64,000 nucleotides of DNA, taken from the NCBI GenBank assembly GCA_027920525.1, contig CP115858.1, positions 372,001 through 436,000 of the forward strand, read 5' to 3'. The DNA is from Chryseobacterium daecheongense (lineage in GTDB: Bacteria; Bacteroidota; Bacteroidia; Flavobacteriales; Weeksellaceae). Shown one piece after another: positions 1-64,000 of the stretch. Made by a program: the position numbers and the translations under genes. Each line of letters begins with the position of its first letter. Position 1 is the stretch's first letter. The notes beneath the pieces were generated by a model, which was not told the DNA's origin, did no database searches, and saw only the letters and a program-made list of their open reading frames with translations.

Positions 1-1000
1 TTATCCTGACAGGCAGAAGAACTGCAGATCAGGAAATAGAAAAACTACTGTCTGAAATTCCGGGAACAGTATATTATTCATGTGATATTACAGATTATCA
101 GGACACAGAGCGATTGCTTACAACCATCAAACAAACCTATCAGGGATTGAATGGAATTATCCATAGTGCCGGAACGTTGAAAGATAGTTTTATTCTGAAT
201 AAAACCCAGGAACACTTGCAACAGGTGCTTCATCCTAAAATTACAGGAGCGAGGGTATTAGATGAAGTAACAAAAGATGAACCTCTTGATTTTATGATGT
301 TCTTTTCATCCGTTGCAGCAGTAACGGGCAATGCAGGACAATCAGATTATGCGTCGGCCAACACCTATCTGGATCATTATGTGGAATACCGAAATGAAGC
401 CGCTGCCAAAGGACAGAGATCAGGAAAAACAATCAGTCTGAACTGGCCATTATGGAAATCCGGTGGAATGCAGGTAAGTGCAGCAGGAGAAAAATACCTT
501 GAAAGTCAGTTTGGTATGATTCCAATGGCAACAGAAACTGGTCTTGAGATGTTCGATCTTATTCTGAAAGCCCAGTCAGGACAATATGCGGTGTATTTCG
601 GTAAAGAAGAAGGAATTTCCAGAACGACAGGTAATGCAATTGCAGGGACCACTCAAAAAAATGTTTCAGTACCTAAAAGTACAAATGAAAATGTAGGTGG
701 TTCAAAAACGGCGAAAGATAAGATCGTTAGAGAAGTGAGTGAAATTGTAGCAAAACTGCTTAAAATGGAGGTTTCTACCGTTGACCAGGAAACAGAATTT
801 GGTGAATATGGTTTTGATTCCCTTTTAATGACCCAGTTTACCAGTGCATTGAATAATTTCTATGATCTTAAATTAATGCCTACGGTATTTTATAACTATC
901 CGGCTATTGGAGTATTTTCAGAATTCCTGATCAAAGAATATCCAAACCTTGCAATAGAAAGTGAAAATGATTCAAGGGCTGTAACTCCAGCTCAGGATTC
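1..1000 (+). other. Module remnant: KR (C-terminal part)-ACP
   Basis: The KR catalytic Ser and Tyr are present (FFSS...SDYASAN, around 300-360). The HSAG motif is followed by an Asp three residues on, as in KRs giving D-configured (B-type) alcohols. The ACP has a GFDSL site with Ser at codon 819. The KS and any DH of this module lie before the window. Confidence 0.85.
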
Positions 1001-4000
1001 AACTCGATTTGATCAATTTTCCGGGCGTAAAAACAGAAAACATTCTTCACAATACAACAGCTCACCGGTAAAGGCAGCTCAAAAGCCAGCTGAAGAGGGA
1101 ATTGCTATTATAGGGATCAGCGGACGTTTTCCGGGATCACCTGACATCAATACTTTCTGGGAGAGAATTAAAAATAATGAAGACCTGATCACAGAAATCC
1201 CTGAAGACCGATGGAGCTGGCAGGAATATTACGGAGATCCTCAAAAAGAAAGCCGCAAAACCAAAGCAAAATGGGGTGGATTTATCAGCGATATCGACAA
1301 ATTTGATCCTTTATTTTTCAATATTTCGCCTAAAGAAGCTGCTTTAATGGATCCTCAGCAAAGAATTACCCTTGAAGCTGTATACCACGCTTTGGAAGAT
1401 GCAGGAATAGCCACTTCCGCATTAAGAGGAACCAATACCGGAACCTTTATCGGAGTATCTGCGGTAGATTATTCCATGTTATTGAATAACGGAACCGATC
1501 TTACAAGTCTGGCACAGTTTTCCACAGGTGCCGCTCATTCGATATTGGTGAACAGAATTTCTTATCTATTGGATATTCATGGACCAAGTGAGCCGGTGGA
1601 TACTGCGTGTTCAAGTGCATTAATTGCCATTCATCGAGGCGTAGAACACATCAGAAACGGACATTGCGATATGGCCATTGCAGGTGGAGTCAACGCCATA
1701 CTGTCTCCGGAACTGACGCTTTCCTTCAGCAGTGCAGGGATGTTGAGCGAAGATGGAAGATGTAAAACTTTTGATCAGCGTGCCAATGGTTATGTCCGTG
1801 GAGAAGGAGTGGGAATTGTGATCCTCAAGTCTTTAAGCAAGGCTGTAGCTGATGGTGATCATATCTACGGAGTGATCCGTGGAACGGCTGAAAACCATGG
1901 TGGAAGAGCTAATACGTTAACCTCTCCGAATCCCAATGCACAAAGAGATCTATTGGTAAAAGCATACCGAAATTCAGATATAGATCCACGTGATATCAGC
2001 TACATAGAAGCACATGGGACAGGAACAGCGCTGGGTGATCCTATAGAAATTGAAGGGCTTAAGCTTACATTCAATACATTATATGAGGATAAAGGACTAC
2101 AGCAAACACAAAAAGCCTATTGCAGCATTGGTAGTGTAAAAACAAATGCCGGACATCTTGAGTCTGCAGCCGGAATGGCCGGATTAGCAAAAGTATTGAT
2201 GGCTATGAAGCATAAAGTTTTACCTGGTAATCCGCATTTGCAAAATCCAAATGCCTATTTACAAATGGAAAATACCCCATTCCGTTTACAGAAAGAAACT
2301 ACAGAATGGACCAGCGAAGGAAATAAGCCACGAATTGCCGGGATCAGCAGTTTCGGATTTGGAGGAGCCAATGCACACATCATTATTGAAGAATATCAGT
2401 CATCAAAATTGACTCATAAAATAGATGGCAGTGCTATTATTCCATTATCGGCAAAGACAAGGGAGCAACTTCAACAACAGATTATCAATCTTAAGAACTA
2501 TCTGGAGCTGAATCCTCAGCTTGATATACATGATGTCGCTTATACTTTGCAAAATGGGCGTGAAAAGATGAAGGAAAAAGCGGTATTTATAGCAGCTAAT
2601 ACCAAAGATCTTATCAACCTTCTTTCTGAAAAAAGAGATCTGAATGCTCCTGTTTGCAAACCGGAAGAAAATAATAGAGCTTTAATTTCAACGGCAGAAA
2701 ACTGGTTAAGCGGAGTATTAAAAGATTGGTCTGCTTGTTATCTGGGTCAGAAACCAGCTAAAATAAGTTTACCAGTGTATCCGTTTGCACGTAATCGTTA
2801 TTGGATTCCGGAAGGAAAAAAGACAGTAGCCGTTTCTGCAAAAGAGCCAGATCAGGAACTATTTGAATATTCTTCAGAAAACATAACAATAGAAGAAAGA
2901 ACTGAACCTGTTGATGTAAAGACTAAAACAGCTCAGGATAACAGCTGGCTGATGGTAAAATTAATTCAGATCGCAGCAGCAACGATTGTGTTGCCTGAAG
3001 AAGATTTTGATACGACCACTCAGTTTAAAGACTATGGTTTTAATTCCATTATGGGTGTTGAATTGGTAAACAATATCAATTCCGAACTGAATATCACCAT
3101 CAAGGCAACTGATTTATACAGTTATCCTAACATTAATTTAATGACGGATTATGTGTTAAAGAATTTTTCTGAAGAATTGCAGGGTCTTGTTGAGGTTCAT
3201 CACTATGCTATTGCAGATAAAACCATATTAACCGAAAAGAAAAGTCAGGCAGCTGAAAATAAAGTTTCAAAGCATTCTGATTCCACCGCTGAAATTGCGA
3301 TTATAGGAATCAGTGGACAATTCGGAACGGCCAATGATCTGAATGAATACTGGAAAGTATTGGCAGAAGGGCAGTGTCTTGTCAAAGAGATAAAGGATGA
3401 GAAATGGACGAGAGATGATAACAATGTGGAAGGACAGAAAAGATGGGCAAGCTGTTTGGAAAATCCGGACTATTTTGATCCTTTATTCTTTAAACTTTCA
3501 GGGTCTGAAGCAGAAATGATGGATCCTATGCAGCGGTTATTCCTTGAACATAGCTGGAAAGCGATTGAAGATGCAGGAATTGACTCAGACTCTCTTTCAT
3601 CTCTGAAATGCGGTGTATATGCAGGAGCAGGACACAGTGATTATATTGCTGGAACTGAAGGAACATTACCTTCGGCGCTTTGGGGAAATTCAAGTGCGAT
3701 ATTGGCCTCAAGAATTTCTTATTTCCTTAATTTAAAAGGACCTGCAATAGCCGTCAATACAGCTTGTTCAAGCTCTTTGGTTGCAATGGATCTTGGATTT
3801 AACAGTCTTCAAAGAGGCGATACAGATCTTGTTTTGGCGGGTGGTATCAATATTATCAATTCTGCCCATTCACATGATATGGCGGTAAGAGCGGGTATGC
3901 TGTCTGCAGATGGACGATGCTACACCTTTGATAGTAGAGCTAATGGCTTTGTGATGGGAGAAGGTGTTGGTGTTGTTGTTTTGAAAAGGCTGGCAGATGC

Positions 4001-7000
4001 AGAACGGGATAACGACCGTATTTATGGAGTGATCAAAGGAAGTCTGACCAACCAGGACGGAACAACCAATGGTATTACCGCTCCAAGTGTAGTATCTCAG
4101 GAAGAACTGGAGAAAGAAGTATATGACAGGTTTAATATCAATCCTGAAACCATCACCTACGTGGAAGCTCACGGAACAGGTACGGGATTAGGAGATCCTA
4201 TAGAATTTGAAGCTTTAAATGCATCATTCAGAGCGTACACCAATCAACAGAATTTCTGCAGTCTGGGAAGCGTGAAAACAAATATAGGTCATGCTTTAGA
4301 AGCTGCCGGAGTGGCTAGTGTTTTAAAAGTACTTCTGGCAATGAAACATAAACAATTGCCGCCTAGCATTAATTATGAGAAGCCTAATGCGTTAATCAAT
4401 TTTAAAGGGAGTCCATTTAAAATACAGGATACACTAACCGATTGGAATACACCGGCTAATACGAAAAGAAGAGCGGCCATCAGCAGCTTTGGTTTTAGTG
4501 GAACCAATGCGCACATGGTTATTGAAGAATACATCCCTCAGGAAAAGAAAGAGATTAAGCATAGCGGAGATGTATTGATCATCTTGTCAGCTAAAAGCAG
4601 AGAACAGTTGATTGTACAGGCTGAACAGCTTGTTAAACATATTAAAAATGAACCGTTCATCAGCTTATATGATATTGCTTACACCCTTCAAATTGGAAGA
4701 TCAGCGATGGAAGAAAGATTGGCTGTTCCAGCGAACACAATTGAAGATTTAGTTAACCGTCTTACTGATTTTACAATCGGAAAAGGAGGGCATTATTTTA
4801 CTGGAAATATCAGACAGCATAAAAAAGAAGTCAACCGATCTTCCGAAGCATCTGCGATTCAAAATGCTTTAGCCAATAAATTCTGGACAGCTGTAGGAGA
4901 ATATTGGGTAAAAGGATTTCCTGTAAAATGGAATGTATTATATCAGGAAACGAAGTGTAATAAAGTTAGTCTACCTCATTATCCTTTTGCAAGAGAAAGA
5001 TATTGGCTGAAATCTGAACAGAAAATAGTTACAAGTTCTGCTATTGCACATCCTTTATTGCATCAGAATAATTCCAGTCTAAAGAATTGTTTGTTTAGCA
5101 GTCTGCTGAATGGAAGTGAATCTTTTTTAAGAGATCATAAGATCTTTGGAGAACAGGTTCTGCCTGGAGTCGCTTATCTTGAAATGGCCCGTGTAGCAGG
5201 TGAGATGGGTGCTGAGGTTTCAATAGCTCAATTAAGAGAAGTGAACTGGTTACAACCTGTAAAGGTTAATACTGAATCAGTACAACTTCACATTAATATT
5301 GAAACTTTAAATAATGAATGGACTTATAAAATCTATTCAGGTCCTAACGAGAAACAACTGCATGGACAGGGAATCATGGGTTCGGTTTCCAGCTCAGCTC
5401 CTCAGATCAAAAACATCAATAAGTTACGAAATAGCTTTATTTCAAAAATGGATAAAGCAGCCTATTATGAATTGTTCAGATCTATTGGATTGGACTATGG
5501 AACAACCTTCCAGGGAGTTCAGGAGGTTTGGTATAATGAGGAGTCTGCATTATCAAGAATTGAGCTAACTCCAGAAGCTGGATTTACTTTATCCCCTGGA
5601 ATGATGGATGGCGCATTACAAACCTGCATGGCGATCAGTCTTTCTGATCAAAGCCAGCAATTGATGTTGCCATTCAGTGTAAGGGAGATCAATATCTATA
5701 AGCCTTTATCACAAGAAATCTGGTGTTATGTGAGAAAAAACAGTTCAGGTAAACAATCCAGCAGTTATGAGATTGAAATGCTGAATCAGCAGGGTGAGGT
5801 TCTGATCAGTTTCACTGAGTTAGTGGTTTTAACATTAGAAAACAACAACAGTACATCTTCGGTGGCTCATGAGAATAAACGTCAGAATACGGAAACTTCA
5901 GAGAGTGGTATTGGATTGTACCTGTATGCTAATGAATGGCAGAAAGCAGATGTAGAGGAATTTAATTCAAAAAGAACAAACACATCAGTTGCTCCTTTGG
6001 TATTTATGGCGGGTGGTTCTGCAGTATTAGCAGAAAAGCTGGAAGAGAGCCTGGAATGTGAAGTAAAGATGATTCATGAAAATGCTCCGGAAGAAACTTT
6101 TATTCAGATTCTTGAAGAAATACAGCAAAGAAAACCTGTAGGGCAAATGATTCAATTGGTATATCCTGCCGGAGAAGAAATGGATTATAGTTTTCTTTCA
6201 GGATTATTGAAAACAGCAGTACAGGAAAGCTTAGTGTCCGCAGGAAAACTAATTGAAGTAGACAATCTGTCGATTAACGGATTGAATGAATTAGTGAGGA
6301 TTTTACAAATTGAACAGGAAAATACCGATGCTGAAGTTCGATATCACCTTGGAAGAAGAGAAGTAAAAAAACTGAAAGTTTTAAACATAAACGACAATCA
6401 AGAGGTAAAAACAGCCGCTAAAGAAAATGGTGTTTATCTGATCACTGGAGGTGCAGGCGGATTGGGATTATTATTTGCAGATTACTTCAATCAGACTGCA
6501 GGCACAAAAGTAATATTGGTCGGCAGAAGTGAGCTTAATGCTTCACAAAAAGGTAGATTAAGAAAATTGTCCAGCACCGCTTACGAACAATGCGATATTA
6601 CTGATCTTGGAAGCGTAACGGCTTTAATGAAAAAAATCAAAAATGAATATGGCCGTATTGATGGTATTATTCATAGTGCTGGGGTAACCAGAGATAGCCT
6701 GATGATTCACAAGACAGCAGCTGAGGTTAGGGATGTTTTCTCTGCTAAAGTAAAAGGAGCTAAAAACATTGATCTGGCAACCAAAAATGAAAATCTTGAT
6801 TTCACGGTTTATTTTTCATCATTAGCGGGAATATTCGGAAATACAGGACAGTCGGATTACGCATCAGCTAATTTGTGGCTGGATCATTTTGCTTCACATC
6901 GCGAAATGGAACGGCTTCGTGGAAAAAGAACAGGAAAGACAGTAAGCATCAACTGGCCATTATGGAAAGAGGGCGGAATGCAGATCAGCACAGAACACGA

Positions 7001-9482
7001 GAAATATATGGCGCATCATTTTGGTTTATGGCCAATGCTGACTGCTGATGGACTTCGTGCTTTTGACACTTTATTGAACAGCAATTTCAATCAGGGAATT
7101 GTCATCTATGGAGATCCTGAAAAACTGGGAATAGAAAAAGGAAGTTCACTACCTCAAAAAGAAGTGGCAAAAGAAACTCCGGTTTCCCAGGCTGATGACC
7201 ATTTATATGAAGCATCTATAGAATATATTGGGACATTGATAGCCGGAACCTTAAAGATCCCTGTGGCTAAATTACAGCAGGATATTCCTTTTGAAGAATT
7301 TGGTATCGATTCTACGATAGTCGTAAGATTGACGAACCTATTGGAAGAAAAACTCGGTAAGGTTTCAAGAACCGTATTTTTTGAATGTCAGACCTTAGGT
7401 GAATTGGTTTCTCATTTCCTGAAAACCCATCGCAATGAACTTATGAAACTAACAGGATCAGCAACAACCGTTGATCATAAGAAAGTAGCATTTACAGATC
7501 AGGTAAAAAATATACAATCTACAGCATCTGATAAGGCAGTAGATCAACGAACAGAAACTCCTGAAAAGGAACTTCCTGAATCATTAATACTATCTGAAGA
7601 TATTGCCATTATCGGATTGAGTGGAAAATATCCTGATGCTAAGAATCTGGATGAGTTTTGGGAGAATCTTAAATCAGGAAAAGACAGCATCAGAGAAATC
7701 CCTGAAGACCGATGGAAGATCAGCGATTTTTATGATCCTGTAAAAGGTAAAGAAGGGAAAACCTATAGCAAATGGGGTGGATTTATGAAAGATATTGATC
7801 TTTTTGACCCTTTATTCTTTAATATTTCTCCTAGAGAAGCAGAAATCATGGACCCTCAGGAAAGACTTTTCTTACAAACAGTATGGGAAACCATGGAAGA
7901 TGCGGGATATACAAAAGCCAAACTTCAGGGGAAAGTAAATGAAACAAGCGGTATGTCAGGACAGGTTGGAGTATATGTAGGAGTAATGTACGAAGAATAT
8001 CAGTTATTCGGAGCAGAAGAAACAGCAAAAGGAAATCCGACAGCTTTACTGGGCAACCCAAGCGGTATTGCCAACCGGGTATCTTACTTTTTCAATTTCC
8101 ACGGACCTAGTATGGCGGTAGATACGATGTGTTCTTCTTCTTTAACGGCAATCCATATGGCTTGTAAAGATTTACAGTCAGGAGAAATAGAAATGGCTGT
8201 TGCAGGAGGAGTCAATCTAAGTTTGCACCAAAACAAATTTTTAATTTTAAGTGAAGGTGGATTCGCCTCCAGCAAAGGCCGATGCGAGAGTTTCGGAGAA
8301 GGTGGAGAAGGCTATGTACCGGGTGAAGGAGTTGGAGCTGTGTTACTAAAACCTTTAAGCCGTGCTGTTGCTGACGGTGATCGTATTTACGGAGTGATTA
8401 AAGGAACAGCTGTCAACCATGGCGGCAAAACCAATGGTTACACCGTCCCGAATCCAAAAGCTCAGACTGCGGTTATTAAAGCGGCCATGAAAAAAGCAGG
8501 AATTCAGCCGGAAGATTTCAGCTATATAGAAGCACACGGAACAGGAACAAGTTTAGGAGATCCTATAGAATTGACCGGATTAAAGAATGCATTCGAATCT
8601 GATGCTAAACAATTTTGCAGCGTAGGTTCCGTAAAATCGAACATTGGGCATTGTGAATCAGCAGCAGGAATATCAGGATTAACAAAGGTGTTGCTTCAAA
8701 TGAAACATCGTCAATTGGTTCCTTCTCTGCATTCTGAAGTACTCAACCCGAACATCGATTTTGAAAACAGTCCATTCAGAGTACAACAGTCTCTGGAAGA
8801 ATGGTCAACACAAGATAATAAGGCACGGATCGCTGGAATCAGTAGTTTCGGTGCAGGAGGAAGTAATGCCCATATCATTATTCAGGAATATGTTAGCCCG
8901 CAGCCTGAGAATCGAAACGTTTTCGGACCAGCAATTATTGTATTGTCAGCTAAAAATGGAAACAGACTCCGGGAGAAGGTTTCAGATCTGAAGGATTTCG
9001 TTGAAAAAAATGCAGAAATCAATCTTCATGATCTTGCTTATACCTTACAGACAGGACGAGACGCATTGGAAGAGCGTTTGGCATTTTTAGCCGAAAGCAA
9101 AGCTGATCTGCTCTTACAACTGAATAATTATCTCAACCACCATCTTGAAGAATTGCTTACCGGAAATGTCCGTAAAGATGATTCAGGGTTCATGCTGGAA
9201 GGAAAGGCAGGAAAAGCTTATCTGGAAAGTGCTCTCCAGGAAAGGGAAAGCGAGTCTCTGATCAAATTATGGATCAAAGGAGCGGTTATCGATTGGAATC
9301 TGTTATATCAGGATGATAAACCATCCATCATCGGTTTGCCATCTTATCCTTTTGCAAGGGAAAGCTACTGGTTTGCCAAAAAGGAGGAAGATCCTGTAAA
9401 AAATACGATTCAGGTACAGCCCATTATACAAGTTCGGGATGAACAAAAACTACATCCTCTTTTACATGCTTATAAAAATTAA
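1..9482 (+). CDS. trans-AT polyketide synthase, 5'-truncated by the window
   Basis: The reading frame is open from position 3, and the first residues are the middle of a ketoreductase (KR), so the gene starts upstream. Domain order: KR (C-terminal part)-ACP-KS1-ACP-KS2-DH-KR-ACP-KS3-first ~10 residues of a DH. No AT domain lies inside any module, which defines the trans-AT class; malonyl units must come from the separate AT encoded at 30145. All three KSs keep Cys-His-His (DTACSSA, NTACSSS, DTMCSSS; HGTGT; NAGH or NIGH). ACP serines are at codons 819, 3045 and 7311. The protein ends just after the HPLLH motif that opens a DH, and the rest of that DH begins the next gene 10 bases later. It acts in the cytoplasm as a multienzyme. 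The PKS class is certain; the product is not recognised. Confidence 0.97.
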   Translation, partial: ILTGRRTADQEIEKLLSEIPGTVYYSCDITDYQDTERLLTTIKQTYQGLNGIIHSAGTLKDSFILNKTQEHLQQVLHPKITGARVLDEVTKDEPLDFMMFFSSVAAVTGNAGQSDYASANTYLDHYVEYRNEAAAKGQRSGKTISLNWPLWKSGGMQVSAAGEKYLESQFGMIPMATETGLEMFDLILKAQSGQYAVYFGKEEGISRTTGNAIAGTTQKNVSVPKSTNENVGGSKTAKDKIVREVSEIVAKLLKMEVSTVDQETEFGEYGFDSLLMTQFTSALNNFYDLKLMPTVFYNYPAIGVFSEFLIKEYPNLAIESENDSRAVTPAQDSTRFDQFSGRKNRKHSSQYNSSPVKAAQKPAEEGIAIIGISGRFPGSPDINTFWERIKNNEDLITEIPEDRWSWQEYYGDPQKESRKTKAKWGGFISDIDKFDPLFFNISPKEAALMDPQQRITLEAVYHALEDAGIATSALRGTNTGTFIGVSAVDYSMLLNNGTDLTSLAQFSTGAAHSILVNRISYLLDIHGPSEPVDTACSSALIAIHRGVEHIRNGHCDMAIAGGVNAILSPELTLSFSSAGMLSEDGRCKTFDQRANGYVRGEGVGIVILKSLSKAVADGDHIYGVIRGTAENHGGRANTLTSPNPNAQRDLLVKAYRNSDIDPRDISYIEAHGTGTALGDPIEIEGLKLTFNTLYEDKGLQQTQKAYCSIGSVKTNAGHLESAAGMAGLAKVLMAMKHKVLPGNPHLQNPNAYLQMENTPFRLQKETTEWTSEGNKPRIAGISSFGFGGANAHIIIEEYQSSKLTHKIDGSAIIPLSAKTREQLQQQIINLKNYLELNPQLDIHDVAYTLQNGREKMKEKAVFIAANTKDLINLLSEKRDLNAPVCKPEENNRALISTAENWLSGVLKDWSACYLGQKPAKISLPVYPFARNRYWIPEGKKTVAVSAKEPDQELFEYSSENITIEERTEPVDVKTKTAQDNSWLMVKLIQIAAATIVLPEEDFDTTTQFKDYGFNSIMGVELVNNINSELNITIKATDLYSYPNINLMTDYVLKNFSEELQGLVEVHHYAIADKTILTEKKSQAAENKVSKHSDSTAEIAIIGISGQFGTANDLNEYWKVLAEGQCLVKEIKDEKWTRDDNNVEGQKRWASCLENPDYFDPLFFKLSGSEAEMMDPMQRLFLEHSWKAIEDAGIDSDSLSSLKCGVYAGAGHSDYIAGTEGTLPSALWGNSSAILASRISYFLNLKGPAIAVNTACSSSLVAMDLGFNSLQRGDTDLVLAGGINIINSAHSHDMAVRAGMLSADGRCYTFDSRANGFVMGEGVGVVVLKRLADAERDNDRIYGVIKGSLTNQDGTTNGITAPSVVSQEELEKEVYDRFNINPETITYVEAHGTGTGLGDPIEFEALNASFRAYTNQQNFCSLGSVKTNIGHALEAAGVASVLKVLLAMKHKQLPPSINYEKPNALINFKGSPFKIQDTLTDWNTPANTKRRAAISSFGFSGTNAHMVIEEYIPQEKKEIKHSGDVLIILSAKSREQLIVQAEQLVKHIKNEPFISLYDIAYTLQIGRSAMEERLAVPANTIEDLVNRLTDFTIGKGGHYFTGNIRQHKKEVNRSSEASAIQNALANKFWTAVGEYWVKGFPVKWNVLYQETKCNKVSLPHYPFARERYWLKSEQKIVTSSAIAHPLLHQNNSSLKNCLFSSLLNGSESFLRDHKIFGEQVLPGVAYLEMARVAGEMGAEVSIAQLREVNWLQPVKVNTESVQLHINIETLNNEWTYKIYSGPNEKQLHGQGIMGSVSSSAPQIKNINKLRNSFISKMDKAAYYELFRSIGLDYGTTFQGVQEVWYNEESALSRIELTPEAGFTLSPGMMDGALQTCMAISLSDQSQQLMLPFSVREINIYKPLSQEIWCYVRKNSSGKQSSSYEIEMLNQQGEVLISFTELVVLTLENNNSTSSVAHENKRQNTETSESGIGLYLYANEWQKADVEEFNSKRTNTSVAPLVFMAGGSAVLAEKLEESLECEVKMIHENAPEETFIQILEEIQQRKPVGQMIQLVYPAGEEMDYSFLSGLLKTAVQESLVSAGKLIEVDNLSINGLNELVRILQIEQENTDAEVRYHLGRREVKKLKVLNINDNQEVKTAAKENGVYLITGGAGGLGLLFADYFNQTAGTKVILVGRSELNASQKGRLRKLSSTAYEQCDITDLGSVTALMKKIKNEYGRIDGIIHSAGVTRDSLMIHKTAAEVRDVFSAKVKGAKNIDLATKNENLDFTVYFSSLAGIFGNTGQSDYASANLWLDHFASHREMERLRGKRTGKTVSINWPLWKEGGMQISTEHEKYMAHHFGLWPMLTADGLRAFDTLLNSNFNQGIVIYGDPEKLGIEKGSSLPQKEVAKETPVSQADDHLYEASIEYIGTLIAGTLKIPVAKLQQDIPFEEFGIDSTIVVRLTNLLEEKLGKVSRTVFFECQTLGELVSHFLKTHRNELMKLTGSATTVDHKKVAFTDQVKNIQSTASDKAVDQRTETPEKELPESLILSEDIAIIGLSGKYPDAKNLDEFWENLKSGKDSIREIPEDRWKISDFYDPVKGKEGKTYSKWGGFMKDIDLFDPLFFNISPREAEIMDPQERLFLQTVWETMEDAGYTKAKLQGKVNETSGMSGQVGVYVGVMYEEYQLFGAEETAKGNPTALLGNPSGIANRVSYFFNFHGPSMAVDTMCSSSLTAIHMACKDLQSGEIEMAVAGGVNLSLHQNKFLILSEGGFASSKGRCESFGEGGEGYVPGEGVGAVLLKPLSRAVADGDRIYGVIKGTAVNHGGKTNGYTVPNPKAQTAVIKAAMKKAGIQPEDFSYIEAHGTGTSLGDPIELTGLKNAFESDAKQFCSVGSVKSNIGHCESAAGISGLTKVLLQMKHRQLVPSLHSEVLNPNIDFENSPFRVQQSLEEWSTQDNKARIAGISSFGAGGSNAHIIIQEYVSPQPENRNVFGPAIIVLSAKNGNRLREKVSDLKDFVEKNAEINLHDLAYTLQTGRDALEERLAFLAESKADLLLQLNNYLNHHLEELLTGNVRKDDSGFMLEGKAGKAYLESALQERESESLIKLWIKGAVIDWNLLYQDDKPSIIGLPSYPFARESYWFAKKEEDPVKNTIQVQPIIQVRDEQKLHPLLHAYKN
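1098..3180 (+). other. Module 1: KS1-ACP, no reductive domains
   Basis: KS1 (about 1098-2396) has active-site Cys at codon 1608 plus both His motifs, so it looks condensing. It is followed by the usual KS flanking linker ending in a YPFAR-type motif, then directly by an ACP (GFNSI, Ser codon 3045). No KR, DH or MT lies between them, so the beta-keto group would stay unless processed in trans. In this ACP the usual Asp before the modified Ser is Asn. Confidence 0.85.
3291..7450 (+). other. Module 2: KS2-DH-KR-ACP
   Basis: KS2 (about 3291-4530, Cys codon 3765) resembles KS6 rather than its neighbours. The DH (about 5047-5850) has intact HxxxGxxxxP (His codon 5136) and DGALQ. The KR (about 6423-7110) has FSSLAG and SDYASAN. 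The ACP has GIDST, Ser codon 7311. Predicted outcome: an alpha,beta-double bond. Confidence 0.88.
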
Positions 9483-11870
9483 TTGACCTATTATGACTAA
9501 ACAACACCAATTCAACAGTATATATAACGGAAAAGAATTTTTTTTAACGGACCATAAAGTGCTTGGAACAAAGGTACTGCCTGGAGTCACTTACCTTGAG
9601 ATGGCTCGTGCAGCAGGAGAATATGTTGCCGGAAAAGACATCACTCAACTCAGGGACATGAGTTGGCTGCAACCCGTTAAGATCAGTGACTCACCCGTTC
9701 AGCTTTATATGAACGTCGTGGAGCAGGGAGGTGGGTTAACCTATGAAATATTCAGCGGTGAAACAGACGCTCAATTGCATACCAAAGGAATTTTAGGGAC
9801 AGCGGACCAGCAGTCTCCGGAAATTAGAGATATCAACCATCTTCGTGATCTTTTTAAAGATTCCGGAAGTCATAAAGAAGGTGCAGATTATTATAAAATA
9901 ATGAATTCCATTGGGCTTGAATATGGGAAAACCTTTCAGGGAATCCAGGAAATTTTTTACCATGGAAAAGCAGCTTTGTCAAGAATTGCTTTATCAGCAG
10001 CAGAAGGCTTTGTATGGACTCCAGGAATGATGGATAGCGCATTGCAAACCTGTATGGGAATTAGCCTTGCAGATCAGAATCAACAATTGATGCTGCCCTT
10101 CAGTGTCAGAGAAATGAATATTTACCAGGCGCTTCCGGAAGAGATCTGGTGCTATGTCACCAAAAACAGATCCGGTAAACTGGCCAATAGCTATGATATT
10201 GAATTACTGAACAATTTCGGGGAACTGGTAATTCGTTTTTCTGAATTTGTTGTAGTACCTATGGAAAAAAATGCTAAAACAAATGATAACGTTAATGTGA
10301 TTCCAGAGCTCCACTTATACAATTATAACTGGAAAGCGGAAGCTTTAGATGAGGTCATTGAAGAATTATCAAAAACTGAAACAGGTGATGCTCCATTGGT
10401 AGTATTAGCTGGTGGATCTGCTGTATTGGCTGAGAAATTAAACGAAAGATTGGAATGTGAAGTGAAAACAATTGGCGAAGGAACACCAGAGTCTGTTTTT
10501 ATTCAGGTTTTAGCAGAAATACAAAATAAAAAGTCTGCTCAACTGAAGATTCATTTTGTTTATCCTATTGCAGACGAGCTTGAATATGGTTTCATTTCAG
10601 CGATGTTGAAAACAGCGGTGCAGGAAAATCAAATTTTACAGGGAAAAACAATCGGTGTAGAAGGTATTTCGATCAATGAACTGGATGAATTGACAGAGAT
10701 TTTACAGGAAGAACAAAGAAACCATGAACCGGAAGTACGTTATCAATCCGGGCAAAGAGAAGTTAGAAGCTTAACAGGAATTTCTGATAAAAATCCGGGA
10801 TTAAAAACAGAGATCAAAGAAAATGGAGTGTACCTGATCACAGGTGGAGCTGGCGGACTGGGATTGATCTTCGCAGATTATTTGAATACAATACCGGGAA
10901 CACAATTAATCCTGACAGGCAGAAGCGAATTAAACCCTACGCAACAGGAAAAAATTAAAGGATTTAGAAATGCACAGTACGAGCGTTGTGATGTTACGGA
11001 TTTAAAGTCTGTTACAGATTTAATTAAAAAGATAAAAAACACCTATGGTCATCTGGATGGAGTGATTCACAGTGCAGGAACTACCCGGGATAGCTTAATT
11101 ACCAAAAAAACTACATCAGAAATTCATGATGTCTTCTCTGCTAAAATTACAGGAGCTCAGCATATAGATCAGGCAACAAAAGATGAGCAACTTGATTTTA
11201 TGATGTTTTGTTCATCATTAGCAGGTGTATTTGGAAATACAGGACAGGCAGATTACGCCGCTGCTAATGCATGGTTGGATTATTTTGCCAACCACAGAGA
11301 GAAAGAACGTAACCAAGGAAAAAGAACAGGCAAAACCTTAAGTATTAACTGGCCTTTATGGAAAGAAGGCGGAATGCAGATCGATGCAGACCAGGAAAAA
11401 TATATGGCCAGCCATTTTGGATTGTGGTCAATGCCTACTTCTGATGGGATTTCCGCTTTTGAAACTTTGTTGAACAACATTTCATCGCAAGTCGTTGTGG
11501 TATATGGAGAAGAAGATAAGTTAAACGCATGGATGAATGGGTCTTCAACTTCTAAGACCAGCCAAAAGAAAACCGGTGGAAATGATAAAGCATTGTATGC
11601 CGCGTCCATGATCTATTTAGGAGATGTAATGACGAAAGAACTCAGAATGAAGAATCATAAGCTGGAACCGGATACATCTTTTGAACAGTACGGAATCGAT
11701 TCTATCATGATCACAAAACTGACCAATCGTCTGGAAAGCATCTTCAACAATATCCCACGGACCTTATTTTTTGAATGCCAAACATTAGCTGAAGTCACCG
11801 AGTTTTTTGTTGATGTTTACCCTGAAAAACTGATCGAGCTTACTGGTGTAAAAACAGTATTGCCAGAAGA
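7599..11870 (+). other. Module 3: KS3-DH-KR-ACP, split between two proteins inside the DH
   Basis: KS3 (Cys codon 8130) ends the first protein together with the HPLLH start of the DH. The second protein starts at 9493 with the rest of the DH, whose HxxxGxxxxP (His codon 9553) and DSALQ motifs are intact. KR (about 10822-11520) has CSSLAG and ADYAAAN. The ACP has GIDSI, Ser codon 11701. A working DH would need the two chains to meet, or the break could be a frameshift. Confidence 0.85.
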
Positions 11871-14800
11871 AACTACTGTTATTTCCAAATCTATCAATGA
11901 GGGCGTTAAAAGCGATATAAGATCTGCTTCTCAGGTTGTGGAAAAATCTACAAGCAGAAATTCATCGGTTGTTAATGAGCCTATTGCCATTATCGGACTT
12001 TCAGGGAAATATCCTCAGGCTAAAAATCTTTCAGAATTTTGGGATAACCTTAAATCAGGAAAAGACAGTATTACAGAAATCCCTGCAAACCGCTGGGATC
12101 TTACAGATTTTTATGACGAAGAAAAAGGAAAGGCAGGAAAAAGCTATAGCAAATGGGGCGGATTTATTGATGAAATAGATCATTTTGACCCATTGTTTTT
12201 TAATATCTCTGTTCGTGAAGCAGAATTAATGGATCCACAGGCACGTCTTTTTCTTCAAACAGCCTGGGAAACATTTGAAGATGCAGGATATCCTAAAAAG
12301 AAACTGGAAGGAAGAAGAGATAAAGATGCTACCCAGCCGCAGGTAGGTGTGTATGTAGGGGTGATGTATGAAGAATATCCTTTATTTGGAGCTGAAGAAA
12401 ATGCGAAAGGTAATTTCGTAAATCCTGGCGGAAGCATCAGCAGCATTGCGAACCGGGTATCTTACTTTTTCAATCTGAATGGGCCCAGTATGGCAGTAGA
12501 TACCATGTGTTCATCTTCTTTAACAGCAATACATCTTGCTTGTGAAAGCATCCAGAATGGCAATTGTACCATGGCTCTGGCCGGAGGGGTGAACATCAGT
12601 GTACATCCGAATAAATATCTGATGCTGAGCCAGGGAATGTTTGTTTCCAGTAAGGGCAGATGTGAAAGCTTTGGAGAAGGAGGAGAAGGTTATGTTCCAG
12701 GTGAAGGAGTGGGTGCTGTATTGCTAAAATCTTACAGTCAGGCATTAGCAGATGGAGATCGTATTTATGGTTTAATTAAAGGGACGGCTCTTAATCACGG
12801 AGGTAAAACCAACGGATATACTGTACCGAACCCAAAAGCACAGGCTTCAGTTATCAAAGCTGCCATGAAAAAGGCGGGTGTAAAGGCTGAAGATTTCAGC
12901 TATATCGAGGCGCACGGTACCGGAACAAGTCTTGGAGATCCTATTGAAATAGCAGGATTAAATAAAGCTTTTGAATCTAAAAACAAACAATTCTGCAGCA
13001 TTGGCTCCGTAAAATCCAATATTGGGCATTGCGAATCAGCAGCAGGAATATCGGGATTAACCAAGGTTCTGTTACAAATGCAGCACCGCCAACTGGTACC
13101 TTCTCTGCACTCTACGATATTAAATCCTAACATAAAATTTGAAAATACACCATTTAAAGTTCAACAAGAACTTGAAGAATGGCCTGTTGTAAATAATAAA
13201 CCAAGGCTTGCCGGAATCAGTGGATTTGGTGCAGGAGGAAGCAACGCACATCTGATCATAGAGGAATATGTAAGTGAAAATGTTGCTTACAGACAGCAAA
13301 TGCCATTGGTAATTGTATTATCAGCCAAAGACGAAGAGAGATTAAAAGTAATTGTTGAGAACCTCAAAAAGCATATTGAAAATCATTCCGAAATCAATCT
13401 TGATGATCTTGCCTACACTCTTCAAACGGGAAGAGAAGCAATGGAAGAAAGACTGGCTTTTATTGCAGAAGATAGAGAAGACTTGCTTTCTCAGCTGTCT
13501 TGTTATCTGGAAAAGAATACACAGAATTTATACATCGGGAATATCCACAATGATCAACTGGGAATTTCTCTGGAAGGAAAGTCTGGGATGGCTTATCTGG
13601 AAAGCATCATCAGAGAAAAAGAGAGTCATTCTTTAGCTCAGTTATGGGTAAAAGGTGTGAATATTGACTGGAATCTGATTTACAATGATGCCAAACCATC
13701 TGTTATTAGTTTACCATCTTATCCTTTCGCGAATGAACGTTACTGGTTTCCAAAAGGAGACGGAGAATTAGTATTAAAAGCAGGTTCAAAACTTCACCCT
13801 TTATTGCATACTAATACTTCTAACCTTAGAGAACAGCAGTTTACCAGCATTTTTACAGGGAAAGAATTGTTTTTAACGGATCATCTGGTACATGATGTTA
13901 AGACATTACCGGGAGTTGCTTATCTGGAGTTGGCAAGAGAAGCAGGCGAGCAATCTTTACAGGCAAAAATTACAAAATTAAAAGAGGTTAGCTGGTTACA
14001 TCCAATTCAGATCAACGATAAGGAGCAAACTGTTTTTACCAGTGTGTTTACTTCAGAGAATGAAATAGAATTTGAAGTCTATACCCAGGACGATGCCGAA
14101 GAGGTACATTGCAGAGGAATTGTATCTACTGATGAATTGTTCATTCCTGAACAGAAAAATATAAAAACAATCAAAGCAGGATTAGCCCATACAATAAGTG
14201 GAAGTGACTGTTATACTTTATTCCAGAAATCTGGATTAGGTTATGGTAAAAGTTTCCGTGGCATCCGGGAGATGTATTATGATGAAGACGAAGTTTTATC
14301 AAGAGTTTCCTTACCAAAGGATCGAGCTTTGGTTTTAACTCCGGGAGTTCTGGACAGTGCATTACAATCATGCATAGGAATGCAGCTGGCAAAAAGCACC
14401 AAAGAGATTTTATTGCCATTTAGCGTAGCTGAAATAGAGTTGTATCAGGATTTAACAGATGAATTGTGGTGTCACATTAAGAAAAATAAAGCAGGGAAGA
14501 GAATTAGCAGCTATGACATTGATCTTTTGAATAATCAAGGACAGGTTGTTCTTCGTTTCAAAGAATTGGTATTGTTACCTGTGAATGGTTTTGTAGCCAA
14601 TGATAGTGTTAATGATACCGAAATGGCTCCGAAAGGACTTAGCTTATTAGCTGATCATTGGAAGTATCAGCCAGAACCTGTACAATCTCTTAGAGATACA
14701 ATGCCGATCATCATATTGGCAGGAGGATCCGGGACCATGGCCGATGATCTTTACAATCATTTCTCATTAACGGTTACGGCCATTAATACAGTAAAAGAGG

Positions 14801-17800
14801 AAGATTTCTTTATGGATATGCTTTCTCTGGCAAAAACAGTAATGCCTCATAAAAAGGCAACTCATATTGTCGTTGCTTGTAGTCAGGATCAGTATTATCA
14901 GTATGGTTTTATTACTGGTTTACTAAAAACGTTAACCCAGGAAAATCCTAGAATTACGGGAAAACTGATCAGCATAGAAGATCAGGCATTTCAAAATCTT
15001 GAAGAATTGGGTGGTATTTTGATGAATGAAAAACAGAATCCAGACCATGAAGTGCGTTATTCAGCAGGAAAACGCGAGGTGAGATCAATGGAAAATAGGT
15101 TGATTGATTCTTCCACAGCTCCCGTTCACATCAAGTCAGACGGAGTATATCTGATTACTGGCGGGGCTGGTGGATTAGGGTTGATCTTTGCGCAATATCT
15201 TAATAAAACAGAAGGAGCAACAATAATTTTAACGGGCAGAAGTCCACAGTTGAATCCTTCTCAACAAAAAGCTGTTGATCAATTAGATAATGCATTGTAT
15301 TATCCTTGTGACATCAGTGATGAGTCAGCAGTCAATGATCTTATTCAAAATATCATTGAAAAACATACGAAACTTGACGGTGTTATTCATAGTGCGGGAG
15401 TGATCCGTGACAGTATGATCCTTCAGAAAACAAAAAAGGAAGTAAAAGAAGTCTTTGCGGCTAAAATAAAAGGAACCAGAAATCTGGATATGGCAACGAA
15501 AGACCTTCCTTTAGAGTTTATGATCACTTGCTCTTCCGTAGCGGGGGTCAATGGAAACGCCGGACAGTCTGATTATGCTTCAGCGAACACCTGGATGGAT
15601 AATTATGCCCATTACAGGGAAAGCGAACGTATGAATGGCAGACGTTATGGAAAGACTTTAAGCATTAACTGGCCACTCTGGAAAGAAGGCGGAATGCAAA
15701 TCAGTGCTGAAGCTGAAATCTATATGATGCAACACTTTGGTTTGGCACCGATGCCAACTGACGTGGGTATTAAGGCATTTGAAAGCTTAATGAATAGTGG
15801 AATTACCCAGGGAATGGTACTGTTTGGAGATACTAAAGAGGAGAAGGTTTTGGTGGAGAAACCAGAAGAAATATCCTATTCACCAACAGAAACTTCTGTC
15901 AATAATGATAGTCTTTACAATGCGTCCATAATCTATCTGCGTGGCCTTCTGGCAAAAGAGTTGAGAATGCCTGAAGAAAAATTAAAGGCTGAAGTTCCTT
16001 TTGAGCAGTACGGAATTGATTCCGTATTGGTGATCAGGCTTTCTAATTGCCTGCAGGACGTATTTGGTAAGTTACCCCGTACCTTATTCTTTGAATACCT
16101 GACCCTGAAAGAGCTTTGTGGCTACTTTATGGAAGCTCATCGTTCATTACTTTTAGAATTAACAGGATTGGCTGTAGTTAAAGCTTCGGCACCTTTGACA
16201 AAAGAAGTTATAAAAACTGAGAGACCTGTTGATGTTCAAAACAGACGCCAGCGTTTTTCAATGGTACAACAACAATCTGGGAATAAAAACATCAACGAAG
16301 ATATTGCCATTATCGGTATCAGCGGACGTTATCCGGATGCCAATAACCTGGAAGAATTCTGGGAGAATCTTAAAATCGGAAAAGACTGTATCACACAGGT
16401 TCCGGCGGACCGTTGGAATGCAGATGAAATGTATCATGAAGAAAAAGGTCGCCCTGGAAAAAGCTACAGCAAATGGGGTGGGTTTATGAATGACATTGAT
16501 AAGTTTGATCCCTTATTTTTCAGTATCTCACCAAGAGAAGCAGAATTGATGGATCCTCAGGAACGTCTTTTCCTGCAGACCGTATGGGAAACGATAGAAG
16601 ATGCGGGATACACCCGTGACAGTATACGTTCAGAAGATGCCGAAACCGGAATTGCTAAGAAAATCGGAGTCTATGCCGGAGTAATGTATGAAGAATACCA
16701 GTTATTTGGTGCTGAGGAAAGAATGAAAGGGAATTTTGTAACGCCGGCCGGTATAGCAAGCAGTATTGCCAACAGAATTTCATACTTCTTTAATTTCAAT
16801 GGTCCGAGTATGGCCGTTGATACGATGTGCTCTTCTTCCTTAACGGCTATTCATTTAGCATGTAATGATCTGATTGTTGGAAATACCGATGTGGCTGTTG
16901 CCGGAGGAGTAAACATTAGCGTACATCCAAATAAATATCTGATGCTGAGCCAGGGACGTTTTGTGTCTGGTGCAGGCCGTTGTGAAAGCTTTGGTATGGG
17001 TGGAGATGGATATGTACCTGGAGAAGGTGTTGGAGCGGTATTATTAAAGCGTGTAAGCGAAGCGATTAAAGATGGTGACCATATTTATGGTTTAATTAAA
17101 GGAACCGCATTAAATCACGGCGGTAAAACGAATGGATATACCGTTCCAAATCCAAAAGCTCAGGCTGCAGTAATTAAAGCTGCGATCGAGAAAAGTGGAG
17201 TTAAGGCAAGTGATTTAAGCTATGTAGAAGCCCATGGGACAGGAACTAGTCTTGGAGATCCGATCGAAATAGCAGGACTGAACAGAGCATTTGAAACTAC
17301 AGAAAAACAGTTTTGCAGCATCGGTTCTGTCAAATCCAATATCGGACATTGTGAATCGGCAGCAGGAATTTCAGGGTTAACCAAAGTGATCTTACAGCTT
17401 AAGCATCAGCAGTTGGTACCTTCATTACATTCCGCTGTTCTAAATCCGGACATTGATTTTGAAAACAGTCCTTTTAAAGTACAGCAACAACTTGAAGCTT
17501 GGCCAACAAATGAAGGGAAACCTCGTATAGCCGGGATCAGTGGATTTGGCGCAGGAGGAAGCAATGCTCATATCATCATTGAAGAATATGCAGCTTTACC
17601 AGCCAGGAAATTGGACTATAAAATGCCTGTAATCATTGCATTGTCTGCAAAACATGCCAGCAGAATTGCCATCCAGGTGGAGAATCTGAAAAATTTCTTA
17701 GAAAAAAACAGTCAGGCAGATTTATATGATGTTGCCTATACCTTACAGGTAGGTAGAGAGGAAATGGAGGAAAGGCTGGCATTCATTGCGACTGATAAAG

Positions 17801-20800
17801 AAGATCTGATGGTTCAGTTAAGCGATTATCTGGATCAAAAAACAATGAATCCAATCAGAGGAAATATTCGTAAAAAAGATGAAAACTACATCCAGCACAC
17901 AAAAGATTTGCTTTCTATAGCAATGGCTTGGGTGAATGGAGTGGATACAGACTGGGGTTCTCTTTATCCTAAAGGATTTCCTTCAAGAATCAGTTTGCCG
18001 GCTTATCCATTTATAAAAGATCGATACTGGATTCCTATCGTTAACAACGGAATTGTACAATATGGTCAGAATAATCTGCACCCATTATTGCACAGCAATG
18101 ATTCTGACCTGAATGAGCAGAAATTTATCAGCACCTATACGGGAAAAGAAGATTTCTTAACACAGTGTGAGATCACCAATTATAAAGAACTGCCATCTTC
18201 TGCCTTATTAGAACTCGCAAGAGAAGCGGGAGAAAGAAGTTTACGTCAGCGTATTACCCAATTGAAGAATGTGTCATGGGTTGATCCGATAAGAGTAAAC
18301 GGAGTTCCTGCCAATGTTCAGATCAACCTCTTTAACGCAGGAAATGAAATCGGGTATGAAATCTACACAAAACATAAAGAAAATAAGACACAGCTTAATG
18401 GTCAGGGCTTACTGAATACGGAATTTCAGCAGCCCCATGATCAAAAGAATATTGAAGATTTAATACAATACTATCAGTATTCTATTGAAAAAGAGGCGCT
18501 TTACAACTTGTTTGCAAAAGCAGGTAAGACTTATGCAGCTGACTTTCAGGGAGTGGAAATATTGTATTTCGATAAACTTGATGCACTGGCAAAAATCGTA
18601 TTACCGGTTACTGATGAATTTATTCTTTCTCCGGGAGTATTGGATAATATCGTACAAACCAGTACGGGTTGGCTGTTAAGTCAGGGAGAACAATCTCTTT
18701 ATCAGCCTTCAGATGCTGCTGAAATAACCATTTTTGGAACATTACCTTCAGTGATCTGGTGCCATGCAACATTTGAGAAAAAGCAAAGTGGAGCTTTCTG
18801 TTGTCAAATGGATATTATGGATGAAGAGGGAACTGTTTTACTGCATTTCAGGGATTTGGTATTGTCACCTCAGGTTACCTCTCAAAGCACTTCAGGTAAA
18901 GCTTCATCCATTGCTCACAAACCTATGTGGGACAGGATAATTACCCAGTCGGAAGCTTCAGTTTTAATTGAAGGAAAACAGATCCTTGTTACCGGAGGTT
19001 CAGATCCGGTATTTGGTGAAGAACTTGGAAAATGGCTAATGAATCAAGGTGCGGAGGTGACCGCTACAGAAACTTTAGATGCAGTTCCTGATGATGTAGC
19101 AGGTGTTTACCTTTTACAGGGATTAACTGAAATAGGGGATGACTCATTAATGGATGATCATTCTGCAAGAGAATTAGCCGTATTTACTAGCATAAAACAA
19201 TTATTAGATGCGGGGATCAAAGACTTGAAAATTACGGTATTTACTTCTAATACACAGAAAGTTCTCCCGGATAGTAAGGTAACTTCAGCAGGCAGTGGGA
19301 TGATAGGAATGACAGGAGCTTTGATAAAAGAACAGCCTCAATGGTCAGTTAACCGGATTGATCTGGATCTATCTGCATTGAAAAATCCTGCGAAAATCAA
19401 TTGGGCAGATCTATTTACAATCAGTCTTGATAATAAAGAAAATGCAGTTACTGCTTTGAGAAACGGGCATTATTACAGACAACATTTGTATCCTATTGTA
19501 TTACCTGAAGTAAATTCTTCAACGTTTAGGAACGGAGGAACTTATGTGTTGTTAGGAGGTGCCGGTGGATTAGGTAAAGCAACTACAGAATACCTGGTAA
19601 AGAACTATCAGGCGAAGATCATCTGGTTGGGAAGAAGAGTCGCTGATGAAGCAATTATGATGGCTCAGGAAGAAATTGCCAAACTGGGACAAAAACCTGA
19701 ATACTACTCATGTGATGCTACTGATCCAAAACAGGTTGAAAAAGCTTATAAATTAATTAAAGAAAATCACAGCGAGGTTCACGGTCTGTTTCACTCAGCG
19801 ATTGTATTGCATGATATGCTTTTGAAGAATATGACTGAAGATGATTTTAAAAAAGCGTTTATGCCTAAATCTCTGTCCAGTCAGAATTTGGTACAGACAT
19901 TCAAAAACGAACCCCTTGATTTTATCTGTTTCTATTCCTCAGCACAATCTTTGGTACATGCTCCTGGACAAGCTAATTATGCTTCAGGATGTTCGTTTAA
20001 AGATAGTTATGCCCTTAATGTAAACCACCTGTTGAATATCCCTGTTAGGATCATCAATTGGGGATATTGGGGCGAGATCGGTATTGTAGCAGCCGATGGT
20101 TATAAAGACAAAATGAAGAAGGCAGGTATAGAAAGCATAGAGACTGAAGAAGGAATGCACTTGCTTGAAACCGTAATAAACAGCAATGAACAACAGATCG
20201 TTGCCCTGAAACTTTCTGCTGCAACAGCTGCTGCTATGCCAACCATGCATCATGAGAAGGAGATTTCACAAGTTAAATCCAGTTCCGTATTACAAATGGA
20301 AGAAGCGGATGCCCTTATGTATCCAAAAGCAGATGAGCAGGATCAGATATTTGAAATGCTTTGCTGTAAAGGAATCTTGAAAGTATTACTTCAACTTGGA
20401 CTGGAGGAAAAGCAGACTACAGGTCAAACAATCAGTAGTTTAAGATCTCAACTTTCCATTAGTGATAAATACGAACAGTTATTTTTTGTTTTGCTTCATT
20501 TATTGGAGACGAAAGGATATGTAACCGTAAAAGACGCTCAGATTTTTGTGGCTGAAGAAACAAAAGACGCTCTTAATGATTTTGATTTCGAACAGCAGAT
20601 GAGTGAGCTTGTGATGAAGGGACAGGAATACCGTCCTCATGGAACACTGCTTAAGATTTGTCTGGAGTCCTTTATAGAAATCATAACAGAAAAGATACAG
20701 GCTACTTCAGTGATGTTTCCCGGAGGAAGCATGGACTACGTAAGTGGTATTTATAAAGGAAATGCGCAATCTGATTACTTCAACGATTTGTTGACCGGGA

Positions 20801-23800
20801 TCATCAAAAATACTGTTGCTGCCAGTATTCCTTATTTGAAACCGGGTGAAAAGATCAGAATATTAGAAGTAGGAGCAGGAACAGGAGGAACAAGCCAATT
20901 TGTTTTCAGAGCATTGGAACCTTATAAAGACCATCTTTTCTACTTATACACGGACCTTTCACACAGTTTCCTTCATTATGCAGAGCAACAGTTTAAAACA
21001 ATGGCACCGTATCTGGAAACAGCTATTTTGAATATAGAATCGGATCCTTCCGATCAGCAGATAGAACTAGGCAGTTATGATATCGTGATTGGTGCTAACG
21101 TAGTGCATGCCACTAAAAACATGGCCGTAACCCTGAATAATATCAAAGCTTTATTAAAACAGGATGGCCTACTGATCATGAATGAAATAGCACGCACAGA
21201 AATATTTACCACATTAACTTTCGGATTATTAGACGGATGGTGGCTGTATGAAGATCGCGGAATACGATTAAACGGAAGTCCTGGGCTATCATCAGAAAGC
21301 TGGCAAAATGTGTTGAAAGAAACGGGGTATCTTCAAGCGGTAAGCTATCCTCAGGGAGAAGTCCTTTCACAACAGATCATTTGTGCTACCAGCGATGGAA
21401 AGATCATTTCCGAAATAAAACAACCAGAAAAAAAACATGAAATCAAAATGGTGCCTCCTGTTATACAACAGACTACAGCAGCACCAAAACAGAAAATGCC
21501 TGTTATGAAAAAAACAATAGATAATAATAGCCTGATCCAGCAGCTGACCAAAATAGCTGCCGATTTAATCAAACTTCCACCAGGCGATTTTGATATAGAA
21601 TGCCAGTTTATGGATTATGGTTTTGATTCCATTCTGAGTATGGAACTCATCAAAAATATCAATGAAAAACTGAAGGTGGATCTGAAGTCCACAGATATTT
21701 TCAGCTATGGAACCATCCAGCAGCTTGCTGAGCACTTGATGCAGAACTTTAGCGAAGCATTACAGGTTGAAGTGGCTGTTGAAACTTCAGTTCAAGCTTC
21801 AGTTCGTGAAGTGGAAACACCTTTGAAAACAAGATTTACTGCCTCTGTTAAAGCTCAGGAACCAGTATATCGCCATGAAAATGATATCGCCATCATTGGG
21901 ATGAGCGGACAGTTTGGGGCTGCCAACGATCTGGATGCATTTTGGGAAGTTTTGAAAAACGGGAAAAGTCTGATCGGTGATGTACCGGCAGACAGATGGC
22001 AGGGATATACACAGAATGAAGGCACGAAATGGAAAGGTAGTTTCTTAAGGGATATTGATAAATTCGACCCTGTTTTCTTTAAGATTTCAGGAAATGAGGC
22101 CGAAATGATGGATCCGCAACAGCGTTTGTTCCTGGAGCATTGCTGGAAAGCCGTTGAAGATGCAGCGATCAATCCAAAAAGTTTAAAAGGCAGCAAATGT
22201 GGAGTATATGCAGGAGTCGCTCCAAGTGATTACAATATCCGGGAATGTGAGGAAGCTTCAGTAATGTGGGGGAATTCCAGTGCTGTATTAGCAGCAAGAA
22301 TATCTTATTTCTTAGATCTGAAGGGACCTGCAATTTCTGTGGATACAGCGTGCTCAAGTTCTCTTTTGGCGATGGATATGGGGTGCAGCAGCTTACAAAA
22401 AGGAGAAACCGACCTGATTATTGCGGGAGGAATCAATATCATGACAACGCCTGGTTTTTATTCTCTGGCCAGCAGAGCCGGAATGATGTCTTCCACAGGA
22501 CAATGCCATACTTTTGATAAAAAAGCGGATGGATTTGTTCCGGGTGAAGGGGTAGGAGTTGTGATCATGAAACGTCTTGCGGATGCAGAACGAGATGGAG
22601 ACAGAATTTATGGAGTGATCATAGCCAGCTTAACCAATCAGGATGGAGCTTCCAATGGAATTACAGCACCAAGTGTTCTGGCACAGCAGGAACTTGAAAA
22701 GGAAGTCTATAAAAAGTTCAATATCAATCCTGAGACCATAAGCTATGTAGAAGCACATGGTACAGGAACCAGTCTGGGAGATCCTATTGAGCTGGATGCC
22801 TTGACAAATGCTTTCAGAAAGTATACAGAAAAAACACAGTATTGCAGAATCGGAAGCGTTAAAACCAATATCGGTCATACATTAGTTGCGGCAGGGGTAG
22901 CAGGTGTTCTGAAGATCATGCTTTCTTTAAAACATAAACAATTGGTACCCACCTTGAATTTCGAGGAATGCAATCCTTTAATTGATCTTGTCAACAGCCC
23001 TTTCCAGGTAGGAAGTGAATTATGTGACTGGAAAACAGAAAATCATACACCAAGAAGAGCAGCCATCAGCAGTTTTGGTTTTAGTGGAACGAACGTACAT
23101 ATGGTTATTGAAGAGTATCCGGAAAATAAAGTGTCATCAATTTCTACCGAACCGGCATTGATCATTATTTCTGCAAAAAATGCAGAAAGACTTAAAAATC
23201 AGGTTAGTAAATTGCTGTCTTGGTTAGAAAGAAATCCACGAACTAATATTCAGGATATAGCTTATACCATGCAAGTAGGAAGAGAACCGATGGAAGATCG
23301 TCTTGCTCTACTTGCTGCAGACCAGGCCGATCTGATGCTTCAGTTGGATGGATTCCTGAAAGGGAATACTGAAAACCTGATGACCGGAAACATCAAAAAG
23401 GATAAAGCAGACTTTTTACTGGAAGGCGGAGCTGGTAAGGCATATATCGACTATGCTATTGCCCATGGTGAGATCAAATCGTTAGCAATGTTATGGACAA
23501 AAGGAATAACCATCAACTGGGATTTATTGTACCAGGAACAACGTCCGAATAAAATCAGTCTTCCTACATATGCTTTTGCCCGTCAGAGTTACTGGATTCC
23601 GGAGGTTAAATCTACTGTCAACCGTCAGCAAACAAGTTATCTGCATCCTCTGATCCATCGTAATACCTCAACAGTTAAATCTTTCCAGTTCTCCAGTACT
23701 TTTACAGGAAACGAAGAATTTTTAAGTGATCATAAAATACAGGATGAGATCATATTACCGGGTGTAGCTTACCTTGAAATGGCAAGAATTTCAGGAACCC

Positions 23801-26800
23801 AGCTTTTATCAGAAAAGATAACCGTTCTTAAAAATATCGCATGGATGAGTCCTGTACGCGTCAATGGAAAGGCAGAAGAGGTGCATATTCGTTTGAAAAG
23901 CATTAATGAAGAACTTAGTTATGAAATCTATTCATTGAATGGACAAGAGCAGCTTCATAGCCAGGGTCGTATTTCAACGCAATCTTTGCCAGTGAAGAGT
24001 TCATTTGATCTTACATCTATTCAAAACAGAATGTCAGAGAGTGTGGACCGAGCAACATGTTATGATATATTCAGACAGATGGGACTTCAATACGGAAATA
24101 GTTTCATGGGAATTGAGCATATGCATTACTCATCCTCAGAAGCATTGTCGAAGATTACATTACCAAAATTACAAGGATTCAGTGTTTCTCCGGGTCTTTT
24201 GGATAGTGCATTGCAAAGCTGTATGGGAATGGGCTTTATAGATAAAAAACCGGTTACTCAGCTTCCATTTAGTGTTAAAGAAGTTGTATTCTATGAAGAA
24301 CTACCTCTTAATATCTGGAGTTATGCCAGAAAAAGCAAAGCCAATCAGGGAAATGGAGCTGTAATTACCTATGATGTAGATATTCTGGATGATCATGGAA
24401 AAGTATTGATGAGTTTCCATGATTTTGTTACCCTTCCGGTAGATGGAACTGAGAAAACAGAATGGTCGGATGCTGCAACAGATGCCTGCATATTTACGAT
24501 GAATTGGGAAGAATGCGCTGCAGAAAGCTTTGCCGGACATGAAAACGAAGCGATTCCAATGGTCTTGTTGGTAGACAGCCCGGCACAGCTCGCGGAAAAT
24601 CTTAAAACAGAATTGGGAATTGAAACCACAACGATCGATGGGGCAGTTGCCGAAGATTACCTGATTGATGTGATGTCTGTAATTAAAAAAAGAGCATTAG
24701 AGAAAAATACGTCCCATTTATTAATCGTTTGCTGTATTGCAGATTACCTGGATTACGGCTTTATATCGGGACTGCTCAAAACAGCAAGTCTTGAAAATCC
24801 GGGAATCACAGGGAAGATCATCAGTGTGGATCGACTTTCTGTAAAAGATGCACCGGAACTGACCTCAATTTTACAGACAGAACTAGGTACTGCCGATGCA
24901 GAGATCCGTTATGAGTCCGGGCTAAGAAAAGTGAAAAAACTTAACGAAATTAATATTTCGGATAATGACGGATTAAAAATTAAAGAAAACGGAGTGTATC
25001 TGATCATAGGGGGAGCAGGAGGAATAGGCAGATTATTCGCTACCCACATCAACAAAATACCAAAAACGAAAGTGATCTTAACAGGTAGAGGTCAGCTAGA
25101 TGAAGAAAAAGAAGCTTTCATTGCGGGTCTTGCTCATGGAGATTACTTCAGTTGTGATGTGAACAATAAAGAAGAGGTTGTGAGTTTACTGGATCAGATT
25201 AAAGAAAAATACCACCGAATAGATGGAATCATCCACAGTGCAGGGGTAACTCAGGACAGTTTGATTGTCAATAAAATTCCTGATGAAGTAGAAAAAGTTT
25301 TTGCTGCTAAAGTAAATGGCGTTAAGAACATTGACGAAGCCACCAAAGATGAAGCTCTTGATTTTATGGTGCTGTTTTCCGGATTAGCCGCCATCACAGG
25401 AAATGCAGGCCAGGCAGATTATGCAGCCGCTAATGTCTATCTGGATAATTATGCCGTGTACAGGGAATCTGAACGTAATAAAGGGAAACGACAAGGGAAA
25501 ACGATCAGCATCAATTGGCCATTCTGGAAAGAAGGTGGAATGGTAATGGATCAGAGCAGTCAGGAATATTTAGACAAACAGTATGGATTGTCTCCTTTAC
25601 CTAATTCGGTTGGAATTAACATTTTTGATCAGTTATTAGGAAGCCGTTACACCCAGGGAATTGTTACCTATGGAAAAGTTGATAAAATACGATCTCAATT
25701 ACTGAACAGATTAGTAGTAAAACAGAAACAGGTACAAGCGCATGCTATGCCTAAAAGTGCTGAATTACAGGATAAAGTCGCATCAAAATTATTGGAGATC
25801 ACGGCTCAGCTGTTGAAATTATCCGAAAGCGATATTGAAAGGGATGAAAAACTGAGTGATTACGGATTTGACTCCATTTTACTGATCAAGTATTCTAATG
25901 AACTCAATGATTTCTATAATACGGACCTGACTCCTGCTGTTTTCTATAATTATCCAACGATCAATGATCTGGCTGATTTCCTTCTCGAAGAATATCAGGA
26001 GAAAATAACAGCCGTTCATCAGCCTGAAGCATTATCGGATAGTACCATCAATGATGTAGAAGAAATTCAGGAGGAAGAATCACCAAGATATCCGCTTTCA
26101 GAAGGTCAGAAAGGACTTTGGTTTATACAGCAACTGGAACCTGAAAATACAAATTATAATGTTCCTGTATCGTTTATTATTCCGGGAACCATCGATTATA
26201 ATGTCATGAAAAAAGCATTTCAGCTAACGCTTGATGAATATCCGGTTCTTAAGTCCCGTTTTCTTACTGATGAAACCGGAGAGATTTATAATCAAATTCA
26301 AAATGTATCAGAAGTTGAAGTGGATGATCAAGAGCTTGCTGAAGGTCAGAACATCAATGAAGTTTCATGGAATCTGGTAAGAAAACCATTCAATCTGGAG
26401 ACAGAATTACCGGTAAGATTATATGTCAGAAGAGACCTTGCAGCCCATAATAATTATATTCTATTGGTATTTCATCATATCATTTTTGATGGAATGTCAA
26501 GCTCTGTGTTTATAGCTTCTCTTTTTGAAAAATGCCAAAAACTTTTAAACGGAGAAAAAATAGTGGCTAAAGAACCTGATTTTGCCTATTTCAGTTATGT
26601 AGAATGGGAAAAGAATTTCATTCTAAGTAAGAAAGGAGAGAAAAGTCTGGCGTATTGGAAAAAGAACTTATCTGGAACACTACCCATAATTAATTTGCCT
26701 TATGATTTGTACAAGCAGAGCAGTACCAAAACAACTACGATTGGTATTGAAAGAATAAAGCTTGGTGAGGAGAAAGTAGATCAGCTCAAAGAATTAGGTA

Positions 26801-29800
26801 AAAAGCTGAAAGTCAATCTTTCTGTCTTATTCTCAGGGATCTATACAATGCTACTTCATAAGTTGACCACAGAGGAAGACCTATTGATCTTGATGCCGAC
26901 TGCAGGACGTCCTAAAAAGGAGTATGAAAACAGTATTGGTTATTATGTCAATATGATGATATTGCGTAACAGAGTGTCTGGAAACCAGACTTTTGCAGAG
27001 TTGGTGAAAAATATTCAAAAAGGAATGATCAATGGAATGTCTCATGCAGCTTATCCTTTGCCTAAATTATTATCAGATCTGAATTTAGACCGTTCCGGTA
27101 ATAGAGAAACACCATTCAAAGTATCATTCATTTATCAGAACATCTTTGATGAAATATTAACGGGAGGTGGTTCAGGTATTGAAATTTATGATGAAGTATA
27201 TCAGGAAACGGCTCACGTGTATTCTTTGGAAATACAGGATCTGAGAAAAGAAATCATTGTAAGCCTGAAATATGATCAGGATGTATTCAGTCCGGGGCTG
27301 ATACAACAACATATGGGATATTTCATGGAGCTAATGAATGGTGTTCTGGAAAATACAGCAAGACAGATAAAAACGTATGAAGTTCTATCTAAAGAAGAAA
27401 TCAATTACTTCCTTTACGAAAGAAATGACACAGCGGTTGAATATCCGAAACATAAAACATTATCTGATCTTTTCGAAGAACAGGTTCTTAAAACTCCCGA
27501 TCAAATTGCAGTAGTACACGATGGAAGACGAATTACGTATGCTGAATTAAATGAAATGGCGAATCGTTTAGCGGGGGCACTTGTAAAATCAGGCCTTCCT
27601 GCTAATGCTCCTGTAGCGATGGTTTCTCATAAAAGTGTAGAGCAGGTTTGGGGCGTATTGGGAATTCTGAAAGCTGGTGGACATTATATTCCTGTTAAAG
27701 GCAGCCTGCCTGAAAACAGGATGAATGAATTGATTAAACAGACGGAATCCACTATCGTTTTGGTACAACCGGATTATATGGATAAGGTAAGCTGCTCTGA
27801 GGAAGTGAAAATAATCCTTCTGGAAGAAAGCACTTTTGCCGAAGAATCATCGGATCATGAAACTGTAAAAGTTCCGGATACAGAACTGGCTTATATCATT
27901 TTTACTTCAGGGTCTACCGGAAAACCGAAAGGGGTAATGATCGATCATCGTGGGGCTGTCAATACCTTGTATGATATGAATGCAAGATTTGGCATTACTT
28001 CAGACGATAAGGTATTTGGAATATCCGATCTCAACTTTGACCTTTCTGTTTACGATATTTTCGGAACATTTGCCTGTGGAGCAACATTGATCCTACCTTT
28101 GGAAACAGAAGGATTGAATCCCGATATCTGGCTTCGTTATGTGAAAGAAGAACAGGTGACTGTTTGGAATTCAGTACCTCAGATCGTGAATTTGTTGATA
28201 GAAAGACAGGAAGATACTGCTGAAATGCATCTTTCCAGCTTAAGAATGTACTGGATGAGTGGAGACTGGATTCCTTTGGATGTACCGGGCAGAATAAAAA
28301 AGATCAATCCGGACAGTGCTGTGATCAGCCTTGGTGGAGCAACAGAAGGTTCTATATGGTCTATTCATTATCCGATCGGTGAGATCGATCCGTCATGGAA
28401 GAGTATTCCTTACGGGTATCCTTTAGGTAATCAGGAAATGTATATTTTAGATACCAACCTTTCTCCTTGTCCTGTAAATGTTCCCGGAGATATTTATATC
28501 GGCGGAATTGGAGTAGCTAAAGGCTATCACCAGGATCCAGAAAAAACAGCTGCCAGTTTTATTGAACATCCCGGAATGCAGAAACAATTATATCGTACCG
28601 GAGACATTGGCTGTCAGCATCCTGACGGATTTATTGTATTCCTTGGAAGACAGGACGGACAGGTTAAGATCAATGGATTCAGAGTTGAGTTAGGAGAGGT
28701 GGAAACTATTTTGCAGTTATCGCCGCTCGTAAAACAAGGCTTGGTTCTAACAGTAGAAGATGATAATAGAAATAAAAGACTGGTCGCGTATGTCGTAGCG
28801 AATGATGTTTTTGACAAAGAAGAAATGCAAAAGCATTTAAGAGCTCATCTGCCTGAATATATGGTTCCTTCCATATTCATTGAAATCGATAAAATTCCGT
28901 TGTCTTCTAACGGTAAGGTTGATCGGAAAGCTTTGCCAAGCGTTGATCCAAATGATATTAATCAAAGTGAGTTTACAGCACCATCGGATGAAACAGAACA
29001 TAAGCTGGCGGAGATATGGATCAGGCTATTAAAATTAAATAGGGTAGGTATTCATGATGATTTTTTCGATGTGGGTGGAAACTCATTAACGATGATTCAG
29101 TTGGCCCATAAGATCAATACTGCATTTGATAAAGACATTCAGCTGATCCACATCATGAAGAATCCAACGATTGCAGGAATTAAAATACTGATCAATGGTA
29201 ATGAAGAGTCCGGTGAAGAATCTGTTTTAACATTAAGAGAAGGAAATATGGAAGAAGTAACTTTTGTTATTCCAGGTGCGCTTGGGTCAACAGAAGGTTA
29301 CTTTACCCTGGCAGGTAATTTACCTGGGGAAGGAGCTGTTTATGGACTGCAGATGAAGGGGATCACAGCGGATGAAGCTCCTAATACAAGTATTGAAACA
29401 ATGGCATCTTATAACCTGGAACAGATTAAACAGACGGGAGTCATTGGAGGTATCAATTTATTGGCACACAGTTATGGTGGTATTGTAATCTATGAGATGA
29501 TCAGACAGGCGAAGGAATTGGCCATCGAAATCGACAAGGTTATTTTCCTGGATTGCTTCACAGATCCGCTTTCTTCTTTCAATTCCTTAGAGGAAGCTCA
29601 AAAATTGGGAACTTATTTCAGATCACTGATCCAATTCAGTCAGCCATGGTTGAGTGACGATGCCGTAGAAGAGCTTGTGAAACAACTGCCGCAAGAGGAT
29701 TATATGCCATTTATCTGTGATACAGTCCATACACTTCCAGCTAAAACAGTAGCCAGAATGTGGGAGGTATTCCGGGCCTCTATTTCAGCGGTTTACAAGA

Positions 29801-30027
29801 TGGAAGAAAAGCTGGATCAAACTTTAATTTTCGTAGAGGCAGATAATACGAAACTTTCAGGCGAAGATTGGGGAGATCAGGGAGCTGCTGCAGGCTGGGA
29901 TCAATATTTCAGCGATGTGCAGATCATCCCTACAGAGGCCAATCACTTTACCATTGTGAATACACCATATTGTACAGAATGGTTAACTAAAATAAATACC
30001 GAAGAAAATATAAAACAGACACTTTAA
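9493..30027 (+). CDS. Giant trans-AT PKS-NRPS hybrid with terminal thioesterase
   Basis: A 6844-residue multienzyme that finishes the assembly line. Domain order: DH (missing its first strand)-KR-ACP | KS4-DH-KR-ACP | KS5-DH(dead)-KR-cMT-ACP | KS6-DH-KR(Ser lost)-ACP | C-A-PCP-TE. No AT or ER is built in; both activities are supplied by downstream genes. The KSs have the full Cys-His-His set. The adenylation domain carries a cysteine-type pocket code and the chain ends with a GxSxG thioesterase. KS3, KS4 and KS5 are close relatives, while KS6 pairs with KS2, fitting the different chemistry of the upstream modules. The ATG at 9493 is preceded by an in-frame TGA at 9484, so this start is forced unless the gene break is an artefact. 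The product is probably a polyene acyl-cysteine derivative; I do not recognise the compound. Confidence 0.97.
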   Translation: MTKQHQFNSIYNGKEFFLTDHKVLGTKVLPGVTYLEMARAAGEYVAGKDITQLRDMSWLQPVKISDSPVQLYMNVVEQGGGLTYEIFSGETDAQLHTKGILGTADQQSPEIRDINHLRDLFKDSGSHKEGADYYKIMNSIGLEYGKTFQGIQEIFYHGKAALSRIALSAAEGFVWTPGMMDSALQTCMGISLADQNQQLMLPFSVREMNIYQALPEEIWCYVTKNRSGKLANSYDIELLNNFGELVIRFSEFVVVPMEKNAKTNDNVNVIPELHLYNYNWKAEALDEVIEELSKTETGDAPLVVLAGGSAVLAEKLNERLECEVKTIGEGTPESVFIQVLAEIQNKKSAQLKIHFVYPIADELEYGFISAMLKTAVQENQILQGKTIGVEGISINELDELTEILQEEQRNHEPEVRYQSGQREVRSLTGISDKNPGLKTEIKENGVYLITGGAGGLGLIFADYLNTIPGTQLILTGRSELNPTQQEKIKGFRNAQYERCDVTDLKSVTDLIKKIKNTYGHLDGVIHSAGTTRDSLITKKTTSEIHDVFSAKITGAQHIDQATKDEQLDFMMFCSSLAGVFGNTGQADYAAANAWLDYFANHREKERNQGKRTGKTLSINWPLWKEGGMQIDADQEKYMASHFGLWSMPTSDGISAFETLLNNISSQVVVVYGEEDKLNAWMNGSSTSKTSQKKTGGNDKALYAASMIYLGDVMTKELRMKNHKLEPDTSFEQYGIDSIMITKLTNRLESIFNNIPRTLFFECQTLAEVTEFFVDVYPEKLIELTGVKTVLPEETTVISKSINEGVKSDIRSASQVVEKSTSRNSSVVNEPIAIIGLSGKYPQAKNLSEFWDNLKSGKDSITEIPANRWDLTDFYDEEKGKAGKSYSKWGGFIDEIDHFDPLFFNISVREAELMDPQARLFLQTAWETFEDAGYPKKKLEGRRDKDATQPQVGVYVGVMYEEYPLFGAEENAKGNFVNPGGSISSIANRVSYFFNLNGPSMAVDTMCSSSLTAIHLACESIQNGNCTMALAGGVNISVHPNKYLMLSQGMFVSSKGRCESFGEGGEGYVPGEGVGAVLLKSYSQALADGDRIYGLIKGTALNHGGKTNGYTVPNPKAQASVIKAAMKKAGVKAEDFSYIEAHGTGTSLGDPIEIAGLNKAFESKNKQFCSIGSVKSNIGHCESAAGISGLTKVLLQMQHRQLVPSLHSTILNPNIKFENTPFKVQQELEEWPVVNNKPRLAGISGFGAGGSNAHLIIEEYVSENVAYRQQMPLVIVLSAKDEERLKVIVENLKKHIENHSEINLDDLAYTLQTGREAMEERLAFIAEDREDLLSQLSCYLEKNTQNLYIGNIHNDQLGISLEGKSGMAYLESIIREKESHSLAQLWVKGVNIDWNLIYNDAKPSVISLPSYPFANERYWFPKGDGELVLKAGSKLHPLLHTNTSNLREQQFTSIFTGKELFLTDHLVHDVKTLPGVAYLELAREAGEQSLQAKITKLKEVSWLHPIQINDKEQTVFTSVFTSENEIEFEVYTQDDAEEVHCRGIVSTDELFIPEQKNIKTIKAGLAHTISGSDCYTLFQKSGLGYGKSFRGIREMYYDEDEVLSRVSLPKDRALVLTPGVLDSALQSCIGMQLAKSTKEILLPFSVAEIELYQDLTDELWCHIKKNKAGKRISSYDIDLLNNQGQVVLRFKELVLLPVNGFVANDSVNDTEMAPKGLSLLADHWKYQPEPVQSLRDTMPIIILAGGSGTMADDLYNHFSLTVTAINTVKEEDFFMDMLSLAKTVMPHKKATHIVVACSQDQYYQYGFITGLLKTLTQENPRITGKLISIEDQAFQNLEELGGILMNEKQNPDHEVRYSAGKREVRSMENRLIDSSTAPVHIKSDGVYLITGGAGGLGLIFAQYLNKTEGATIILTGRSPQLNPSQQKAVDQLDNALYYPCDISDESAVNDLIQNIIEKHTKLDGVIHSAGVIRDSMILQKTKKEVKEVFAAKIKGTRNLDMATKDLPLEFMITCSSVAGVNGNAGQSDYASANTWMDNYAHYRESERMNGRRYGKTLSINWPLWKEGGMQISAEAEIYMMQHFGLAPMPTDVGIKAFESLMNSGITQGMVLFGDTKEEKVLVEKPEEISYSPTETSVNNDSLYNASIIYLRGLLAKELRMPEEKLKAEVPFEQYGIDSVLVIRLSNCLQDVFGKLPRTLFFEYLTLKELCGYFMEAHRSLLLELTGLAVVKASAPLTKEVIKTERPVDVQNRRQRFSMVQQQSGNKNINEDIAIIGISGRYPDANNLEEFWENLKIGKDCITQVPADRWNADEMYHEEKGRPGKSYSKWGGFMNDIDKFDPLFFSISPREAELMDPQERLFLQTVWETIEDAGYTRDSIRSEDAETGIAKKIGVYAGVMYEEYQLFGAEERMKGNFVTPAGIASSIANRISYFFNFNGPSMAVDTMCSSSLTAIHLACNDLIVGNTDVAVAGGVNISVHPNKYLMLSQGRFVSGAGRCESFGMGGDGYVPGEGVGAVLLKRVSEAIKDGDHIYGLIKGTALNHGGKTNGYTVPNPKAQAAVIKAAIEKSGVKASDLSYVEAHGTGTSLGDPIEIAGLNRAFETTEKQFCSIGSVKSNIGHCESAAGISGLTKVILQLKHQQLVPSLHSAVLNPDIDFENSPFKVQQQLEAWPTNEGKPRIAGISGFGAGGSNAHIIIEEYAALPARKLDYKMPVIIALSAKHASRIAIQVENLKNFLEKNSQADLYDVAYTLQVGREEMEERLAFIATDKEDLMVQLSDYLDQKTMNPIRGNIRKKDENYIQHTKDLLSIAMAWVNGVDTDWGSLYPKGFPSRISLPAYPFIKDRYWIPIVNNGIVQYGQNNLHPLLHSNDSDLNEQKFISTYTGKEDFLTQCEITNYKELPSSALLELAREAGERSLRQRITQLKNVSWVDPIRVNGVPANVQINLFNAGNEIGYEIYTKHKENKTQLNGQGLLNTEFQQPHDQKNIEDLIQYYQYSIEKEALYNLFAKAGKTYAADFQGVEILYFDKLDALAKIVLPVTDEFILSPGVLDNIVQTSTGWLLSQGEQSLYQPSDAAEITIFGTLPSVIWCHATFEKKQSGAFCCQMDIMDEEGTVLLHFRDLVLSPQVTSQSTSGKASSIAHKPMWDRIITQSEASVLIEGKQILVTGGSDPVFGEELGKWLMNQGAEVTATETLDAVPDDVAGVYLLQGLTEIGDDSLMDDHSARELAVFTSIKQLLDAGIKDLKITVFTSNTQKVLPDSKVTSAGSGMIGMTGALIKEQPQWSVNRIDLDLSALKNPAKINWADLFTISLDNKENAVTALRNGHYYRQHLYPIVLPEVNSSTFRNGGTYVLLGGAGGLGKATTEYLVKNYQAKIIWLGRRVADEAIMMAQEEIAKLGQKPEYYSCDATDPKQVEKAYKLIKENHSEVHGLFHSAIVLHDMLLKNMTEDDFKKAFMPKSLSSQNLVQTFKNEPLDFICFYSSAQSLVHAPGQANYASGCSFKDSYALNVNHLLNIPVRIINWGYWGEIGIVAADGYKDKMKKAGIESIETEEGMHLLETVINSNEQQIVALKLSAATAAAMPTMHHEKEISQVKSSSVLQMEEADALMYPKADEQDQIFEMLCCKGILKVLLQLGLEEKQTTGQTISSLRSQLSISDKYEQLFFVLLHLLETKGYVTVKDAQIFVAEETKDALNDFDFEQQMSELVMKGQEYRPHGTLLKICLESFIEIITEKIQATSVMFPGGSMDYVSGIYKGNAQSDYFNDLLTGIIKNTVAASIPYLKPGEKIRILEVGAGTGGTSQFVFRALEPYKDHLFYLYTDLSHSFLHYAEQQFKTMAPYLETAILNIESDPSDQQIELGSYDIVIGANVVHATKNMAVTLNNIKALLKQDGLLIMNEIARTEIFTTLTFGLLDGWWLYEDRGIRLNGSPGLSSESWQNVLKETGYLQAVSYPQGEVLSQQIICATSDGKIISEIKQPEKKHEIKMVPPVIQQTTAAPKQKMPVMKKTIDNNSLIQQLTKIAADLIKLPPGDFDIECQFMDYGFDSILSMELIKNINEKLKVDLKSTDIFSYGTIQQLAEHLMQNFSEALQVEVAVETSVQASVREVETPLKTRFTASVKAQEPVYRHENDIAIIGMSGQFGAANDLDAFWEVLKNGKSLIGDVPADRWQGYTQNEGTKWKGSFLRDIDKFDPVFFKISGNEAEMMDPQQRLFLEHCWKAVEDAAINPKSLKGSKCGVYAGVAPSDYNIRECEEASVMWGNSSAVLAARISYFLDLKGPAISVDTACSSSLLAMDMGCSSLQKGETDLIIAGGINIMTTPGFYSLASRAGMMSSTGQCHTFDKKADGFVPGEGVGVVIMKRLADAERDGDRIYGVIIASLTNQDGASNGITAPSVLAQQELEKEVYKKFNINPETISYVEAHGTGTSLGDPIELDALTNAFRKYTEKTQYCRIGSVKTNIGHTLVAAGVAGVLKIMLSLKHKQLVPTLNFEECNPLIDLVNSPFQVGSELCDWKTENHTPRRAAISSFGFSGTNVHMVIEEYPENKVSSISTEPALIIISAKNAERLKNQVSKLLSWLERNPRTNIQDIAYTMQVGREPMEDRLALLAADQADLMLQLDGFLKGNTENLMTGNIKKDKADFLLEGGAGKAYIDYAIAHGEIKSLAMLWTKGITINWDLLYQEQRPNKISLPTYAFARQSYWIPEVKSTVNRQQTSYLHPLIHRNTSTVKSFQFSSTFTGNEEFLSDHKIQDEIILPGVAYLEMARISGTQLLSEKITVLKNIAWMSPVRVNGKAEEVHIRLKSINEELSYEIYSLNGQEQLHSQGRISTQSLPVKSSFDLTSIQNRMSESVDRATCYDIFRQMGLQYGNSFMGIEHMHYSSSEALSKITLPKLQGFSVSPGLLDSALQSCMGMGFIDKKPVTQLPFSVKEVVFYEELPLNIWSYARKSKANQGNGAVITYDVDILDDHGKVLMSFHDFVTLPVDGTEKTEWSDAATDACIFTMNWEECAAESFAGHENEAIPMVLLVDSPAQLAENLKTELGIETTTIDGAVAEDYLIDVMSVIKKRALEKNTSHLLIVCCIADYLDYGFISGLLKTASLENPGITGKIISVDRLSVKDAPELTSILQTELGTADAEIRYESGLRKVKKLNEINISDNDGLKIKENGVYLIIGGAGGIGRLFATHINKIPKTKVILTGRGQLDEEKEAFIAGLAHGDYFSCDVNNKEEVVSLLDQIKEKYHRIDGIIHSAGVTQDSLIVNKIPDEVEKVFAAKVNGVKNIDEATKDEALDFMVLFSGLAAITGNAGQADYAAANVYLDNYAVYRESERNKGKRQGKTISINWPFWKEGGMVMDQSSQEYLDKQYGLSPLPNSVGINIFDQLLGSRYTQGIVTYGKVDKIRSQLLNRLVVKQKQVQAHAMPKSAELQDKVASKLLEITAQLLKLSESDIERDEKLSDYGFDSILLIKYSNELNDFYNTDLTPAVFYNYPTINDLADFLLEEYQEKITAVHQPEALSDSTINDVEEIQEEESPRYPLSEGQKGLWFIQQLEPENTNYNVPVSFIIPGTIDYNVMKKAFQLTLDEYPVLKSRFLTDETGEIYNQIQNVSEVEVDDQELAEGQNINEVSWNLVRKPFNLETELPVRLYVRRDLAAHNNYILLVFHHIIFDGMSSSVFIASLFEKCQKLLNGEKIVAKEPDFAYFSYVEWEKNFILSKKGEKSLAYWKKNLSGTLPIINLPYDLYKQSSTKTTTIGIERIKLGEEKVDQLKELGKKLKVNLSVLFSGIYTMLLHKLTTEEDLLILMPTAGRPKKEYENSIGYYVNMMILRNRVSGNQTFAELVKNIQKGMINGMSHAAYPLPKLLSDLNLDRSGNRETPFKVSFIYQNIFDEILTGGGSGIEIYDEVYQETAHVYSLEIQDLRKEIIVSLKYDQDVFSPGLIQQHMGYFMELMNGVLENTARQIKTYEVLSKEEINYFLYERNDTAVEYPKHKTLSDLFEEQVLKTPDQIAVVHDGRRITYAELNEMANRLAGALVKSGLPANAPVAMVSHKSVEQVWGVLGILKAGGHYIPVKGSLPENRMNELIKQTESTIVLVQPDYMDKVSCSEEVKIILLEESTFAEESSDHETVKVPDTELAYIIFTSGSTGKPKGVMIDHRGAVNTLYDMNARFGITSDDKVFGISDLNFDLSVYDIFGTFACGATLILPLETEGLNPDIWLRYVKEEQVTVWNSVPQIVNLLIERQEDTAEMHLSSLRMYWMSGDWIPLDVPGRIKKINPDSAVISLGGATEGSIWSIHYPIGEIDPSWKSIPYGYPLGNQEMYILDTNLSPCPVNVPGDIYIGGIGVAKGYHQDPEKTAASFIEHPGMQKQLYRTGDIGCQHPDGFIVFLGRQDGQVKINGFRVELGEVETILQLSPLVKQGLVLTVEDDNRNKRLVAYVVANDVFDKEEMQKHLRAHLPEYMVPSIFIEIDKIPLSSNGKVDRKALPSVDPNDINQSEFTAPSDETEHKLAEIWIRLLKLNRVGIHDDFFDVGGNSLTMIQLAHKINTAFDKDIQLIHIMKNPTIAGIKILINGNEESGEESVLTLREGNMEEVTFVIPGALGSTEGYFTLAGNLPGEGAVYGLQMKGITADEAPNTSIETMASYNLEQIKQTGVIGGINLLAHSYGGIVIYEMIRQAKELAIEIDKVIFLDCFTDPLSSFNSLEEAQKLGTYFRSLIQFSQPWLSDDAVEELVKQLPQEDYMPFICDTVHTLPAKTVARMWEVFRASISAVYKMEEKLDQTLIFVEADNTKLSGEDWGDQGAAAGWDQYFSDVQIIPTEANHFTIVNTPYCTEWLTKINTEENIKQTL
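11971..16190 (+). other. Module 4: KS4-DH-KR-ACP
   Basis: KS4 Cys is at codon 12508. The DH (about 13795-14590) keeps its His (codon 13882) and DSALQ, but the Gly of HxxxGxxxxP is Asp (codon 13894). The KR (about 15139-15840) has CSSVAG and SDYASAN. The ACP is GIDSV, Ser codon 16021. Predicted outcome: a double bond, if the Gly-to-Asp change is tolerated. Confidence 0.87.
16297..21780 (+). other. Module 5: KS5-inactive DH-KR-C-methyltransferase-ACP
   Basis: KS5 Cys is at codon 16828. The DH fold (about 18079-18880) has lost the catalytic His: Cys occupies it (codon 18166), and the motif Gly is Asn. A long KR follows (about 18960-20220) with GGAGGLG, Ser (codon 19939) and Tyr (codon 19978), but the Asn of YASAN is Cys. 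A C-methyltransferase (about 20330-21400) shows the SAM motif LEVGAGTGG and GANVVHAT. ACP GFDSI, Ser codon 21628. Predicted outcome: an alpha-methyl unit with a retained beta-hydroxyl or beta-keto group. Confidence 0.85.
21880..26035 (+). other. Module 6: KS6-DH-KR lacking catalytic Ser-ACP
   Basis: KS6 Cys is at codon 22351. The DH (about 23641-24440) has its His (codon 23731), Asp for the motif Gly (codon 23743) and DSALQ. The KR (about 24979-25680) binds NADPH by sequence (GGAGGIG) and keeps Tyr and Asn, but the catalytic Ser, 13 residues before the Tyr, is Gly (codon 25381). ACP GFDSI, Ser codon 25873. If the KR is dead, the last polyketide unit keeps its beta-keto group. Confidence 0.83.
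26086..30027 (+). other. Terminal NRPS module: C-A(Cys)-PCP-TE
   Basis: The C domain has HHIIFDG (26473-26493), the ordinary condensation motif and not the DxxxxD of cyclisation domains. Aligning the A domain by eye to PheA gives the pocket code D-L-Y-N-W-S-L-I-W-K, one position from the known cysteine code with Leu at position five. The PCP is GGNSL (Ser codon 29083). The TE has AHSYGG (Ser codon 29470) and a late ANHF histidine. Expected: amide bond to cysteine, then release by hydrolysis or cyclisation. Confidence 0.85.
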
Positions 30028-30057
30028 TAATCACAATAAACACACAATAAGACATAT

Positions 30058-30147
30058 GAAACACCCATGTCAAAAATTATTTTAACACACAAGAAAATGA
30101 TTATGGGTGTTCCATATGACCATAAAAACAATAAATATTAGCATATG
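30058..30147 (+). repeat. Intergenic repeat element, copy A
   Basis: About 90 bases before the AT-ER gene, ending in its start codon, match copy B at 33404-33490 over almost their whole length. Copy A has a perfect 9-base inverted pair (30060-30068 with 30103-30111). An inner TGTCAAA/TTTAACA pair is less perfect than in copy B. The role is unknown; a leader RNA structure or a recombination scar are both possible. Confidence 0.75.
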
Positions 30148-32433
30148 AAAGCAGTAATGTTTCCGGGGCAGGGATCCCAATACAAAGGAATGGGAAAAGA
30201 TCTGTTCAATCAGTTCAGAAAAGAAACAATTTTAGCATCAGAAATATTAGGGTACGACCTTGAAGAATTATGCATCAAAGATCCTGAACGTCAGTTGGGG
30301 AAAACACAATTCACACAACCTGCATTATATACGGTAAATGCATTTACACATTATGCCAACTCATCAGGAAGTAAACCCGATTTTTTCATTGGACACAGTC
30401 TGGGGGAATATAATGCCCTGTTAGCAGCAGAAGCATTCAGCTTTGAAACCGGATTAAAGCTGGTTCAGAAAAGAGGAGCTTTGATGGCTGCGGCATCCGG
30501 AGGTGGAATGGCAGCGGTATTGGGACTTAAAGTGGATGCCGTACAAAAACTTTTAGCAGAAGGAGGATACAGCGATATAGATATCGCCAATATCAATACT
30601 CCGACTCAGATTGTAATAGCGGGACCTCAGGATTCCATTGACAGGATCGTGCAGGAATTTGAAGAACGCAAGATTAAAATATTTCCTCTTTTTGTAAGTG
30701 CTCCTTTCCATTCAAGATATATGAAACCTGCGGCTACAGAATTTAAAGATTATCTTCAAAACTTTAGTTTTTCAGCCTTAAAGACTCCTGTGATTGCAAA
30801 TGTTACAGCAAAACCTTATCCTGATGGACAGATCATTGAGCTTTTGGCTCAGCAGATTGAAAGCTCTGTACAGTGGACAGATACCATCCGGACTTTAATG
30901 GGGAAGGGAGTTACCGAATATGAAGAAACAGGAAGTGTTATTTTAACTAAAATGGTCAATGAAATTACAGAAAACTGTACGCCATTGATCCATGAAGAGG
31001 AAATTGTAATCGAAACAGCAAAACCTCATGTTAACGGATCAGTGAATGGTAAGGTAAATGGGGAAGCTTCAAAAAAAGAATGCCTTTCCACCCGCTTGGG
31101 AAGCCATGAATTCCGTAAAGATTATGGTCTTAAATACGCATACGTAGCAGGATCTATGTACCGAGGAATTGCTTCACCTCAATTAGTAGTACGCTTGGGA
31201 AAAAACGGATTCATGGGATTTTTGGGAACAGGAGGAATGCCATTGGCAGAAATAGAAAAGAATATTATTAAAATTCAGGAAGAACTGACCCATGGAGAAC
31301 CGTATGGCGTTAACTTCCTTCATAATTTAAATGATCCGGCTTCTGAAATGAAAGCTATCGAGCTTTTACTTCTTTATGGAGTAACGAATATTGAAGCTTC
31401 GGCCTATATGCAGATGATGCCTGCTTTGGTGTATTACAGATTAAAAGGTTTACAGAAAGGACCAAACGGTGAAGTAATATGTAAGCATAACATTATTGCC
31501 AAAGTTTCCAGACCAGAGGTTGCAGAAGTGTTTATGCGTCCCGCCCCTGAAAAGATTGTGAGACATCTTCTGGAAGAAGAGTTGATCACTCCCGAACAGG
31601 CAGCACTTTCCAAAAAGGTACCGATGAGTTATGATATTTGTGTGGAGGCAGATTCAGGTGGGCATACCGATCGTGGAATTGCTATGGTTTTGTTACCGTC
31701 TATCCAACGTTTAAGAGCAGATATTATGGCGGAATATGCTTATGATAAAGGAATACGAGTTGGATTGGCAGGAGGAATAGGTACCCCTCAGGCAGCAACA
31801 TGTGCGTACATCATGGGAGCCGACTTTATAGTAACAGGCTCTGTGAATCAATGTACGGTAGAAGCAGGAACCAGCGATGCCGTAAAAGACCTTTTACAGG
31901 ACATCAATGTACAGGATACCGACTATGCGCCGGCAGGAGATATGTTTGAAATTGGTGCTAAAGTGCAAGTGCTTAGAAGAGGAGTGTTGTTTGCTGCAAG
32001 AGCAAATAAGCTATACGCTTTATACAATCAGTACAACAGTTTAGATGAGATCCCAGAAAAGACCTTAACGCAGTTAGAGAAAACGTATTTCGAAAAAAGC
32101 ATTAGTGAAATATGGAACGAAGTACGCGAATATTGTAGAAATGTGGGATCTGAGGCTGAGATTACCAAAGCGGAGCAGAATCCTAAAAATAAAATGGCAC
32201 TGGTCTTCCGTTGGTATTTTGGGTATACCAATAGACTGGCTTTTGAAGGAAATATTGAGAATAAAGCCAATTTCCAGATCCATACAGGTTCTGCACTTGG
32301 AGCATTTAATCAGTGGGTGAAAGGTACTCCGATGGAAAGCTGGAAAAAACGCCATGTTGATGAGATTGGAGTCAATATTATGGTAGGAGCAGCAAAATTA
32401 TTAGAAAACACAGCATTAATGGTAAATAATTAG
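30145..32433 (+). CDS. Trans-acting malonyl acyltransferase fused to a PfaD-type enoyl reductase
   Basis: Residues 1-290 form an acyltransferase: GQGSQ, GHSLGE with Ser85, the malonyl-binding Arg110 and His189 (PFHS). It would load malonyl units onto the ACPs of the two AT-less PKS proteins. After an Asn/Gly-rich linker (about 290-310), residues 315-762 are an FMN-dependent enoyl reductase of the PfaD/nitronate monooxygenase type, with GLAGGIGTP and IVTGSVNQ motifs. No module has its own ER, so this protein would reduce chosen double bonds in trans. The AT-ER fusion is typical of trans-AT clusters (PksE type). Its stop codon abuts the start of the next AT-like gene, indicating one operon and translational coupling. 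Confidence 0.95.
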   Translation: MKAVMFPGQGSQYKGMGKDLFNQFRKETILASEILGYDLEELCIKDPERQLGKTQFTQPALYTVNAFTHYANSSGSKPDFFIGHSLGEYNALLAAEAFSFETGLKLVQKRGALMAAASGGGMAAVLGLKVDAVQKLLAEGGYSDIDIANINTPTQIVIAGPQDSIDRIVQEFEERKIKIFPLFVSAPFHSRYMKPAATEFKDYLQNFSFSALKTPVIANVTAKPYPDGQIIELLAQQIESSVQWTDTIRTLMGKGVTEYEETGSVILTKMVNEITENCTPLIHEEEIVIETAKPHVNGSVNGKVNGEASKKECLSTRLGSHEFRKDYGLKYAYVAGSMYRGIASPQLVVRLGKNGFMGFLGTGGMPLAEIEKNIIKIQEELTHGEPYGVNFLHNLNDPASEMKAIELLLLYGVTNIEASAYMQMMPALVYYRLKGLQKGPNGEVICKHNIIAKVSRPEVAEVFMRPAPEKIVRHLLEEELITPEQAALSKKVPMSYDICVEADSGGHTDRGIAMVLLPSIQRLRADIMAEYAYDKGIRVGLAGGIGTPQAATCAYIMGADFIVTGSVNQCTVEAGTSDAVKDLLQDINVQDTDYAPAGDMFEIGAKVQVLRRGVLFAARANKLYALYNQYNSLDEIPEKTLTQLEKTYFEKSISEIWNEVREYCRNVGSEAEITKAEQNPKNKMALVFRWYFGYTNRLAFEGNIENKANFQIHTGSALGAFNQWVKGTPMESWKKRHVDEIGVNIMVGAAKLLENTALMVNN

Positions 32434-33405
32434 ATGACAGAAAACGAGTTTAAAAAACATATTGTATTCTTATTTTCCGGACAGGGAAGCCATTATCGCG
32501 GGATGGGACGGGAATTGTACGAACAGCACCCGAAATTTAAAAGCTGTCTTGAAAGGTTGGATCAAATGGTACAAAAGCAGCTCAACTACTCATTGATTGA
32601 TGAACTGTATACCAACACAGAAGAATCGTTCGATGAGTTGTTGATCACCCATCCCGCAATTGTTGCTGTTGAGATTGCTTTGTATGAAGTTCTATTGGAA
32701 ATGGGAATTAAACCGGATTTTATATCGGGTAACAGTTTGGGTGAATTTGCGGCAGGTGTTGCTAATGGAGTATGGGATGCTGCCAGTGCTGTTGAAGCTG
32801 CAATAGAACAGGCTAAATCCATCTGCCGTGCTGATATTGAAGGCGGTATGCTGGTAGTTTTTGCCGAAGAAATAAAATTGAGAAGTCTCTATAAACAACA
32901 TCAGCTATTTCTTGCATCAGATAATTTTAAAGGACATTTTACTTTATCAGGTAAAACGTCTCACTTAGAAGTATTTGAAAGCAAATTGTCTGAAGAAGGA
33001 ATGAGTACTTTTCGGCTTCCTGTCAATGTTCCTTTTCATTCTCCATTAATGAAAGCTGCAAAAGCAGATTTCGATCAGTACAGCAGTTCAGCTAGTGCTT
33101 TTAAAGCTCCATCCAAAGGATTTATATCGGGTTTTGAAGCGATAGAAATCAATGAGCTGACAGCTGATTATTTCTGGCAGGCGATAAGTCAGTACTCTAA
33201 TTTTACAAAAATAATTGATCTTCTGGAAGCCAAAGGTCCCTGTCTGTATATAGACATGGGACCTTCGGGAACCAGTGCTGCATTTGTTAAATACAATCTG
33301 CAACCCGGAACTTCTTCTGAGGTACTAACCATTATGAGTCCTTACAGAAGAGAAATTGAGCAGCTGGAAAAATTACAGCAAAAAATAAAAGATACAGTAG
33401 TATGA
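32434..33405 (+). CDS. Acyltransferase-like protein, probable acyl hydrolase (editing AT)
   Basis: A single AT fold of 323 residues with GQGS, nucleophile Ser101 and His202 (PFHS). Two positions differ from malonyl transferases: the residue before the Ser is Asn (GNSLGE), and the Arg that binds the malonyl carboxylate is Ala127 by ungapped alignment with the upstream AT. Loss of that Arg is expected for the acyl hydrolases of trans-AT clusters, which clear stalled acyl groups from ACPs. The ATG follows the previous stop codon with no spacing. A second AT for an uncharged acyl unit is the alternative. Confidence 0.85.
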   Translation: MTENEFKKHIVFLFSGQGSHYRGMGRELYEQHPKFKSCLERLDQMVQKQLNYSLIDELYTNTEESFDELLITHPAIVAVEIALYEVLLEMGIKPDFISGNSLGEFAAGVANGVWDAASAVEAAIEQAKSICRADIEGGMLVVFAEEIKLRSLYKQHQLFLASDNFKGHFTLSGKTSHLEVFESKLSEEGMSTFRLPVNVPFHSPLMKAAKADFDQYSSSASAFKAPSKGFISGFEAIEINELTADYFWQAISQYSNFTKIIDLLEAKGPCLYIDMGPSGTSAAFVKYNLQPGTSSEVLTIMSPYRREIEQLEKLQQKIKDTVV

Positions 33406-33490
33406 ACACCCATGTCAAAAATTCTTTGACACCCTGGGAAGTGATGATGGGCATTCCATCTGATCTTAAAAAAATAAATATAAACAGATG
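33404..33490 (+). repeat. Intergenic repeat element, copy B
   Basis: It overlaps the stop codon of the AT-like gene and ends in the start codon of the metallo-hydrolase. It matches copy A at 30058-30147. An inner perfect hairpin, TGTCAAA (33413-33419) and TTTGACA (33425-33431) with a five-base loop, is clearer here. The outer inverted pair has two mismatches. Confidence 0.75.
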
Positions 33491-34141
33491 AAAGTAGAAG
33501 TTTTCCTCGTATCTGGTCAAGGTATTAAAAATCAATGTTACCTCATTCACGATAACCATTCCGGAATATTGATCGATCCGGCATGGGACTATGAGTTGAT
33601 CAGCAGTTTTTTGAAAGACAACCATATTACATTGAGAGGGGTTTTATTGACTCACTCTCATTACGATCATACAGATCTGGCCTCCACCTTTGCAGTATAT
33701 TATGGGGTTCCGGTATATATGTCAGCCATTGAAATCAGACAATATGAATTTACATGTCCTAATCTCATCGCTATCCAGCATTTGCAGGATGTCATGGTAG
33801 GTCAGTTTAGTGTAACGGCATTACTGACTCCGGGACATACGAAAGGAAGTGTTTGCTATCTTATTGATAGGCATTGTTTTACAGGAGATACTATTTTTAT
33901 TGAAGGAGTGGGCATCTGTGACAATAGTGGAATCAATTCCCTTTATGATTCCGTACAGTTTATAAAACAATATTTACCCCAGCAGGCCTTAATCTGGCCG
34001 GGACATTCGTTTGGTGAACAGCCGGGAAAAGAGCTAAGTTTTCTACTGCAGAACAACATCTATTTCCTTTTGAACAGAAGAGATGCTTTTACAGATTTCA
34101 GGATGCGGAAGAATCAGCCAGACCCTTTTTCTTTCAAATAA
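33488..34141 (+). CDS. PksB/glyoxalase II-like metallo-beta-lactamase-fold hydrolase
   Basis: 217 residues with the zinc motif HSHYDH (His56, His58, Asp60, His61), then His117 (PGHTKGS), Asp134 (TGDT) and His173 (WPGHS). These are the ligands of a glyoxalase II-type di-metal site. Small hydrolases of this kind (PksB/BaeB) accompany the bacillaene-type trans-AT clusters and probably act on acyl thioesters. The position between the AT genes and the phosphopantetheinyl transferase supports a cluster role. The exact substrate is not known; a general thioesterase is the alternative. Confidence 0.88.
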   Translation: MKVEVFLVSGQGIKNQCYLIHDNHSGILIDPAWDYELISSFLKDNHITLRGVLLTHSHYDHTDLASTFAVYYGVPVYMSAIEIRQYEFTCPNLIAIQHLQDVMVGQFSVTALLTPGHTKGSVCYLIDRHCFTGDTIFIEGVGICDNSGINSLYDSVQFIKQYLPQQALIWPGHSFGEQPGKELSFLLQNNIYFLLNRRDAFTDFRMRKNQPDPFSFK

Positions 34142-34183
34142 TAATGCTAATTTTATGCGTTTATTGACGATGAACTTATTGCT

Positions 34184-34927
34184 ATGAATGTATCCATACA
34201 AAATAATAGTGCAGTTGAAAAATTAGCTTTACAGAGAGCAGATGGTTTGTATCCTGCTGCTATTGCAGTAACACAGCACTCGCTGGCTCACTTGAAAGAA
34301 ATACGACATTCTTTTTTGCATCAGGAAGAACTGGACTTTTTTGGTACATTAAAGTTACCTAAAGTTCAGCACAGTTATTTGCTGGGTAGATACGCTGCCA
34401 AAACTGCATTAAGTGCATTTATGAATGAAGTTGTTTTACCAGATACAAAAATAGTTTCCGGAATATTCCAGCAGCCCGTTCTTCATTTATCCGGAGCGGG
34501 AAATATCCAATTAAGTATTTCTCATACTACAGAAATGGGGATAGCTGTTGTATTTCCGGAAGGACATCCGATGGGGGTAGACGTAGAAGCTGTTAGTGCA
34601 GAGCAATCAGATACCATTAAAGGAGTTATTACTCCTCATGAGAAAGATAAGCTTTTGGATATTGATGGTGATGAAAACAAAAGTCTTACTGTTTTATGGA
34701 CGATTAAAGAAGCCCTGTCCAAAGTCCTGAAAACCGGTCTTATGACTCCTTTTCATTTATATGAAATTGAGGATATTGAGCATAAAGGAAATGTTATCGT
34801 TTGCAGCTTTATCAATTTTCCTCAATATCAATCCATATCCTGGGTGTCAAAAGGACATGCATGGTCCATTGTATTACCTAAAAAAAGTAGTTTGGATACA
34901 GCAGTGATTTCACGATTGTGTTTGTAG
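34184..34927 (+). CDS. Sfp-type 4'-phosphopantetheinyl transferase
   Basis: 247 residues with the family signatures SISHT (111-115), GVDVE (Asp133 and Glu135 for Mg2+) and WTIKEALSK (172-180, catalytic Glu176). It transfers phosphopantetheine from CoA to the Ser of ACP and PCP domains and so would activate the seven or more carrier domains encoded upstream. It is the last gene of the PKS operon, 42 bases after the hydrolase, and converges on ppk1 with 5 bases between the stop codons; no separate terminator hairpin is visible there. Confidence 0.95.
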   Translation: MNVSIQNNSAVEKLALQRADGLYPAAIAVTQHSLAHLKEIRHSFLHQEELDFFGTLKLPKVQHSYLLGRYAAKTALSAFMNEVVLPDTKIVSGIFQQPVLHLSGAGNIQLSISHTTEMGIAVVFPEGHPMGVDVEAVSAEQSDTIKGVITPHEKDKLLDIDGDENKSLTVLWTIKEALSKVLKTGLMTPFHLYEIEDIEHKGNVIVCSFINFPQYQSISWVSKGHAWSIVLPKKSSLDTAVISRLCL

Positions 34928-34932
34928 AACAG

Positions 34933-36957
34933 TTATTTTTTCTTTGACTTTTTCTCTTTCTTTTTGTACCAAAGATAAGTAGCCTGTTGAGATGAGCTAT
35001 CCGGTTGCCCGGTCTGGTCTTCGGAAATACTCTGGCCTTTACTGTTAATGATCCTCTTTTTGGTATGGTCATTCAGCTCCATATTGATAATAGCGTTAAT
35101 CTCCTGCATGATTTTTTTATCCTTTATAGGAAAGGCAACTTCTATTCTGCGGTTGAGATTCCTGCTAAGCATATCTGCCGAAGAAAGGTAAATTTTTTCT
35201 GCTCCATCATTGTGAAATCGATAGATACGGGAGTGTTCAAGATAACGGTCTACAATCCTGTAAATCTTGATGTTTTCCGTATAACCTTTAATTCCCGGCA
35301 GCAGAGTACAGATCCCCCTCACAATAAGGGTAATTTCAACTTTTGCATTATTGGCTTCAATTAGTTTACTGATGATTTCCTTGTCATTAAGACCGTTGAT
35401 CTTCATGAATACTGCTCCTTTCTTGCCATTCTCAACATTTTGTATTTCAATATCAATATGCTGTAGAATATTTTCTTTAAGATTAAATCCTGCGACCCAT
35501 AAATTAGAAATAGGGTAATTTTTTTCTTTGGTTTTAAAAAACCTGAATACCTGCTTCAGATCATCCGTATATTCTTTTTGAGAGGTGAAAAAGCCAAAAT
35601 CGGTGTATGTTTCTGCTGTATTTTCATTGAAATTTCCTGTTGCTAGGTAAGCATAATTCTTTGTCTTTCCTGCATTTTTTAAGGTTAATAGAGCCACCTT
35701 GGCATGTACTTTAAGATTAGGCATACTGTAAATGATCCTGATTCCGGCCCTTTGCATCTCGTTGGCCCAGAAAAGGTTATTATTCTCATCGAATCTGGCT
35801 TTTACCTCAACAAAAACAGTTACTTTTTTTCCATTTTTTGCAGCGCTGATCAGAGCATTAGCAATGAGAGACTGTGAAGATATGCGGTACAGGGTTACTT
35901 TTATTTCCGTTACATCTTTATGAATAGCAGCCTCGTTAAAAAACTGTAGGACATAATGATAAGATTGATATGGGAAATGGAGCAGCTGGTTTTCTTCACC
36001 AATGACTTCAAATATTGATTTCTTGGTTTCAAACGGAAAATATTTCAGCGGTGGGAAATTCTCATTTTGAAGATCCGGAAAATTGGGATTAGGAAACTTA
36101 AACAGATCAAAAAAATTATGATGAGTGCCACCTTCAATCATTTCGTAGTCCTTCAGATGGAATGCATTTTTACATAGCTTTCTCATTTCTTCGGGCATAT
36201 TAAAATCATACAGGAATCTTGTAGATGAACCCGATTTTCTTTCCTGCAGTTTCTTTTTGATCTTGGAAACCAGATTTCCGCTAGCTTCGTCCTCAATCAG
36301 GTAATTTTCATCCCGGTTAAGTTTAATAGCAAATGCTGTAGAGGTTTTCTGGTCAGGGAATATATAATGCAGACATTTTTTAATGATGGTGTCTATGGAT
36401 ATGATGTAATTTTTTCCTTTTACAGGGCTCAGTAATTTATACCGGTTCAGCTTATCAGCTGGTATATTGATGTAACAATAGGTGATTTCGCCATTTGTAT
36501 TTTTTAGCCGGATCAATAAGTAAAGCTGCCTGTTATTTAAAAAATACTCCTGATTTTCGTCTTCTGACAAATAAACAATTTGGATATAAGAAAGGATGGT
36601 TGTTTTAAAGTAACTGTCGATCTCCTCAGTATGCAGGGGGAGCAACGGCTGGTTTTCGTAATAGATGATCTTATTTTTCTGAAGTTCCGGGATAATCTGC
36701 TTTTTCCATATCGAACCGAATGTATTCTGCTGGCGGTTAATTTCCTTATTCACCTTCTCAAACAAATTGCTTTTTTCAGGAATAGAATGAAGATCGCTGA
36801 TCTTTACCCTATAAAATTCATCAAGGTTGGAAGAATGAATGGCAAGGAATTTTATTCTTTCATACAGAGGATTGGTTTTATCAGCCGCTTCCTGTAAAAC
36901 ACAGTCATTAAAAGATAACCAGGACAATTCGGATGGAAATATATATTTTTTAGGCAT
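34933..36957 (-). CDS. ppk1: Polyphosphate kinase 1
   Basis: 674 residues, close to the usual ~690. The N-terminus (ELSWLSFNDCVLQEA...SSNLDEFYRVK) is the PPK1 N-domain signature, and the C-terminal half has the phosphohistidine motif LKVHAKVALL and the second conserved His in YRFHNDG. It makes polyphosphate reversibly from ATP in the cytoplasm. It stands alone, with opposite orientation to the PKS cluster, and probably marks the cluster's border. The C-terminus is a Lys-rich tail. Confidence 0.96.
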   Translation of the reverse strand: MPKKYIFPSELSWLSFNDCVLQEAADKTNPLYERIKFLAIHSSNLDEFYRVKISDLHSIPEKSNLFEKVNKEINRQQNTFGSIWKKQIIPELQKNKIIYYENQPLLPLHTEEIDSYFKTTILSYIQIVYLSEDENQEYFLNNRQLYLLIRLKNTNGEITYCYINIPADKLNRYKLLSPVKGKNYIISIDTIIKKCLHYIFPDQKTSTAFAIKLNRDENYLIEDEASGNLVSKIKKKLQERKSGSSTRFLYDFNMPEEMRKLCKNAFHLKDYEMIEGGTHHNFFDLFKFPNPNFPDLQNENFPPLKYFPFETKKSIFEVIGEENQLLHFPYQSYHYVLQFFNEAAIHKDVTEIKVTLYRISSQSLIANALISAAKNGKKVTVFVEVKARFDENNNLFWANEMQRAGIRIIYSMPNLKVHAKVALLTLKNAGKTKNYAYLATGNFNENTAETYTDFGFFTSQKEYTDDLKQVFRFFKTKEKNYPISNLWVAGFNLKENILQHIDIEIQNVENGKKGAVFMKINGLNDKEIISKLIEANNAKVEITLIVRGICTLLPGIKGYTENIKIYRIVDRYLEHSRIYRFHNDGAEKIYLSSADMLSRNLNRRIEVAFPIKDKKIMQEINAIINMELNDHTKKRIINSKGQSISEDQTGQPDSSSQQATYLWYKKKEKKSKKK

Positions 36958-36974
36958 TTTATAATTGTTGAAGT

Positions 36975-36982
36975 CAAATATA
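36975..36982 (-). promoter_or_regulatory. Candidate -7 box for ppk1
   Basis: On the minus strand this reads TATATTTG, a full match to the Bacteroidota TAnnTTTG -7 consensus, 17 bases before the start codon. No convincing -33 TTG is seen at the normal spacing. Confidence 0.5.
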
Positions 36983-37338
36983 GATAAGGATGGAATTCAA
37001 ATTCGTTTAGAAAATCCTCTTTCAAAATTTCATTAAGCGATATTGAATGTGAAATTAATACAATTTTTAATATCAAAACCATAATTCATGGTTAGTTTGC
37101 AAAATATTAATACTGGAAATTAGATAAGACCTGGTTATTGTGATAAAGCAAAATATAGGTGATCTTAAATATTGATTCCTGATCAAAATAGACATGAAAT
37201 GAGGCTGAACATGTACAAATACAGGGATAAGCAATAGAGAAAAAGCGTAATCGTTAGCGCTTGATTATTAAATAATCTATTGAATCTATATTTTAAATTA
37301 AAAAATAATAGCTAAATTCACTTTTTAACAAAAAGAAG
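36983..37338. other. Intergenic stretch between ppk1 and the VOC gene
   Basis: AT-rich non-coding DNA between divergent genes. Apart from the ppk1 -7 box next to it I see no clear promoter for the VOC gene, no hairpin terminator and no repeat. Confidence 0.6.
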
Positions 37339-37698
37339 ATGAAGCTTAATCATATCAATTTAGTTGTTGCCAATGTTGAAAAGACAACAAAATTCTTTCA
37401 AACCTATTTCGGTTTTAAATGTGTAGATGTAAAAGGAGATTATATCGTTAGTGTATTAAAGGGAGAAGGTAATTTTATACTGGTATTGATGAAAAACCGA
37501 GAAGGAACTCCTGCTTACCCCGAAGCCTTTCACATAGGATTTATGCTGGACACCATAGAACAGGTTAATGATATATACCAACGTTTAAAAACGGGAGGTA
37601 TTGTAGGAGAACAGGAACCCCGCAAAATAAGGGATAGCTTTGGTTTTTATTTCAGCTATGAAAACCTGATGATAGAGGTGGGGCATTATTATGAATAG
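37339..37698 (+). CDS. VOC (glyoxalase/bleomycin-resistance fold) family protein
   Basis: 119 residues forming one VOC unit: an N-terminal LNHINLVVANVEKTTKFF strand-helix and a C-terminal region ending MIEVGHYYE, with candidate metal ligands His5 and Glu near the end. The family includes lyases, dioxygenases and drug-binding proteins; the substrate cannot be told from sequence. It stands alone. Confidence 0.85.
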   Translation: MKLNHINLVVANVEKTTKFFQTYFGFKCVDVKGDYIVSVLKGEGNFILVLMKNREGTPAYPEAFHIGFMLDTIEQVNDIYQRLKTGGIVGEQEPRKIRDSFGFYFSYENLMIEVGHYYE

Positions 37699-37839
37699 TT
37701 TTTGGTTTGATTAGGTAGAGGATTTTAAGATTTTGATTTTGTGAATCTTATACGAATGTTTTAGATGATAGGTTGAATGGAATCAGGAAAAACTAAAAAT
37801 TTAAAATAGAAAAACAATAATAAAAACAAACACATTCAG

Positions 37840-38724
37840 ATGAAAAAAGGGTTTATGTTTTTTTTGCTGGTCATTTTTATGACGTCGTGCAGGAGTACTT
37901 CTGTGGAAACAAATTTAACAAATGACATCAATAAATTGATAGATGGCAAAAAAATGGACATAGGAGTTTCTGTCAGAAATGATGAAGGAAATGAATTAGT
38001 TAAGATTAATAATGATAAGAAATACAGGCTATACAGTGTATCAAAATACTTTTTAGGTCTTTATATTTTACATCTTGTAGATCAGGGAAAGATGAATCTG
38101 AATCAACAGGTTGTATTTTCTAAAGAAGATTTAAGACCAGATACCTATAGCCCTCTGAGAGATAGTATTCCCCAAGGAACAACAATGTCTCTTAAACAGT
38201 CCGTCTCTTTTATGCTTAAACGTAGTGATAATAATATATTCGATAAGCTTGCGAATTATGTTCCCGGAAGCTTTGGCGGCCTCAATACTTTTATCCATGA
38301 AATTCACATGGGAAATCTGGGAGATTTCAGTATTATGTATGATTATACCAGTCCTTTAAAAGACTTTGAATCAAATAGGATTACCCCTGGTTTTGCTACA
38401 AAAATCCTTTATCAGGTTGAAAAGAAGAAAATATTATCTCACGAAAGTTTTGATCTGCTAAAAAACGGAATGGAACATTCGGTAACAAGTACCAGAATAC
38501 AGGGATTGATACAAAATAAAACAAAATCATTTCATAAATCAGGAACATCAGGCAGGGACAATGGTGTGCTCCGGGCATGTAATGATATTGGAATTGTAAA
38601 TCTTCAAGATGGTAAATCTTTCAGTATTGCCGTATTTATATCCGACTCCCATGAAGACAATAAGACCAATGATGATGTAATAGCAAAAATAACGGACTTA
38701 GTGTATAGTAAGTTGAACAAATAA
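37840..38724 (+). CDS. Class A beta-lactamase-like lipoprotein
   Basis: 294 residues with a lipoprotein signal peptide (lipid-anchored Cys17). Class A active-site motifs are present: SxxK at 66-69 (SVSK), SDN at 129-131 and KSG at 233-235. The sequence around them resembles the PER/subclass A2 group common in Bacteroidota. The omega loop is abnormal: aligned to PER enzymes, the deacylating Glu166 position falls in SIMYDYTSP, with no Glu. Without that residue an acylated enzyme would turn over poorly, so real beta-lactam hydrolysis is doubtful. It may be a penicillin-binding or other serine hydrolase. Confidence 0.82.
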   Translation: MKKGFMFFLLVIFMTSCRSTSVETNLTNDINKLIDGKKMDIGVSVRNDEGNELVKINNDKKYRLYSVSKYFLGLYILHLVDQGKMNLNQQVVFSKEDLRPDTYSPLRDSIPQGTTMSLKQSVSFMLKRSDNNIFDKLANYVPGSFGGLNTFIHEIHMGNLGDFSIMYDYTSPLKDFESNRITPGFATKILYQVEKKKILSHESFDLLKNGMEHSVTSTRIQGLIQNKTKSFHKSGTSGRDNGVLRACNDIGIVNLQDGKSFSIAVFISDSHEDNKTNDDVIAKITDLVYSKLNK

Positions 38725-38788
38725 ATGTTCATGTACTTTATGTGTCTTATTTGTATGTTTATGGACGGACTTAAACACTGTACTTTTC

Positions 38789-39628
38789 TTAAATTATTTC
38801 CCGTAAAAATAACGGCCATATATTGTCTTTGAATTGTTCACGGAAAATGCCAAAATGCCCGATAGTATCAGTATTAAAATCTTTTGGAACCAGATGAATT
38901 CTGGTCAGATCTGCGCTTTCATATTTTTTACTGAGCCAGTCAACGGCTTTTCTGGGAGCAAAATGATCATCTTCAATGCTAACAGAAATTAAAGGGGTTG
39001 TAATGTTTTTGAAAAATAAATCCTGCTTCGGAATATGATCAAAAAGATAATTAGGCGACAAACACCATTTTCCCCATTGTTTGGCAACATTCTTAGGTAA
39101 ATTTTCCATACCGCTGATTCTTTTGGAGGGAAGATAATTAAAAAAGCTGATCAGTAGAGGAAACATCGCTTTCCAATAAGTCCATAACTTATATTTTTGA
39201 AACCCTTTCCAGAATTTCCAGTATCCGCTCTGGGCTGCGACAAGAATAATTTTACCCGCCTCTGTAGAAGATGATGATAACCCGATAAGCTGACCTCCGA
39301 TACTGTGCCCCAATAAAATGATATTCTGGTCCGGATAATTCTTTTTAGTGTATTCTGTTACAGCATGCAAATCGGTTTTTCCCCAGTCTGAAGCACCATT
39401 ATTCAGTTTTTGAATAGGCTTTTTAAGAGATTCTCCTATACCAAGGTAGTCAAAAGTAATGACTGAAACTCCATGATCAGAAAGGAACTGCGCAAACTTT
39501 TTATAATAAGATTGTTTTACTCCGGTAGCTGATGATATGATCAAAATATTTTTACTGTCAGGAACTTCGTAAATATGGGCAGAAACAGGATACCCTTCAT
39601 TGGTTTTGATTTCTACTGTTTTCATCAT
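38789..39628 (-). CDS. Alpha/beta hydrolase (serine hydrolase, S33-like)
   Basis: 279 residues, no signal peptide, so probably cytoplasmic. The nucleophile elbow is GHSIGG with Ser109, and a DTIGHFG motif near the C-terminus supplies the catalytic His. A strand-rich start with TFDYLGIGES fits the canonical fold. The substrate is unknown. It converges with the beta-lactamase-like gene, with 64 bases between and no clear terminator. Confidence 0.85.
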   Translation of the reverse strand: MMKTVEIKTNEGYPVSAHIYEVPDSKNILIISSATGVKQSYYKKFAQFLSDHGVSVITFDYLGIGESLKKPIQKLNNGASDWGKTDLHAVTEYTKKNYPDQNIILLGHSIGGQLIGLSSSSTEAGKIILVAAQSGYWKFWKGFQKYKLWTYWKAMFPLLISFFNYLPSKRISGMENLPKNVAKQWGKWCLSPNYLFDHIPKQDLFFKNITTPLISVSIEDDHFAPRKAVDWLSKKYESADLTRIHLVPKDFNTDTIGHFGIFREQFKDNIWPLFLREII

Positions 39629-39856
39629 ATTTGGTTATGTAGTTTGAATAAATAATGATTTCTCATTATTAAGAGGCTTTTGATAAAATAGTGAATAAAA
39701 ATTTTTAATAAATGTAAGCCATAATTTTTTTAATAAGAGAAGAATTGCCTTGATTTTAAGTGTTATACATAATTTTTATTGAAAGTAATCTCCGAAAATA
39801 CTATTTTTAAAATCCGTATCATTTCAAATAATTATTTCAAACAACGAGTAACGAAT

Positions 39857-41440
39857 ATGCACGAACTATTACCCTTCATGTTAGCCTTGATTATAGCAAT
39901 TGTATTGATCGAAATGTTGGCTGAAAAACTGAGAATTGCATATCCCATACTTCTTGTTGTTGCCGGACTGCTGATCAGTTTTATTCCCGGGCTGCCAGGC
40001 ATACAGATTGATCCGGACCTTATATTCTTTATTTTCCTGCCGCCTATTCTCTTTGAAGCTGCATGGAGTATTTCATTTAAAGAAATGAAAAAGTGGTGGC
40101 GGATCATTGGAAGTTTTGCGTTTCTGGTTGTATTTTTTTCCGCGCTCACAGTTGCATTGATATCTAATTATTTTATTCCGGGTTTTACCCTTGCATTAGG
40201 TTTTCTGTTAGGAGGAATTGTATCGCCTCCCGACGCGGTAAGTACAGGAGCAATTATGAAGTTTGTGAGAATTCCAAAATCCACCTCCGCAGTTCTGGAA
40301 GGTGAAAGCTTATTGAACGATGCCTCATCGCTTATTATTGTCCGCTTTGCTTTAGTAGCTATAGGAACGGGACAATTTATTTTCCAGACGGCGATTACGG
40401 ATTTCTTCTGGATGGTTATAGGAGGAATAGGAATCGGACTTTTAGGAGGATGGCTTTTTATTCAGGCTCATAAAAGACTGCCTACGGATGCACCTTCAGA
40501 TATTGTGTTTACACTGGTGGAATCCTATCTGCTGTATTGGGTGGCTGAACAGGCACATAGTTCAGGTGTGCTGGCCGTAGTCGCCGGTGGATTGTTTTTA
40601 TCCACCCGGAGGCTCACTTTTCTCAGTAGCGCCAGCAGGATCAAAGGGCTCAGTTTTTGGGAAGCGCTGATCTTTATTTTAAATGGTATCGTATTTATGA
40701 TCATCGGATTAGCTCTTCCGGAAATTGTGAAGGGACTTAGGGCAGATGGAATTCCTTTAAGAACAGCAATTTTTTATGGAGCCCTTGTTACGGTAATTTT
40801 AATTGCTACCCGGATGATCTCTTCTTATGCCGCACTGATTGCAACTGTTATGTTCAGGCCCAGTGTTGCTCCCGGAAGAGGTTTAAGCCGCCGGAGAATA
40901 CTTGGCTTACCGCTGTTATTAGGTTGGACAGGAATGCGGGGTGTGGTGTCATTAGCCGCTGCTTTATCTATTCCGTTGACCTTACCGACCGGAGAAGCTT
41001 TTCCACATAGAAATCTTATATTGTTCGTCACCTTTACAGTGATACTTTTTACACTTCTTATCCAGGGGCTTACTCTTCCTCTTATCATTGAACGCTCAAA
41101 ATTGTTTGATTACGGCAGTGAATTACCGGAGGATGAAGCAAAAATGAAAGTAAAAAACCATCTTGTGGTAGAAACAATACGTTTGTTAAAAGAAAAACAA
41201 AAAATGGGGGAGTATGAAGATCCTCATTTACAAAAGATGATTGACCAATGGGAATATAAAATAAGCCAGCCGGAACATTTGAGAATGACCGAACGGACCA
41301 AACAGAATTACCTCGAATTGCTGGAAAATCAGCGTAAGTTCTTATCGGGACTTAACAAAGATCCTGAATTGCATGAAGAATACATCAATTGGCAAATATA
41401 TCAGATCGATCTGGAAGAAGAGAGAATCAGACTTTTATAA
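39857..41440 (+). CDS. CPA1-type Na+(K+)/H+ antiporter
   Basis: 527 residues with about twelve membrane segments, then a cytoplasmic charged tail of about 100 residues. The family markers are FFIFLPPILFEAAW in the third region and GIVSPPDAVSTGAI with the ion-binding Asp, followed by LEGESLLNDASSL. It exchanges monovalent cations for protons across the inner membrane for pH and salt balance. I chose the ATG at 39857 over an upstream in-frame TTG (39779), because the extra 26 residues are polar and lack homology-like character. Confidence 0.93.
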   Translation: MHELLPFMLALIIAIVLIEMLAEKLRIAYPILLVVAGLLISFIPGLPGIQIDPDLIFFIFLPPILFEAAWSISFKEMKKWWRIIGSFAFLVVFFSALTVALISNYFIPGFTLALGFLLGGIVSPPDAVSTGAIMKFVRIPKSTSAVLEGESLLNDASSLIIVRFALVAIGTGQFIFQTAITDFFWMVIGGIGIGLLGGWLFIQAHKRLPTDAPSDIVFTLVESYLLYWVAEQAHSSGVLAVVAGGLFLSTRRLTFLSSASRIKGLSFWEALIFILNGIVFMIIGLALPEIVKGLRADGIPLRTAIFYGALVTVILIATRMISSYAALIATVMFRPSVAPGRGLSRRRILGLPLLLGWTGMRGVVSLAAALSIPLTLPTGEAFPHRNLILFVTFTVILFTLLIQGLTLPLIIERSKLFDYGSELPEDEAKMKVKNHLVVETIRLLKEKQKMGEYEDPHLQKMIDQWEYKISQPEHLRMTERTKQNYLELLENQRKFLSGLNKDPELHEEYINWQIYQIDLEEERIRLL

Positions 41441-41447
41441 ATCAATA

Positions 41448-41475
41448 AAACGGGCTTTAGCCCGTTTATTTTTAT
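41448..41475. terminator. Bidirectional rho-independent terminator
   Basis: A perfect 8-base stem (AAACGGGC/GCCCGTTT) with a four-base loop lies between the stop codons of two convergent genes. T-rich runs follow on both strands. Confidence 0.88.
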
Positions 41476-41819
41476 TAATCAGTATAAAATGCATGCATCC
41501 TTTTCACCTTGCCCTCATCATTAAAGAACATCACCTCAATTGCTTTTTTGTTCATAATGGATTGGTAATACAATGCAACGGAATTGATACCGTAAGTGAC
41601 ATCATACAGCTCAAAATGCAAATCGGGTACCTTCTCAAGAGCACGTCCCCAATATTCTCTAACAGCTTCTTTTCCTTTAAGGGTATCTTCACCTGATGTG
41701 AATGTTTTGATCATCGGAGTAGTGATCTCGATATCATCTGCATAATGGCTCAGGATGTCTTCCAAATTATGAGAATTCCAGGAATTGATCCAAAGGTTGG
41801 CAAAATTTTTAATGTCCAT
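41475..41819 (-). CDS. SnoaL/NTF2-like protein
   Basis: 114 residues with the cone-shaped NTF2/SnoaL pattern: an N-terminal helix with WINSWNSHNLEDILSHYADD and a C-terminal strand pair ending RMHAFYTD. Many such proteins are small isomerases, hydrolases or orphan binding proteins; no catalytic residue can be assigned. It lies 29 bases after the membrane-anchored hydrolase gene on the same strand, so the two may be cotranscribed. Confidence 0.8.
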   Translation of the reverse strand: MDIKNFANLWINSWNSHNLEDILSHYADDIEITTPMIKTFTSGEDTLKGKEAVREYWGRALEKVPDLHFELYDVTYGINSVALYYQSIMNKKAIEVMFFNDEGKVKRMHAFYTD

Positions 41820-41848
41820 AGAATATTTAGTTTTTTAGGGTCAATAGA

Positions 41849-44173
41849 TTAATGGGCAGAAGTAGGAAGTTTAACAAAGCTGATGTCGTCCAGAATAACT
41901 GCGCCTTCCGGAGTTTTATCAAAGATCAATGAGATTGATTTCAGCTTATCCAGATCCAGTTCCGGATACTTTTTTCTGACGGTATCAAGGTCAAAATAAA
42001 AATAGTCTGGAATAGATTCTGCATCAGGATTATCATTGAAAAAACTGAATTTGGTTAAGTTCTTTTTCAGTTGAGGTTGTAAAGGTGCACAGTCACTCAA
42101 AAGGAAATGTGCTTTTTTTCCGTTTTGATCCGTCAGCTCAATACTGAAATCGATGGCCTTTTTTTGCAGATCTTTTTTTACGGACTCCTCCTTTTTAGTT
42201 TCTTTTTTTCCTTTCCGGGCTGCTACCGAAGATTCATCGCTCTCTGCAAGATTAAATGCCAATGCTTTGCCCTTTAAATCCTGGCGGAGGCTGTCAGGGA
42301 AAGTAAAAGTATATTTTCCTGGTTTATTACCGGTTTCACTGTGATTCCAGCCGATATAAGCAGCTCTTGAAATTTGACTGTTCCAGATCAGCTTCTGCTG
42401 GGCTTCCCGCCATAAGCTAAGGTTTTCACCCGTGATCTGTACACCTTTTAAAGTGGCGGTAGATAAGTTGAGATCTTCTTCATAACGGGCAACAAATGTC
42501 GTTTCACTATCTTCAAACTGATTGAAATAAACATGGTTCGGAAGCCATTTTCGTCCATATCGGTAATCTGTAAAAAGAGGTTTGTAGACGTTTTCTCCTT
42601 TCAGGTTAACATCTAAAAAAGCGGATATGTATACTTTTGCGATCTGTTGTTGTTCCTTTTCAGGCATCAGGTTTTTCATATTGAACTGATTGATATACGG
42701 ACTGCTGGAATCATAGCTTCCCCATGAAGTATTGAACTGTCCGTGGTTTGCCTGATGAACATACAATCCAGCTTTGAATCCCTTATAATCCGGTGAATAC
42801 TGAATCCGTTTATATGTGGCAAGTCCGCCGTAAGACTGCATGTCCATATCATGAACTCCCTGGATGATAAAATAATTGATGTCTTCCAGGGGTGCTAAAA
42901 TAGATGCCGGCTGATACTGTCCGTCCACCGGTGCAATAGCTATGTAAGCTTTTATATTAAAATTAAAATCGAATCTTTCATTGGCATTATCAGGAAAATA
43001 AGGCAGCTTATTGAACAGCGCAGCGTGCGACATGGCTTCCCCGCCTCTGGAATGTCCTATGAGCGCAATCTGATCCATATTGATCCTGTTAAAAAACGGA
43101 TTACGAGGATCCTGACTCCACTTTCTCCAAAGCTGCAGATGTTTAAGCATCAGCCAGCCTCTTGCTCCGTTTTCGTCTTTGAATCCTTTTTGGTCGATAT
43201 CCGTAAAACTTGTATTCAGGAAATTTTCATCAACGGATGCTACGATATATCCTTTGCTTGCCAGAAGCTTACCCAGATAATCATATCCTTTTTCAGACCA
43301 GTCCTGGGCCAGATGATTGCCATGAACGATCAATACCAAAGGAGCCTTTCCATTGAGATTTTCAGGATACCAAACCATTGCATTCAGGGGAAGTTGCGTT
43401 TTATCAAATCCAAAATAGCGTGTACGGAGTTTACCGGACATTCCATCCCATGAGTTAAGAAGTAGGGAGCCGTCTACAGAAGCTGTTTTAATATTTACAT
43501 CCCGGCCATAGATCGTACGGTGTTTGTCTTTTCCCGATCCGTAAGTAAGGAAAGCTACTTTGTATTTTCCCGGCAGGGAAGGGTCAGGAGCATTGATCGG
43601 GAGGGGAAGTTTCCCGGACATTTTATAATTTTTAACTGCTGAAGGAGTATTCCCCGAATCCAAATAAATATAACCGCCAATCACGATTCCAAGAATTCCA
43701 ATAAAAAGTGAAGTTGCGGTAAGTATTTTCTGACGCAATGACCAGCTTGTTTTAGATTTGGATCTCCAATAGAACAAAGCTCCAAAGGTAAGAGAAGGAA
43801 AAAGAACAAGAAATACAATCAATACCCAGCGAAATGTAGATGTAATTAAAATAAGATAGAAGAAAAAAAACAGGGTAAAACCGATTGCATGTCTGAAATT
43901 AGAAGGTGTTCTGCCTATTAAGCCGGCCAACCAGCTTATTAATCCGCCAATAAGGTAACTTACCAGAAGTGAAATCAGCAGAAATAAAATGAAATTTCCC
44001 CATCCTATGGCAGGAAGGAATTTATCCGCGGATACCAGAATGAAAAAAATACAGGAACTCAAAAGAATGCCATACCCGCTTGCTTTTAATGTCTGACGGC
44101 TTGGAGCAATCGAGTTTTCTAAACGTTGAAACCAACCTGTTATTTTTTTCCATAGTGAAGTTTTTTCGTTCAT
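41849..44173 (-). CDS. Membrane-anchored alpha/beta hydrolase, chlorophyllase-like
   Basis: 774 residues in three parts. Residues about 33-171 form five membrane segments. Residues about 260-560 are an alpha/beta hydrolase with IVHGNH oxyanion region and nucleophile Ser375 (GHSRGG), resembling chlorophyllase/PET-hydrolase-like families. The last ~200 residues look like a beta-sandwich, interrupted by a Lys/Glu-rich patch. The hydrolase would sit on the outer side of the inner membrane or in the periplasm. The substrate is unknown. Confidence 0.82.
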   Translation of the reverse strand: MNEKTSLWKKITGWFQRLENSIAPSRQTLKASGYGILLSSCIFFILVSADKFLPAIGWGNFILFLLISLLVSYLIGGLISWLAGLIGRTPSNFRHAIGFTLFFFFYLILITSTFRWVLIVFLVLFPSLTFGALFYWRSKSKTSWSLRQKILTATSLFIGILGIVIGGYIYLDSGNTPSAVKNYKMSGKLPLPINAPDPSLPGKYKVAFLTYGSGKDKHRTIYGRDVNIKTASVDGSLLLNSWDGMSGKLRTRYFGFDKTQLPLNAMVWYPENLNGKAPLVLIVHGNHLAQDWSEKGYDYLGKLLASKGYIVASVDENFLNTSFTDIDQKGFKDENGARGWLMLKHLQLWRKWSQDPRNPFFNRINMDQIALIGHSRGGEAMSHAALFNKLPYFPDNANERFDFNFNIKAYIAIAPVDGQYQPASILAPLEDINYFIIQGVHDMDMQSYGGLATYKRIQYSPDYKGFKAGLYVHQANHGQFNTSWGSYDSSSPYINQFNMKNLMPEKEQQQIAKVYISAFLDVNLKGENVYKPLFTDYRYGRKWLPNHVYFNQFEDSETTFVARYEEDLNLSTATLKGVQITGENLSLWREAQQKLIWNSQISRAAYIGWNHSETGNKPGKYTFTFPDSLRQDLKGKALAFNLAESDESSVAARKGKKETKKEESVKKDLQKKAIDFSIELTDQNGKKAHFLLSDCAPLQPQLKKNLTKFSFFNDNPDAESIPDYFYFDLDTVRKKYPELDLDKLKSISLIFDKTPEGAVILDDISFVKLPTSAH

Positions 44174-44223
44174 AATATATTGCTTGGTGTTTGTTTTTAT
44201 AAAATGGAAGTCTACTATAGAAG

Positions 44224-45006
44224 CTACACATCAACTGCTGAAAAAGGAGGGTGGAAGTACCTGGGATCAGCATATTCAAATTCGAAATTCAGTTCAGCGA
44301 TCAGTCTGGCTGAAGAGATTTTCTTTCCTTCCGGTTTTGTGGTATCTGTGTTCAATATGTTTTTCTGAATACTGATGACTTCTGATTTGGTGGGATGAAG
44401 TGGGGCAACCACATTATAGATTCTGGAAGAACATTGCTTTTCAATCATTTTCTCAATAACCGAACAAATGTCGTTGTAGTGAATATGATTGACAAAAAAA
44501 TTGAGATTTGAGACATTATATTTGCTTAGAAAACGATCATCTCCCATGAGACCAGCCAACCTTAAAATATTAGTTTGGGGATATCTGGTTCTGATCATTC
44601 TTTCTCCGGAAATCTGATCAGGAGATACATCTTCCTCGGTAAATTCTTTATTGTGATCAGGATATACCCCTGTTGTACTCATAAGAAAAATCTGTCCGTC
44701 ATAATCTTCTATAAATGAAAAAAGATTCTGGATCCTGTTGTATAAAGAACTTGCACAGCAGCTTTTTCCCGAAATAGGAATAGTAATGATCAGGACATCC
44801 AGCTCATTGATAATCTGCCATTGATCCATTTTTTCGGTCAGCAGATAATCGGGAAAATTGACAAGGTAAGGATGAAATCCCTGTTTTTCCAAGTGCTTAG
44901 CCTTGTCCGGACTTGTTATTGTTGTATAGATCTCAAAGGTTTCGGACAATTTTGTTGCAATCCTTGATCCCAGCCAGCCACAACCGATTATTCCTGCTTT
45001 TTTCAT
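44224..45006 (-). CDS. NAD(P)-binding epimerase/dehydratase-like protein (YeeZ-like)
   Basis: 260 residues with an N-terminal Rossmann motif, GIIGCGWLGSRIA, and an extended-SDR body. The short STTGVYPDH segment takes the place of the usual Ser-Tyr region, with a weak YxxxK. The closest type I know is the YeeZ-like sugar-nucleotide epimerase relatives, whose reaction is not settled. It lies upstream of the membrane hydrolase on the same strand, 50 bases away. Confidence 0.8.
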   Translation of the reverse strand: MKKAGIIGCGWLGSRIATKLSETFEIYTTITSPDKAKHLEKQGFHPYLVNFPDYLLTEKMDQWQIINELDVLIITIPISGKSCCASSLYNRIQNLFSFIEDYDGQIFLMSTTGVYPDHNKEFTEEDVSPDQISGERMIRTRYPQTNILRLAGLMGDDRFLSKYNVSNLNFFVNHIHYNDICSVIEKMIEKQCSSRIYNVVAPLHPTKSEVISIQKNILNTDTTKPEGKKISSARLIAELNFEFEYADPRYFHPPFSAVDV

Positions 45007-45149
45007 ATTAACTTTTTTTTATCTCCTTCCTAATTATAATGATGCGAATTCGAACTTGTGTACTATTATTTTTTTTAAGTAGGTGAAATTAATCAATTTA
45101 TTTAGTATATACCTGCTGTCAGGTAGAAAAAAATACGCTCCGGCAGGTA

Positions 45150-45180
45150 TTGGAGGGGCCTCTTTATGCAGGTAAATTTG
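45150..45180 (+). promoter_or_regulatory. Bacteroidota-type promoter of the T9SS cargo gene
   Basis: TTG at 45150-45152 and TAAATTTG at 45173-45180, spaced by 20 bases, match the TTG/TAnnTTTG pattern. The leader to the chosen ATG would be about 100 bases. Confidence 0.6.
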
Positions 45181-45290
45181 CTTTTATAATTGATGAAAGG
45201 AAGGGTAAGAGCTTGTAACCATATTTTCGATGCATCTGAATTCATTTCATGGATTTAACAGTATATATTTTAACACCAAACAATAACAAA

Positions 45291-46265
45291 ATGAAAAAAT
45301 TAATCTGTACTTTTTTATTATTAACAGGGTTGAGCATTGCGGCACAACCCACAGTGACGAGAGCGGCACTTGATAAAATTAACATTACCACTGATGTTTA
45401 TCATGCCAATGTTTCGGCATCTTTGAATCCGGGACCTTCCGGAGCCGGACAAACCTGGGATTTCTCATCTTATGTAGGCACACCCGTAATCAGTACTAAA
45501 CTATATCCGTGTCCGGGGCATGCCAATTGTTCTAAATTTCCAACGGCCAACAGAATAAGCGAATTGGTAGGAGGAAGTACTTACGATTATCTTCTCAATA
45601 GTGATACGGAAGCCACAACTATTGGTAATTACAGTACACCGGGAGATGTAATGATGACCTATACTGATCCCTTGATCAATTACAAATTTCCTGTTAATTA
45701 CCTTCAGGAATTTACAGATACTTATCAGATCAATATTCCTGGTACGGTAGAGAACGGACAGGAAAACTTTAAAGTAGACGGATATGGCACTGTGATAACA
45801 CCTAACGGAACTTTTCAGAATGCTTTGAGGATTAAGAGAGTAAGAACGGCAACCCAAACCAGCGGCGGAGTATCTCAGGACTATCATAATGAATCGTATC
45901 AATGGGTCACTGAATCCAACGGACCAGTTCTGGTAATTGCATTTAATACATTTACAACTAACGGACAAACCACGACCCAGCCTTCATTGGCATATTTTTC
46001 ACCGTCGTCTACATTATCTACGATAGATATGGATAACAAAAAAGATGAGATTGTGATTTATCCTAACCCGACATCAAAATTCATCACAATAAAATCTAAA
46101 GATGACATTAAGAATATCAGTATTATCAGCCTAGATGGTAAAGTTGTTCAGAAAACACAGAATTCCGGAATGATCGATGTTTCAGAGCTGCCTAATGGAA
46201 TATATGTGGTTCAGGGAGAATTAAAAAGTGGGAAAATTATTTCGAAAAAAATCAGTAAACAGTAA
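45291..46265 (+). CDS. Secreted protein with T9SS type A sorting domain
   Basis: 324 residues. I chose the ATG at 45291 because it gives a clean signal peptide (MKKLICTFLLLTGLSIAAQ); an in-frame ATG 42 bases upstream would put a polar stretch before it. The central ~225 residues are beta-rich and not recognised. The last ~75 residues are the type IX secretion type A sorting domain, with IYPNPTSKFITI, ISLDGKVV and LPNGIYVV. The protein is therefore exported across both membranes and either released or attached to the surface. Confidence 0.9.
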   Translation: MKKLICTFLLLTGLSIAAQPTVTRAALDKINITTDVYHANVSASLNPGPSGAGQTWDFSSYVGTPVISTKLYPCPGHANCSKFPTANRISELVGGSTYDYLLNSDTEATTIGNYSTPGDVMMTYTDPLINYKFPVNYLQEFTDTYQINIPGTVENGQENFKVDGYGTVITPNGTFQNALRIKRVRTATQTSGGVSQDYHNESYQWVTESNGPVLVIAFNTFTTNGQTTTQPSLAYFSPSSTLSTIDMDNKKDEIVIYPNPTSKFITIKSKDDIKNISIISLDGKVVQKTQNSGMIDVSELPNGIYVVQGELKSGKIISKKISKQ

Positions 46266-46291
46266 TTTTTTTCATTTTTTATGATGGAAAG

Positions 46292-46322
46292 GTACTATCC
46301 GCTTTGGATAGTACTTTTTATT
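46292..46322 (+). terminator. Rho-independent terminator after the T9SS cargo gene
   Basis: A perfect 9-base stem GTACTATCC/GGATAGTAC with a five-base loop, followed by TTTTTATTTT. Confidence 0.88.
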
Positions 46323-46346
46323 TTATGTGGAGATCATTTCCTTTTG

Positions 46347-46976
46347 TCAAAGTCCGTTTTCTTTTGCAAATTTTAAAAGTTCAACCACATTACGGACCTC
46401 ACATTTGTTCAATAAATTTCTCCGGTGAGTTTGTACTGTAAGATAGCTTAAGAAAAGGATATCCGAGATCTCCTGTGTCGATTTACCTTCCGATACCAGC
46501 TTTAGAATTTCTTTCTCCCTTTGGGTTAACCTGGGAACCGATTTAAGATCATAAATACTGGTCTTTTCAACAATTGTTTCAATTTCTGAGCTAAAAGCCA
46601 TTTCTCCGGATACAGCCTTATTAATGCAGGATTTGAATTCTTCGAGTGACGCATTTTTTAGCAAATATCCATGTGCTCCGTTTTTGATCATTTGTAAAAT
46701 AATGCTTCTTTCGGACTGGCTGCTCATTGCCAATACGATGATTTTAGGATGGTTTTTTTTAATTTTCAGGCACAGATCGATGCCATTGATGTCCGGAAGA
46801 AATACATCCAGCAGAACAACATCTGCTTTACCAAGATGCTCATAATTGAGGAGGGCTTCACCGGTATTAAAGCTCCGGACAATTTCCACATCATCTGATT
46901 TCGAAAAAAGCATTTGCAGTCCCTCAGCGATAATAGGATGGTCATCAACAATAATTGTTTTGTAGGGTTTTGTCAT
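46347..46976 (-). CDS. NarL/FixJ-type response regulator
   Basis: 209 residues. The receiver domain (about 1-120) has the acidic pair in VDDHP, the phosphorylated Asp in LLDVFLPD and the Lys in YLLKNAS. A LuxR-type helix-turn-helix follows (about 145-205) with LTQREKEILKLVSEGKSTQEI. It lies 11 bases after the histidine kinase gene on the same strand and should be its partner. The target genes are not evident. Confidence 0.95.
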   Translation of the reverse strand: MTKPYKTIIVDDHPIIAEGLQMLFSKSDDVEIVRSFNTGEALLNYEHLGKADVVLLDVFLPDINGIDLCLKIKKNHPKIIVLAMSSQSERSIILQMIKNGAHGYLLKNASLEEFKSCINKAVSGEMAFSSEIETIVEKTSIYDLKSVPRLTQREKEILKLVSEGKSTQEISDILFLSYLTVQTHRRNLLNKCEVRNVVELLKFAKENGL

Positions 46977-46987
46977 GATGGGTGCAG

Positions 46988-48991
46988 TTAAATGGATAAT
47001 TCAATATTAAAAGTAGTAGGATGATTTGCAGAAGATTGGATGTCTATTTTTCCATTAAAAAGTTCCACTCTGCTTTTGAGATTTTTCAATCCCTGTCCTG
47101 TAAAGTTCTTGATTTGACTGGTATCGAAACCTTTACCATTATCTTCTACCGTAATGAAAAAACGGGATTGATTCTGGCTGCAGTCCACCAGGATTTCTGT
47201 ACAGGATGAATGTTTCAAAGCATTGTTTAGTAATTCCTGAATAATTCTGTAAATCATAATCTGAATATTTTCCGGAATATCAGACCGGATCTGATTGGCC
47301 TGGAAATAAATACGGATGTCATCGGTTTCCAACATATGGCAGAGGTCATTTAATGCATGTTCCAGACCTAATTTGAGAAGCGTTTCCGGAATAAGGTTAA
47401 AAGAAATCTGCCGTAATTCAGTAATTGAATTGTTCAGAATTCCGTTCATATTTTCAATTTCATCCTTCGATGCAGGTCCCGAAGAACTGCTTATCTTTAA
47501 AAATCTGGTTCTAAGGGAAGATAGCATACTTCCCACGCCGTCATGGAGGTCCCGGGCTATTCTCTTACGTTCATCTTCTTCTCCTCTGATCACCGCCTGC
47601 ATGACTTCTATTTCCTTCTGATTTTTTAAGCTTTCCAGGTTTTGTACATAATTAAAGGACTGTTGGGTGGCTATTTTCTTCTGATTTTTTGAATTGATCC
47701 AAAGGAAGATAACAAGTAATAACAGAATAACCGAAACCGCAACCAGCAAACCATAGTAAAGTTTATTGTTCTGTGCAACCAAACGATCACGTTCGCGTTG
47801 AGCTTCAAGCTGGCTGATCTTTTTCTCATTTTCCGCCCGGTTAAACTTGGCTTCAAGAGCTGCTATTTTTCCCTGATACTCACTCAGGTTGAGGCTGTCA
47901 TTGATCGTATTGTATCTGGACAGGTATTTATAAGCATTTTTGGTATCCCCCAGACTTTCAAAGGTCTGCGCCAGTTCCTTGGTATAGTTTCTCTGGTCAA
48001 GGGCAAAATGGGTCGTGCTTCCTATAAGATCCAGCAGCAGGTTTTTAGCATCTTCAAGCCGGTTCAGAGCTTTCAGGGGTTCATATTTGGAAAACTTCAG
48101 TCGATTGGTCAAAAGCATATCCTGATGGAGGGTACTGTTTACAATCCCTTTATCATAACTTTTTAAGGCATTGTTAAACTGTCCGAGTCTGTAAAAATAA
48201 AAGCCCTCAGCCGTATAATAGCTGCCGTTGAGATTAGAATCCGGATATTTTCTGATGATATTGTATGCGATATCAAGAGATTTTTTAGCTTCCGCCAACA
48301 TATGAAGGCGGCTTTTGTTTTCAGCATCTATAATATAGATATCGGCCTTTGTTTCCTGATAAGTATATGTAGATCTGGAGGCCTGTTCAATATATTCCTT
48401 AGCGGTTTTCAGGTAGCTGTCTGCCTTAATCCTTTCATCATAGTTCATGAAAATGGTTGCAACGGATTTGTAAAGAATACTCAGAGTTTCCAGATCGTTT
48501 CCTTTTTTACCCGTAGGGATGGCTTCATTGATGAGAATTTTCATCCCTTCCAGCTCATTATTCTGTAAAACTTTGATAAGAGATATGTTTTTCAGGATAA
48601 AAGCCTGTAATGAATATGAGTCCTTGGTTTTATATTTCCTGAGCTCAGTAAGAGCAAGGTTGAGCTGCTTACCATAATTGTCAAAATCTCCCTTGCTTAC
48701 TAATCCTGCCGCATTATAATAAATAGCCGCAGCTTTTAAGAAAGGATATTTGGGTGCTATCTTATTGGCAGTAAGGAGATATCTGTCAGATAGCTCGTTC
48801 TTTTTACTTCTTCTGAACAGATCGGCCAGCTTAAAACTGTTTATTCCTCGTATGCTGTCTGACTTGGTTGTCTGTATAACATGAGTAAGACTGTCGATAT
48901 ACGGGCCGTCATCATCAAGGGTGTAAAACCTTTGAGAATAAGAAAAACCGAAAGTGAAAGATACCAGCAACAGGAGTAATTTTCTTTTCAT
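46988..48991 (-). CDS. TPR-containing sensor histidine kinase (HisKA_3 type)
   Basis: 667 residues from the chosen ATG at 48991, which starts a signal peptide; an in-frame ATG 30 bases upstream adds only polar residues. The periplasmic region is built of TPR-like helices, followed by one membrane segment (YYGLLVAVSVILLLLVIFLW). Next come a coiled coil, the phosphorylation site in RKRIARDLHDGVGSM and a HATPase with DNGKGFD and GLKNLKSRVE. Bacteroidota use this build for sensing through protein or peptide contacts. The signal is unknown. Confidence 0.93.
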   Translation of the reverse strand: MKRKLLLLLVSFTFGFSYSQRFYTLDDDGPYIDSLTHVIQTTKSDSIRGINSFKLADLFRRSKKNELSDRYLLTANKIAPKYPFLKAAAIYYNAAGLVSKGDFDNYGKQLNLALTELRKYKTKDSYSLQAFILKNISLIKVLQNNELEGMKILINEAIPTGKKGNDLETLSILYKSVATIFMNYDERIKADSYLKTAKEYIEQASRSTYTYQETKADIYIIDAENKSRLHMLAEAKKSLDIAYNIIRKYPDSNLNGSYYTAEGFYFYRLGQFNNALKSYDKGIVNSTLHQDMLLTNRLKFSKYEPLKALNRLEDAKNLLLDLIGSTTHFALDQRNYTKELAQTFESLGDTKNAYKYLSRYNTINDSLNLSEYQGKIAALEAKFNRAENEKKISQLEAQRERDRLVAQNNKLYYGLLVAVSVILLLLVIFLWINSKNQKKIATQQSFNYVQNLESLKNQKEIEVMQAVIRGEEDERKRIARDLHDGVGSMLSSLRTRFLKISSSSGPASKDEIENMNGILNNSITELRQISFNLIPETLLKLGLEHALNDLCHMLETDDIRIYFQANQIRSDIPENIQIMIYRIIQELLNNALKHSSCTEILVDCSQNQSRFFITVEDNGKGFDTSQIKNFTGQGLKNLKSRVELFNGKIDIQSSANHPTTFNIELSI

Positions 48992-49018
48992 ACGTATAAA
49001 TTGTGATCTTTGGTGCAG

Positions 49019-49026
49019 CAAAAATA
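49019..49026 (-). promoter_or_regulatory. Candidate -7 box of the kinase/regulator operon
   Basis: Minus-strand TATTTTTG matches TAnnTTTG, and its transcript would begin downstream of the longer start, supporting the ATG at 48991. A second match (TATATTTG) lies at 49042-49049. Confidence 0.4.
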
Positions 49027-49146
49027 AAATTCTTACTTATACAAATATACATTTATCACCATTTAAATGGTAGATACTTAAGTGCAGTTCGTGGATTTTT
49101 ATCTGGTTAAACAACTCAAGCCTTCATGAGACATCTTTTCAAAACA

Positions 49147-49758
49147 TTATTGATTCTGCAATGAATGAGTTTTGTTAATATAATATGCTACTAAGAGATT
49201 TGGAACCCAGCATAGCCAGGCAACAATAAGGTAGGATATATCCGGTGTTCCTATAGCTATTTTTAATAAAGGCATCCACAGTCTTAGTGTTACTGCTGCA
49301 AAAGTACAGGCATAGCTATAAGTCATCAGTTTCTGATGCTGTAAAACATCTCCTCTTTTTATCTTTAAAAATGCGGCAACGGTTGTAGAAAACCAAATCA
49401 TTCCCAGGCTTATAAAACCTAATGAAGAAATAATTCCTCCATTAGCAAAGAAACCAATATATATACCCGATAATGAGCTGATAATTACTGAGAATATATA
49501 TGTTTTACCTATTATTCTGTGTAAAACTTTATGCTTATTCCGAAATGTTGCCCCAAACTGTCTCCATCCAATAAAAAGGGAGATACCCCCGAAGATCATA
49601 TGGCTAAAGAAAAGAGCTCTCCAGACAGTATCATGAACAACTTCAGGAAGCTTGGTTTGTAAAAAAGTATGTTTGTGATCAACAAAAAGATAAATTAAAG
49701 GATATAGTCCGATTAATAATGCAAAAATAACCAGGATAACGAACAAAAATATTTTCAT
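49147..49758 (-). CDS. DUF2306 family membrane protein
   Basis: 203 residues with about six membrane segments and the family's HMIFGGISLFIGW and KVLHRIIGKTY regions, each with a conserved His. The family has no established function. It stands alone, 125 bases or more from its neighbours. Confidence 0.85.
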   Translation of the reverse strand: MKIFLFVILVIFALLIGLYPLIYLFVDHKHTFLQTKLPEVVHDTVWRALFFSHMIFGGISLFIGWRQFGATFRNKHKVLHRIIGKTYIFSVIISSLSGIYIGFFANGGIISSLGFISLGMIWFSTTVAAFLKIKRGDVLQHQKLMTYSYACTFAAVTLRLWMPLLKIAIGTPDISYLIVAWLCWVPNLLVAYYINKTHSLQNQ

Positions 49759-49935
49759 AGTAAAAGAGCTTGAGTTAAATGGCTTAACAATAGGGTGTTA
49801 AATGTTGTTTTTTTAGCAAAAGTGCGGATTGTTAAAAAAATAAATGCCCCAGAATGTAAGGTGGAACTAATTTCATACACATAAAATAACTGATTGAGCG
49901 GATTGTTTTGTGGAAGTCGAATAATTATTTTCTTT

Positions 49936-49984
49936 CTAACCTCTAACCTCTAACCTCTAACCTCTAACCTCTAACTTCTAACCT
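49936..49984. repeat. Seven copies of a 7-base tandem repeat (CTAACCT)
   Basis: 49 bases of CTAACCT units, six exact and one (the sixth, CTAACTT) with one change. The repeat overlaps the last seven bases of the AraC-type gene, including its stop codon. It is a simple-sequence tract able to vary by slippage. Confidence 0.92.
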
Positions 49985-51090
49985 CCAATCTCAAGATTCT
50001 GCTCCTTTAAAAAGTCTCTCGGGGAACAATTCATATATTTTTTAAAATTGCGATTAAAAGCAGTTTTGGAATTAAACCCACATTCAAATGCCAGTGAAAG
50101 AATAGTGAATTTTTGATTTTCCGGAAGGATAGCGATTCTTTTAAATTCTTCAATCCTTTGTATATTGATGTAATCGTAGAAGTTTTTGTCTTCAATGGTA
50201 TTGATAACCTGAGAAAGAGTATTGGGATGTACTTCGATAATGCCGGCCAGTGTAGCCAGGTTTAATTCGGGATCTTTGAAAAGTTGTTCAGATTGCATTT
50301 TGGAAGTCAGCCTGGTGTAGATTTCGTGGATTGAGGCTTCGTTTAAAATCGATTTCTGATATTTAATCTGCTGATTTTCAATTGGCGGTGTGGTATCATC
50401 TTTTTCAGTATCTTTTATTTTTGGCTCTGCTAAATTTAAAATTCCTGCTTTGGTAATTCCGAAATAGGCCGCCAGTAATATAAAAATTACAACTGAGGTA
50501 AATGTGATTCTGTCATCTTTAAGGATAACTAAGATCCAGATTACAGCGATTCCAAAAATAAGATAATATACCCAGTTCAAGTTGATCCTTTCAATGTTAG
50601 AATACTGTTTTGCAATACTGTTTTTGTATTTTTTTAATGATCTGATACTAAGTATGATATATGTAATTCCGGAAATGTAAATAAGTATATTGATATTTTC
50701 TCTTATGTTTTGATACCTCATTCCGCCATTATGATAAATTAAAATCTTATCTTTTGTCGAAAGTAAATAGAAATCCCACAAAATAAGATACACGACCAAA
50801 GGAGGAATGAAATGCAGAATCCTCAGATATCTGCGATTGTTTTGCTGAGTAAGCGTAAGGACATATACATAAAGCATAGGTCCATGTATCAAAGGAAGAG
50901 GAATCTCTAATCCCAATAAATAGGGAGTAGTAATATTGTTTTCGGAAAAATTTAAATAAAATAATGTCAAATGAATCCCAATGATAAAGAACCATAATGC
51001 CAAAAGGTAATCTGCCATCATTTTCCTTTTCTTACCTAAAATGAGAAAAGAAGAAAAATAAGCAATAAAGATTCCTGATAAATAGAACAT
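49978..51090 (-). CDS. Membrane-anchored AraC-family regulator
   Basis: 370 residues. The first ~215 residues hold about seven membrane segments; the last ~100 carry two AraC-type helix-turn-helix motifs (NLATLAGIIEVHPNTLSQVIN and TILSLAFECGFNSKTAFNRNFKK). The build suggests a signal read in the membrane and passed to DNA binding. The C-terminal residues are encoded by the edge of the 7-base repeat, so slippage there would alter the tail or the stop codon. Confidence 0.9.
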   Translation of the reverse strand: MFYLSGIFIAYFSSFLILGKKRKMMADYLLALWFFIIGIHLTLFYLNFSENNITTPYLLGLEIPLPLIHGPMLYVYVLTLTQQNNRRYLRILHFIPPLVVYLILWDFYLLSTKDKILIYHNGGMRYQNIRENINILIYISGITYIILSIRSLKKYKNSIAKQYSNIERINLNWVYYLIFGIAVIWILVILKDDRITFTSVVIFILLAAYFGITKAGILNLAEPKIKDTEKDDTTPPIENQQIKYQKSILNEASIHEIYTRLTSKMQSEQLFKDPELNLATLAGIIEVHPNTLSQVINTIEDKNFYDYINIQRIEEFKRIAILPENQKFTILSLAFECGFNSKTAFNRNFKKYMNCSPRDFLKEQNLEIGG

Positions 51091-51116
51091 GTTACAATAC
51101 CAAACCGAGTAATGAC

Positions 51117-51124
51117 CAAAAATA
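51117..51124 (-). promoter_or_regulatory. Candidate -7 box of the AraC-type gene
   Basis: Minus-strand TATTTTTG matches TAnnTTTG, 26 bases before the start codon. No -33 element is seen. Confidence 0.35.
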
Positions 51125-51396
51125 AAATATTAAAATCATATTTCTGAGGTATATTTTATTTAACGGACATTTTTCAGGGTTGGGAGTGAATAACCTGCTA
51201 TTAATAAGAACTTTTTAATATGAATTTTGACTTTTAAATTTTCATAATTTTATTAAAAAGATGGAAAATAGAATAGCTAAATCAAAATTTAAGTGTACAT
51301 TTAATTATATTGAATGCGCCAAGCAACTACTTTTATGAAGAGTAATGAGGAGAACGGTAATTTGTAGTGCTTACCGAACTATAATGAAAACGTAAA
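51125..51396. other. Intergenic stretch before the ergothioneine operon
   Basis: The gene-free gap runs from 51091. A near-match to the -7 box (TAATTTG, one base short) begins at 51359, 38 bases before the egtD start. No repeat, hairpin or small reading frame stands out. Confidence 0.5.
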
Positions 51397-52380
51397 ATGA
51401 ACTCAAACACCAATTCACAAATAAAAAACAATCACAATAAGACCGGAAATTTTTTCCTCGATGTAAAAAAAGGACTGGATAGCAATCCCAAAAGATTATC
51501 TTCAAAATATTTTTATGATGAAGTAGGAGACCGGCTTTTCCAAAAGATAATGGCAATGCCTGAATACTATCTTACCCAATGTGAGCTTGATATATTTCAA
51601 AATAAAACAGCCGATATCGCTAATCTGATAGGTTTTGACAATACTCCTTTCGATCTGATCGAATTGGGGGCAGGTGATGCTATGAAATCGACCTATCTTC
51701 TTAAATATATGATAGATAAGGGGTTGGATTTTACTTATATGCCCATTGATATTTCAGGTAATATTTTATCTGTCCTGGATCAGAAATTAAAAAAGGAGAT
51801 ACCTGATTTAAAAGTTACCCGGCTCGAGGGAGAATATTTTCAAATGCTGAATAAGGCAGCCTCGCTTTCCTCAAAAAGAAAAGTCATTTTGTTTTTGGGA
51901 GGGAACATCGGTAATATGGAACTCGAAGAGGCTAATGCATTTTGTATAGGATTGAAAGATCACATGAATCCCGGAGACAGGATTCTGATAGGGTTTGATC
52001 TTAAAAAAAATCCTCACACCATCTTAAATGCCTATAACGACGCCACCGGTATAACAGCAGCTTTTAACCTTAATCTTCTTACGCGTATCAATAAGGAACT
52101 TAATGCTGATTTTAATATTGAGCAATTTCAGCATTATCAGACGTATGATCCTGTAAGCGGAGCATGCAGGAGTTATCTCGTGAGTCTGGCCGATCAGGTG
52201 GTAAATATAGATCATACGGAGATTATATTTAAGGAAAATGAACTGATAGATATGGAGGTTTCACAGAAATTTTCTGAGGCCGATATAAAAGAATTGGCAA
52301 AGAAAACGGGCTTTGAGATTGACGGAGAAATTAAAGACTCGAAGAAATGGTTTATTGACTCCGTCTGGAAGTTTAAATAA
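51397..52380 (+). CDS. egtD: L-histidine N-alpha-methyltransferase EgtD
   Basis: 327 residues, the usual length. The SAM-binding motif is FDLIELGAGDA (85-95); the N-terminal RLSSKYFYDEVGDRLFQKI and the LFLGGNIGN loop are family signatures. It trimethylates histidine to hercynine with three SAM, the first step of ergothioneine synthesis, in the cytoplasm. It is the first gene of a tightly packed operon, 20 bases before egtB. Confidence 0.96.
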   Translation: MNSNTNSQIKNNHNKTGNFFLDVKKGLDSNPKRLSSKYFYDEVGDRLFQKIMAMPEYYLTQCELDIFQNKTADIANLIGFDNTPFDLIELGAGDAMKSTYLLKYMIDKGLDFTYMPIDISGNILSVLDQKLKKEIPDLKVTRLEGEYFQMLNKAASLSSKRKVILFLGGNIGNMELEEANAFCIGLKDHMNPGDRILIGFDLKKNPHTILNAYNDATGITAAFNLNLLTRINKELNADFNIEQFQHYQTYDPVSGACRSYLVSLADQVVNIDHTEIIFKENELIDMEVSQKFSEADIKELAKKTGFEIDGEIKDSKKWFIDSVWKFK

Positions 52381-52400
52381 ATAATAAAAAATCTAAAAAG

Positions 52401-53573
52401 ATGATAGCAAATCCTAAGATTATTGATGCCGTAACGACTTACAGGAATATTCGCAGCCATTCGTTGGCTATTTGTGCTCCTCTTGAGACTGAAGATTTTG
52501 TCGTACAGCCTATCGTGGATGTAAGCCCGCCAAAATGGCATTTAGGACATACCACATGGTTTTTTGAAACCTTTATTCTCGTTCCGAATTTTCCGGGGTA
52601 CACTGTTTTTGATCCTCAATATAATTTTGTATTCAACAGCTATTACGAAACCATAGGAGCAAGAGTCATCCGTACAGACCGGGGTAATTTGAGCCGCCCT
52701 TCAGTGGCAGATGTGTATCGCTACAGGGAATATGTGGACCGCCAGATGACTGCTTTTCTTCAGAGTGAATTTATGAACCCTTCCATTGAGCCGCTTTTGG
52801 AGCTGGGACTCAATCATGAACAACAACACCAGGAGTTGTTGCTTACGGACATCAAATATATTTTAGGTCACAATCCTCTTTTCCCGGCGTACCGGAAAGA
52901 TAAGGAAGAAAACAAGGAAATAGTTCTGACCGGTGAAATGATCAGATTAAGTGAAGGGGTGTATGAAATTGGTTTTAATGGTAATGGCTTTTGCTTTGAT
53001 AACGAACTGGGAAGACATAAAGTATACCTCAACAATTTTGAAATAAGTGACCGTCTGGTTACCAATGGCGAATATCTGGAATTTATAAATGACAACGGAT
53101 ATAGGGATTTCAGACATTGGCATGCAGAGGGTTGGGACTGGGTGAAACAAAATGAGGTGAAATCACCGCTATATTGGCATTGGATCGATGAAAAATGGAT
53201 GTATTATACCTTAGACGGTTTACAGGAAGTAGATCCTGACGAAGCGGTTTGTCACATCAATTTCTATGAAGCTTCAGCTTTTGCAGCATGGAAAGGAATG
53301 CGTCTTCCAACCGAAGCGGAGTGGGAGGTTGCTTCCGTACATTTTCAGTGGGGAGAAAGGTGGGAATGGACGGGAAGTGCTTATTTACCATATCCCGGAT
53401 TTAAAAAAGAAGCGGGTGCCGTAGGCGAGTATAACGGAAAGTTTATGGTCAATCAAATGGTTTTAAGAGGGGCTTCCGAAGCTACACCGAAAGGGCACAG
53501 CAGAAATACATACAGGAATTTCTTTCATGCAAGTCTTCAGTGGCAGTTTACAGGAATAAGATTAGCGAGATAA
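52401..53573 (+). CDS. egtB: Ergothioneine biosynthesis sulfoxide synthase EgtB
   Basis: 390 residues: an N-terminal DinB-like half and a C-terminal formylglycine-generating-enzyme-like half. The iron triad is visible as His50 (WHLGH) and His139/His143 (NHEQQHQE). It joins hercynine to a thiol donor using O2 to give a sulfoxide. No egtA (gamma-glutamylcysteine ligase) or egtC (amidohydrolase) is nearby, so I infer cysteine itself as donor, as known for several EgtB/Egt1 enzymes. The genes around it fit ergothioneine and not ovothiol; the methyltransferase part of OvoA is absent. Confidence 0.95.
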   Translation: MIANPKIIDAVTTYRNIRSHSLAICAPLETEDFVVQPIVDVSPPKWHLGHTTWFFETFILVPNFPGYTVFDPQYNFVFNSYYETIGARVIRTDRGNLSRPSVADVYRYREYVDRQMTAFLQSEFMNPSIEPLLELGLNHEQQHQELLLTDIKYILGHNPLFPAYRKDKEENKEIVLTGEMIRLSEGVYEIGFNGNGFCFDNELGRHKVYLNNFEISDRLVTNGEYLEFINDNGYRDFRHWHAEGWDWVKQNEVKSPLYWHWIDEKWMYYTLDGLQEVDPDEAVCHINFYEASAFAAWKGMRLPTEAEWEVASVHFQWGERWEWTGSAYLPYPGFKKEAGAVGEYNGKFMVNQMVLRGASEATPKGHSRNTYRNFFHASLQWQFTGIRLAR

Positions 53574-53582
53574 GTCCTGCCT

Positions 53583-54497
53583 ATGATTAAAGTAGAATCA
53601 CTCACCAAAAAATTTGATGACCGGATTGCCGTTGATCATATCTCTTTCGAAGCACAGGATAAAGAAATTCTGGTGCTTCTCGGAACAAGCGGTTGTGGAA
53701 AAACCACAACCCTGAAAATGATCAATCGTCTGATAGAAGCTGATTCCGGTGATATCTGGATTGACGGACAAAATATTCTTGAAAAAAAACCGGAAGAGCT
53801 CCGCATGCACATTGGCTTTGTTATGCAGCATGCCGGGCTTTTTCCTCATTATAACATCCGCCGGAATATTGCTGTGGTTCCCGAGCTGCTCAAATGGGAG
53901 AAAAAGAAGATCAGAAGCAGAACGGAAGAACTTATGGAAAAGCTTCACCTGCCGGAAGAACTGCTTTCCCGTTTTCCCCAGGAATTAAGCGGCGGACAGC
54001 AGCAACGGGTCGGGATCGCAAGAGCTTTAATAGCAGATACCCCGATATTATTAATGGATGAGCCTTTTGGAGCATTAGATAATATTACTAAAGCGGATAT
54101 TCATTCTGAATTTAAATCATTAGAGGAACTTAAAAATAAAACCATTATTCTTGTTACACATGATGTACAGGAAGCTTTCGAGCTGGGGCAAAGGATCTGC
54201 CTTATGAATGAAGGAAAGATTGTCCAGATCGGAACTCCCAAGGAAATGCTCTATCATCCTGCCGGGGATTTTGTGAAAAATTTCTTTGCAGAAAACAGGC
54301 TTTTGCTTGAATATAAAGTTGCCACGCTGGATAATATAAGTCCTTTTCTTGAACAGAACGAAAGTTTCAGAGAAGAATTTGATAGAAAGGAAAATGTGTG
54401 GAATATTTTACAGAAACTCAGTGCAGATAAAAGCTATTCGGATCAGTATGAAAAACTGAGCGAGGCATTTAACCTTTACAGAAAAGCACAGGCATAA
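53583..54497 (+). CDS. ABC importer ATPase, OpuCA/EgtV-like
   Basis: 304 residues. Walker A GTSGCGKTT, Q-loop, signature LSGGQQQRVGIARAL, Walker B ILLMDEPFGALD and the His switch (VTHD) are all intact. The sequence type is that of quaternary-amine importers (ProV/OpuCA). The ~60-residue tail has no clear CBS domains. It starts 9 bases after egtB, and its TAA overlaps the ATG of the permease gene by one base. The context suggests uptake of ergothioneine or of a betaine such as hercynine, like EgtV of the EgtUV system. Confidence 0.9.
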   Translation: MIKVESLTKKFDDRIAVDHISFEAQDKEILVLLGTSGCGKTTTLKMINRLIEADSGDIWIDGQNILEKKPEELRMHIGFVMQHAGLFPHYNIRRNIAVVPELLKWEKKKIRSRTEELMEKLHLPEELLSRFPQELSGGQQQRVGIARALIADTPILLMDEPFGALDNITKADIHSEFKSLEELKNKTIILVTHDVQEAFELGQRICLMNEGKIVQIGTPKEMLYHPAGDFVKNFFAENRLLLEYKVATLDNISPFLEQNESFREEFDRKENVWNILQKLSADKSYSDQYEKLSEAFNLYRKAQA

Positions 54498-56062
54498 TGA
54501 CACAGCAGAACCTCTGGCAGTTTATTGCCGAACAGCAGGATAAACTTCTTCTCCAGATTATACAGCATCTTGGGCTTACTTTTGTATCATTACTCCTGGC
54601 AATAATTGTGGGTGTTCCGTTAGGAATATTCATCGCCAGAAAGAAATTATTTGCCAACCCTGTCCTGGGAACTGCCGGTATACTGCAAACCATTCCGAGT
54701 ATAGCTTTACTTGGATTTATGATTCCTGCCTTTGGCATCGGGGCTACTCCAGCCATTGTAGCATTACTGATATATGCCCTTCTACCAATTATACGGAATA
54801 CCTATACGGGAATTACGGGAGTAGATGCTTCGGTTGTAGAAGCTGCCCAGGCAATGGGAATGAACAAAAAACAGCTCTTGTTCAAAGTAGAGCTTCCATT
54901 GGCAATGCCTGTAATCATTGCAGGAATAAGGACAGCTGCAGTAATCAATGTAGGTGTGGCGACTTTAGCCTCATTTGTTGCGGCAGGAGGATTGGGAGAA
55001 TTTATATTTGGAGGAATCTCCCTTAATAATACCAATATGATTCTAGCAGGCGCCATCCCGGCTGCGTTACTGGCTATTATCCTGGATCAACTGATTGCTG
55101 TTTTACAGAAATCCGGCTATAGGAGGCTTCGTAAGATGCTGTTCATTATTCCCATAGTTTTGGTTATTATTGGAGGTGTATATGTGTTTAATTCCTATTC
55201 CGGAACCAAGCTTAAAGCAGGTTTTACGCCTGAATTTATGGGAAGGCAGGATGGAGATATTGGATTGAGATCAGTATACGGACTTAATGCCAAGCCACTT
55301 ATTGTAAGTGATGCCATTATGTATAAAGCAGCTTACGATAAGGAACTGGATCTCATAAGCGGATATTCTACAGACGGAAGGATTAAAGCCTATGATCTGT
55401 ATGTACTGGAGGACGATAAAAAAATATTTCCACCGTATTTTGCCGCACCCATTATAAAGACAAAAACATTACAAAAGTTTCCGCAGCTGCAAGAAACGCT
55501 CAATTTGCTGGCAGGAAAATTCAATGACTCTGTCATGACGGATCTCAATTATCGGTCTGATTACCTCCACCAAACCCCGGAAAAAATTGCAAAGGACTTC
55601 CTGAAGCAGCATGATCTTTTCAAAAATTCCCGAAAAGGAAATGGAGGGACCGTGCGGATCGGCTCCAAAATTTTTGGAGAGCAATATATTCTTACAGAAA
55701 TGTATAAAATGCTTATTGAAGGCAATACGGATTATAAAGTAGAAACCAAAACAGGCTTGGGAGGAACGAAAATTTGTTTCGATGCACTGGTGAATGATGC
55801 CATTGATTTCTACCCTGAATATACGGGAACAGGCCTTTTGGTCCTTTTAAAACCTTCGGAAACAATTTTAAAAGAGGTGAGCCCAAGTCCTGAAAAAACC
55901 TATAACTACGTAAACACTGAATTTAAAAAACAATATGGTATAGAATGGCTTCAGCCTTTAGGGTTTAATAATTCCTACGCCCTGATGATGAGACGGGAAC
56001 AGGCCCGGCAATTAAACATAAAAAATATTTCAGATCTCAAAAACTATCTAGATACTCCTTAA
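54497..56062 (+). CDS. ABC importer permease fused to a circularly permuted substrate-binding domain (EgtU/OpuCB-CC-like)
   Basis: 521 residues. Residues 1-205 are the permease with about five membrane segments and the coupling motif EAAQAMGMNKKQLLFKVELP. A further membrane anchor is at 213-232. The binding domain then comes in swapped order. Residues 239-377 match the second half of OpuCC-type proteins (DGDIGLRSVYGL, YSTDGRIKAYDL). Residues 385-521 match the first half (VRIGSKIFGEQYIL, IDFYPEYTGTG, LGFNNSYAL), and the protein ends at ISDLKNYLDTP. The fusion resembles EgtU, the ergothioneine permease/receptor. The operon makes ergothioneine or its precursor the likely ligand; choline or betaine remain possible. 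Confidence 0.9.
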   Translation: MTQQNLWQFIAEQQDKLLLQIIQHLGLTFVSLLLAIIVGVPLGIFIARKKLFANPVLGTAGILQTIPSIALLGFMIPAFGIGATPAIVALLIYALLPIIRNTYTGITGVDASVVEAAQAMGMNKKQLLFKVELPLAMPVIIAGIRTAAVINVGVATLASFVAAGGLGEFIFGGISLNNTNMILAGAIPAALLAIILDQLIAVLQKSGYRRLRKMLFIIPIVLVIIGGVYVFNSYSGTKLKAGFTPEFMGRQDGDIGLRSVYGLNAKPLIVSDAIMYKAAYDKELDLISGYSTDGRIKAYDLYVLEDDKKIFPPYFAAPIIKTKTLQKFPQLQETLNLLAGKFNDSVMTDLNYRSDYLHQTPEKIAKDFLKQHDLFKNSRKGNGGTVRIGSKIFGEQYILTEMYKMLIEGNTDYKVETKTGLGGTKICFDALVNDAIDFYPEYTGTGLLVLLKPSETILKEVSPSPEKTYNYVNTEFKKQYGIEWLQPLGFNNSYALMMRREQARQLNIKNISDLKNYLDTP

Positions 56063-56066
56063 TTCA

Positions 56067-57236
56067 ATGACTTATAATTTCGACGAAATAATCTCCAGAC
56101 GAGGCACCAATTCCATCAAATGGGATTCTGTGGCAGATGATAATGTGCTCCCTATGTGGGTGGCTGATATGGACTTTAAAACACCTCCTGAAATCATAAA
56201 TGCTCTTTCACGGAAAGCTGAACAGGGAATGTTTGGATATAGCTTTACTCCCCAGGCACTGTATGATGCAATTATCAGTTGGTGGGAAACAAGTCATGAG
56301 GTCAGTTTAAAAAAAGAATGGCTGCTTCCTGTTCCGGGAATGATTCCGGTAATTTCTGCTATTGTAAGAACATACCTTCAGCCGGGAGATCATATTATAG
56401 TACAATCACCGGTATACAACCATTTTTTTATATTGATTGAAAATTGCGGATGCCATGCGGTTGAAAATCATCTGATGTACGAAAACGGAAACTATCAGAT
56501 TGATTTTGAAGACCTCGAAATGAAGGCTTCAGACCCTCAGAATAAAATGCTGCTGCTTTGTAGTCCCCACAACCCTGTAGGAAGAGTATGGACAAGACAG
56601 GAACTGGAAAAAATAGCTTCAATATGTTCGAGACATAATGTGATGGTTATCTCTGATGAAATTCACGCCGATATCGTGTATAAAGAAAACAAGCATGTGC
56701 CATTTCTTTCTGTAGCGGAAGATTATGATCTACTTTCTGTAACCTGCGGTTCTCCCTGTAAAACATTTAATTTGTCCAGCCTGCCTGTGTCATATGTTAT
56801 TACTAAAGATCAGGAGTTTAAAAAACAAATTTCAAAAATATTATCCGTACAGGAGACTTATGGTATCAATCCATTTGCGGCTGAAGCTTTAATTGCTGCC
56901 TATACACATGGAAGGGACTGGATGGAGGAATTAAAAGAATATTTGTATAATAATTATCTGTTTTTAAAAGATTTCTGCAAAGATCATTTACCCAATATAA
57001 CCATTGGCCCATTACAGGCGACCTACCTTGTATGGCTGGATTGCCGGATTTTGGGTAAAGGATCTGAAGAGCTTTCAAAACTCCTGTTTAAGGAAGAAAA
57101 ATTGTGGCTGAATCCGGGAACAATGTATGGCAGTTCCGGGGAAGGTTTTTTGCGAATGAACATTGCCTGTCCCAGAGAAGTTTTGGAAGAAGGTTTAAAA
57201 CGGTTTGAAAAATATATCAATAAGAAACGGGATTAA
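56067..57236 (+). CDS. MalY/PatB-type PLP-dependent C-S lyase, probable EgtE equivalent
   Basis: 389 residues of fold type I aminotransferase class I/II. The markers are WVADMDF near the N-terminus, SPHNPVG (166-172), Asp197 in SDEIH, the PLP Lys232 in SPCKTFNLSSL and an Arg-containing C-terminal region. PatB/MalY enzymes cleave C-S bonds of cysteine conjugates. It sits 4 bases after the importer gene, and the last step of ergothioneine synthesis is C-S cleavage of hercynylcysteine sulfoxide. I therefore infer that it does EgtE's job. Cystathionine beta-lyase activity is the alternative. Confidence 0.9.
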   Translation: MTYNFDEIISRRGTNSIKWDSVADDNVLPMWVADMDFKTPPEIINALSRKAEQGMFGYSFTPQALYDAIISWWETSHEVSLKKEWLLPVPGMIPVISAIVRTYLQPGDHIIVQSPVYNHFFILIENCGCHAVENHLMYENGNYQIDFEDLEMKASDPQNKMLLLCSPHNPVGRVWTRQELEKIASICSRHNVMVISDEIHADIVYKENKHVPFLSVAEDYDLLSVTCGSPCKTFNLSSLPVSYVITKDQEFKKQISKILSVQETYGINPFAAEALIAAYTHGRDWMEELKEYLYNNYLFLKDFCKDHLPNITIGPLQATYLVWLDCRILGKGSEELSKLLFKEEKLWLNPGTMYGSSGEGFLRMNIACPREVLEEGLKRFEKYINKKRD

Positions 57237-57252
57237 CTTATATTCCTATTTT

Positions 57253-57290
57253 AAAAGCCTTTCAATAATTCTGGAAGGCTTTTATTTTAT
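57253..57290 (+). terminator. Rho-independent terminator of the ergothioneine operon
   Basis: Stem AAAAGCCTT/AAGGCTTTT (57253-57261 and 57275-57283), extendable by a C-G and a wobble pair, then TATTTTAT. Confidence 0.82.
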
Positions 57291-57532
57291 AGATTTCTAT
57301 CGGCCTTTTCTTTTTTAAGTTGCTTCCATTTATTAATATTTACAATTAAAATAGGAACCAGAGCGATAGGAATCACGGCCAAAGCACTGAATTTGTGTTT
57401 GAATGTTAGAAAAAGATTACTAAAGAATAAAAGTGAAATAGCAATCATAAGCAAAATGGTTATTGCTTTTGAATTTTTTTCCTGATTAATGAGTTCCTCA
57501 TTGGTGTATTCTGTTATTGGTTTATTTTTCAT
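57287..57532 (-). CDS. Small two-span membrane protein
   Basis: 81 residues: a charged N-terminus (TNEELINQEKNSK), two membrane segments (about 23-43 and 48-66) and a Lys-rich C-terminus. Such proteins are common in Bacteroidota and have no known function. Its 3' end meets the terminator of the ergothioneine operon. Confidence 0.7.
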   Translation of the reverse strand: MKNKPITEYTNEELINQEKNSKAITILLMIAISLLFFSNLFLTFKHKFSALAVIPIALVPILIVNINKWKQLKKEKADRNL

Positions 57533-57592
57533 GTTATTTTTGTTGATGACTTCAAGGTTATTAATTTTTCCAACCGGTGCGGTCGCTGTATT

Positions 57593-58279
57593 TTATAAAT
57601 TAAGATTGATAAAGTTGGCCAGCATCTTCGTATTATTTCCGTAATGATGGTTTCCCGGAATATGTTTCATCTTATAATTACTACCCAGCTTTATTTCATA
57701 ATACGGAAAATGGGCAAATTCAAAATCACTTACAATAAGCAGTACGGGAGCTGTTCCCATTTTGTTGATCTCCGGGATGACCTGTAAACTTCCTTTGGGC
57801 TCAACTCCAAAATATTCATCCAGGTGAATCTGAAAGTCATTGCTTTTGGAAGGCCCCATAATAAATACTTTTTGGATCTTGCTTTTCAGATCAGGAGTAA
57901 AACGGTTATATACAAATGGAGTTACATCAGCACCAAATGAAAACCCAAGAAGAACTACTTTTTGATTTTTCCGTCCCTGCAATTGCTGGTTGATGTAATT
58001 CTCTATATCTCCGGAAGTTTGTTCCGGTGTTTTTTTATTCCAGAAGTAAGCCTTCGTGTCCAAAGCAAACACATCATACCCTAATTTGTGGAGATCTGTA
58101 CCCAGGCCTTTTGTAAAAGTATTAAAGCCGGCGTCGCCACTGATGTAAAAGATAACAGGTTTGTCGGTGTTTGAATTCCATTCCGTTATTTTGAAGTCAT
58201 TATCTTTTTGACAGCCTGAAAAAATGGTCAGTAGGGATAATGATAGGAGATTGCCGAATTTTCGTAGTCTATTCTTCAT
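57593..58279 (-). CDS. AcvB/VirJ-like lipoprotein hydrolase
   Basis: 228 residues with a lipoprotein signal (lipid-anchored Cys23) and the VirJ pattern: FYISGDAGFN, nucleophile Ser114 in GFSFGADVTPF and a late HHYGN His. AcvB/AtvA of rhizobia hydrolyse lysyl-phosphatidylglycerol made by the adjacent LpiA/MprF. Here too the gene overlaps the mprF-like gene, by 11 bases, on the same strand. The likely job is removal of aminoacyl groups from phosphatidylglycerol in the periplasm. Confidence 0.88.
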   Translation of the reverse strand: MKNRLRKFGNLLSLSLLTIFSGCQKDNDFKITEWNSNTDKPVIFYISGDAGFNTFTKGLGTDLHKLGYDVFALDTKAYFWNKKTPEQTSGDIENYINQQLQGRKNQKVVLLGFSFGADVTPFVYNRFTPDLKSKIQKVFIMGPSKSNDFQIHLDEYFGVEPKGSLQVIPEINKMGTAPVLLIVSDFEFAHFPYYEIKLGSNYKMKHIPGNHHYGNNTKMLANFINLNL

Positions 58280-60884
58280 TTTTCTGTGGTTTCATCACTT
58301 TATTTAATGCCGTTGGTATCTGGAGCAGTTCAAAATCACTGTTATAAACAAGATACTGATCTTCCCAGAGACTGGCATATTTCTCTTTAAAGTTTCGCAG
58401 TGTTTGATAATGTTTAAAGCTACCGACCCTCTGATATGCAAACTTCATGATATCCTCAGCCGTATTATGGGTCTGTTGTATCCCTGCCATTGGGGTCATT
58501 CCCATGTTTATGTATTTCAGGTTTTTGCTTTTGGCATATTCTACAAGTTTTACGATCAGTACATCAGTACTGCCGTTGGGAGCATCTTCAGTTTTTCTGA
58601 TCATATCATAGCTGCACTCGTCAGGAGCACAATGAGGAATTATATTCAGAAATGCAACGCATCGTCCGTTATTATCAGAAATGGTAATAAGATCCTGGTT
58701 TCTTACCGTATCGCGATCAAACATTCCCTCTGCAAAAACAATTTCCTTTTTATCAAATTCCCTGAGCCATTCATCAGAAACACTTTGGATCTGGTCTATG
58801 GTTTTATCATCCTGAGGTGCATATCGTATTTCCGTGGTATAACCGGACTTTTCAACCGCATTGATGCCGTTCCTGATCGTCTTTTTATCTTTTCCTGTAA
58901 GCGTAAAACCTTCTGCATCCAGGATGGCATCCTGACCGATAAACAATTTTTGTTTTTTTAAGGGATTAAAATAAATAATACCACTTTCACTCACTCTGTA
59001 ATAGCAGGTTTTTAAATTGTTTTTCTTACAGAACAGATCGAATTCCCTGATCAGATCTGTTTTGTGATGTTCAGCGCATACGGGTTCTTCGAGAACAACT
59101 GCAAATCCATTCGCCGTACGAAAAGACACAACCCCATTAATTTCTTCAGAAAAATAAAACTCCTTTTCTTTGGCCAACTTAAAATAATCTAATGAAGATG
59201 TTCCGAATTCTTCTATCAGCTGTTTAGCGTTAATAGCATTTTCTTTCTCATCTTTCACGACCCAGGAATGAGTTTTGTAAAACGAAAGAATGAGCACCAA
59301 CCAGGAAATTACCCCAAGAATATAGTTAAGGTTCTGGAAATCCCGTGCAAATCCGGTAAGAGGGGTAAGTCCCGAATCTTTGAACAGCAGGAATGTGTAC
59401 AATGTATAATAAAGGGCTTCTTTCTTTGTAAAATCAATGCCGAAATGGGATTTACTGATAAAGTAAAAGCTGAAATAGTTGAAAATAAGGATAATGGTGA
59501 ATATTCCTAAAAACCAGCTGAAACCTCTTTGTAAAGAAACGATTTTAGTGGTAAAGATATACTCCTTTCTGCTGTACCAAAGAAGTCCCAAAGTAAATGC
59601 AGAAAATAAGGCCTCCTCATAATCAAGTGCTTTAGACAAATTAAAAATAATGGATACTATGGTGAGTGCTACTGCAAAATACCAGGCTCTTTTATATCCC
59701 CGGAAAAGATTAGCGGAGGTTACCAGCAGCAAGACTCCGGAAATGAGTGTGATCATTTTGGAAATATGGATCAGCTCCCAGGGCAGATACCCTTTCAGGA
59801 TGTGTAAACGATCCGTGAGGGCGGGAGTAATTACCGAAAGGATATTGATGATGCCCAATAAAAAAATCATAACTACAGGTAAAATACGGGCCAATAGTTT
59901 CCGTCCGCTCCATAGGTAAGCAAAAATCCCAAGAACCAATGGAATCCAGAATTCAAAAAAACGGTAGAGCAGAGTAATGCCTAAACCGTCAGTGTGGCTG
60001 TATCCGAAGTTCGTAAGAATATAGGTAAGCGAAAACTCCACGGCTCCCAAGCCACGGAGGAAAGGGGAGACGATCATCAGTAAAATCGAAACAACATACG
60101 ATATCGCTGCAGCAGAAAATGATGCCGGAACTCCGAAAGCATACATGGCAATCAGGAGATGGAAAACACCACAGAATTCAATAAGTACTGAAACTAAAAT
60201 AGTGATCCAGAAATACTTTCTGTCGATTTCATTATTGAATATCTCATCTATGGAAGCAATGAATTTAGGAAATTTCCGATCCAGAAACCGGTAGAGGGAA
60301 TTTTTCTTACGGAACGAAACGAATGCTGAATAACTGCCTAAAAGAATAGTCGCCAAGACAATAATCCCCACCCAGCTGTCATTGAAGCTTTTATTGATCA
60401 GGACTGCGTAAGCAATTAACGGGATTCCTACGATCATTACCGTTAGTAATCCTACAAATCCATAAATTGCACTTGCCTGATGGATCTTGGAGGATTTATA
60501 TCCTTTTGTTCTGATATTCCTGGGAAGGTATGCCAGCGAGCTTACACCTCCGGCAGGAAGAAATACACTAAGAAAGTTTCGTTTTAAAAATAAAACGGTG
60601 GCATCAGATATCCCTACATTCAGTTGGGTTGCACGAAAGCTCGTTACATACATTAAACCTTGGAGCAGGACATAAATCAGTGTTAAAAGTATACCTGTCA
60701 GAACCCAGCTTAATTTTGAGTTTTGCAATTGAGGGCCTATGGTTGCGAGTTCGTGTCTTTCACTGCGGAAAAATACGAAGGCCAGTAATAAAATAATAAC
60801 TGCCAGAACTTCTTTCCAACGAACCAGCCTGAAGATTTTTGAAAATTTTATGTTTTTCATATTCGTGATATAGAACCCTTTCAT
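58269..60884 (-). CDS. mprF: MprF-type aminoacyl-phosphatidylglycerol synthase/flippase
   Basis: 871 residues. The N-terminal ~530 residues are membrane segments (flippase part). The C-terminal ~330 residues are the DUF2156 aminoacyl transferase, with SVSDEWLREFDKKE, AFLNIIPH and KYINMGMTPMAG. It adds an amino acid from aminoacyl-tRNA, usually Lys or Ala, to phosphatidylglycerol and moves it outward, lowering surface negative charge and giving resistance to cationic peptides. An in-frame Met nine codons in (60860) is an alternative start. A minus-strand TATTTTTG at 60914-60921 is a plausible -7 box. The amino acid used cannot be read from the sequence. Confidence 0.93.
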   Translation of the reverse strand: MKGFYITNMKNIKFSKIFRLVRWKEVLAVIILLLAFVFFRSERHELATIGPQLQNSKLSWVLTGILLTLIYVLLQGLMYVTSFRATQLNVGISDATVLFLKRNFLSVFLPAGGVSSLAYLPRNIRTKGYKSSKIHQASAIYGFVGLLTVMIVGIPLIAYAVLINKSFNDSWVGIIVLATILLGSYSAFVSFRKKNSLYRFLDRKFPKFIASIDEIFNNEIDRKYFWITILVSVLIEFCGVFHLLIAMYAFGVPASFSAAAISYVVSILLMIVSPFLRGLGAVEFSLTYILTNFGYSHTDGLGITLLYRFFEFWIPLVLGIFAYLWSGRKLLARILPVVMIFLLGIINILSVITPALTDRLHILKGYLPWELIHISKMITLISGVLLLVTSANLFRGYKRAWYFAVALTIVSIIFNLSKALDYEEALFSAFTLGLLWYSRKEYIFTTKIVSLQRGFSWFLGIFTIILIFNYFSFYFISKSHFGIDFTKKEALYYTLYTFLLFKDSGLTPLTGFARDFQNLNYILGVISWLVLILSFYKTHSWVVKDEKENAINAKQLIEEFGTSSLDYFKLAKEKEFYFSEEINGVVSFRTANGFAVVLEEPVCAEHHKTDLIREFDLFCKKNNLKTCYYRVSESGIIYFNPLKKQKLFIGQDAILDAEGFTLTGKDKKTIRNGINAVEKSGYTTEIRYAPQDDKTIDQIQSVSDEWLREFDKKEIVFAEGMFDRDTVRNQDLITISDNNGRCVAFLNIIPHCAPDECSYDMIRKTEDAPNGSTDVLIVKLVEYAKSKNLKYINMGMTPMAGIQQTHNTAEDIMKFAYQRVGSFKHYQTLRNFKEKYASLWEDQYLVYNSDFELLQIPTALNKVMKPQKNEE

Positions 60885-60913
60885 GCATTTTTTACGCTGA
60901 AATGTCCTGAAAT

Positions 60914-60921
60914 CAAAAATA
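60914..60921 (-). promoter_or_regulatory. Candidate -7 box of the mprF operon
   Basis: Minus-strand TATTTTTG fits TAnnTTTG, 30 bases before the mprF start. No -33 box at the standard spacing is evident. Confidence 0.4.
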
Positions 60922-60977
60922 AATAAAAAACGTGTAGCAATTCACAGATATTTTACTTTATTTAAAGTAATCTGTTG

Positions 60978-61364
60978 TTAGTTCTGATAGCATTTCGGAC
61001 AGATTCCACTTACCACAAAATTGTAGCTTTTGGCAACAAAGTGTTTAGGGAGTGTTATTTCAGGAACCACATTTTCTATGCATGTTACAGACAAGCATTT
61101 TTCACAATTAAAGTGAATATGATTATGAGAGTGATCATTTTCTGTGCAATGATGGCATTTTGCGTAATTCACAACACCATCCACATTAACGATCTTATGG
61201 ATTTTTCCTTCCTCTTCAAGACGGTCGAGCACGCGGTAAGTGGTAACACGGTTGCACAGATCCCCGATTTTTTCCTGGATAGCGGTGTGAGATAATGCGC
61301 TGTCAGAGCTATTAATGATGTTTAATATTTCTGTTTTGGCCTGGGTGTTTCTGACTTGTTTCAT
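60978..61364 (-). CDS. zur: Fur-family zinc repressor, Zur-like
   Basis: 128 residues from the ATG at 61364; a longer frame from 61388 would begin inside the operator palindrome. The N-terminal winged helix (TTYRVLDRLEEEGKIHKI) reads DNA. The C-terminal half has a His-rich loop (CHHCTENDHSHNHIHF) and two CxxC sites (NCEKC and ICPKC), as in zinc-binding Fur relatives. Its divergent neighbours, a MerC-like protein and a COG0523 GTPase, are typical zinc-starvation genes, which argues for Zur and against Fur or PerR. Palindromes over its own promoter suggest autoregulation. Confidence 0.88.
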   Translation of the reverse strand: MKQVRNTQAKTEILNIINSSDSALSHTAIQEKIGDLCNRVTTYRVLDRLEEEGKIHKIVNVDGVVNYAKCHHCTENDHSHNHIHFNCEKCLSVTCIENVVPEITLPKHFVAKSYNFVVSGICPKCYQN

Positions 61365-61372
61365 GATTTTAT

Positions 61373-61387
61373 TGCAACTTTGTTGCA
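61373..61387. promoter_or_regulatory. Probable Zur operator 1
   Basis: A perfect palindrome TGCAAC-N3-GTTGCA just before the zur start. The same half-sites recur at 61412 and 63038. Confidence 0.7.
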
Positions 61388-61405
61388 TTAATTAAAATTA
61401 ATATC

Positions 61406-61426
61406 TACATTTGCAACAAAGTTACG
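61406..61426. promoter_or_regulatory. Overlapping divergent -7 boxes and probable Zur operator 2
   Basis: Plus-strand TACATTTG (61406-61413) and minus-strand TAACTTTG (61417-61424) both fit TAnnTTTG. The palindrome TGCAAC-N3-GTTACG (61412-61426) covers the end of the first and all of the second. Bound repressor would block both promoters at once. Confidence 0.65.
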
Positions 61427-61454
61427 ATAAGTATTTTAAACTTAAATATCATTT

Positions 61455-61793
61455 ATGAAATCAAAAATTTTAGATGCAGTAGGTATTTCCGCAGCGGTTT
61501 TATGCCTGATTCATTGTATTGTCTTTCCCTTACTGATGATCGTTCCCCTTGGAATATCCCACAATCCCTATATCGATCTGGCGTTTCTGCTCATCGGAGC
61601 CATCGTAGTTTATAGAGTCACGAAGAAAATCTCAAAAACATGGCTGAAATGGTGGTTTTGGATCTCCATTCTTTTAATCTCCGTGTCTGTATTGGTAGAC
61701 CTGATTTTTGAAATCCATATTCCTTTAATATATATTGGAGCTGCAGGTTTAATCGCAGGCCATATTTTCAATTTTAATAATCATCAACATTAA
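61455..61793 (+). CDS. MerC-like membrane protein
   Basis: 112 residues, about four membrane segments, with the MerC metal-site spacing Cys17-Leu-Ile-His20-Cys21 in the first segment and a His-rich C-terminus (NNHQH). MerC proteins carry Hg2+, but in Bacteroidota relatives next to Zur and COG0523 genes a role with zinc is more likely. It is 6 bases before the GTPase gene, with overlapping divergent promoters upstream. Confidence 0.87.
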   Translation: MKSKILDAVGISAAVLCLIHCIVFPLLMIVPLGISHNPYIDLAFLLIGAIVVYRVTKKISKTWLKWWFWISILLISVSVLVDLIFEIHIPLIYIGAAGLIAGHIFNFNNHQH

Positions 61794-61799
61794 CCTATT

Positions 61800-63002
61800 A
61801 TGGAGAATAAACTTCCCGTAACCGTGCTCAGCGGATTCCTTGGTGCCGGAAAAACGACATTACTGAATCATGTTTTACACAATAAAGATGGTTTAAAAGT
61901 AGCGGTGATCGTTAACGATATGAGTGAAATCAATATTGATGCACGCCTTGTAGAAAATCAGGGTACATTATCCCGTACAGAAGAGAAGCTGGTGGAAATG
62001 AGTAATGGCTGTATCTGCTGTACTCTTCGCGAAGATCTGATGATTGAAGTAGAACGGCTGGCAAAAGAGAAAAGATTTGATTATCTCTTAATTGAAAGCA
62101 CCGGTATCAGCGAGCCTGTTCCAGTAGCACAAACTTTTACCTATGCAGATGAGGAAAACGGGATTGATCTTTCCGCATTCAGCTATGTAGATACAATGGT
62201 TACCGTAGTGGATTGCTTTAATTTTTTTAAAGATTTTGGCTCGAACGAGTTATTAATGGACCGCGAGCTTACGGATATGGAAGGTGATTTCCGTACGATC
62301 GTAAACCTGCTGACGGATCAGATAGAGTTTGCCAATGTGATCATACTGAATAAGACGGATTTGGTCAACGCAGAAACGGTGGGCTTTTTAAAAGCAACCA
62401 TCGGAAAGTTGAATCCTGGTGCCAGAATTATTACCTCTGAATTTGGAAAAGTAGCTTCCGGGGAAATACTGAATACTCATTTATTTGACTTTGAAGAAGC
62501 CCAACAATCTGCCGGATGGCAGAAGGAGCTGGAAGCAGAACATCATACTCCGGAAACTGAAGAATATGGAATAGGATCATTTGTTTTCAGAAACAAAAAG
62601 CCATTCCATCCGATGAGGTTTTGGACCTATCTGAACGAACAATATCCGGAAGGTGCTTTACGGGCAAAAGGTTTATTCTGGCTTGCTTCACGTCCTGATG
62701 ACGCATTGAACTTTTCGCAGGCAGGCGGTTCTTTCCGTCTTGAAAAAGCAGGAGTATGGTGGTCCAGTATGCCTATGAGCAATAGAGTGCAGTACTCTTC
62801 ATTTCTGCAAAATCAGGAATTTATAGAAAGCCGGTGGGATAAAAACTGGGGGGACCGCATTAATGAATTGGTCTTTATCGGGCAGAATTTAGATCAGGAA
62901 AAGATGATGGCAGATCTGGAGTATTGTCTCTTAAACGGAGATGAAAAGAAAATGTTTGATGAATCTGTAATTTTTCAGGATCCTTTTCCGCAGAATATAT
63001 GA
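61800..63002 (+). CDS. COG0523 (CobW/ZigA-type) GTP-dependent metallochaperone
   Basis: 400 residues. The G domain shows P-loop GFLGAGKTT (12-20), the metal-binding GCICC (Cys71, Cys73, Cys74), ESTGISEP and the guanine motif NKTD. A CobW C-terminal domain follows. Family members under Zur control deliver zinc to client proteins during starvation. The gene follows merC within 6 bases and probably shares its Zur-regulated promoter. Confidence 0.93.
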
Positions 63003-63037
63003 TCAATTCTGTTAAAATTAAATTTACAATTAATTAA

Positions 63038-63052
63038 TGCAACATTGTTTCA
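63038..63052. promoter_or_regulatory. Probable Zur operator 3
   Basis: TGCAAC-N3-GTTTCA, one base off a perfect palindrome, lies 42 bases before the phosphatase ATG at 63094 and after the GTPase gene. It suggests that the phosphatase is also zinc-regulated. Confidence 0.55.
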
Positions 63053-63093
63053 TTATTAAATTTTAATTATATATATTGCATCGTGAAATGTTA

Positions 63094-64000
63094 ATGAAAA
63101 TGAACAGACGAAAGTTTCTAAAAAGTTCGGCATTGCTTTCCGGATTGTTTGCAATTAATCCGGTTAATGTTCTGGCCACCGAACCTTCTGTAAAGCCCAA
63201 ATCTTACAAAAAAGCTAAGAATATCATTTTTATGGTAAGTGATGGCATGAGTTCCGGAACACTGGCTTTAGCGAACCTATACTCCCAGAATATCCTTGGG
63301 AAAAGTGGAAACTGGATCAATTTATATAAAGAAAATAAAGTATCCAGAGCATTGATGGATACTGCCTCTGCGAGTTCAATTGTTACCGATTCTGCTGCTG
63401 CAAGCTCATCTTTCGGTGGTGGGTTCAGGGTAAAGAATGGCGTACTGAATATAGGCGCTAATGGTGAAAGATATGTTCCCATCTGGCAGAAATTTAAAAA
63501 AGCGGGAAAAAAAACAGGCTGTGTCACTACTGTAACCATTACCCATGCCACACCTGCCGGGTTTTGTATCAATTCAGCCAGCAGGAATGCCGAGCCTGAA
63601 ATTGCGGAAATGTATGCAGAAATAGGATTTGACGTGATGATGGGGGGAGGAGATGAATTTTTTAACTCCGCGAAAAGAGAAGACAAAAAAGATGTATACG
63701 GTTTGTATAAACAAAAAGGATATCAGATTCTAAAAAACCGTTCGGATCTGCAGAATATCGATAAAAGCAAACCGGTATTAGGAGTATTCAATACAGGAGC
63801 GCTACCTTATTCAATTGATAGGGCTAATATAGCAGCTTTACAGTCTACACCAACACTTGCTGAGATGGCAAAGACGGCAATAGACCAGATGAAAGATCAT
63901 AAAGAAGGTTTTGTGCTTCAGATTGAAGGAGGTAAGGTGGACTGGTCTGCACATGCAAATGATGTTGCGGCACTTATCCATGATCAGATTGCTTTCGAAG
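63094..64000 (+). CDS. Tat-exported alkaline phosphatase, 3' end outside the window
   Basis: 302 complete codons are visible before the window ends. The N-terminus MKMNRRKFLKSSALLSGLFA has a twin-arginine (Tat) signal motif, so the enzyme is exported folded. Active-site features of the PhoA superfamily are present: Asp in MVSDGMSSG (metal ligand), nucleophile Ser in VTDSAAASS, THATPAGF and EGGKVDWSAHAND. It releases phosphate from monoesters in the periplasm using zinc. ATGs at 63088 and 63100 are in-frame alternatives. A Zur-like palindrome lies just upstream. Confidence 0.93.
   Translation, partial: MKMNRRKFLKSSALLSGLFAINPVNVLATEPSVKPKSYKKAKNIIFMVSDGMSSGTLALANLYSQNILGKSGNWINLYKENKVSRALMDTASASSIVTDSAAASSSFGGGFRVKNGVLNIGANGERYVPIWQKFKKAGKKTGCVTTVTITHATPAGFCINSASRNAEPEIAEMYAEIGFDVMMGGGDEFFNSAKREDKKDVYGLYKQKGYQILKNRSDLQNIDKSKPVLGVFNTGALPYSIDRANIAALQSTPTLAEMAKTAIDQMKDHKEGFVLQIEGGKVDWSAHANDVAALIHDQIAFE

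Follow-up and report, generated by a model that had tools for sequence, protein, structure and literature searches.

An orphan trans-AT PKS-NRPS assembly line in Chryseobacterium and its predicted polyene acyl-cysteine product

The disorazole synthase of Sorangium, as set out in the available sections of PMC10434194, combines trans-AT PKS modules, an NRPS module and a TE and in this respect resembles the line analysed here; however, it works with serine and carries an oxidation domain as well as heterocyclisation domains in tandem, whereas our line uses cysteine and an ordinary C domain. The solanimycin cluster of Dickeya solani is likewise a trans-AT PKS-NRPS system with a polyene acyl part and an MBL-fold protein of the SolJ model, but the available text of PMC10204066 describes three PKS modules with Gly and dehydroalanine, unlike ours, and the SolJ score of our protein is half the cut-off. 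The accessible part of a survey of 2,680 Flavobacteriaceae and Weeksellaceae genomes (294 Chryseobacterium) places trans-AT PKS clusters in no more than four genera, Chryseobacterium not among them (PMC10734526); a hybrid line of the present kind may sit under the NRPS-PKS hybrids of that survey.

We analysed a window of 64,000 nucleotides from a complete Chryseobacterium chromosome (C. daecheongense, contig CP115858.1). The trans-AT PKS-NRPS line under study reaches into this window with its 3′ part, at positions 1-34927. The clusters that we take, from organism and protein sizes, to be those of bacillaene, difficidin, macrolactin and kalimantacin have module orders and release unlike ours. 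The preliminary description had matched the line to no known compound, and no report of a product of this cluster or its orthologues was found in the open-licence literature. The line is real, orphan and a member of a well-known class, with a few uncommon traits.

Extent and domain order of the line

ORF calls and Pfam/NCBIfam models recovered all the features of the preliminary description: seven PKS modules lacking AT domains (a cut one included), a cysteine-type NRPS module and a TE, with AT-ER, AT-like, PksB-like and PPTase genes behind them. The line extends beyond what was visible, because PKS gene 1 is cut by the window's edge; its full product is 8602 aa and its start lies 16.3 kb upstream. 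Four modules begin upstream of the window, the fourth (M4) being the one cut, and the full line comprises ten PKS modules and one C-A-PCP-TE module, joined by the AT-ER, the PPTase and two hydrolases, one an acyl hydrolase and the other PksB-like. Within the window the domain order is the end of M4 (KR-ACP), KS-ACP, three KS-DH-KR-ACP modules, KS-DH-KR-MT-ACP, KS-DH-KR-ACP and C-A-PCP-TE (Pfam/NCBIfam), and the second of the three KS-DH-KR-ACP modules (M7) is split across two giant proteins. The features are as follows.

Upstream of the window, + strand: PKS gene 1, M1 (KS-DH-KR-ACP-DH*-ACP), M2 (KS-DH-KR-ACP), M3 (KS-DH-ACP) and KS-DH of M4 (Pfam scans)
1..9482 (ORF 3-9482, open 5′), + strand: 3′ part of PKS gene 1 (genome 355674-381482; start at window position -16326), with KR-ACP of M4, M5, M6 and the KS of M7
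1104..3155, + strand: M5, a bare KS-ACP with intact C-H-H KS triad
3294..7415, + strand: M6, KS-DH-KR-ACP, DH and KR catalytic residues intact
7599..11805, + strand: M7, KS on protein 1 and DH-KR-ACP on protein 2, residues intact
9493..30027, + strand: PKS-NRPS gene 2 (6844 aa; ORF and Pfam), with DH-KR-ACP of M7, M8, M9, M10 and C-A-PCP-TE
11977..16125, + strand: M8, KS-DH-KR-ACP, residues intact
16303..21738, + strand: M9, KS-DH-KR-MT-ACP, DH predicted dead (His to Cys), KR (Asn to Cys) of the subtype found with methyltransferases
21880..25947, + strand: M10, KS-DH-KR-ACP, DH intact, KR catalytic Ser replaced by Gly (residue alignment)
26086..29970, + strand: M11, C-A-PCP-TE, with C motif HHIIFDG, A-domain code DLYNWSLIWK (Cys) and TE motif AHSYGG
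30145..32433, + strand: AT-ER, FabD-type malonyl-AT (GHSLGE) fused to a PfaD-family ER
32434..33405, + strand: second AT-like protein (GNSLG), without the malonyl-binding Arg, best read as an acyl hydrolase
33488..34141, + strand: MBL-fold hydrolase, SolJ-like (NF041804, 175.9 bits, under the cut-off of 350)
34184..34927, + strand: 4′-phosphopantetheinyl transferase (PPTase)

The weakest domain match, an ACP, had an E-value of 7e-10 and the best, a KS, one of 2.5e-92, so chance domain matches are of no concern; ten of the 21 KS matches in the whole genome belong to the line. Pfam scans that jointly covered the whole of both giant proteins found no AT domain in any piece, and a separate malonyl-AT is encoded nearby in the AT-ER gene (FabD 305.4 bits, cut-off 260.9; PfaD 660.4, cut-off 449.25), showing that the line is of the trans-AT type that had been proposed. 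The MBL-fold hydrolase we take to be PksB/BaeB-like. Acyl hydrolases of the PksD/PedC type are marked, in the available part of PMC11775670, by the absence of the malonyl-binding Arg and by a Ser without a preceding His; the AT-like protein shows this pattern, with GNSLG at the Ser and the aligned Arg absent both here and in Chitinophaga pendula.

Catalytic residues, KS neighbours and the predicted chain

Domain order, cysteine code, catalytic residues, KS neighbours and orthologous lines in other genera could all be read directly from sequence. By residue alignment the C-H-H triad is kept in the KSs of M1-M10 (10/10), the DH His and Asp are intact in M1, M2, M3, M4, M6, M7, M8 and M10 (8/10 DH-like domains), and the KR Lys-Ser-Tyr is kept in 7/8 KRs; M3 has no KR. 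M1 carries an extra DH-like domain (DH*). DHs that shift double bonds lack Pro and Gln/His, according to the accessible portion of PMC9600693, and a role for DH* as an enoyl isomerase was rejected, since its Pro and Gln are kept and its Asp is Thr in 13/13 aligned sequences (ours and 12 relatives). A pyran-synthase-like role may be considered for it.

For each KS, the 40 nearest non-orthologous KSs were scored by the type of module that each follows, the sets being unthinned for relatedness and some loci present twice. Neighbours following DH-KR-ACP numbered 37, 36 and 37 for KS7, KS8 and KS9, and 30, 28, 29 and 29 for KS2, KS3, KS4 and KS5. The neighbours of KS6 were mixed (18 after ACP-ACP, 8 after DH-KR-MT-ACP, 4 after ACP, 4 after DH-ACP), as were those of KS10 (19 after MT-ACP, the remainder various). 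When the rule was checked by leave-one-out with 10 neighbours, none more than 85% identical, 221/232 DH-KR cases were recovered and 221/293 such predictions were right (base rate 232/542); over all classes it was right in 374/542, and it was poor for bare-ACP (23/100) and DH-only modules (14/44). In the KS tree, KS7-9 lie beside one bacillaene and one kalimantacin KS that follow DH-KR modules, with weak support (82/40); KS6 and KS10 fall with a KS of difficidin that comes after MT-ACP (100/95). Neighbours, tree and leave-one-out thus place KS2-5 and KS7-9 with trans-AT KSs by incoming substrate, in a manner that fits olefinic intermediates. Together with the intact DH and KR of M6-M8, this agrees with the consecutive double bonds originally assigned to these three modules. 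The ACP-ACP followers around KS6 include kalimantacin-like ones, and β-branching at M5 was considered; it was rejected, as the cluster has no HMG-CoA synthase and the one match in the genome is far off at 1.81 Mb.

We put at roughly seven in ten the probability that this ten-module trans-AT PKS with its cysteine NRPS module makes a triene at M6-M8, adds a methyl and leaves a hydroxyl at M9, and ends in an acyl-cysteine released by the TE. According to the model, in which the starter, the outcomes at M3, M5 and M10 and the form of release are those that we infer, the PPTase would prime the ACPs and the AT of the AT-ER would load malonyl onto them. KS1 would start most likely from an acetyl unit; M1, M2 and M4 would build unsaturation, as would M3 if a neighbouring KR helps; and M5 would extend without reduction to give a ketone. 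M6, M7 and M8 would then install three consecutive double bonds, M9 would add an α-methyl and leave a β-hydroxyl, and M10 would give a further double bond, or a ketone if KR10 is dead. The C domain would form an amide between chain and cysteine for release by the TE, with the AT-like and MBL proteins clearing stalled chains. The product is most likely a methyl-branched polyunsaturated chain joined to cysteine and then released; if all assumptions hold (M10 double bond, linear acid), its formula would come to roughly C26H33NO5S, with a monoisotopic mass near 471.2, as an arithmetic guide for mass spectrometry only.

M9, M10 and release from the cysteine module

The C-methylation that had been predicted for M9 is borne out by its MT domain, but the loss of the DH9 His means that a β-hydroxyl is expected there. 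The His is lost in 8/9 family sequences and DH9 is decayed in the ninth, C. pendula. The Asn-to-Cys subtype of KR9 was found, by pattern, in 44/469 KRs (34 unassigned), of which 33 stand directly before an MT, 10 close a protein and 1 precedes an ACP; this orthologue family supplies 6 of the first group and 5 of the second.

The M11 call is sound: the A domain is predicted to activate cysteine, its code, DLYNWSLIWK, having been read by hand on GrsA numbering, at what we take to be the GrsA code positions and with Lys517 assumed. The same code is printed in a paragraph on Cys-activating domains, where it is associated with oxidised heterocycles ('Ox modified moieties'; PMC12283262). No Ox or Cy domain was found in our line, and the C domain, with HHIIFDG and a Pfam Condensation score of 290.7 bits, is of the ordinary rather than the heterocyclising type.

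How the chain leaves M11 bears on whether the product is linear. A ring or dimer would be conceivable, given the TE that closes the NRPS module and the hydroxyl expected at M9: an M9-hydroxyl macrolactone, a cysteine thiolactone or a disorazole-like dimer; disorazole, likewise a trans-AT PKS-NRPS-TE product, is a dimeric dilactone in the available text of PMC10434194. However, the TE matches solved structures only weakly (best 7r0x, E 1.2e-10), so nothing favours cyclisation, and the heterocyclisation domain of the disorazole kind is absent here; we regard such a release as rather unlikely.

The catalytic Ser of KR10 is absent in 9/9 sequences (ours, five database orthologues, the related genomes G468 and G500, and C. 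pendula), which leaves the nature of the unit adjoining cysteine uncertain; it may be a β-ketone. Known TE-releasing tetramate lines (HSAF, ikarugamycin) have an unreduced module feeding C-A-PCP-TE. By analogy, a dead KR10 would deliver a β-ketoacyl group to cysteine, and Dieckmann closure by the TE would yield a polyenoyl 5-(mercaptomethyl) tetramic acid. The Gly is peculiar to this family, occupying the Ser position in 6/469 KRs, all of them KR10 of these orthologues; Ala, however, replaces Ser in 17 further KRs, and in all nine of these sequences the His and Asp of DH10 are retained, while DH9 lacks its His or is decayed, suggesting that a β-hydroxyl is still made at M10. On balance we judge the tetramate improbable. 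The polyene acyl-cysteine of the preliminary description remains the likely, though not the sole possible, release form; its chain is to be read anew in the light of the altered KR10, the bare KS-ACP of M5 and the KR missing from M3.

Orthologous lines and the state of M5

Orthologous synthases are present in Chryseobacterium (B21-037, JK1, C. paridis), Sinomicrobium, Pedobacter (UYP1, P. cryoconitis) and Chitinophaga pendula, the Pedobacter and Sinomicrobium lines being compared from less than full loci. The domain order of protein 2 is identical in five database orthologues and the same in C. pendula, apart from its decayed DH9 (hit twice). In C. pendula the AT-ER, AT-like and MBL genes adjoin the line (72, 54 and 58% identity to ours) and a discrete ACP gene lies upstream of it; in the 90 kb around it that were searched by tblastn, nothing corresponding to our PPTase turned up. 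Carriage of the line on plasmids was considered and rejected: when the NRPS module was searched by tblastn against 72,556 plasmid records, no best place exceeded 60% identity.

The lines differ at M5. Orthologues P0242-P0246 (one named Pedobacter, one C. pendula) close gene 1 with KS5-KR5 at the protein end, and in C. pendula M5 continues on a second, separate protein of 2247 aa. In Chryseobacterium KR5 is absent and both parts are fused into one protein, giving a bare KS-ACP common to three genomes; an alcohol would be expected at M5 in the Chitinophaga/Pedobacter-type line. M5 may formerly have been a KR-MT module, as suggested by the KR5 subtype and the placement of KS6 and by these only. 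A candidate MT remnant before ACP5 of the C. pendula 2247-aa protein was found by blastp against M9 (E 8e-4, 40 columns), but a 43-sequence MT profile scored its first 140 residues at only 5.3 bits, with 3/2000 shuffles higher, and the remnant is therefore not claimed.

The reduction of M5 to KS-ACP could also be read, with the altered KR10 and a lost regulator, as decay of a cluster that yields no product in this strain. Two related genomes have a regulator pair upstream of the line, of which only a LytTR regulator remnant is left here, and the cluster may thus be silent in this strain. Elsewhere, gene 2 of G500 lies in three separate frames, and in the same-species genome G478 the locus is occupied by NRPS genes, spread over two contigs, with a remnant of the MBL gene next to them. 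A NusG-family gene also adjoins those NRPS genes; antitermination by such a paralogue was rejected for our line, as neither of the two NusG-family matches in our genome is near the cluster. Against decay, both giant frames are intact here (8602 and 6844 aa) and in G468, and since M5 is shared by three Chryseobacterium genomes and KR10 by 9/9 family sequences, neither state is recent damage. Decay therefore seems to us a poor explanation.

More doubtful still is a combined reading, in which a dead KR10 kept across Chryseobacterium, Sinomicrobium, Pedobacter and Chitinophaga would let the TE yield a polyenoyl tetramic acid derived from cysteine and bearing a free thiol, and in which M5 would be genus-specific, giving a ketone in Chryseobacterium but an alcohol in lines of the Chitinophaga/Pedobacter type, through KR deletion and in-frame fusion of two synthase genes.

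The assembly line is thus an orphan whose orthologues span four Bacteroidota genera, and isolation of its product can be guided by the predicted cysteine code, triene segment and C-methyl, which are secure enough for that purpose. KR10 poses a sharp biochemical question, and the 'KS-KR | ACP' of C. pendula versus the fused 'KS-ACP' of Chryseobacterium looks like a natural experiment in module trimming, whose two versions could be compared and would be useful to PKS engineers.

Gene content, domain order and catalytic residues

The preliminary description, made without database searches, had called a trans-AT PKS-NRPS line with a polyene acyl-cysteine product. All of the genes it named were confirmed by open reading frames and family scans, and we judge the finding as a whole to be real and correctly described. 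The chromosome holding the window is a single contig of 4.86 Mb. Gene 1 (genome 355674-381482), an open reading frame of 8602 aa of which the window holds the last 3159 codons, is followed by gene 2 (protein P2) and by the AT-ER, AT-like, MBL and PPTase genes. Domain order was taken from family scans and repeated with profiles built from this line.

Domain order of PKS modules M1-M10 and NRPS module M11 (DH*, second DH-like domain of M1)
M1: KS-DH-KR-ACP-DH*-ACP
M2: KS-DH-KR-ACP
M3: KS-DH-ACP
M4: KS-DH-KR-ACP
M5: KS-ACP
M6: KS-DH-KR-ACP
M7: KS / DH-KR-ACP, divided between two proteins
M8: KS-DH-KR-ACP
M9: KS-DH-KR-MT-ACP
M10: KS-DH-KR-ACP
M11: C-A-PCP-TE

A genome-wide KS search gave 21 matches, 10 of them in this line; elsewhere in the chromosome it showed two other long frames with KS domains, of 2367 and 1426 aa, at genome 1534555-1540546.

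Cys-His-His is present in all ten KSs. His and Asp are both kept in eight of the ten DH-like domains, the exceptions being DH9 (His to Cys) and DH* (Asp to Thr). The DH9 change is found in eight sequences (this line, the P2 orthologues P0142, P0156, P0171, P0219 and P0223, and the related Chryseobacterium genomes G468 and G500), and the DH9 region of Chitinophaga pendula is decayed. DH* (L010 8039-8953, after the first ACP of M1) has Thr in all 13 aligned sequences, our own and 12 relatives; it is putatively a conserved domain type of first modules.

Lys-Ser-Tyr is kept in seven of the eight KRs. The exception is KR10, in which Gly replaces the catalytic Ser, and KR9 carries Cys in place of Asn. 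The Asn to Cys variant was found in 44 of 469 KRs by a pattern search that left 34 KRs unassigned, and in 55 of 469 by alignment to a profile. Of the 44, 11 of which come from this line's family, 33 lie directly before an MT, 10 at a protein end and one before an ACP; the variant appears to be a subtype that goes with C-methylating modules rather than damage. Ala occupies the catalytic Ser position in 17 of the 469 KRs and Gly in six, every one of them KR10 of this line's family. A direct check found this Gly, together with an intact DH10, in nine of nine sequences (this line, the same five P2 orthologues, G468, G500 and C. pendula).

KS clades and incoming substrates

The preceding module was recorded for each of 803 KSs, drawn from loci L014-L092, four reference clusters, database proteins longer than 1500 aa and the line's own proteins; this set includes many near-identical Paenibacillus proteins, and one locus from B. 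velezensis and one from P. batumici each occur in it twice. After removal of the line's own proteins and eleven orthologous proteins, the 40 nearest KSs followed a DH-KR-ACP module in 37 cases for KS7, 36 for KS8 and 37 for KS9, and in 30, 28, 29 and 29 cases for KS2, KS3, KS4 and KS5, respectively. The lists for KS6 (18 after ACP-ACP, 8 after DH-KR-MT-ACP) and KS10 (19 after MT-ACP) were mixed. The neighbour rule was controlled by leave-one-out on 542 KSs whose preceding module is complete, using ten neighbours, at most 85% identical and from other proteins only. It recovered 221 of 232 DH-KR cases, and its DH-KR predictions were correct in 221 of 293; over all classes 374 of 542 were correct, with KR at 86/115, MT at 30/51, bare ACP at 23/100 and DH only at 14/44.

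In a 92-row tree, KS7-9 and three KSs after DH-KR modules form one clade (support 100/99). KS6 and KS10 group together (100/100), adjoining a difficidin KS after MT-ACP and a KS after DH-KR-MT-ACP (100/95). KS1 clusters with the first KSs of the database proteins P0247, P0248, P0267 and P0281 (100/100). The Pfam list of P0281 contains a GNAT domain (PF00583), by our own reading inside the 700 residues preceding its first KS; the lists of the other three lack it. For KS1, an acetyl starter is therefore an inference. Since KS3, KS4 and KS5 are mutually 71-74% identical, we think that M3, despite the absence of a KR, would still deliver a reduced intermediate. For lasonolide, the next module has been proposed to supply a missing KR (PMC9600693, in excerpt).

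Relatives, module 5 and the locus

Over the NRPS region, P2 is 99% identical to P0142 (Chryseobacterium sp. B21-037), 92% to P0156 (Chryseobacterium sp. JK1), 86% to P0171 (Sinomicrobium), 78% to P0219 (Pedobacter cryoconitis) and 77% to P0223, and the domain order is the same in all five. An AT-ER was found at E <= 1e-100 in 7 of 173 Chryseobacterium genomes: that of this line is shared by its own genome, G468 (C. paridis, 98%) and G500 (95%), and those of the other four are 46-58% identical. At 1e-80, none passed but our own among 395 genomes sampled across the phylum. At 1e-150, 11 of 79 Chitinophaga genomes had one, the best (72%) being C. pendula G598, the source of P0246, where the whole line is present: a discrete ACP, a 6634-aa protein ending KS5-KR5, a 2247-aa ACP-KS6-DH-KR-ACP-KS7 protein, a 6683-aa protein reaching to the TE, then AT-ER, AT-like and MBL.

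KS5-KR5 also ends the gene 1 orthologues P0242 (Pedobacter sp. UYP1), P0243, P0244 and P0245, whereas in our genome, G468 and G500, M5 is KS-ACP within one long protein. The simplest reading of the aligned orders would be loss of KR5 together with fusion. Separately, P0241, a 98% identical gene 1 protein from a close strain, breaks off beyond the M4 KR, at 5667 aa, and gene 2 of G500 (G500:C1:394742-415278) is in three separate frames in a single-contig genome, reflecting either true damage or an error in the sequence.

G468 and G500 carry the cluster between the flanking genes that also border it in our genome, with other genes inserted before it; the insert in G468 is ~65 kb, and additional NRPS genes stand in it together with a KS-KR-ACP gene (G468:C2:158960-215200, L119-L122). 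Directly upstream of the G500 synthase stand a histidine kinase, a LytTR regulator and an outer-membrane barrel gene, and G468 has the same three by sequence. In our strain, all that was found of these genes in the 1 kb before the synthase is a 25-residue regulator remnant (genome 354732-354806, L010 2732-2806; 72% identity to the G500 regulator; 40.4 bits against 25.0 for the best of 1000 shuffles).

G478, a genome of the same species, lacks an AT-ER of this kind. One of its contigs retains our left flank up to 354662; a second retains our right flank from 406062 onward, which comprises the PPTase gene and the final 80 bases of the MBL gene. This MBL remnant shows that the trans-AT cluster, or its end at least, once stood there. 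Beyond both flanks lie other genes: each contig has NRPS genes, and the left one has a NusG-family gene as well (L116 4702-20000, L115 4376-8265). The two contigs are unjoined, and a single replacing cluster is probable; the locus is possibly a site of biosynthetic cluster swapping.

Two neighbouring genes were also observed:
window 37840-38724: class A beta-lactamase-like gene, 2.9 kb past the PPTase gene (Pfam PF13354 above cut-off, NCBIfam class A models below); probably outside the cluster, because G478 too has it beside the locus
genome 337109-340210 (L009 5109-8210), minus strand: free-standing A-PCP-reductase of 1033 aa that resembles carboxylic acid reductases, located 15 kb upstream of the synthase

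Cysteine, release and standing of the line

The A-domain code of M11 reads DLYNWSLIWK on GrsA numbering, with Lys517 assumed. Among PDB chains, the best match running over one continuous stretch comes from the bacillamide synthetase BmdB, at 433 bits; its substrate is cysteine. The C domain has an ordinary HHxxxDG motif, and an amide is therefore expected rather than a thiazoline. In the excerpted text of PMC12283262, the same code is printed in the paragraph on Cys-activating domains, as one of five tied to oxidised (Ox-modified) residues; M11 contains no Cy domain and no Ox domain. The TE carries a GxSxG-type motif (AHSYGG), and its PDB relatives are weak. AT-ER has GHSLGE and Arg at the malonyl-binding position. 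The AT-like protein, here and in C. pendula, has GNSLG without the Arg and would thus be an acyl hydrolase by the criteria in the available part of PMC11775670.

Among the open-licence papers listed by our search, none was on this cluster, and it goes unmentioned in the accessible portions of PMC12181424, PMC9248904 and PMC7930024. Trans-AT clusters are reported in four genera, Chryseobacterium not among them, in the portion of PMC10734526 consulted. Acyl-cysteine is the likely reading of the product. The line is another example of an already known class; its product could be less ordinary on account of the KR10 lesion, the trimmed M5 or the reaction of the TE.
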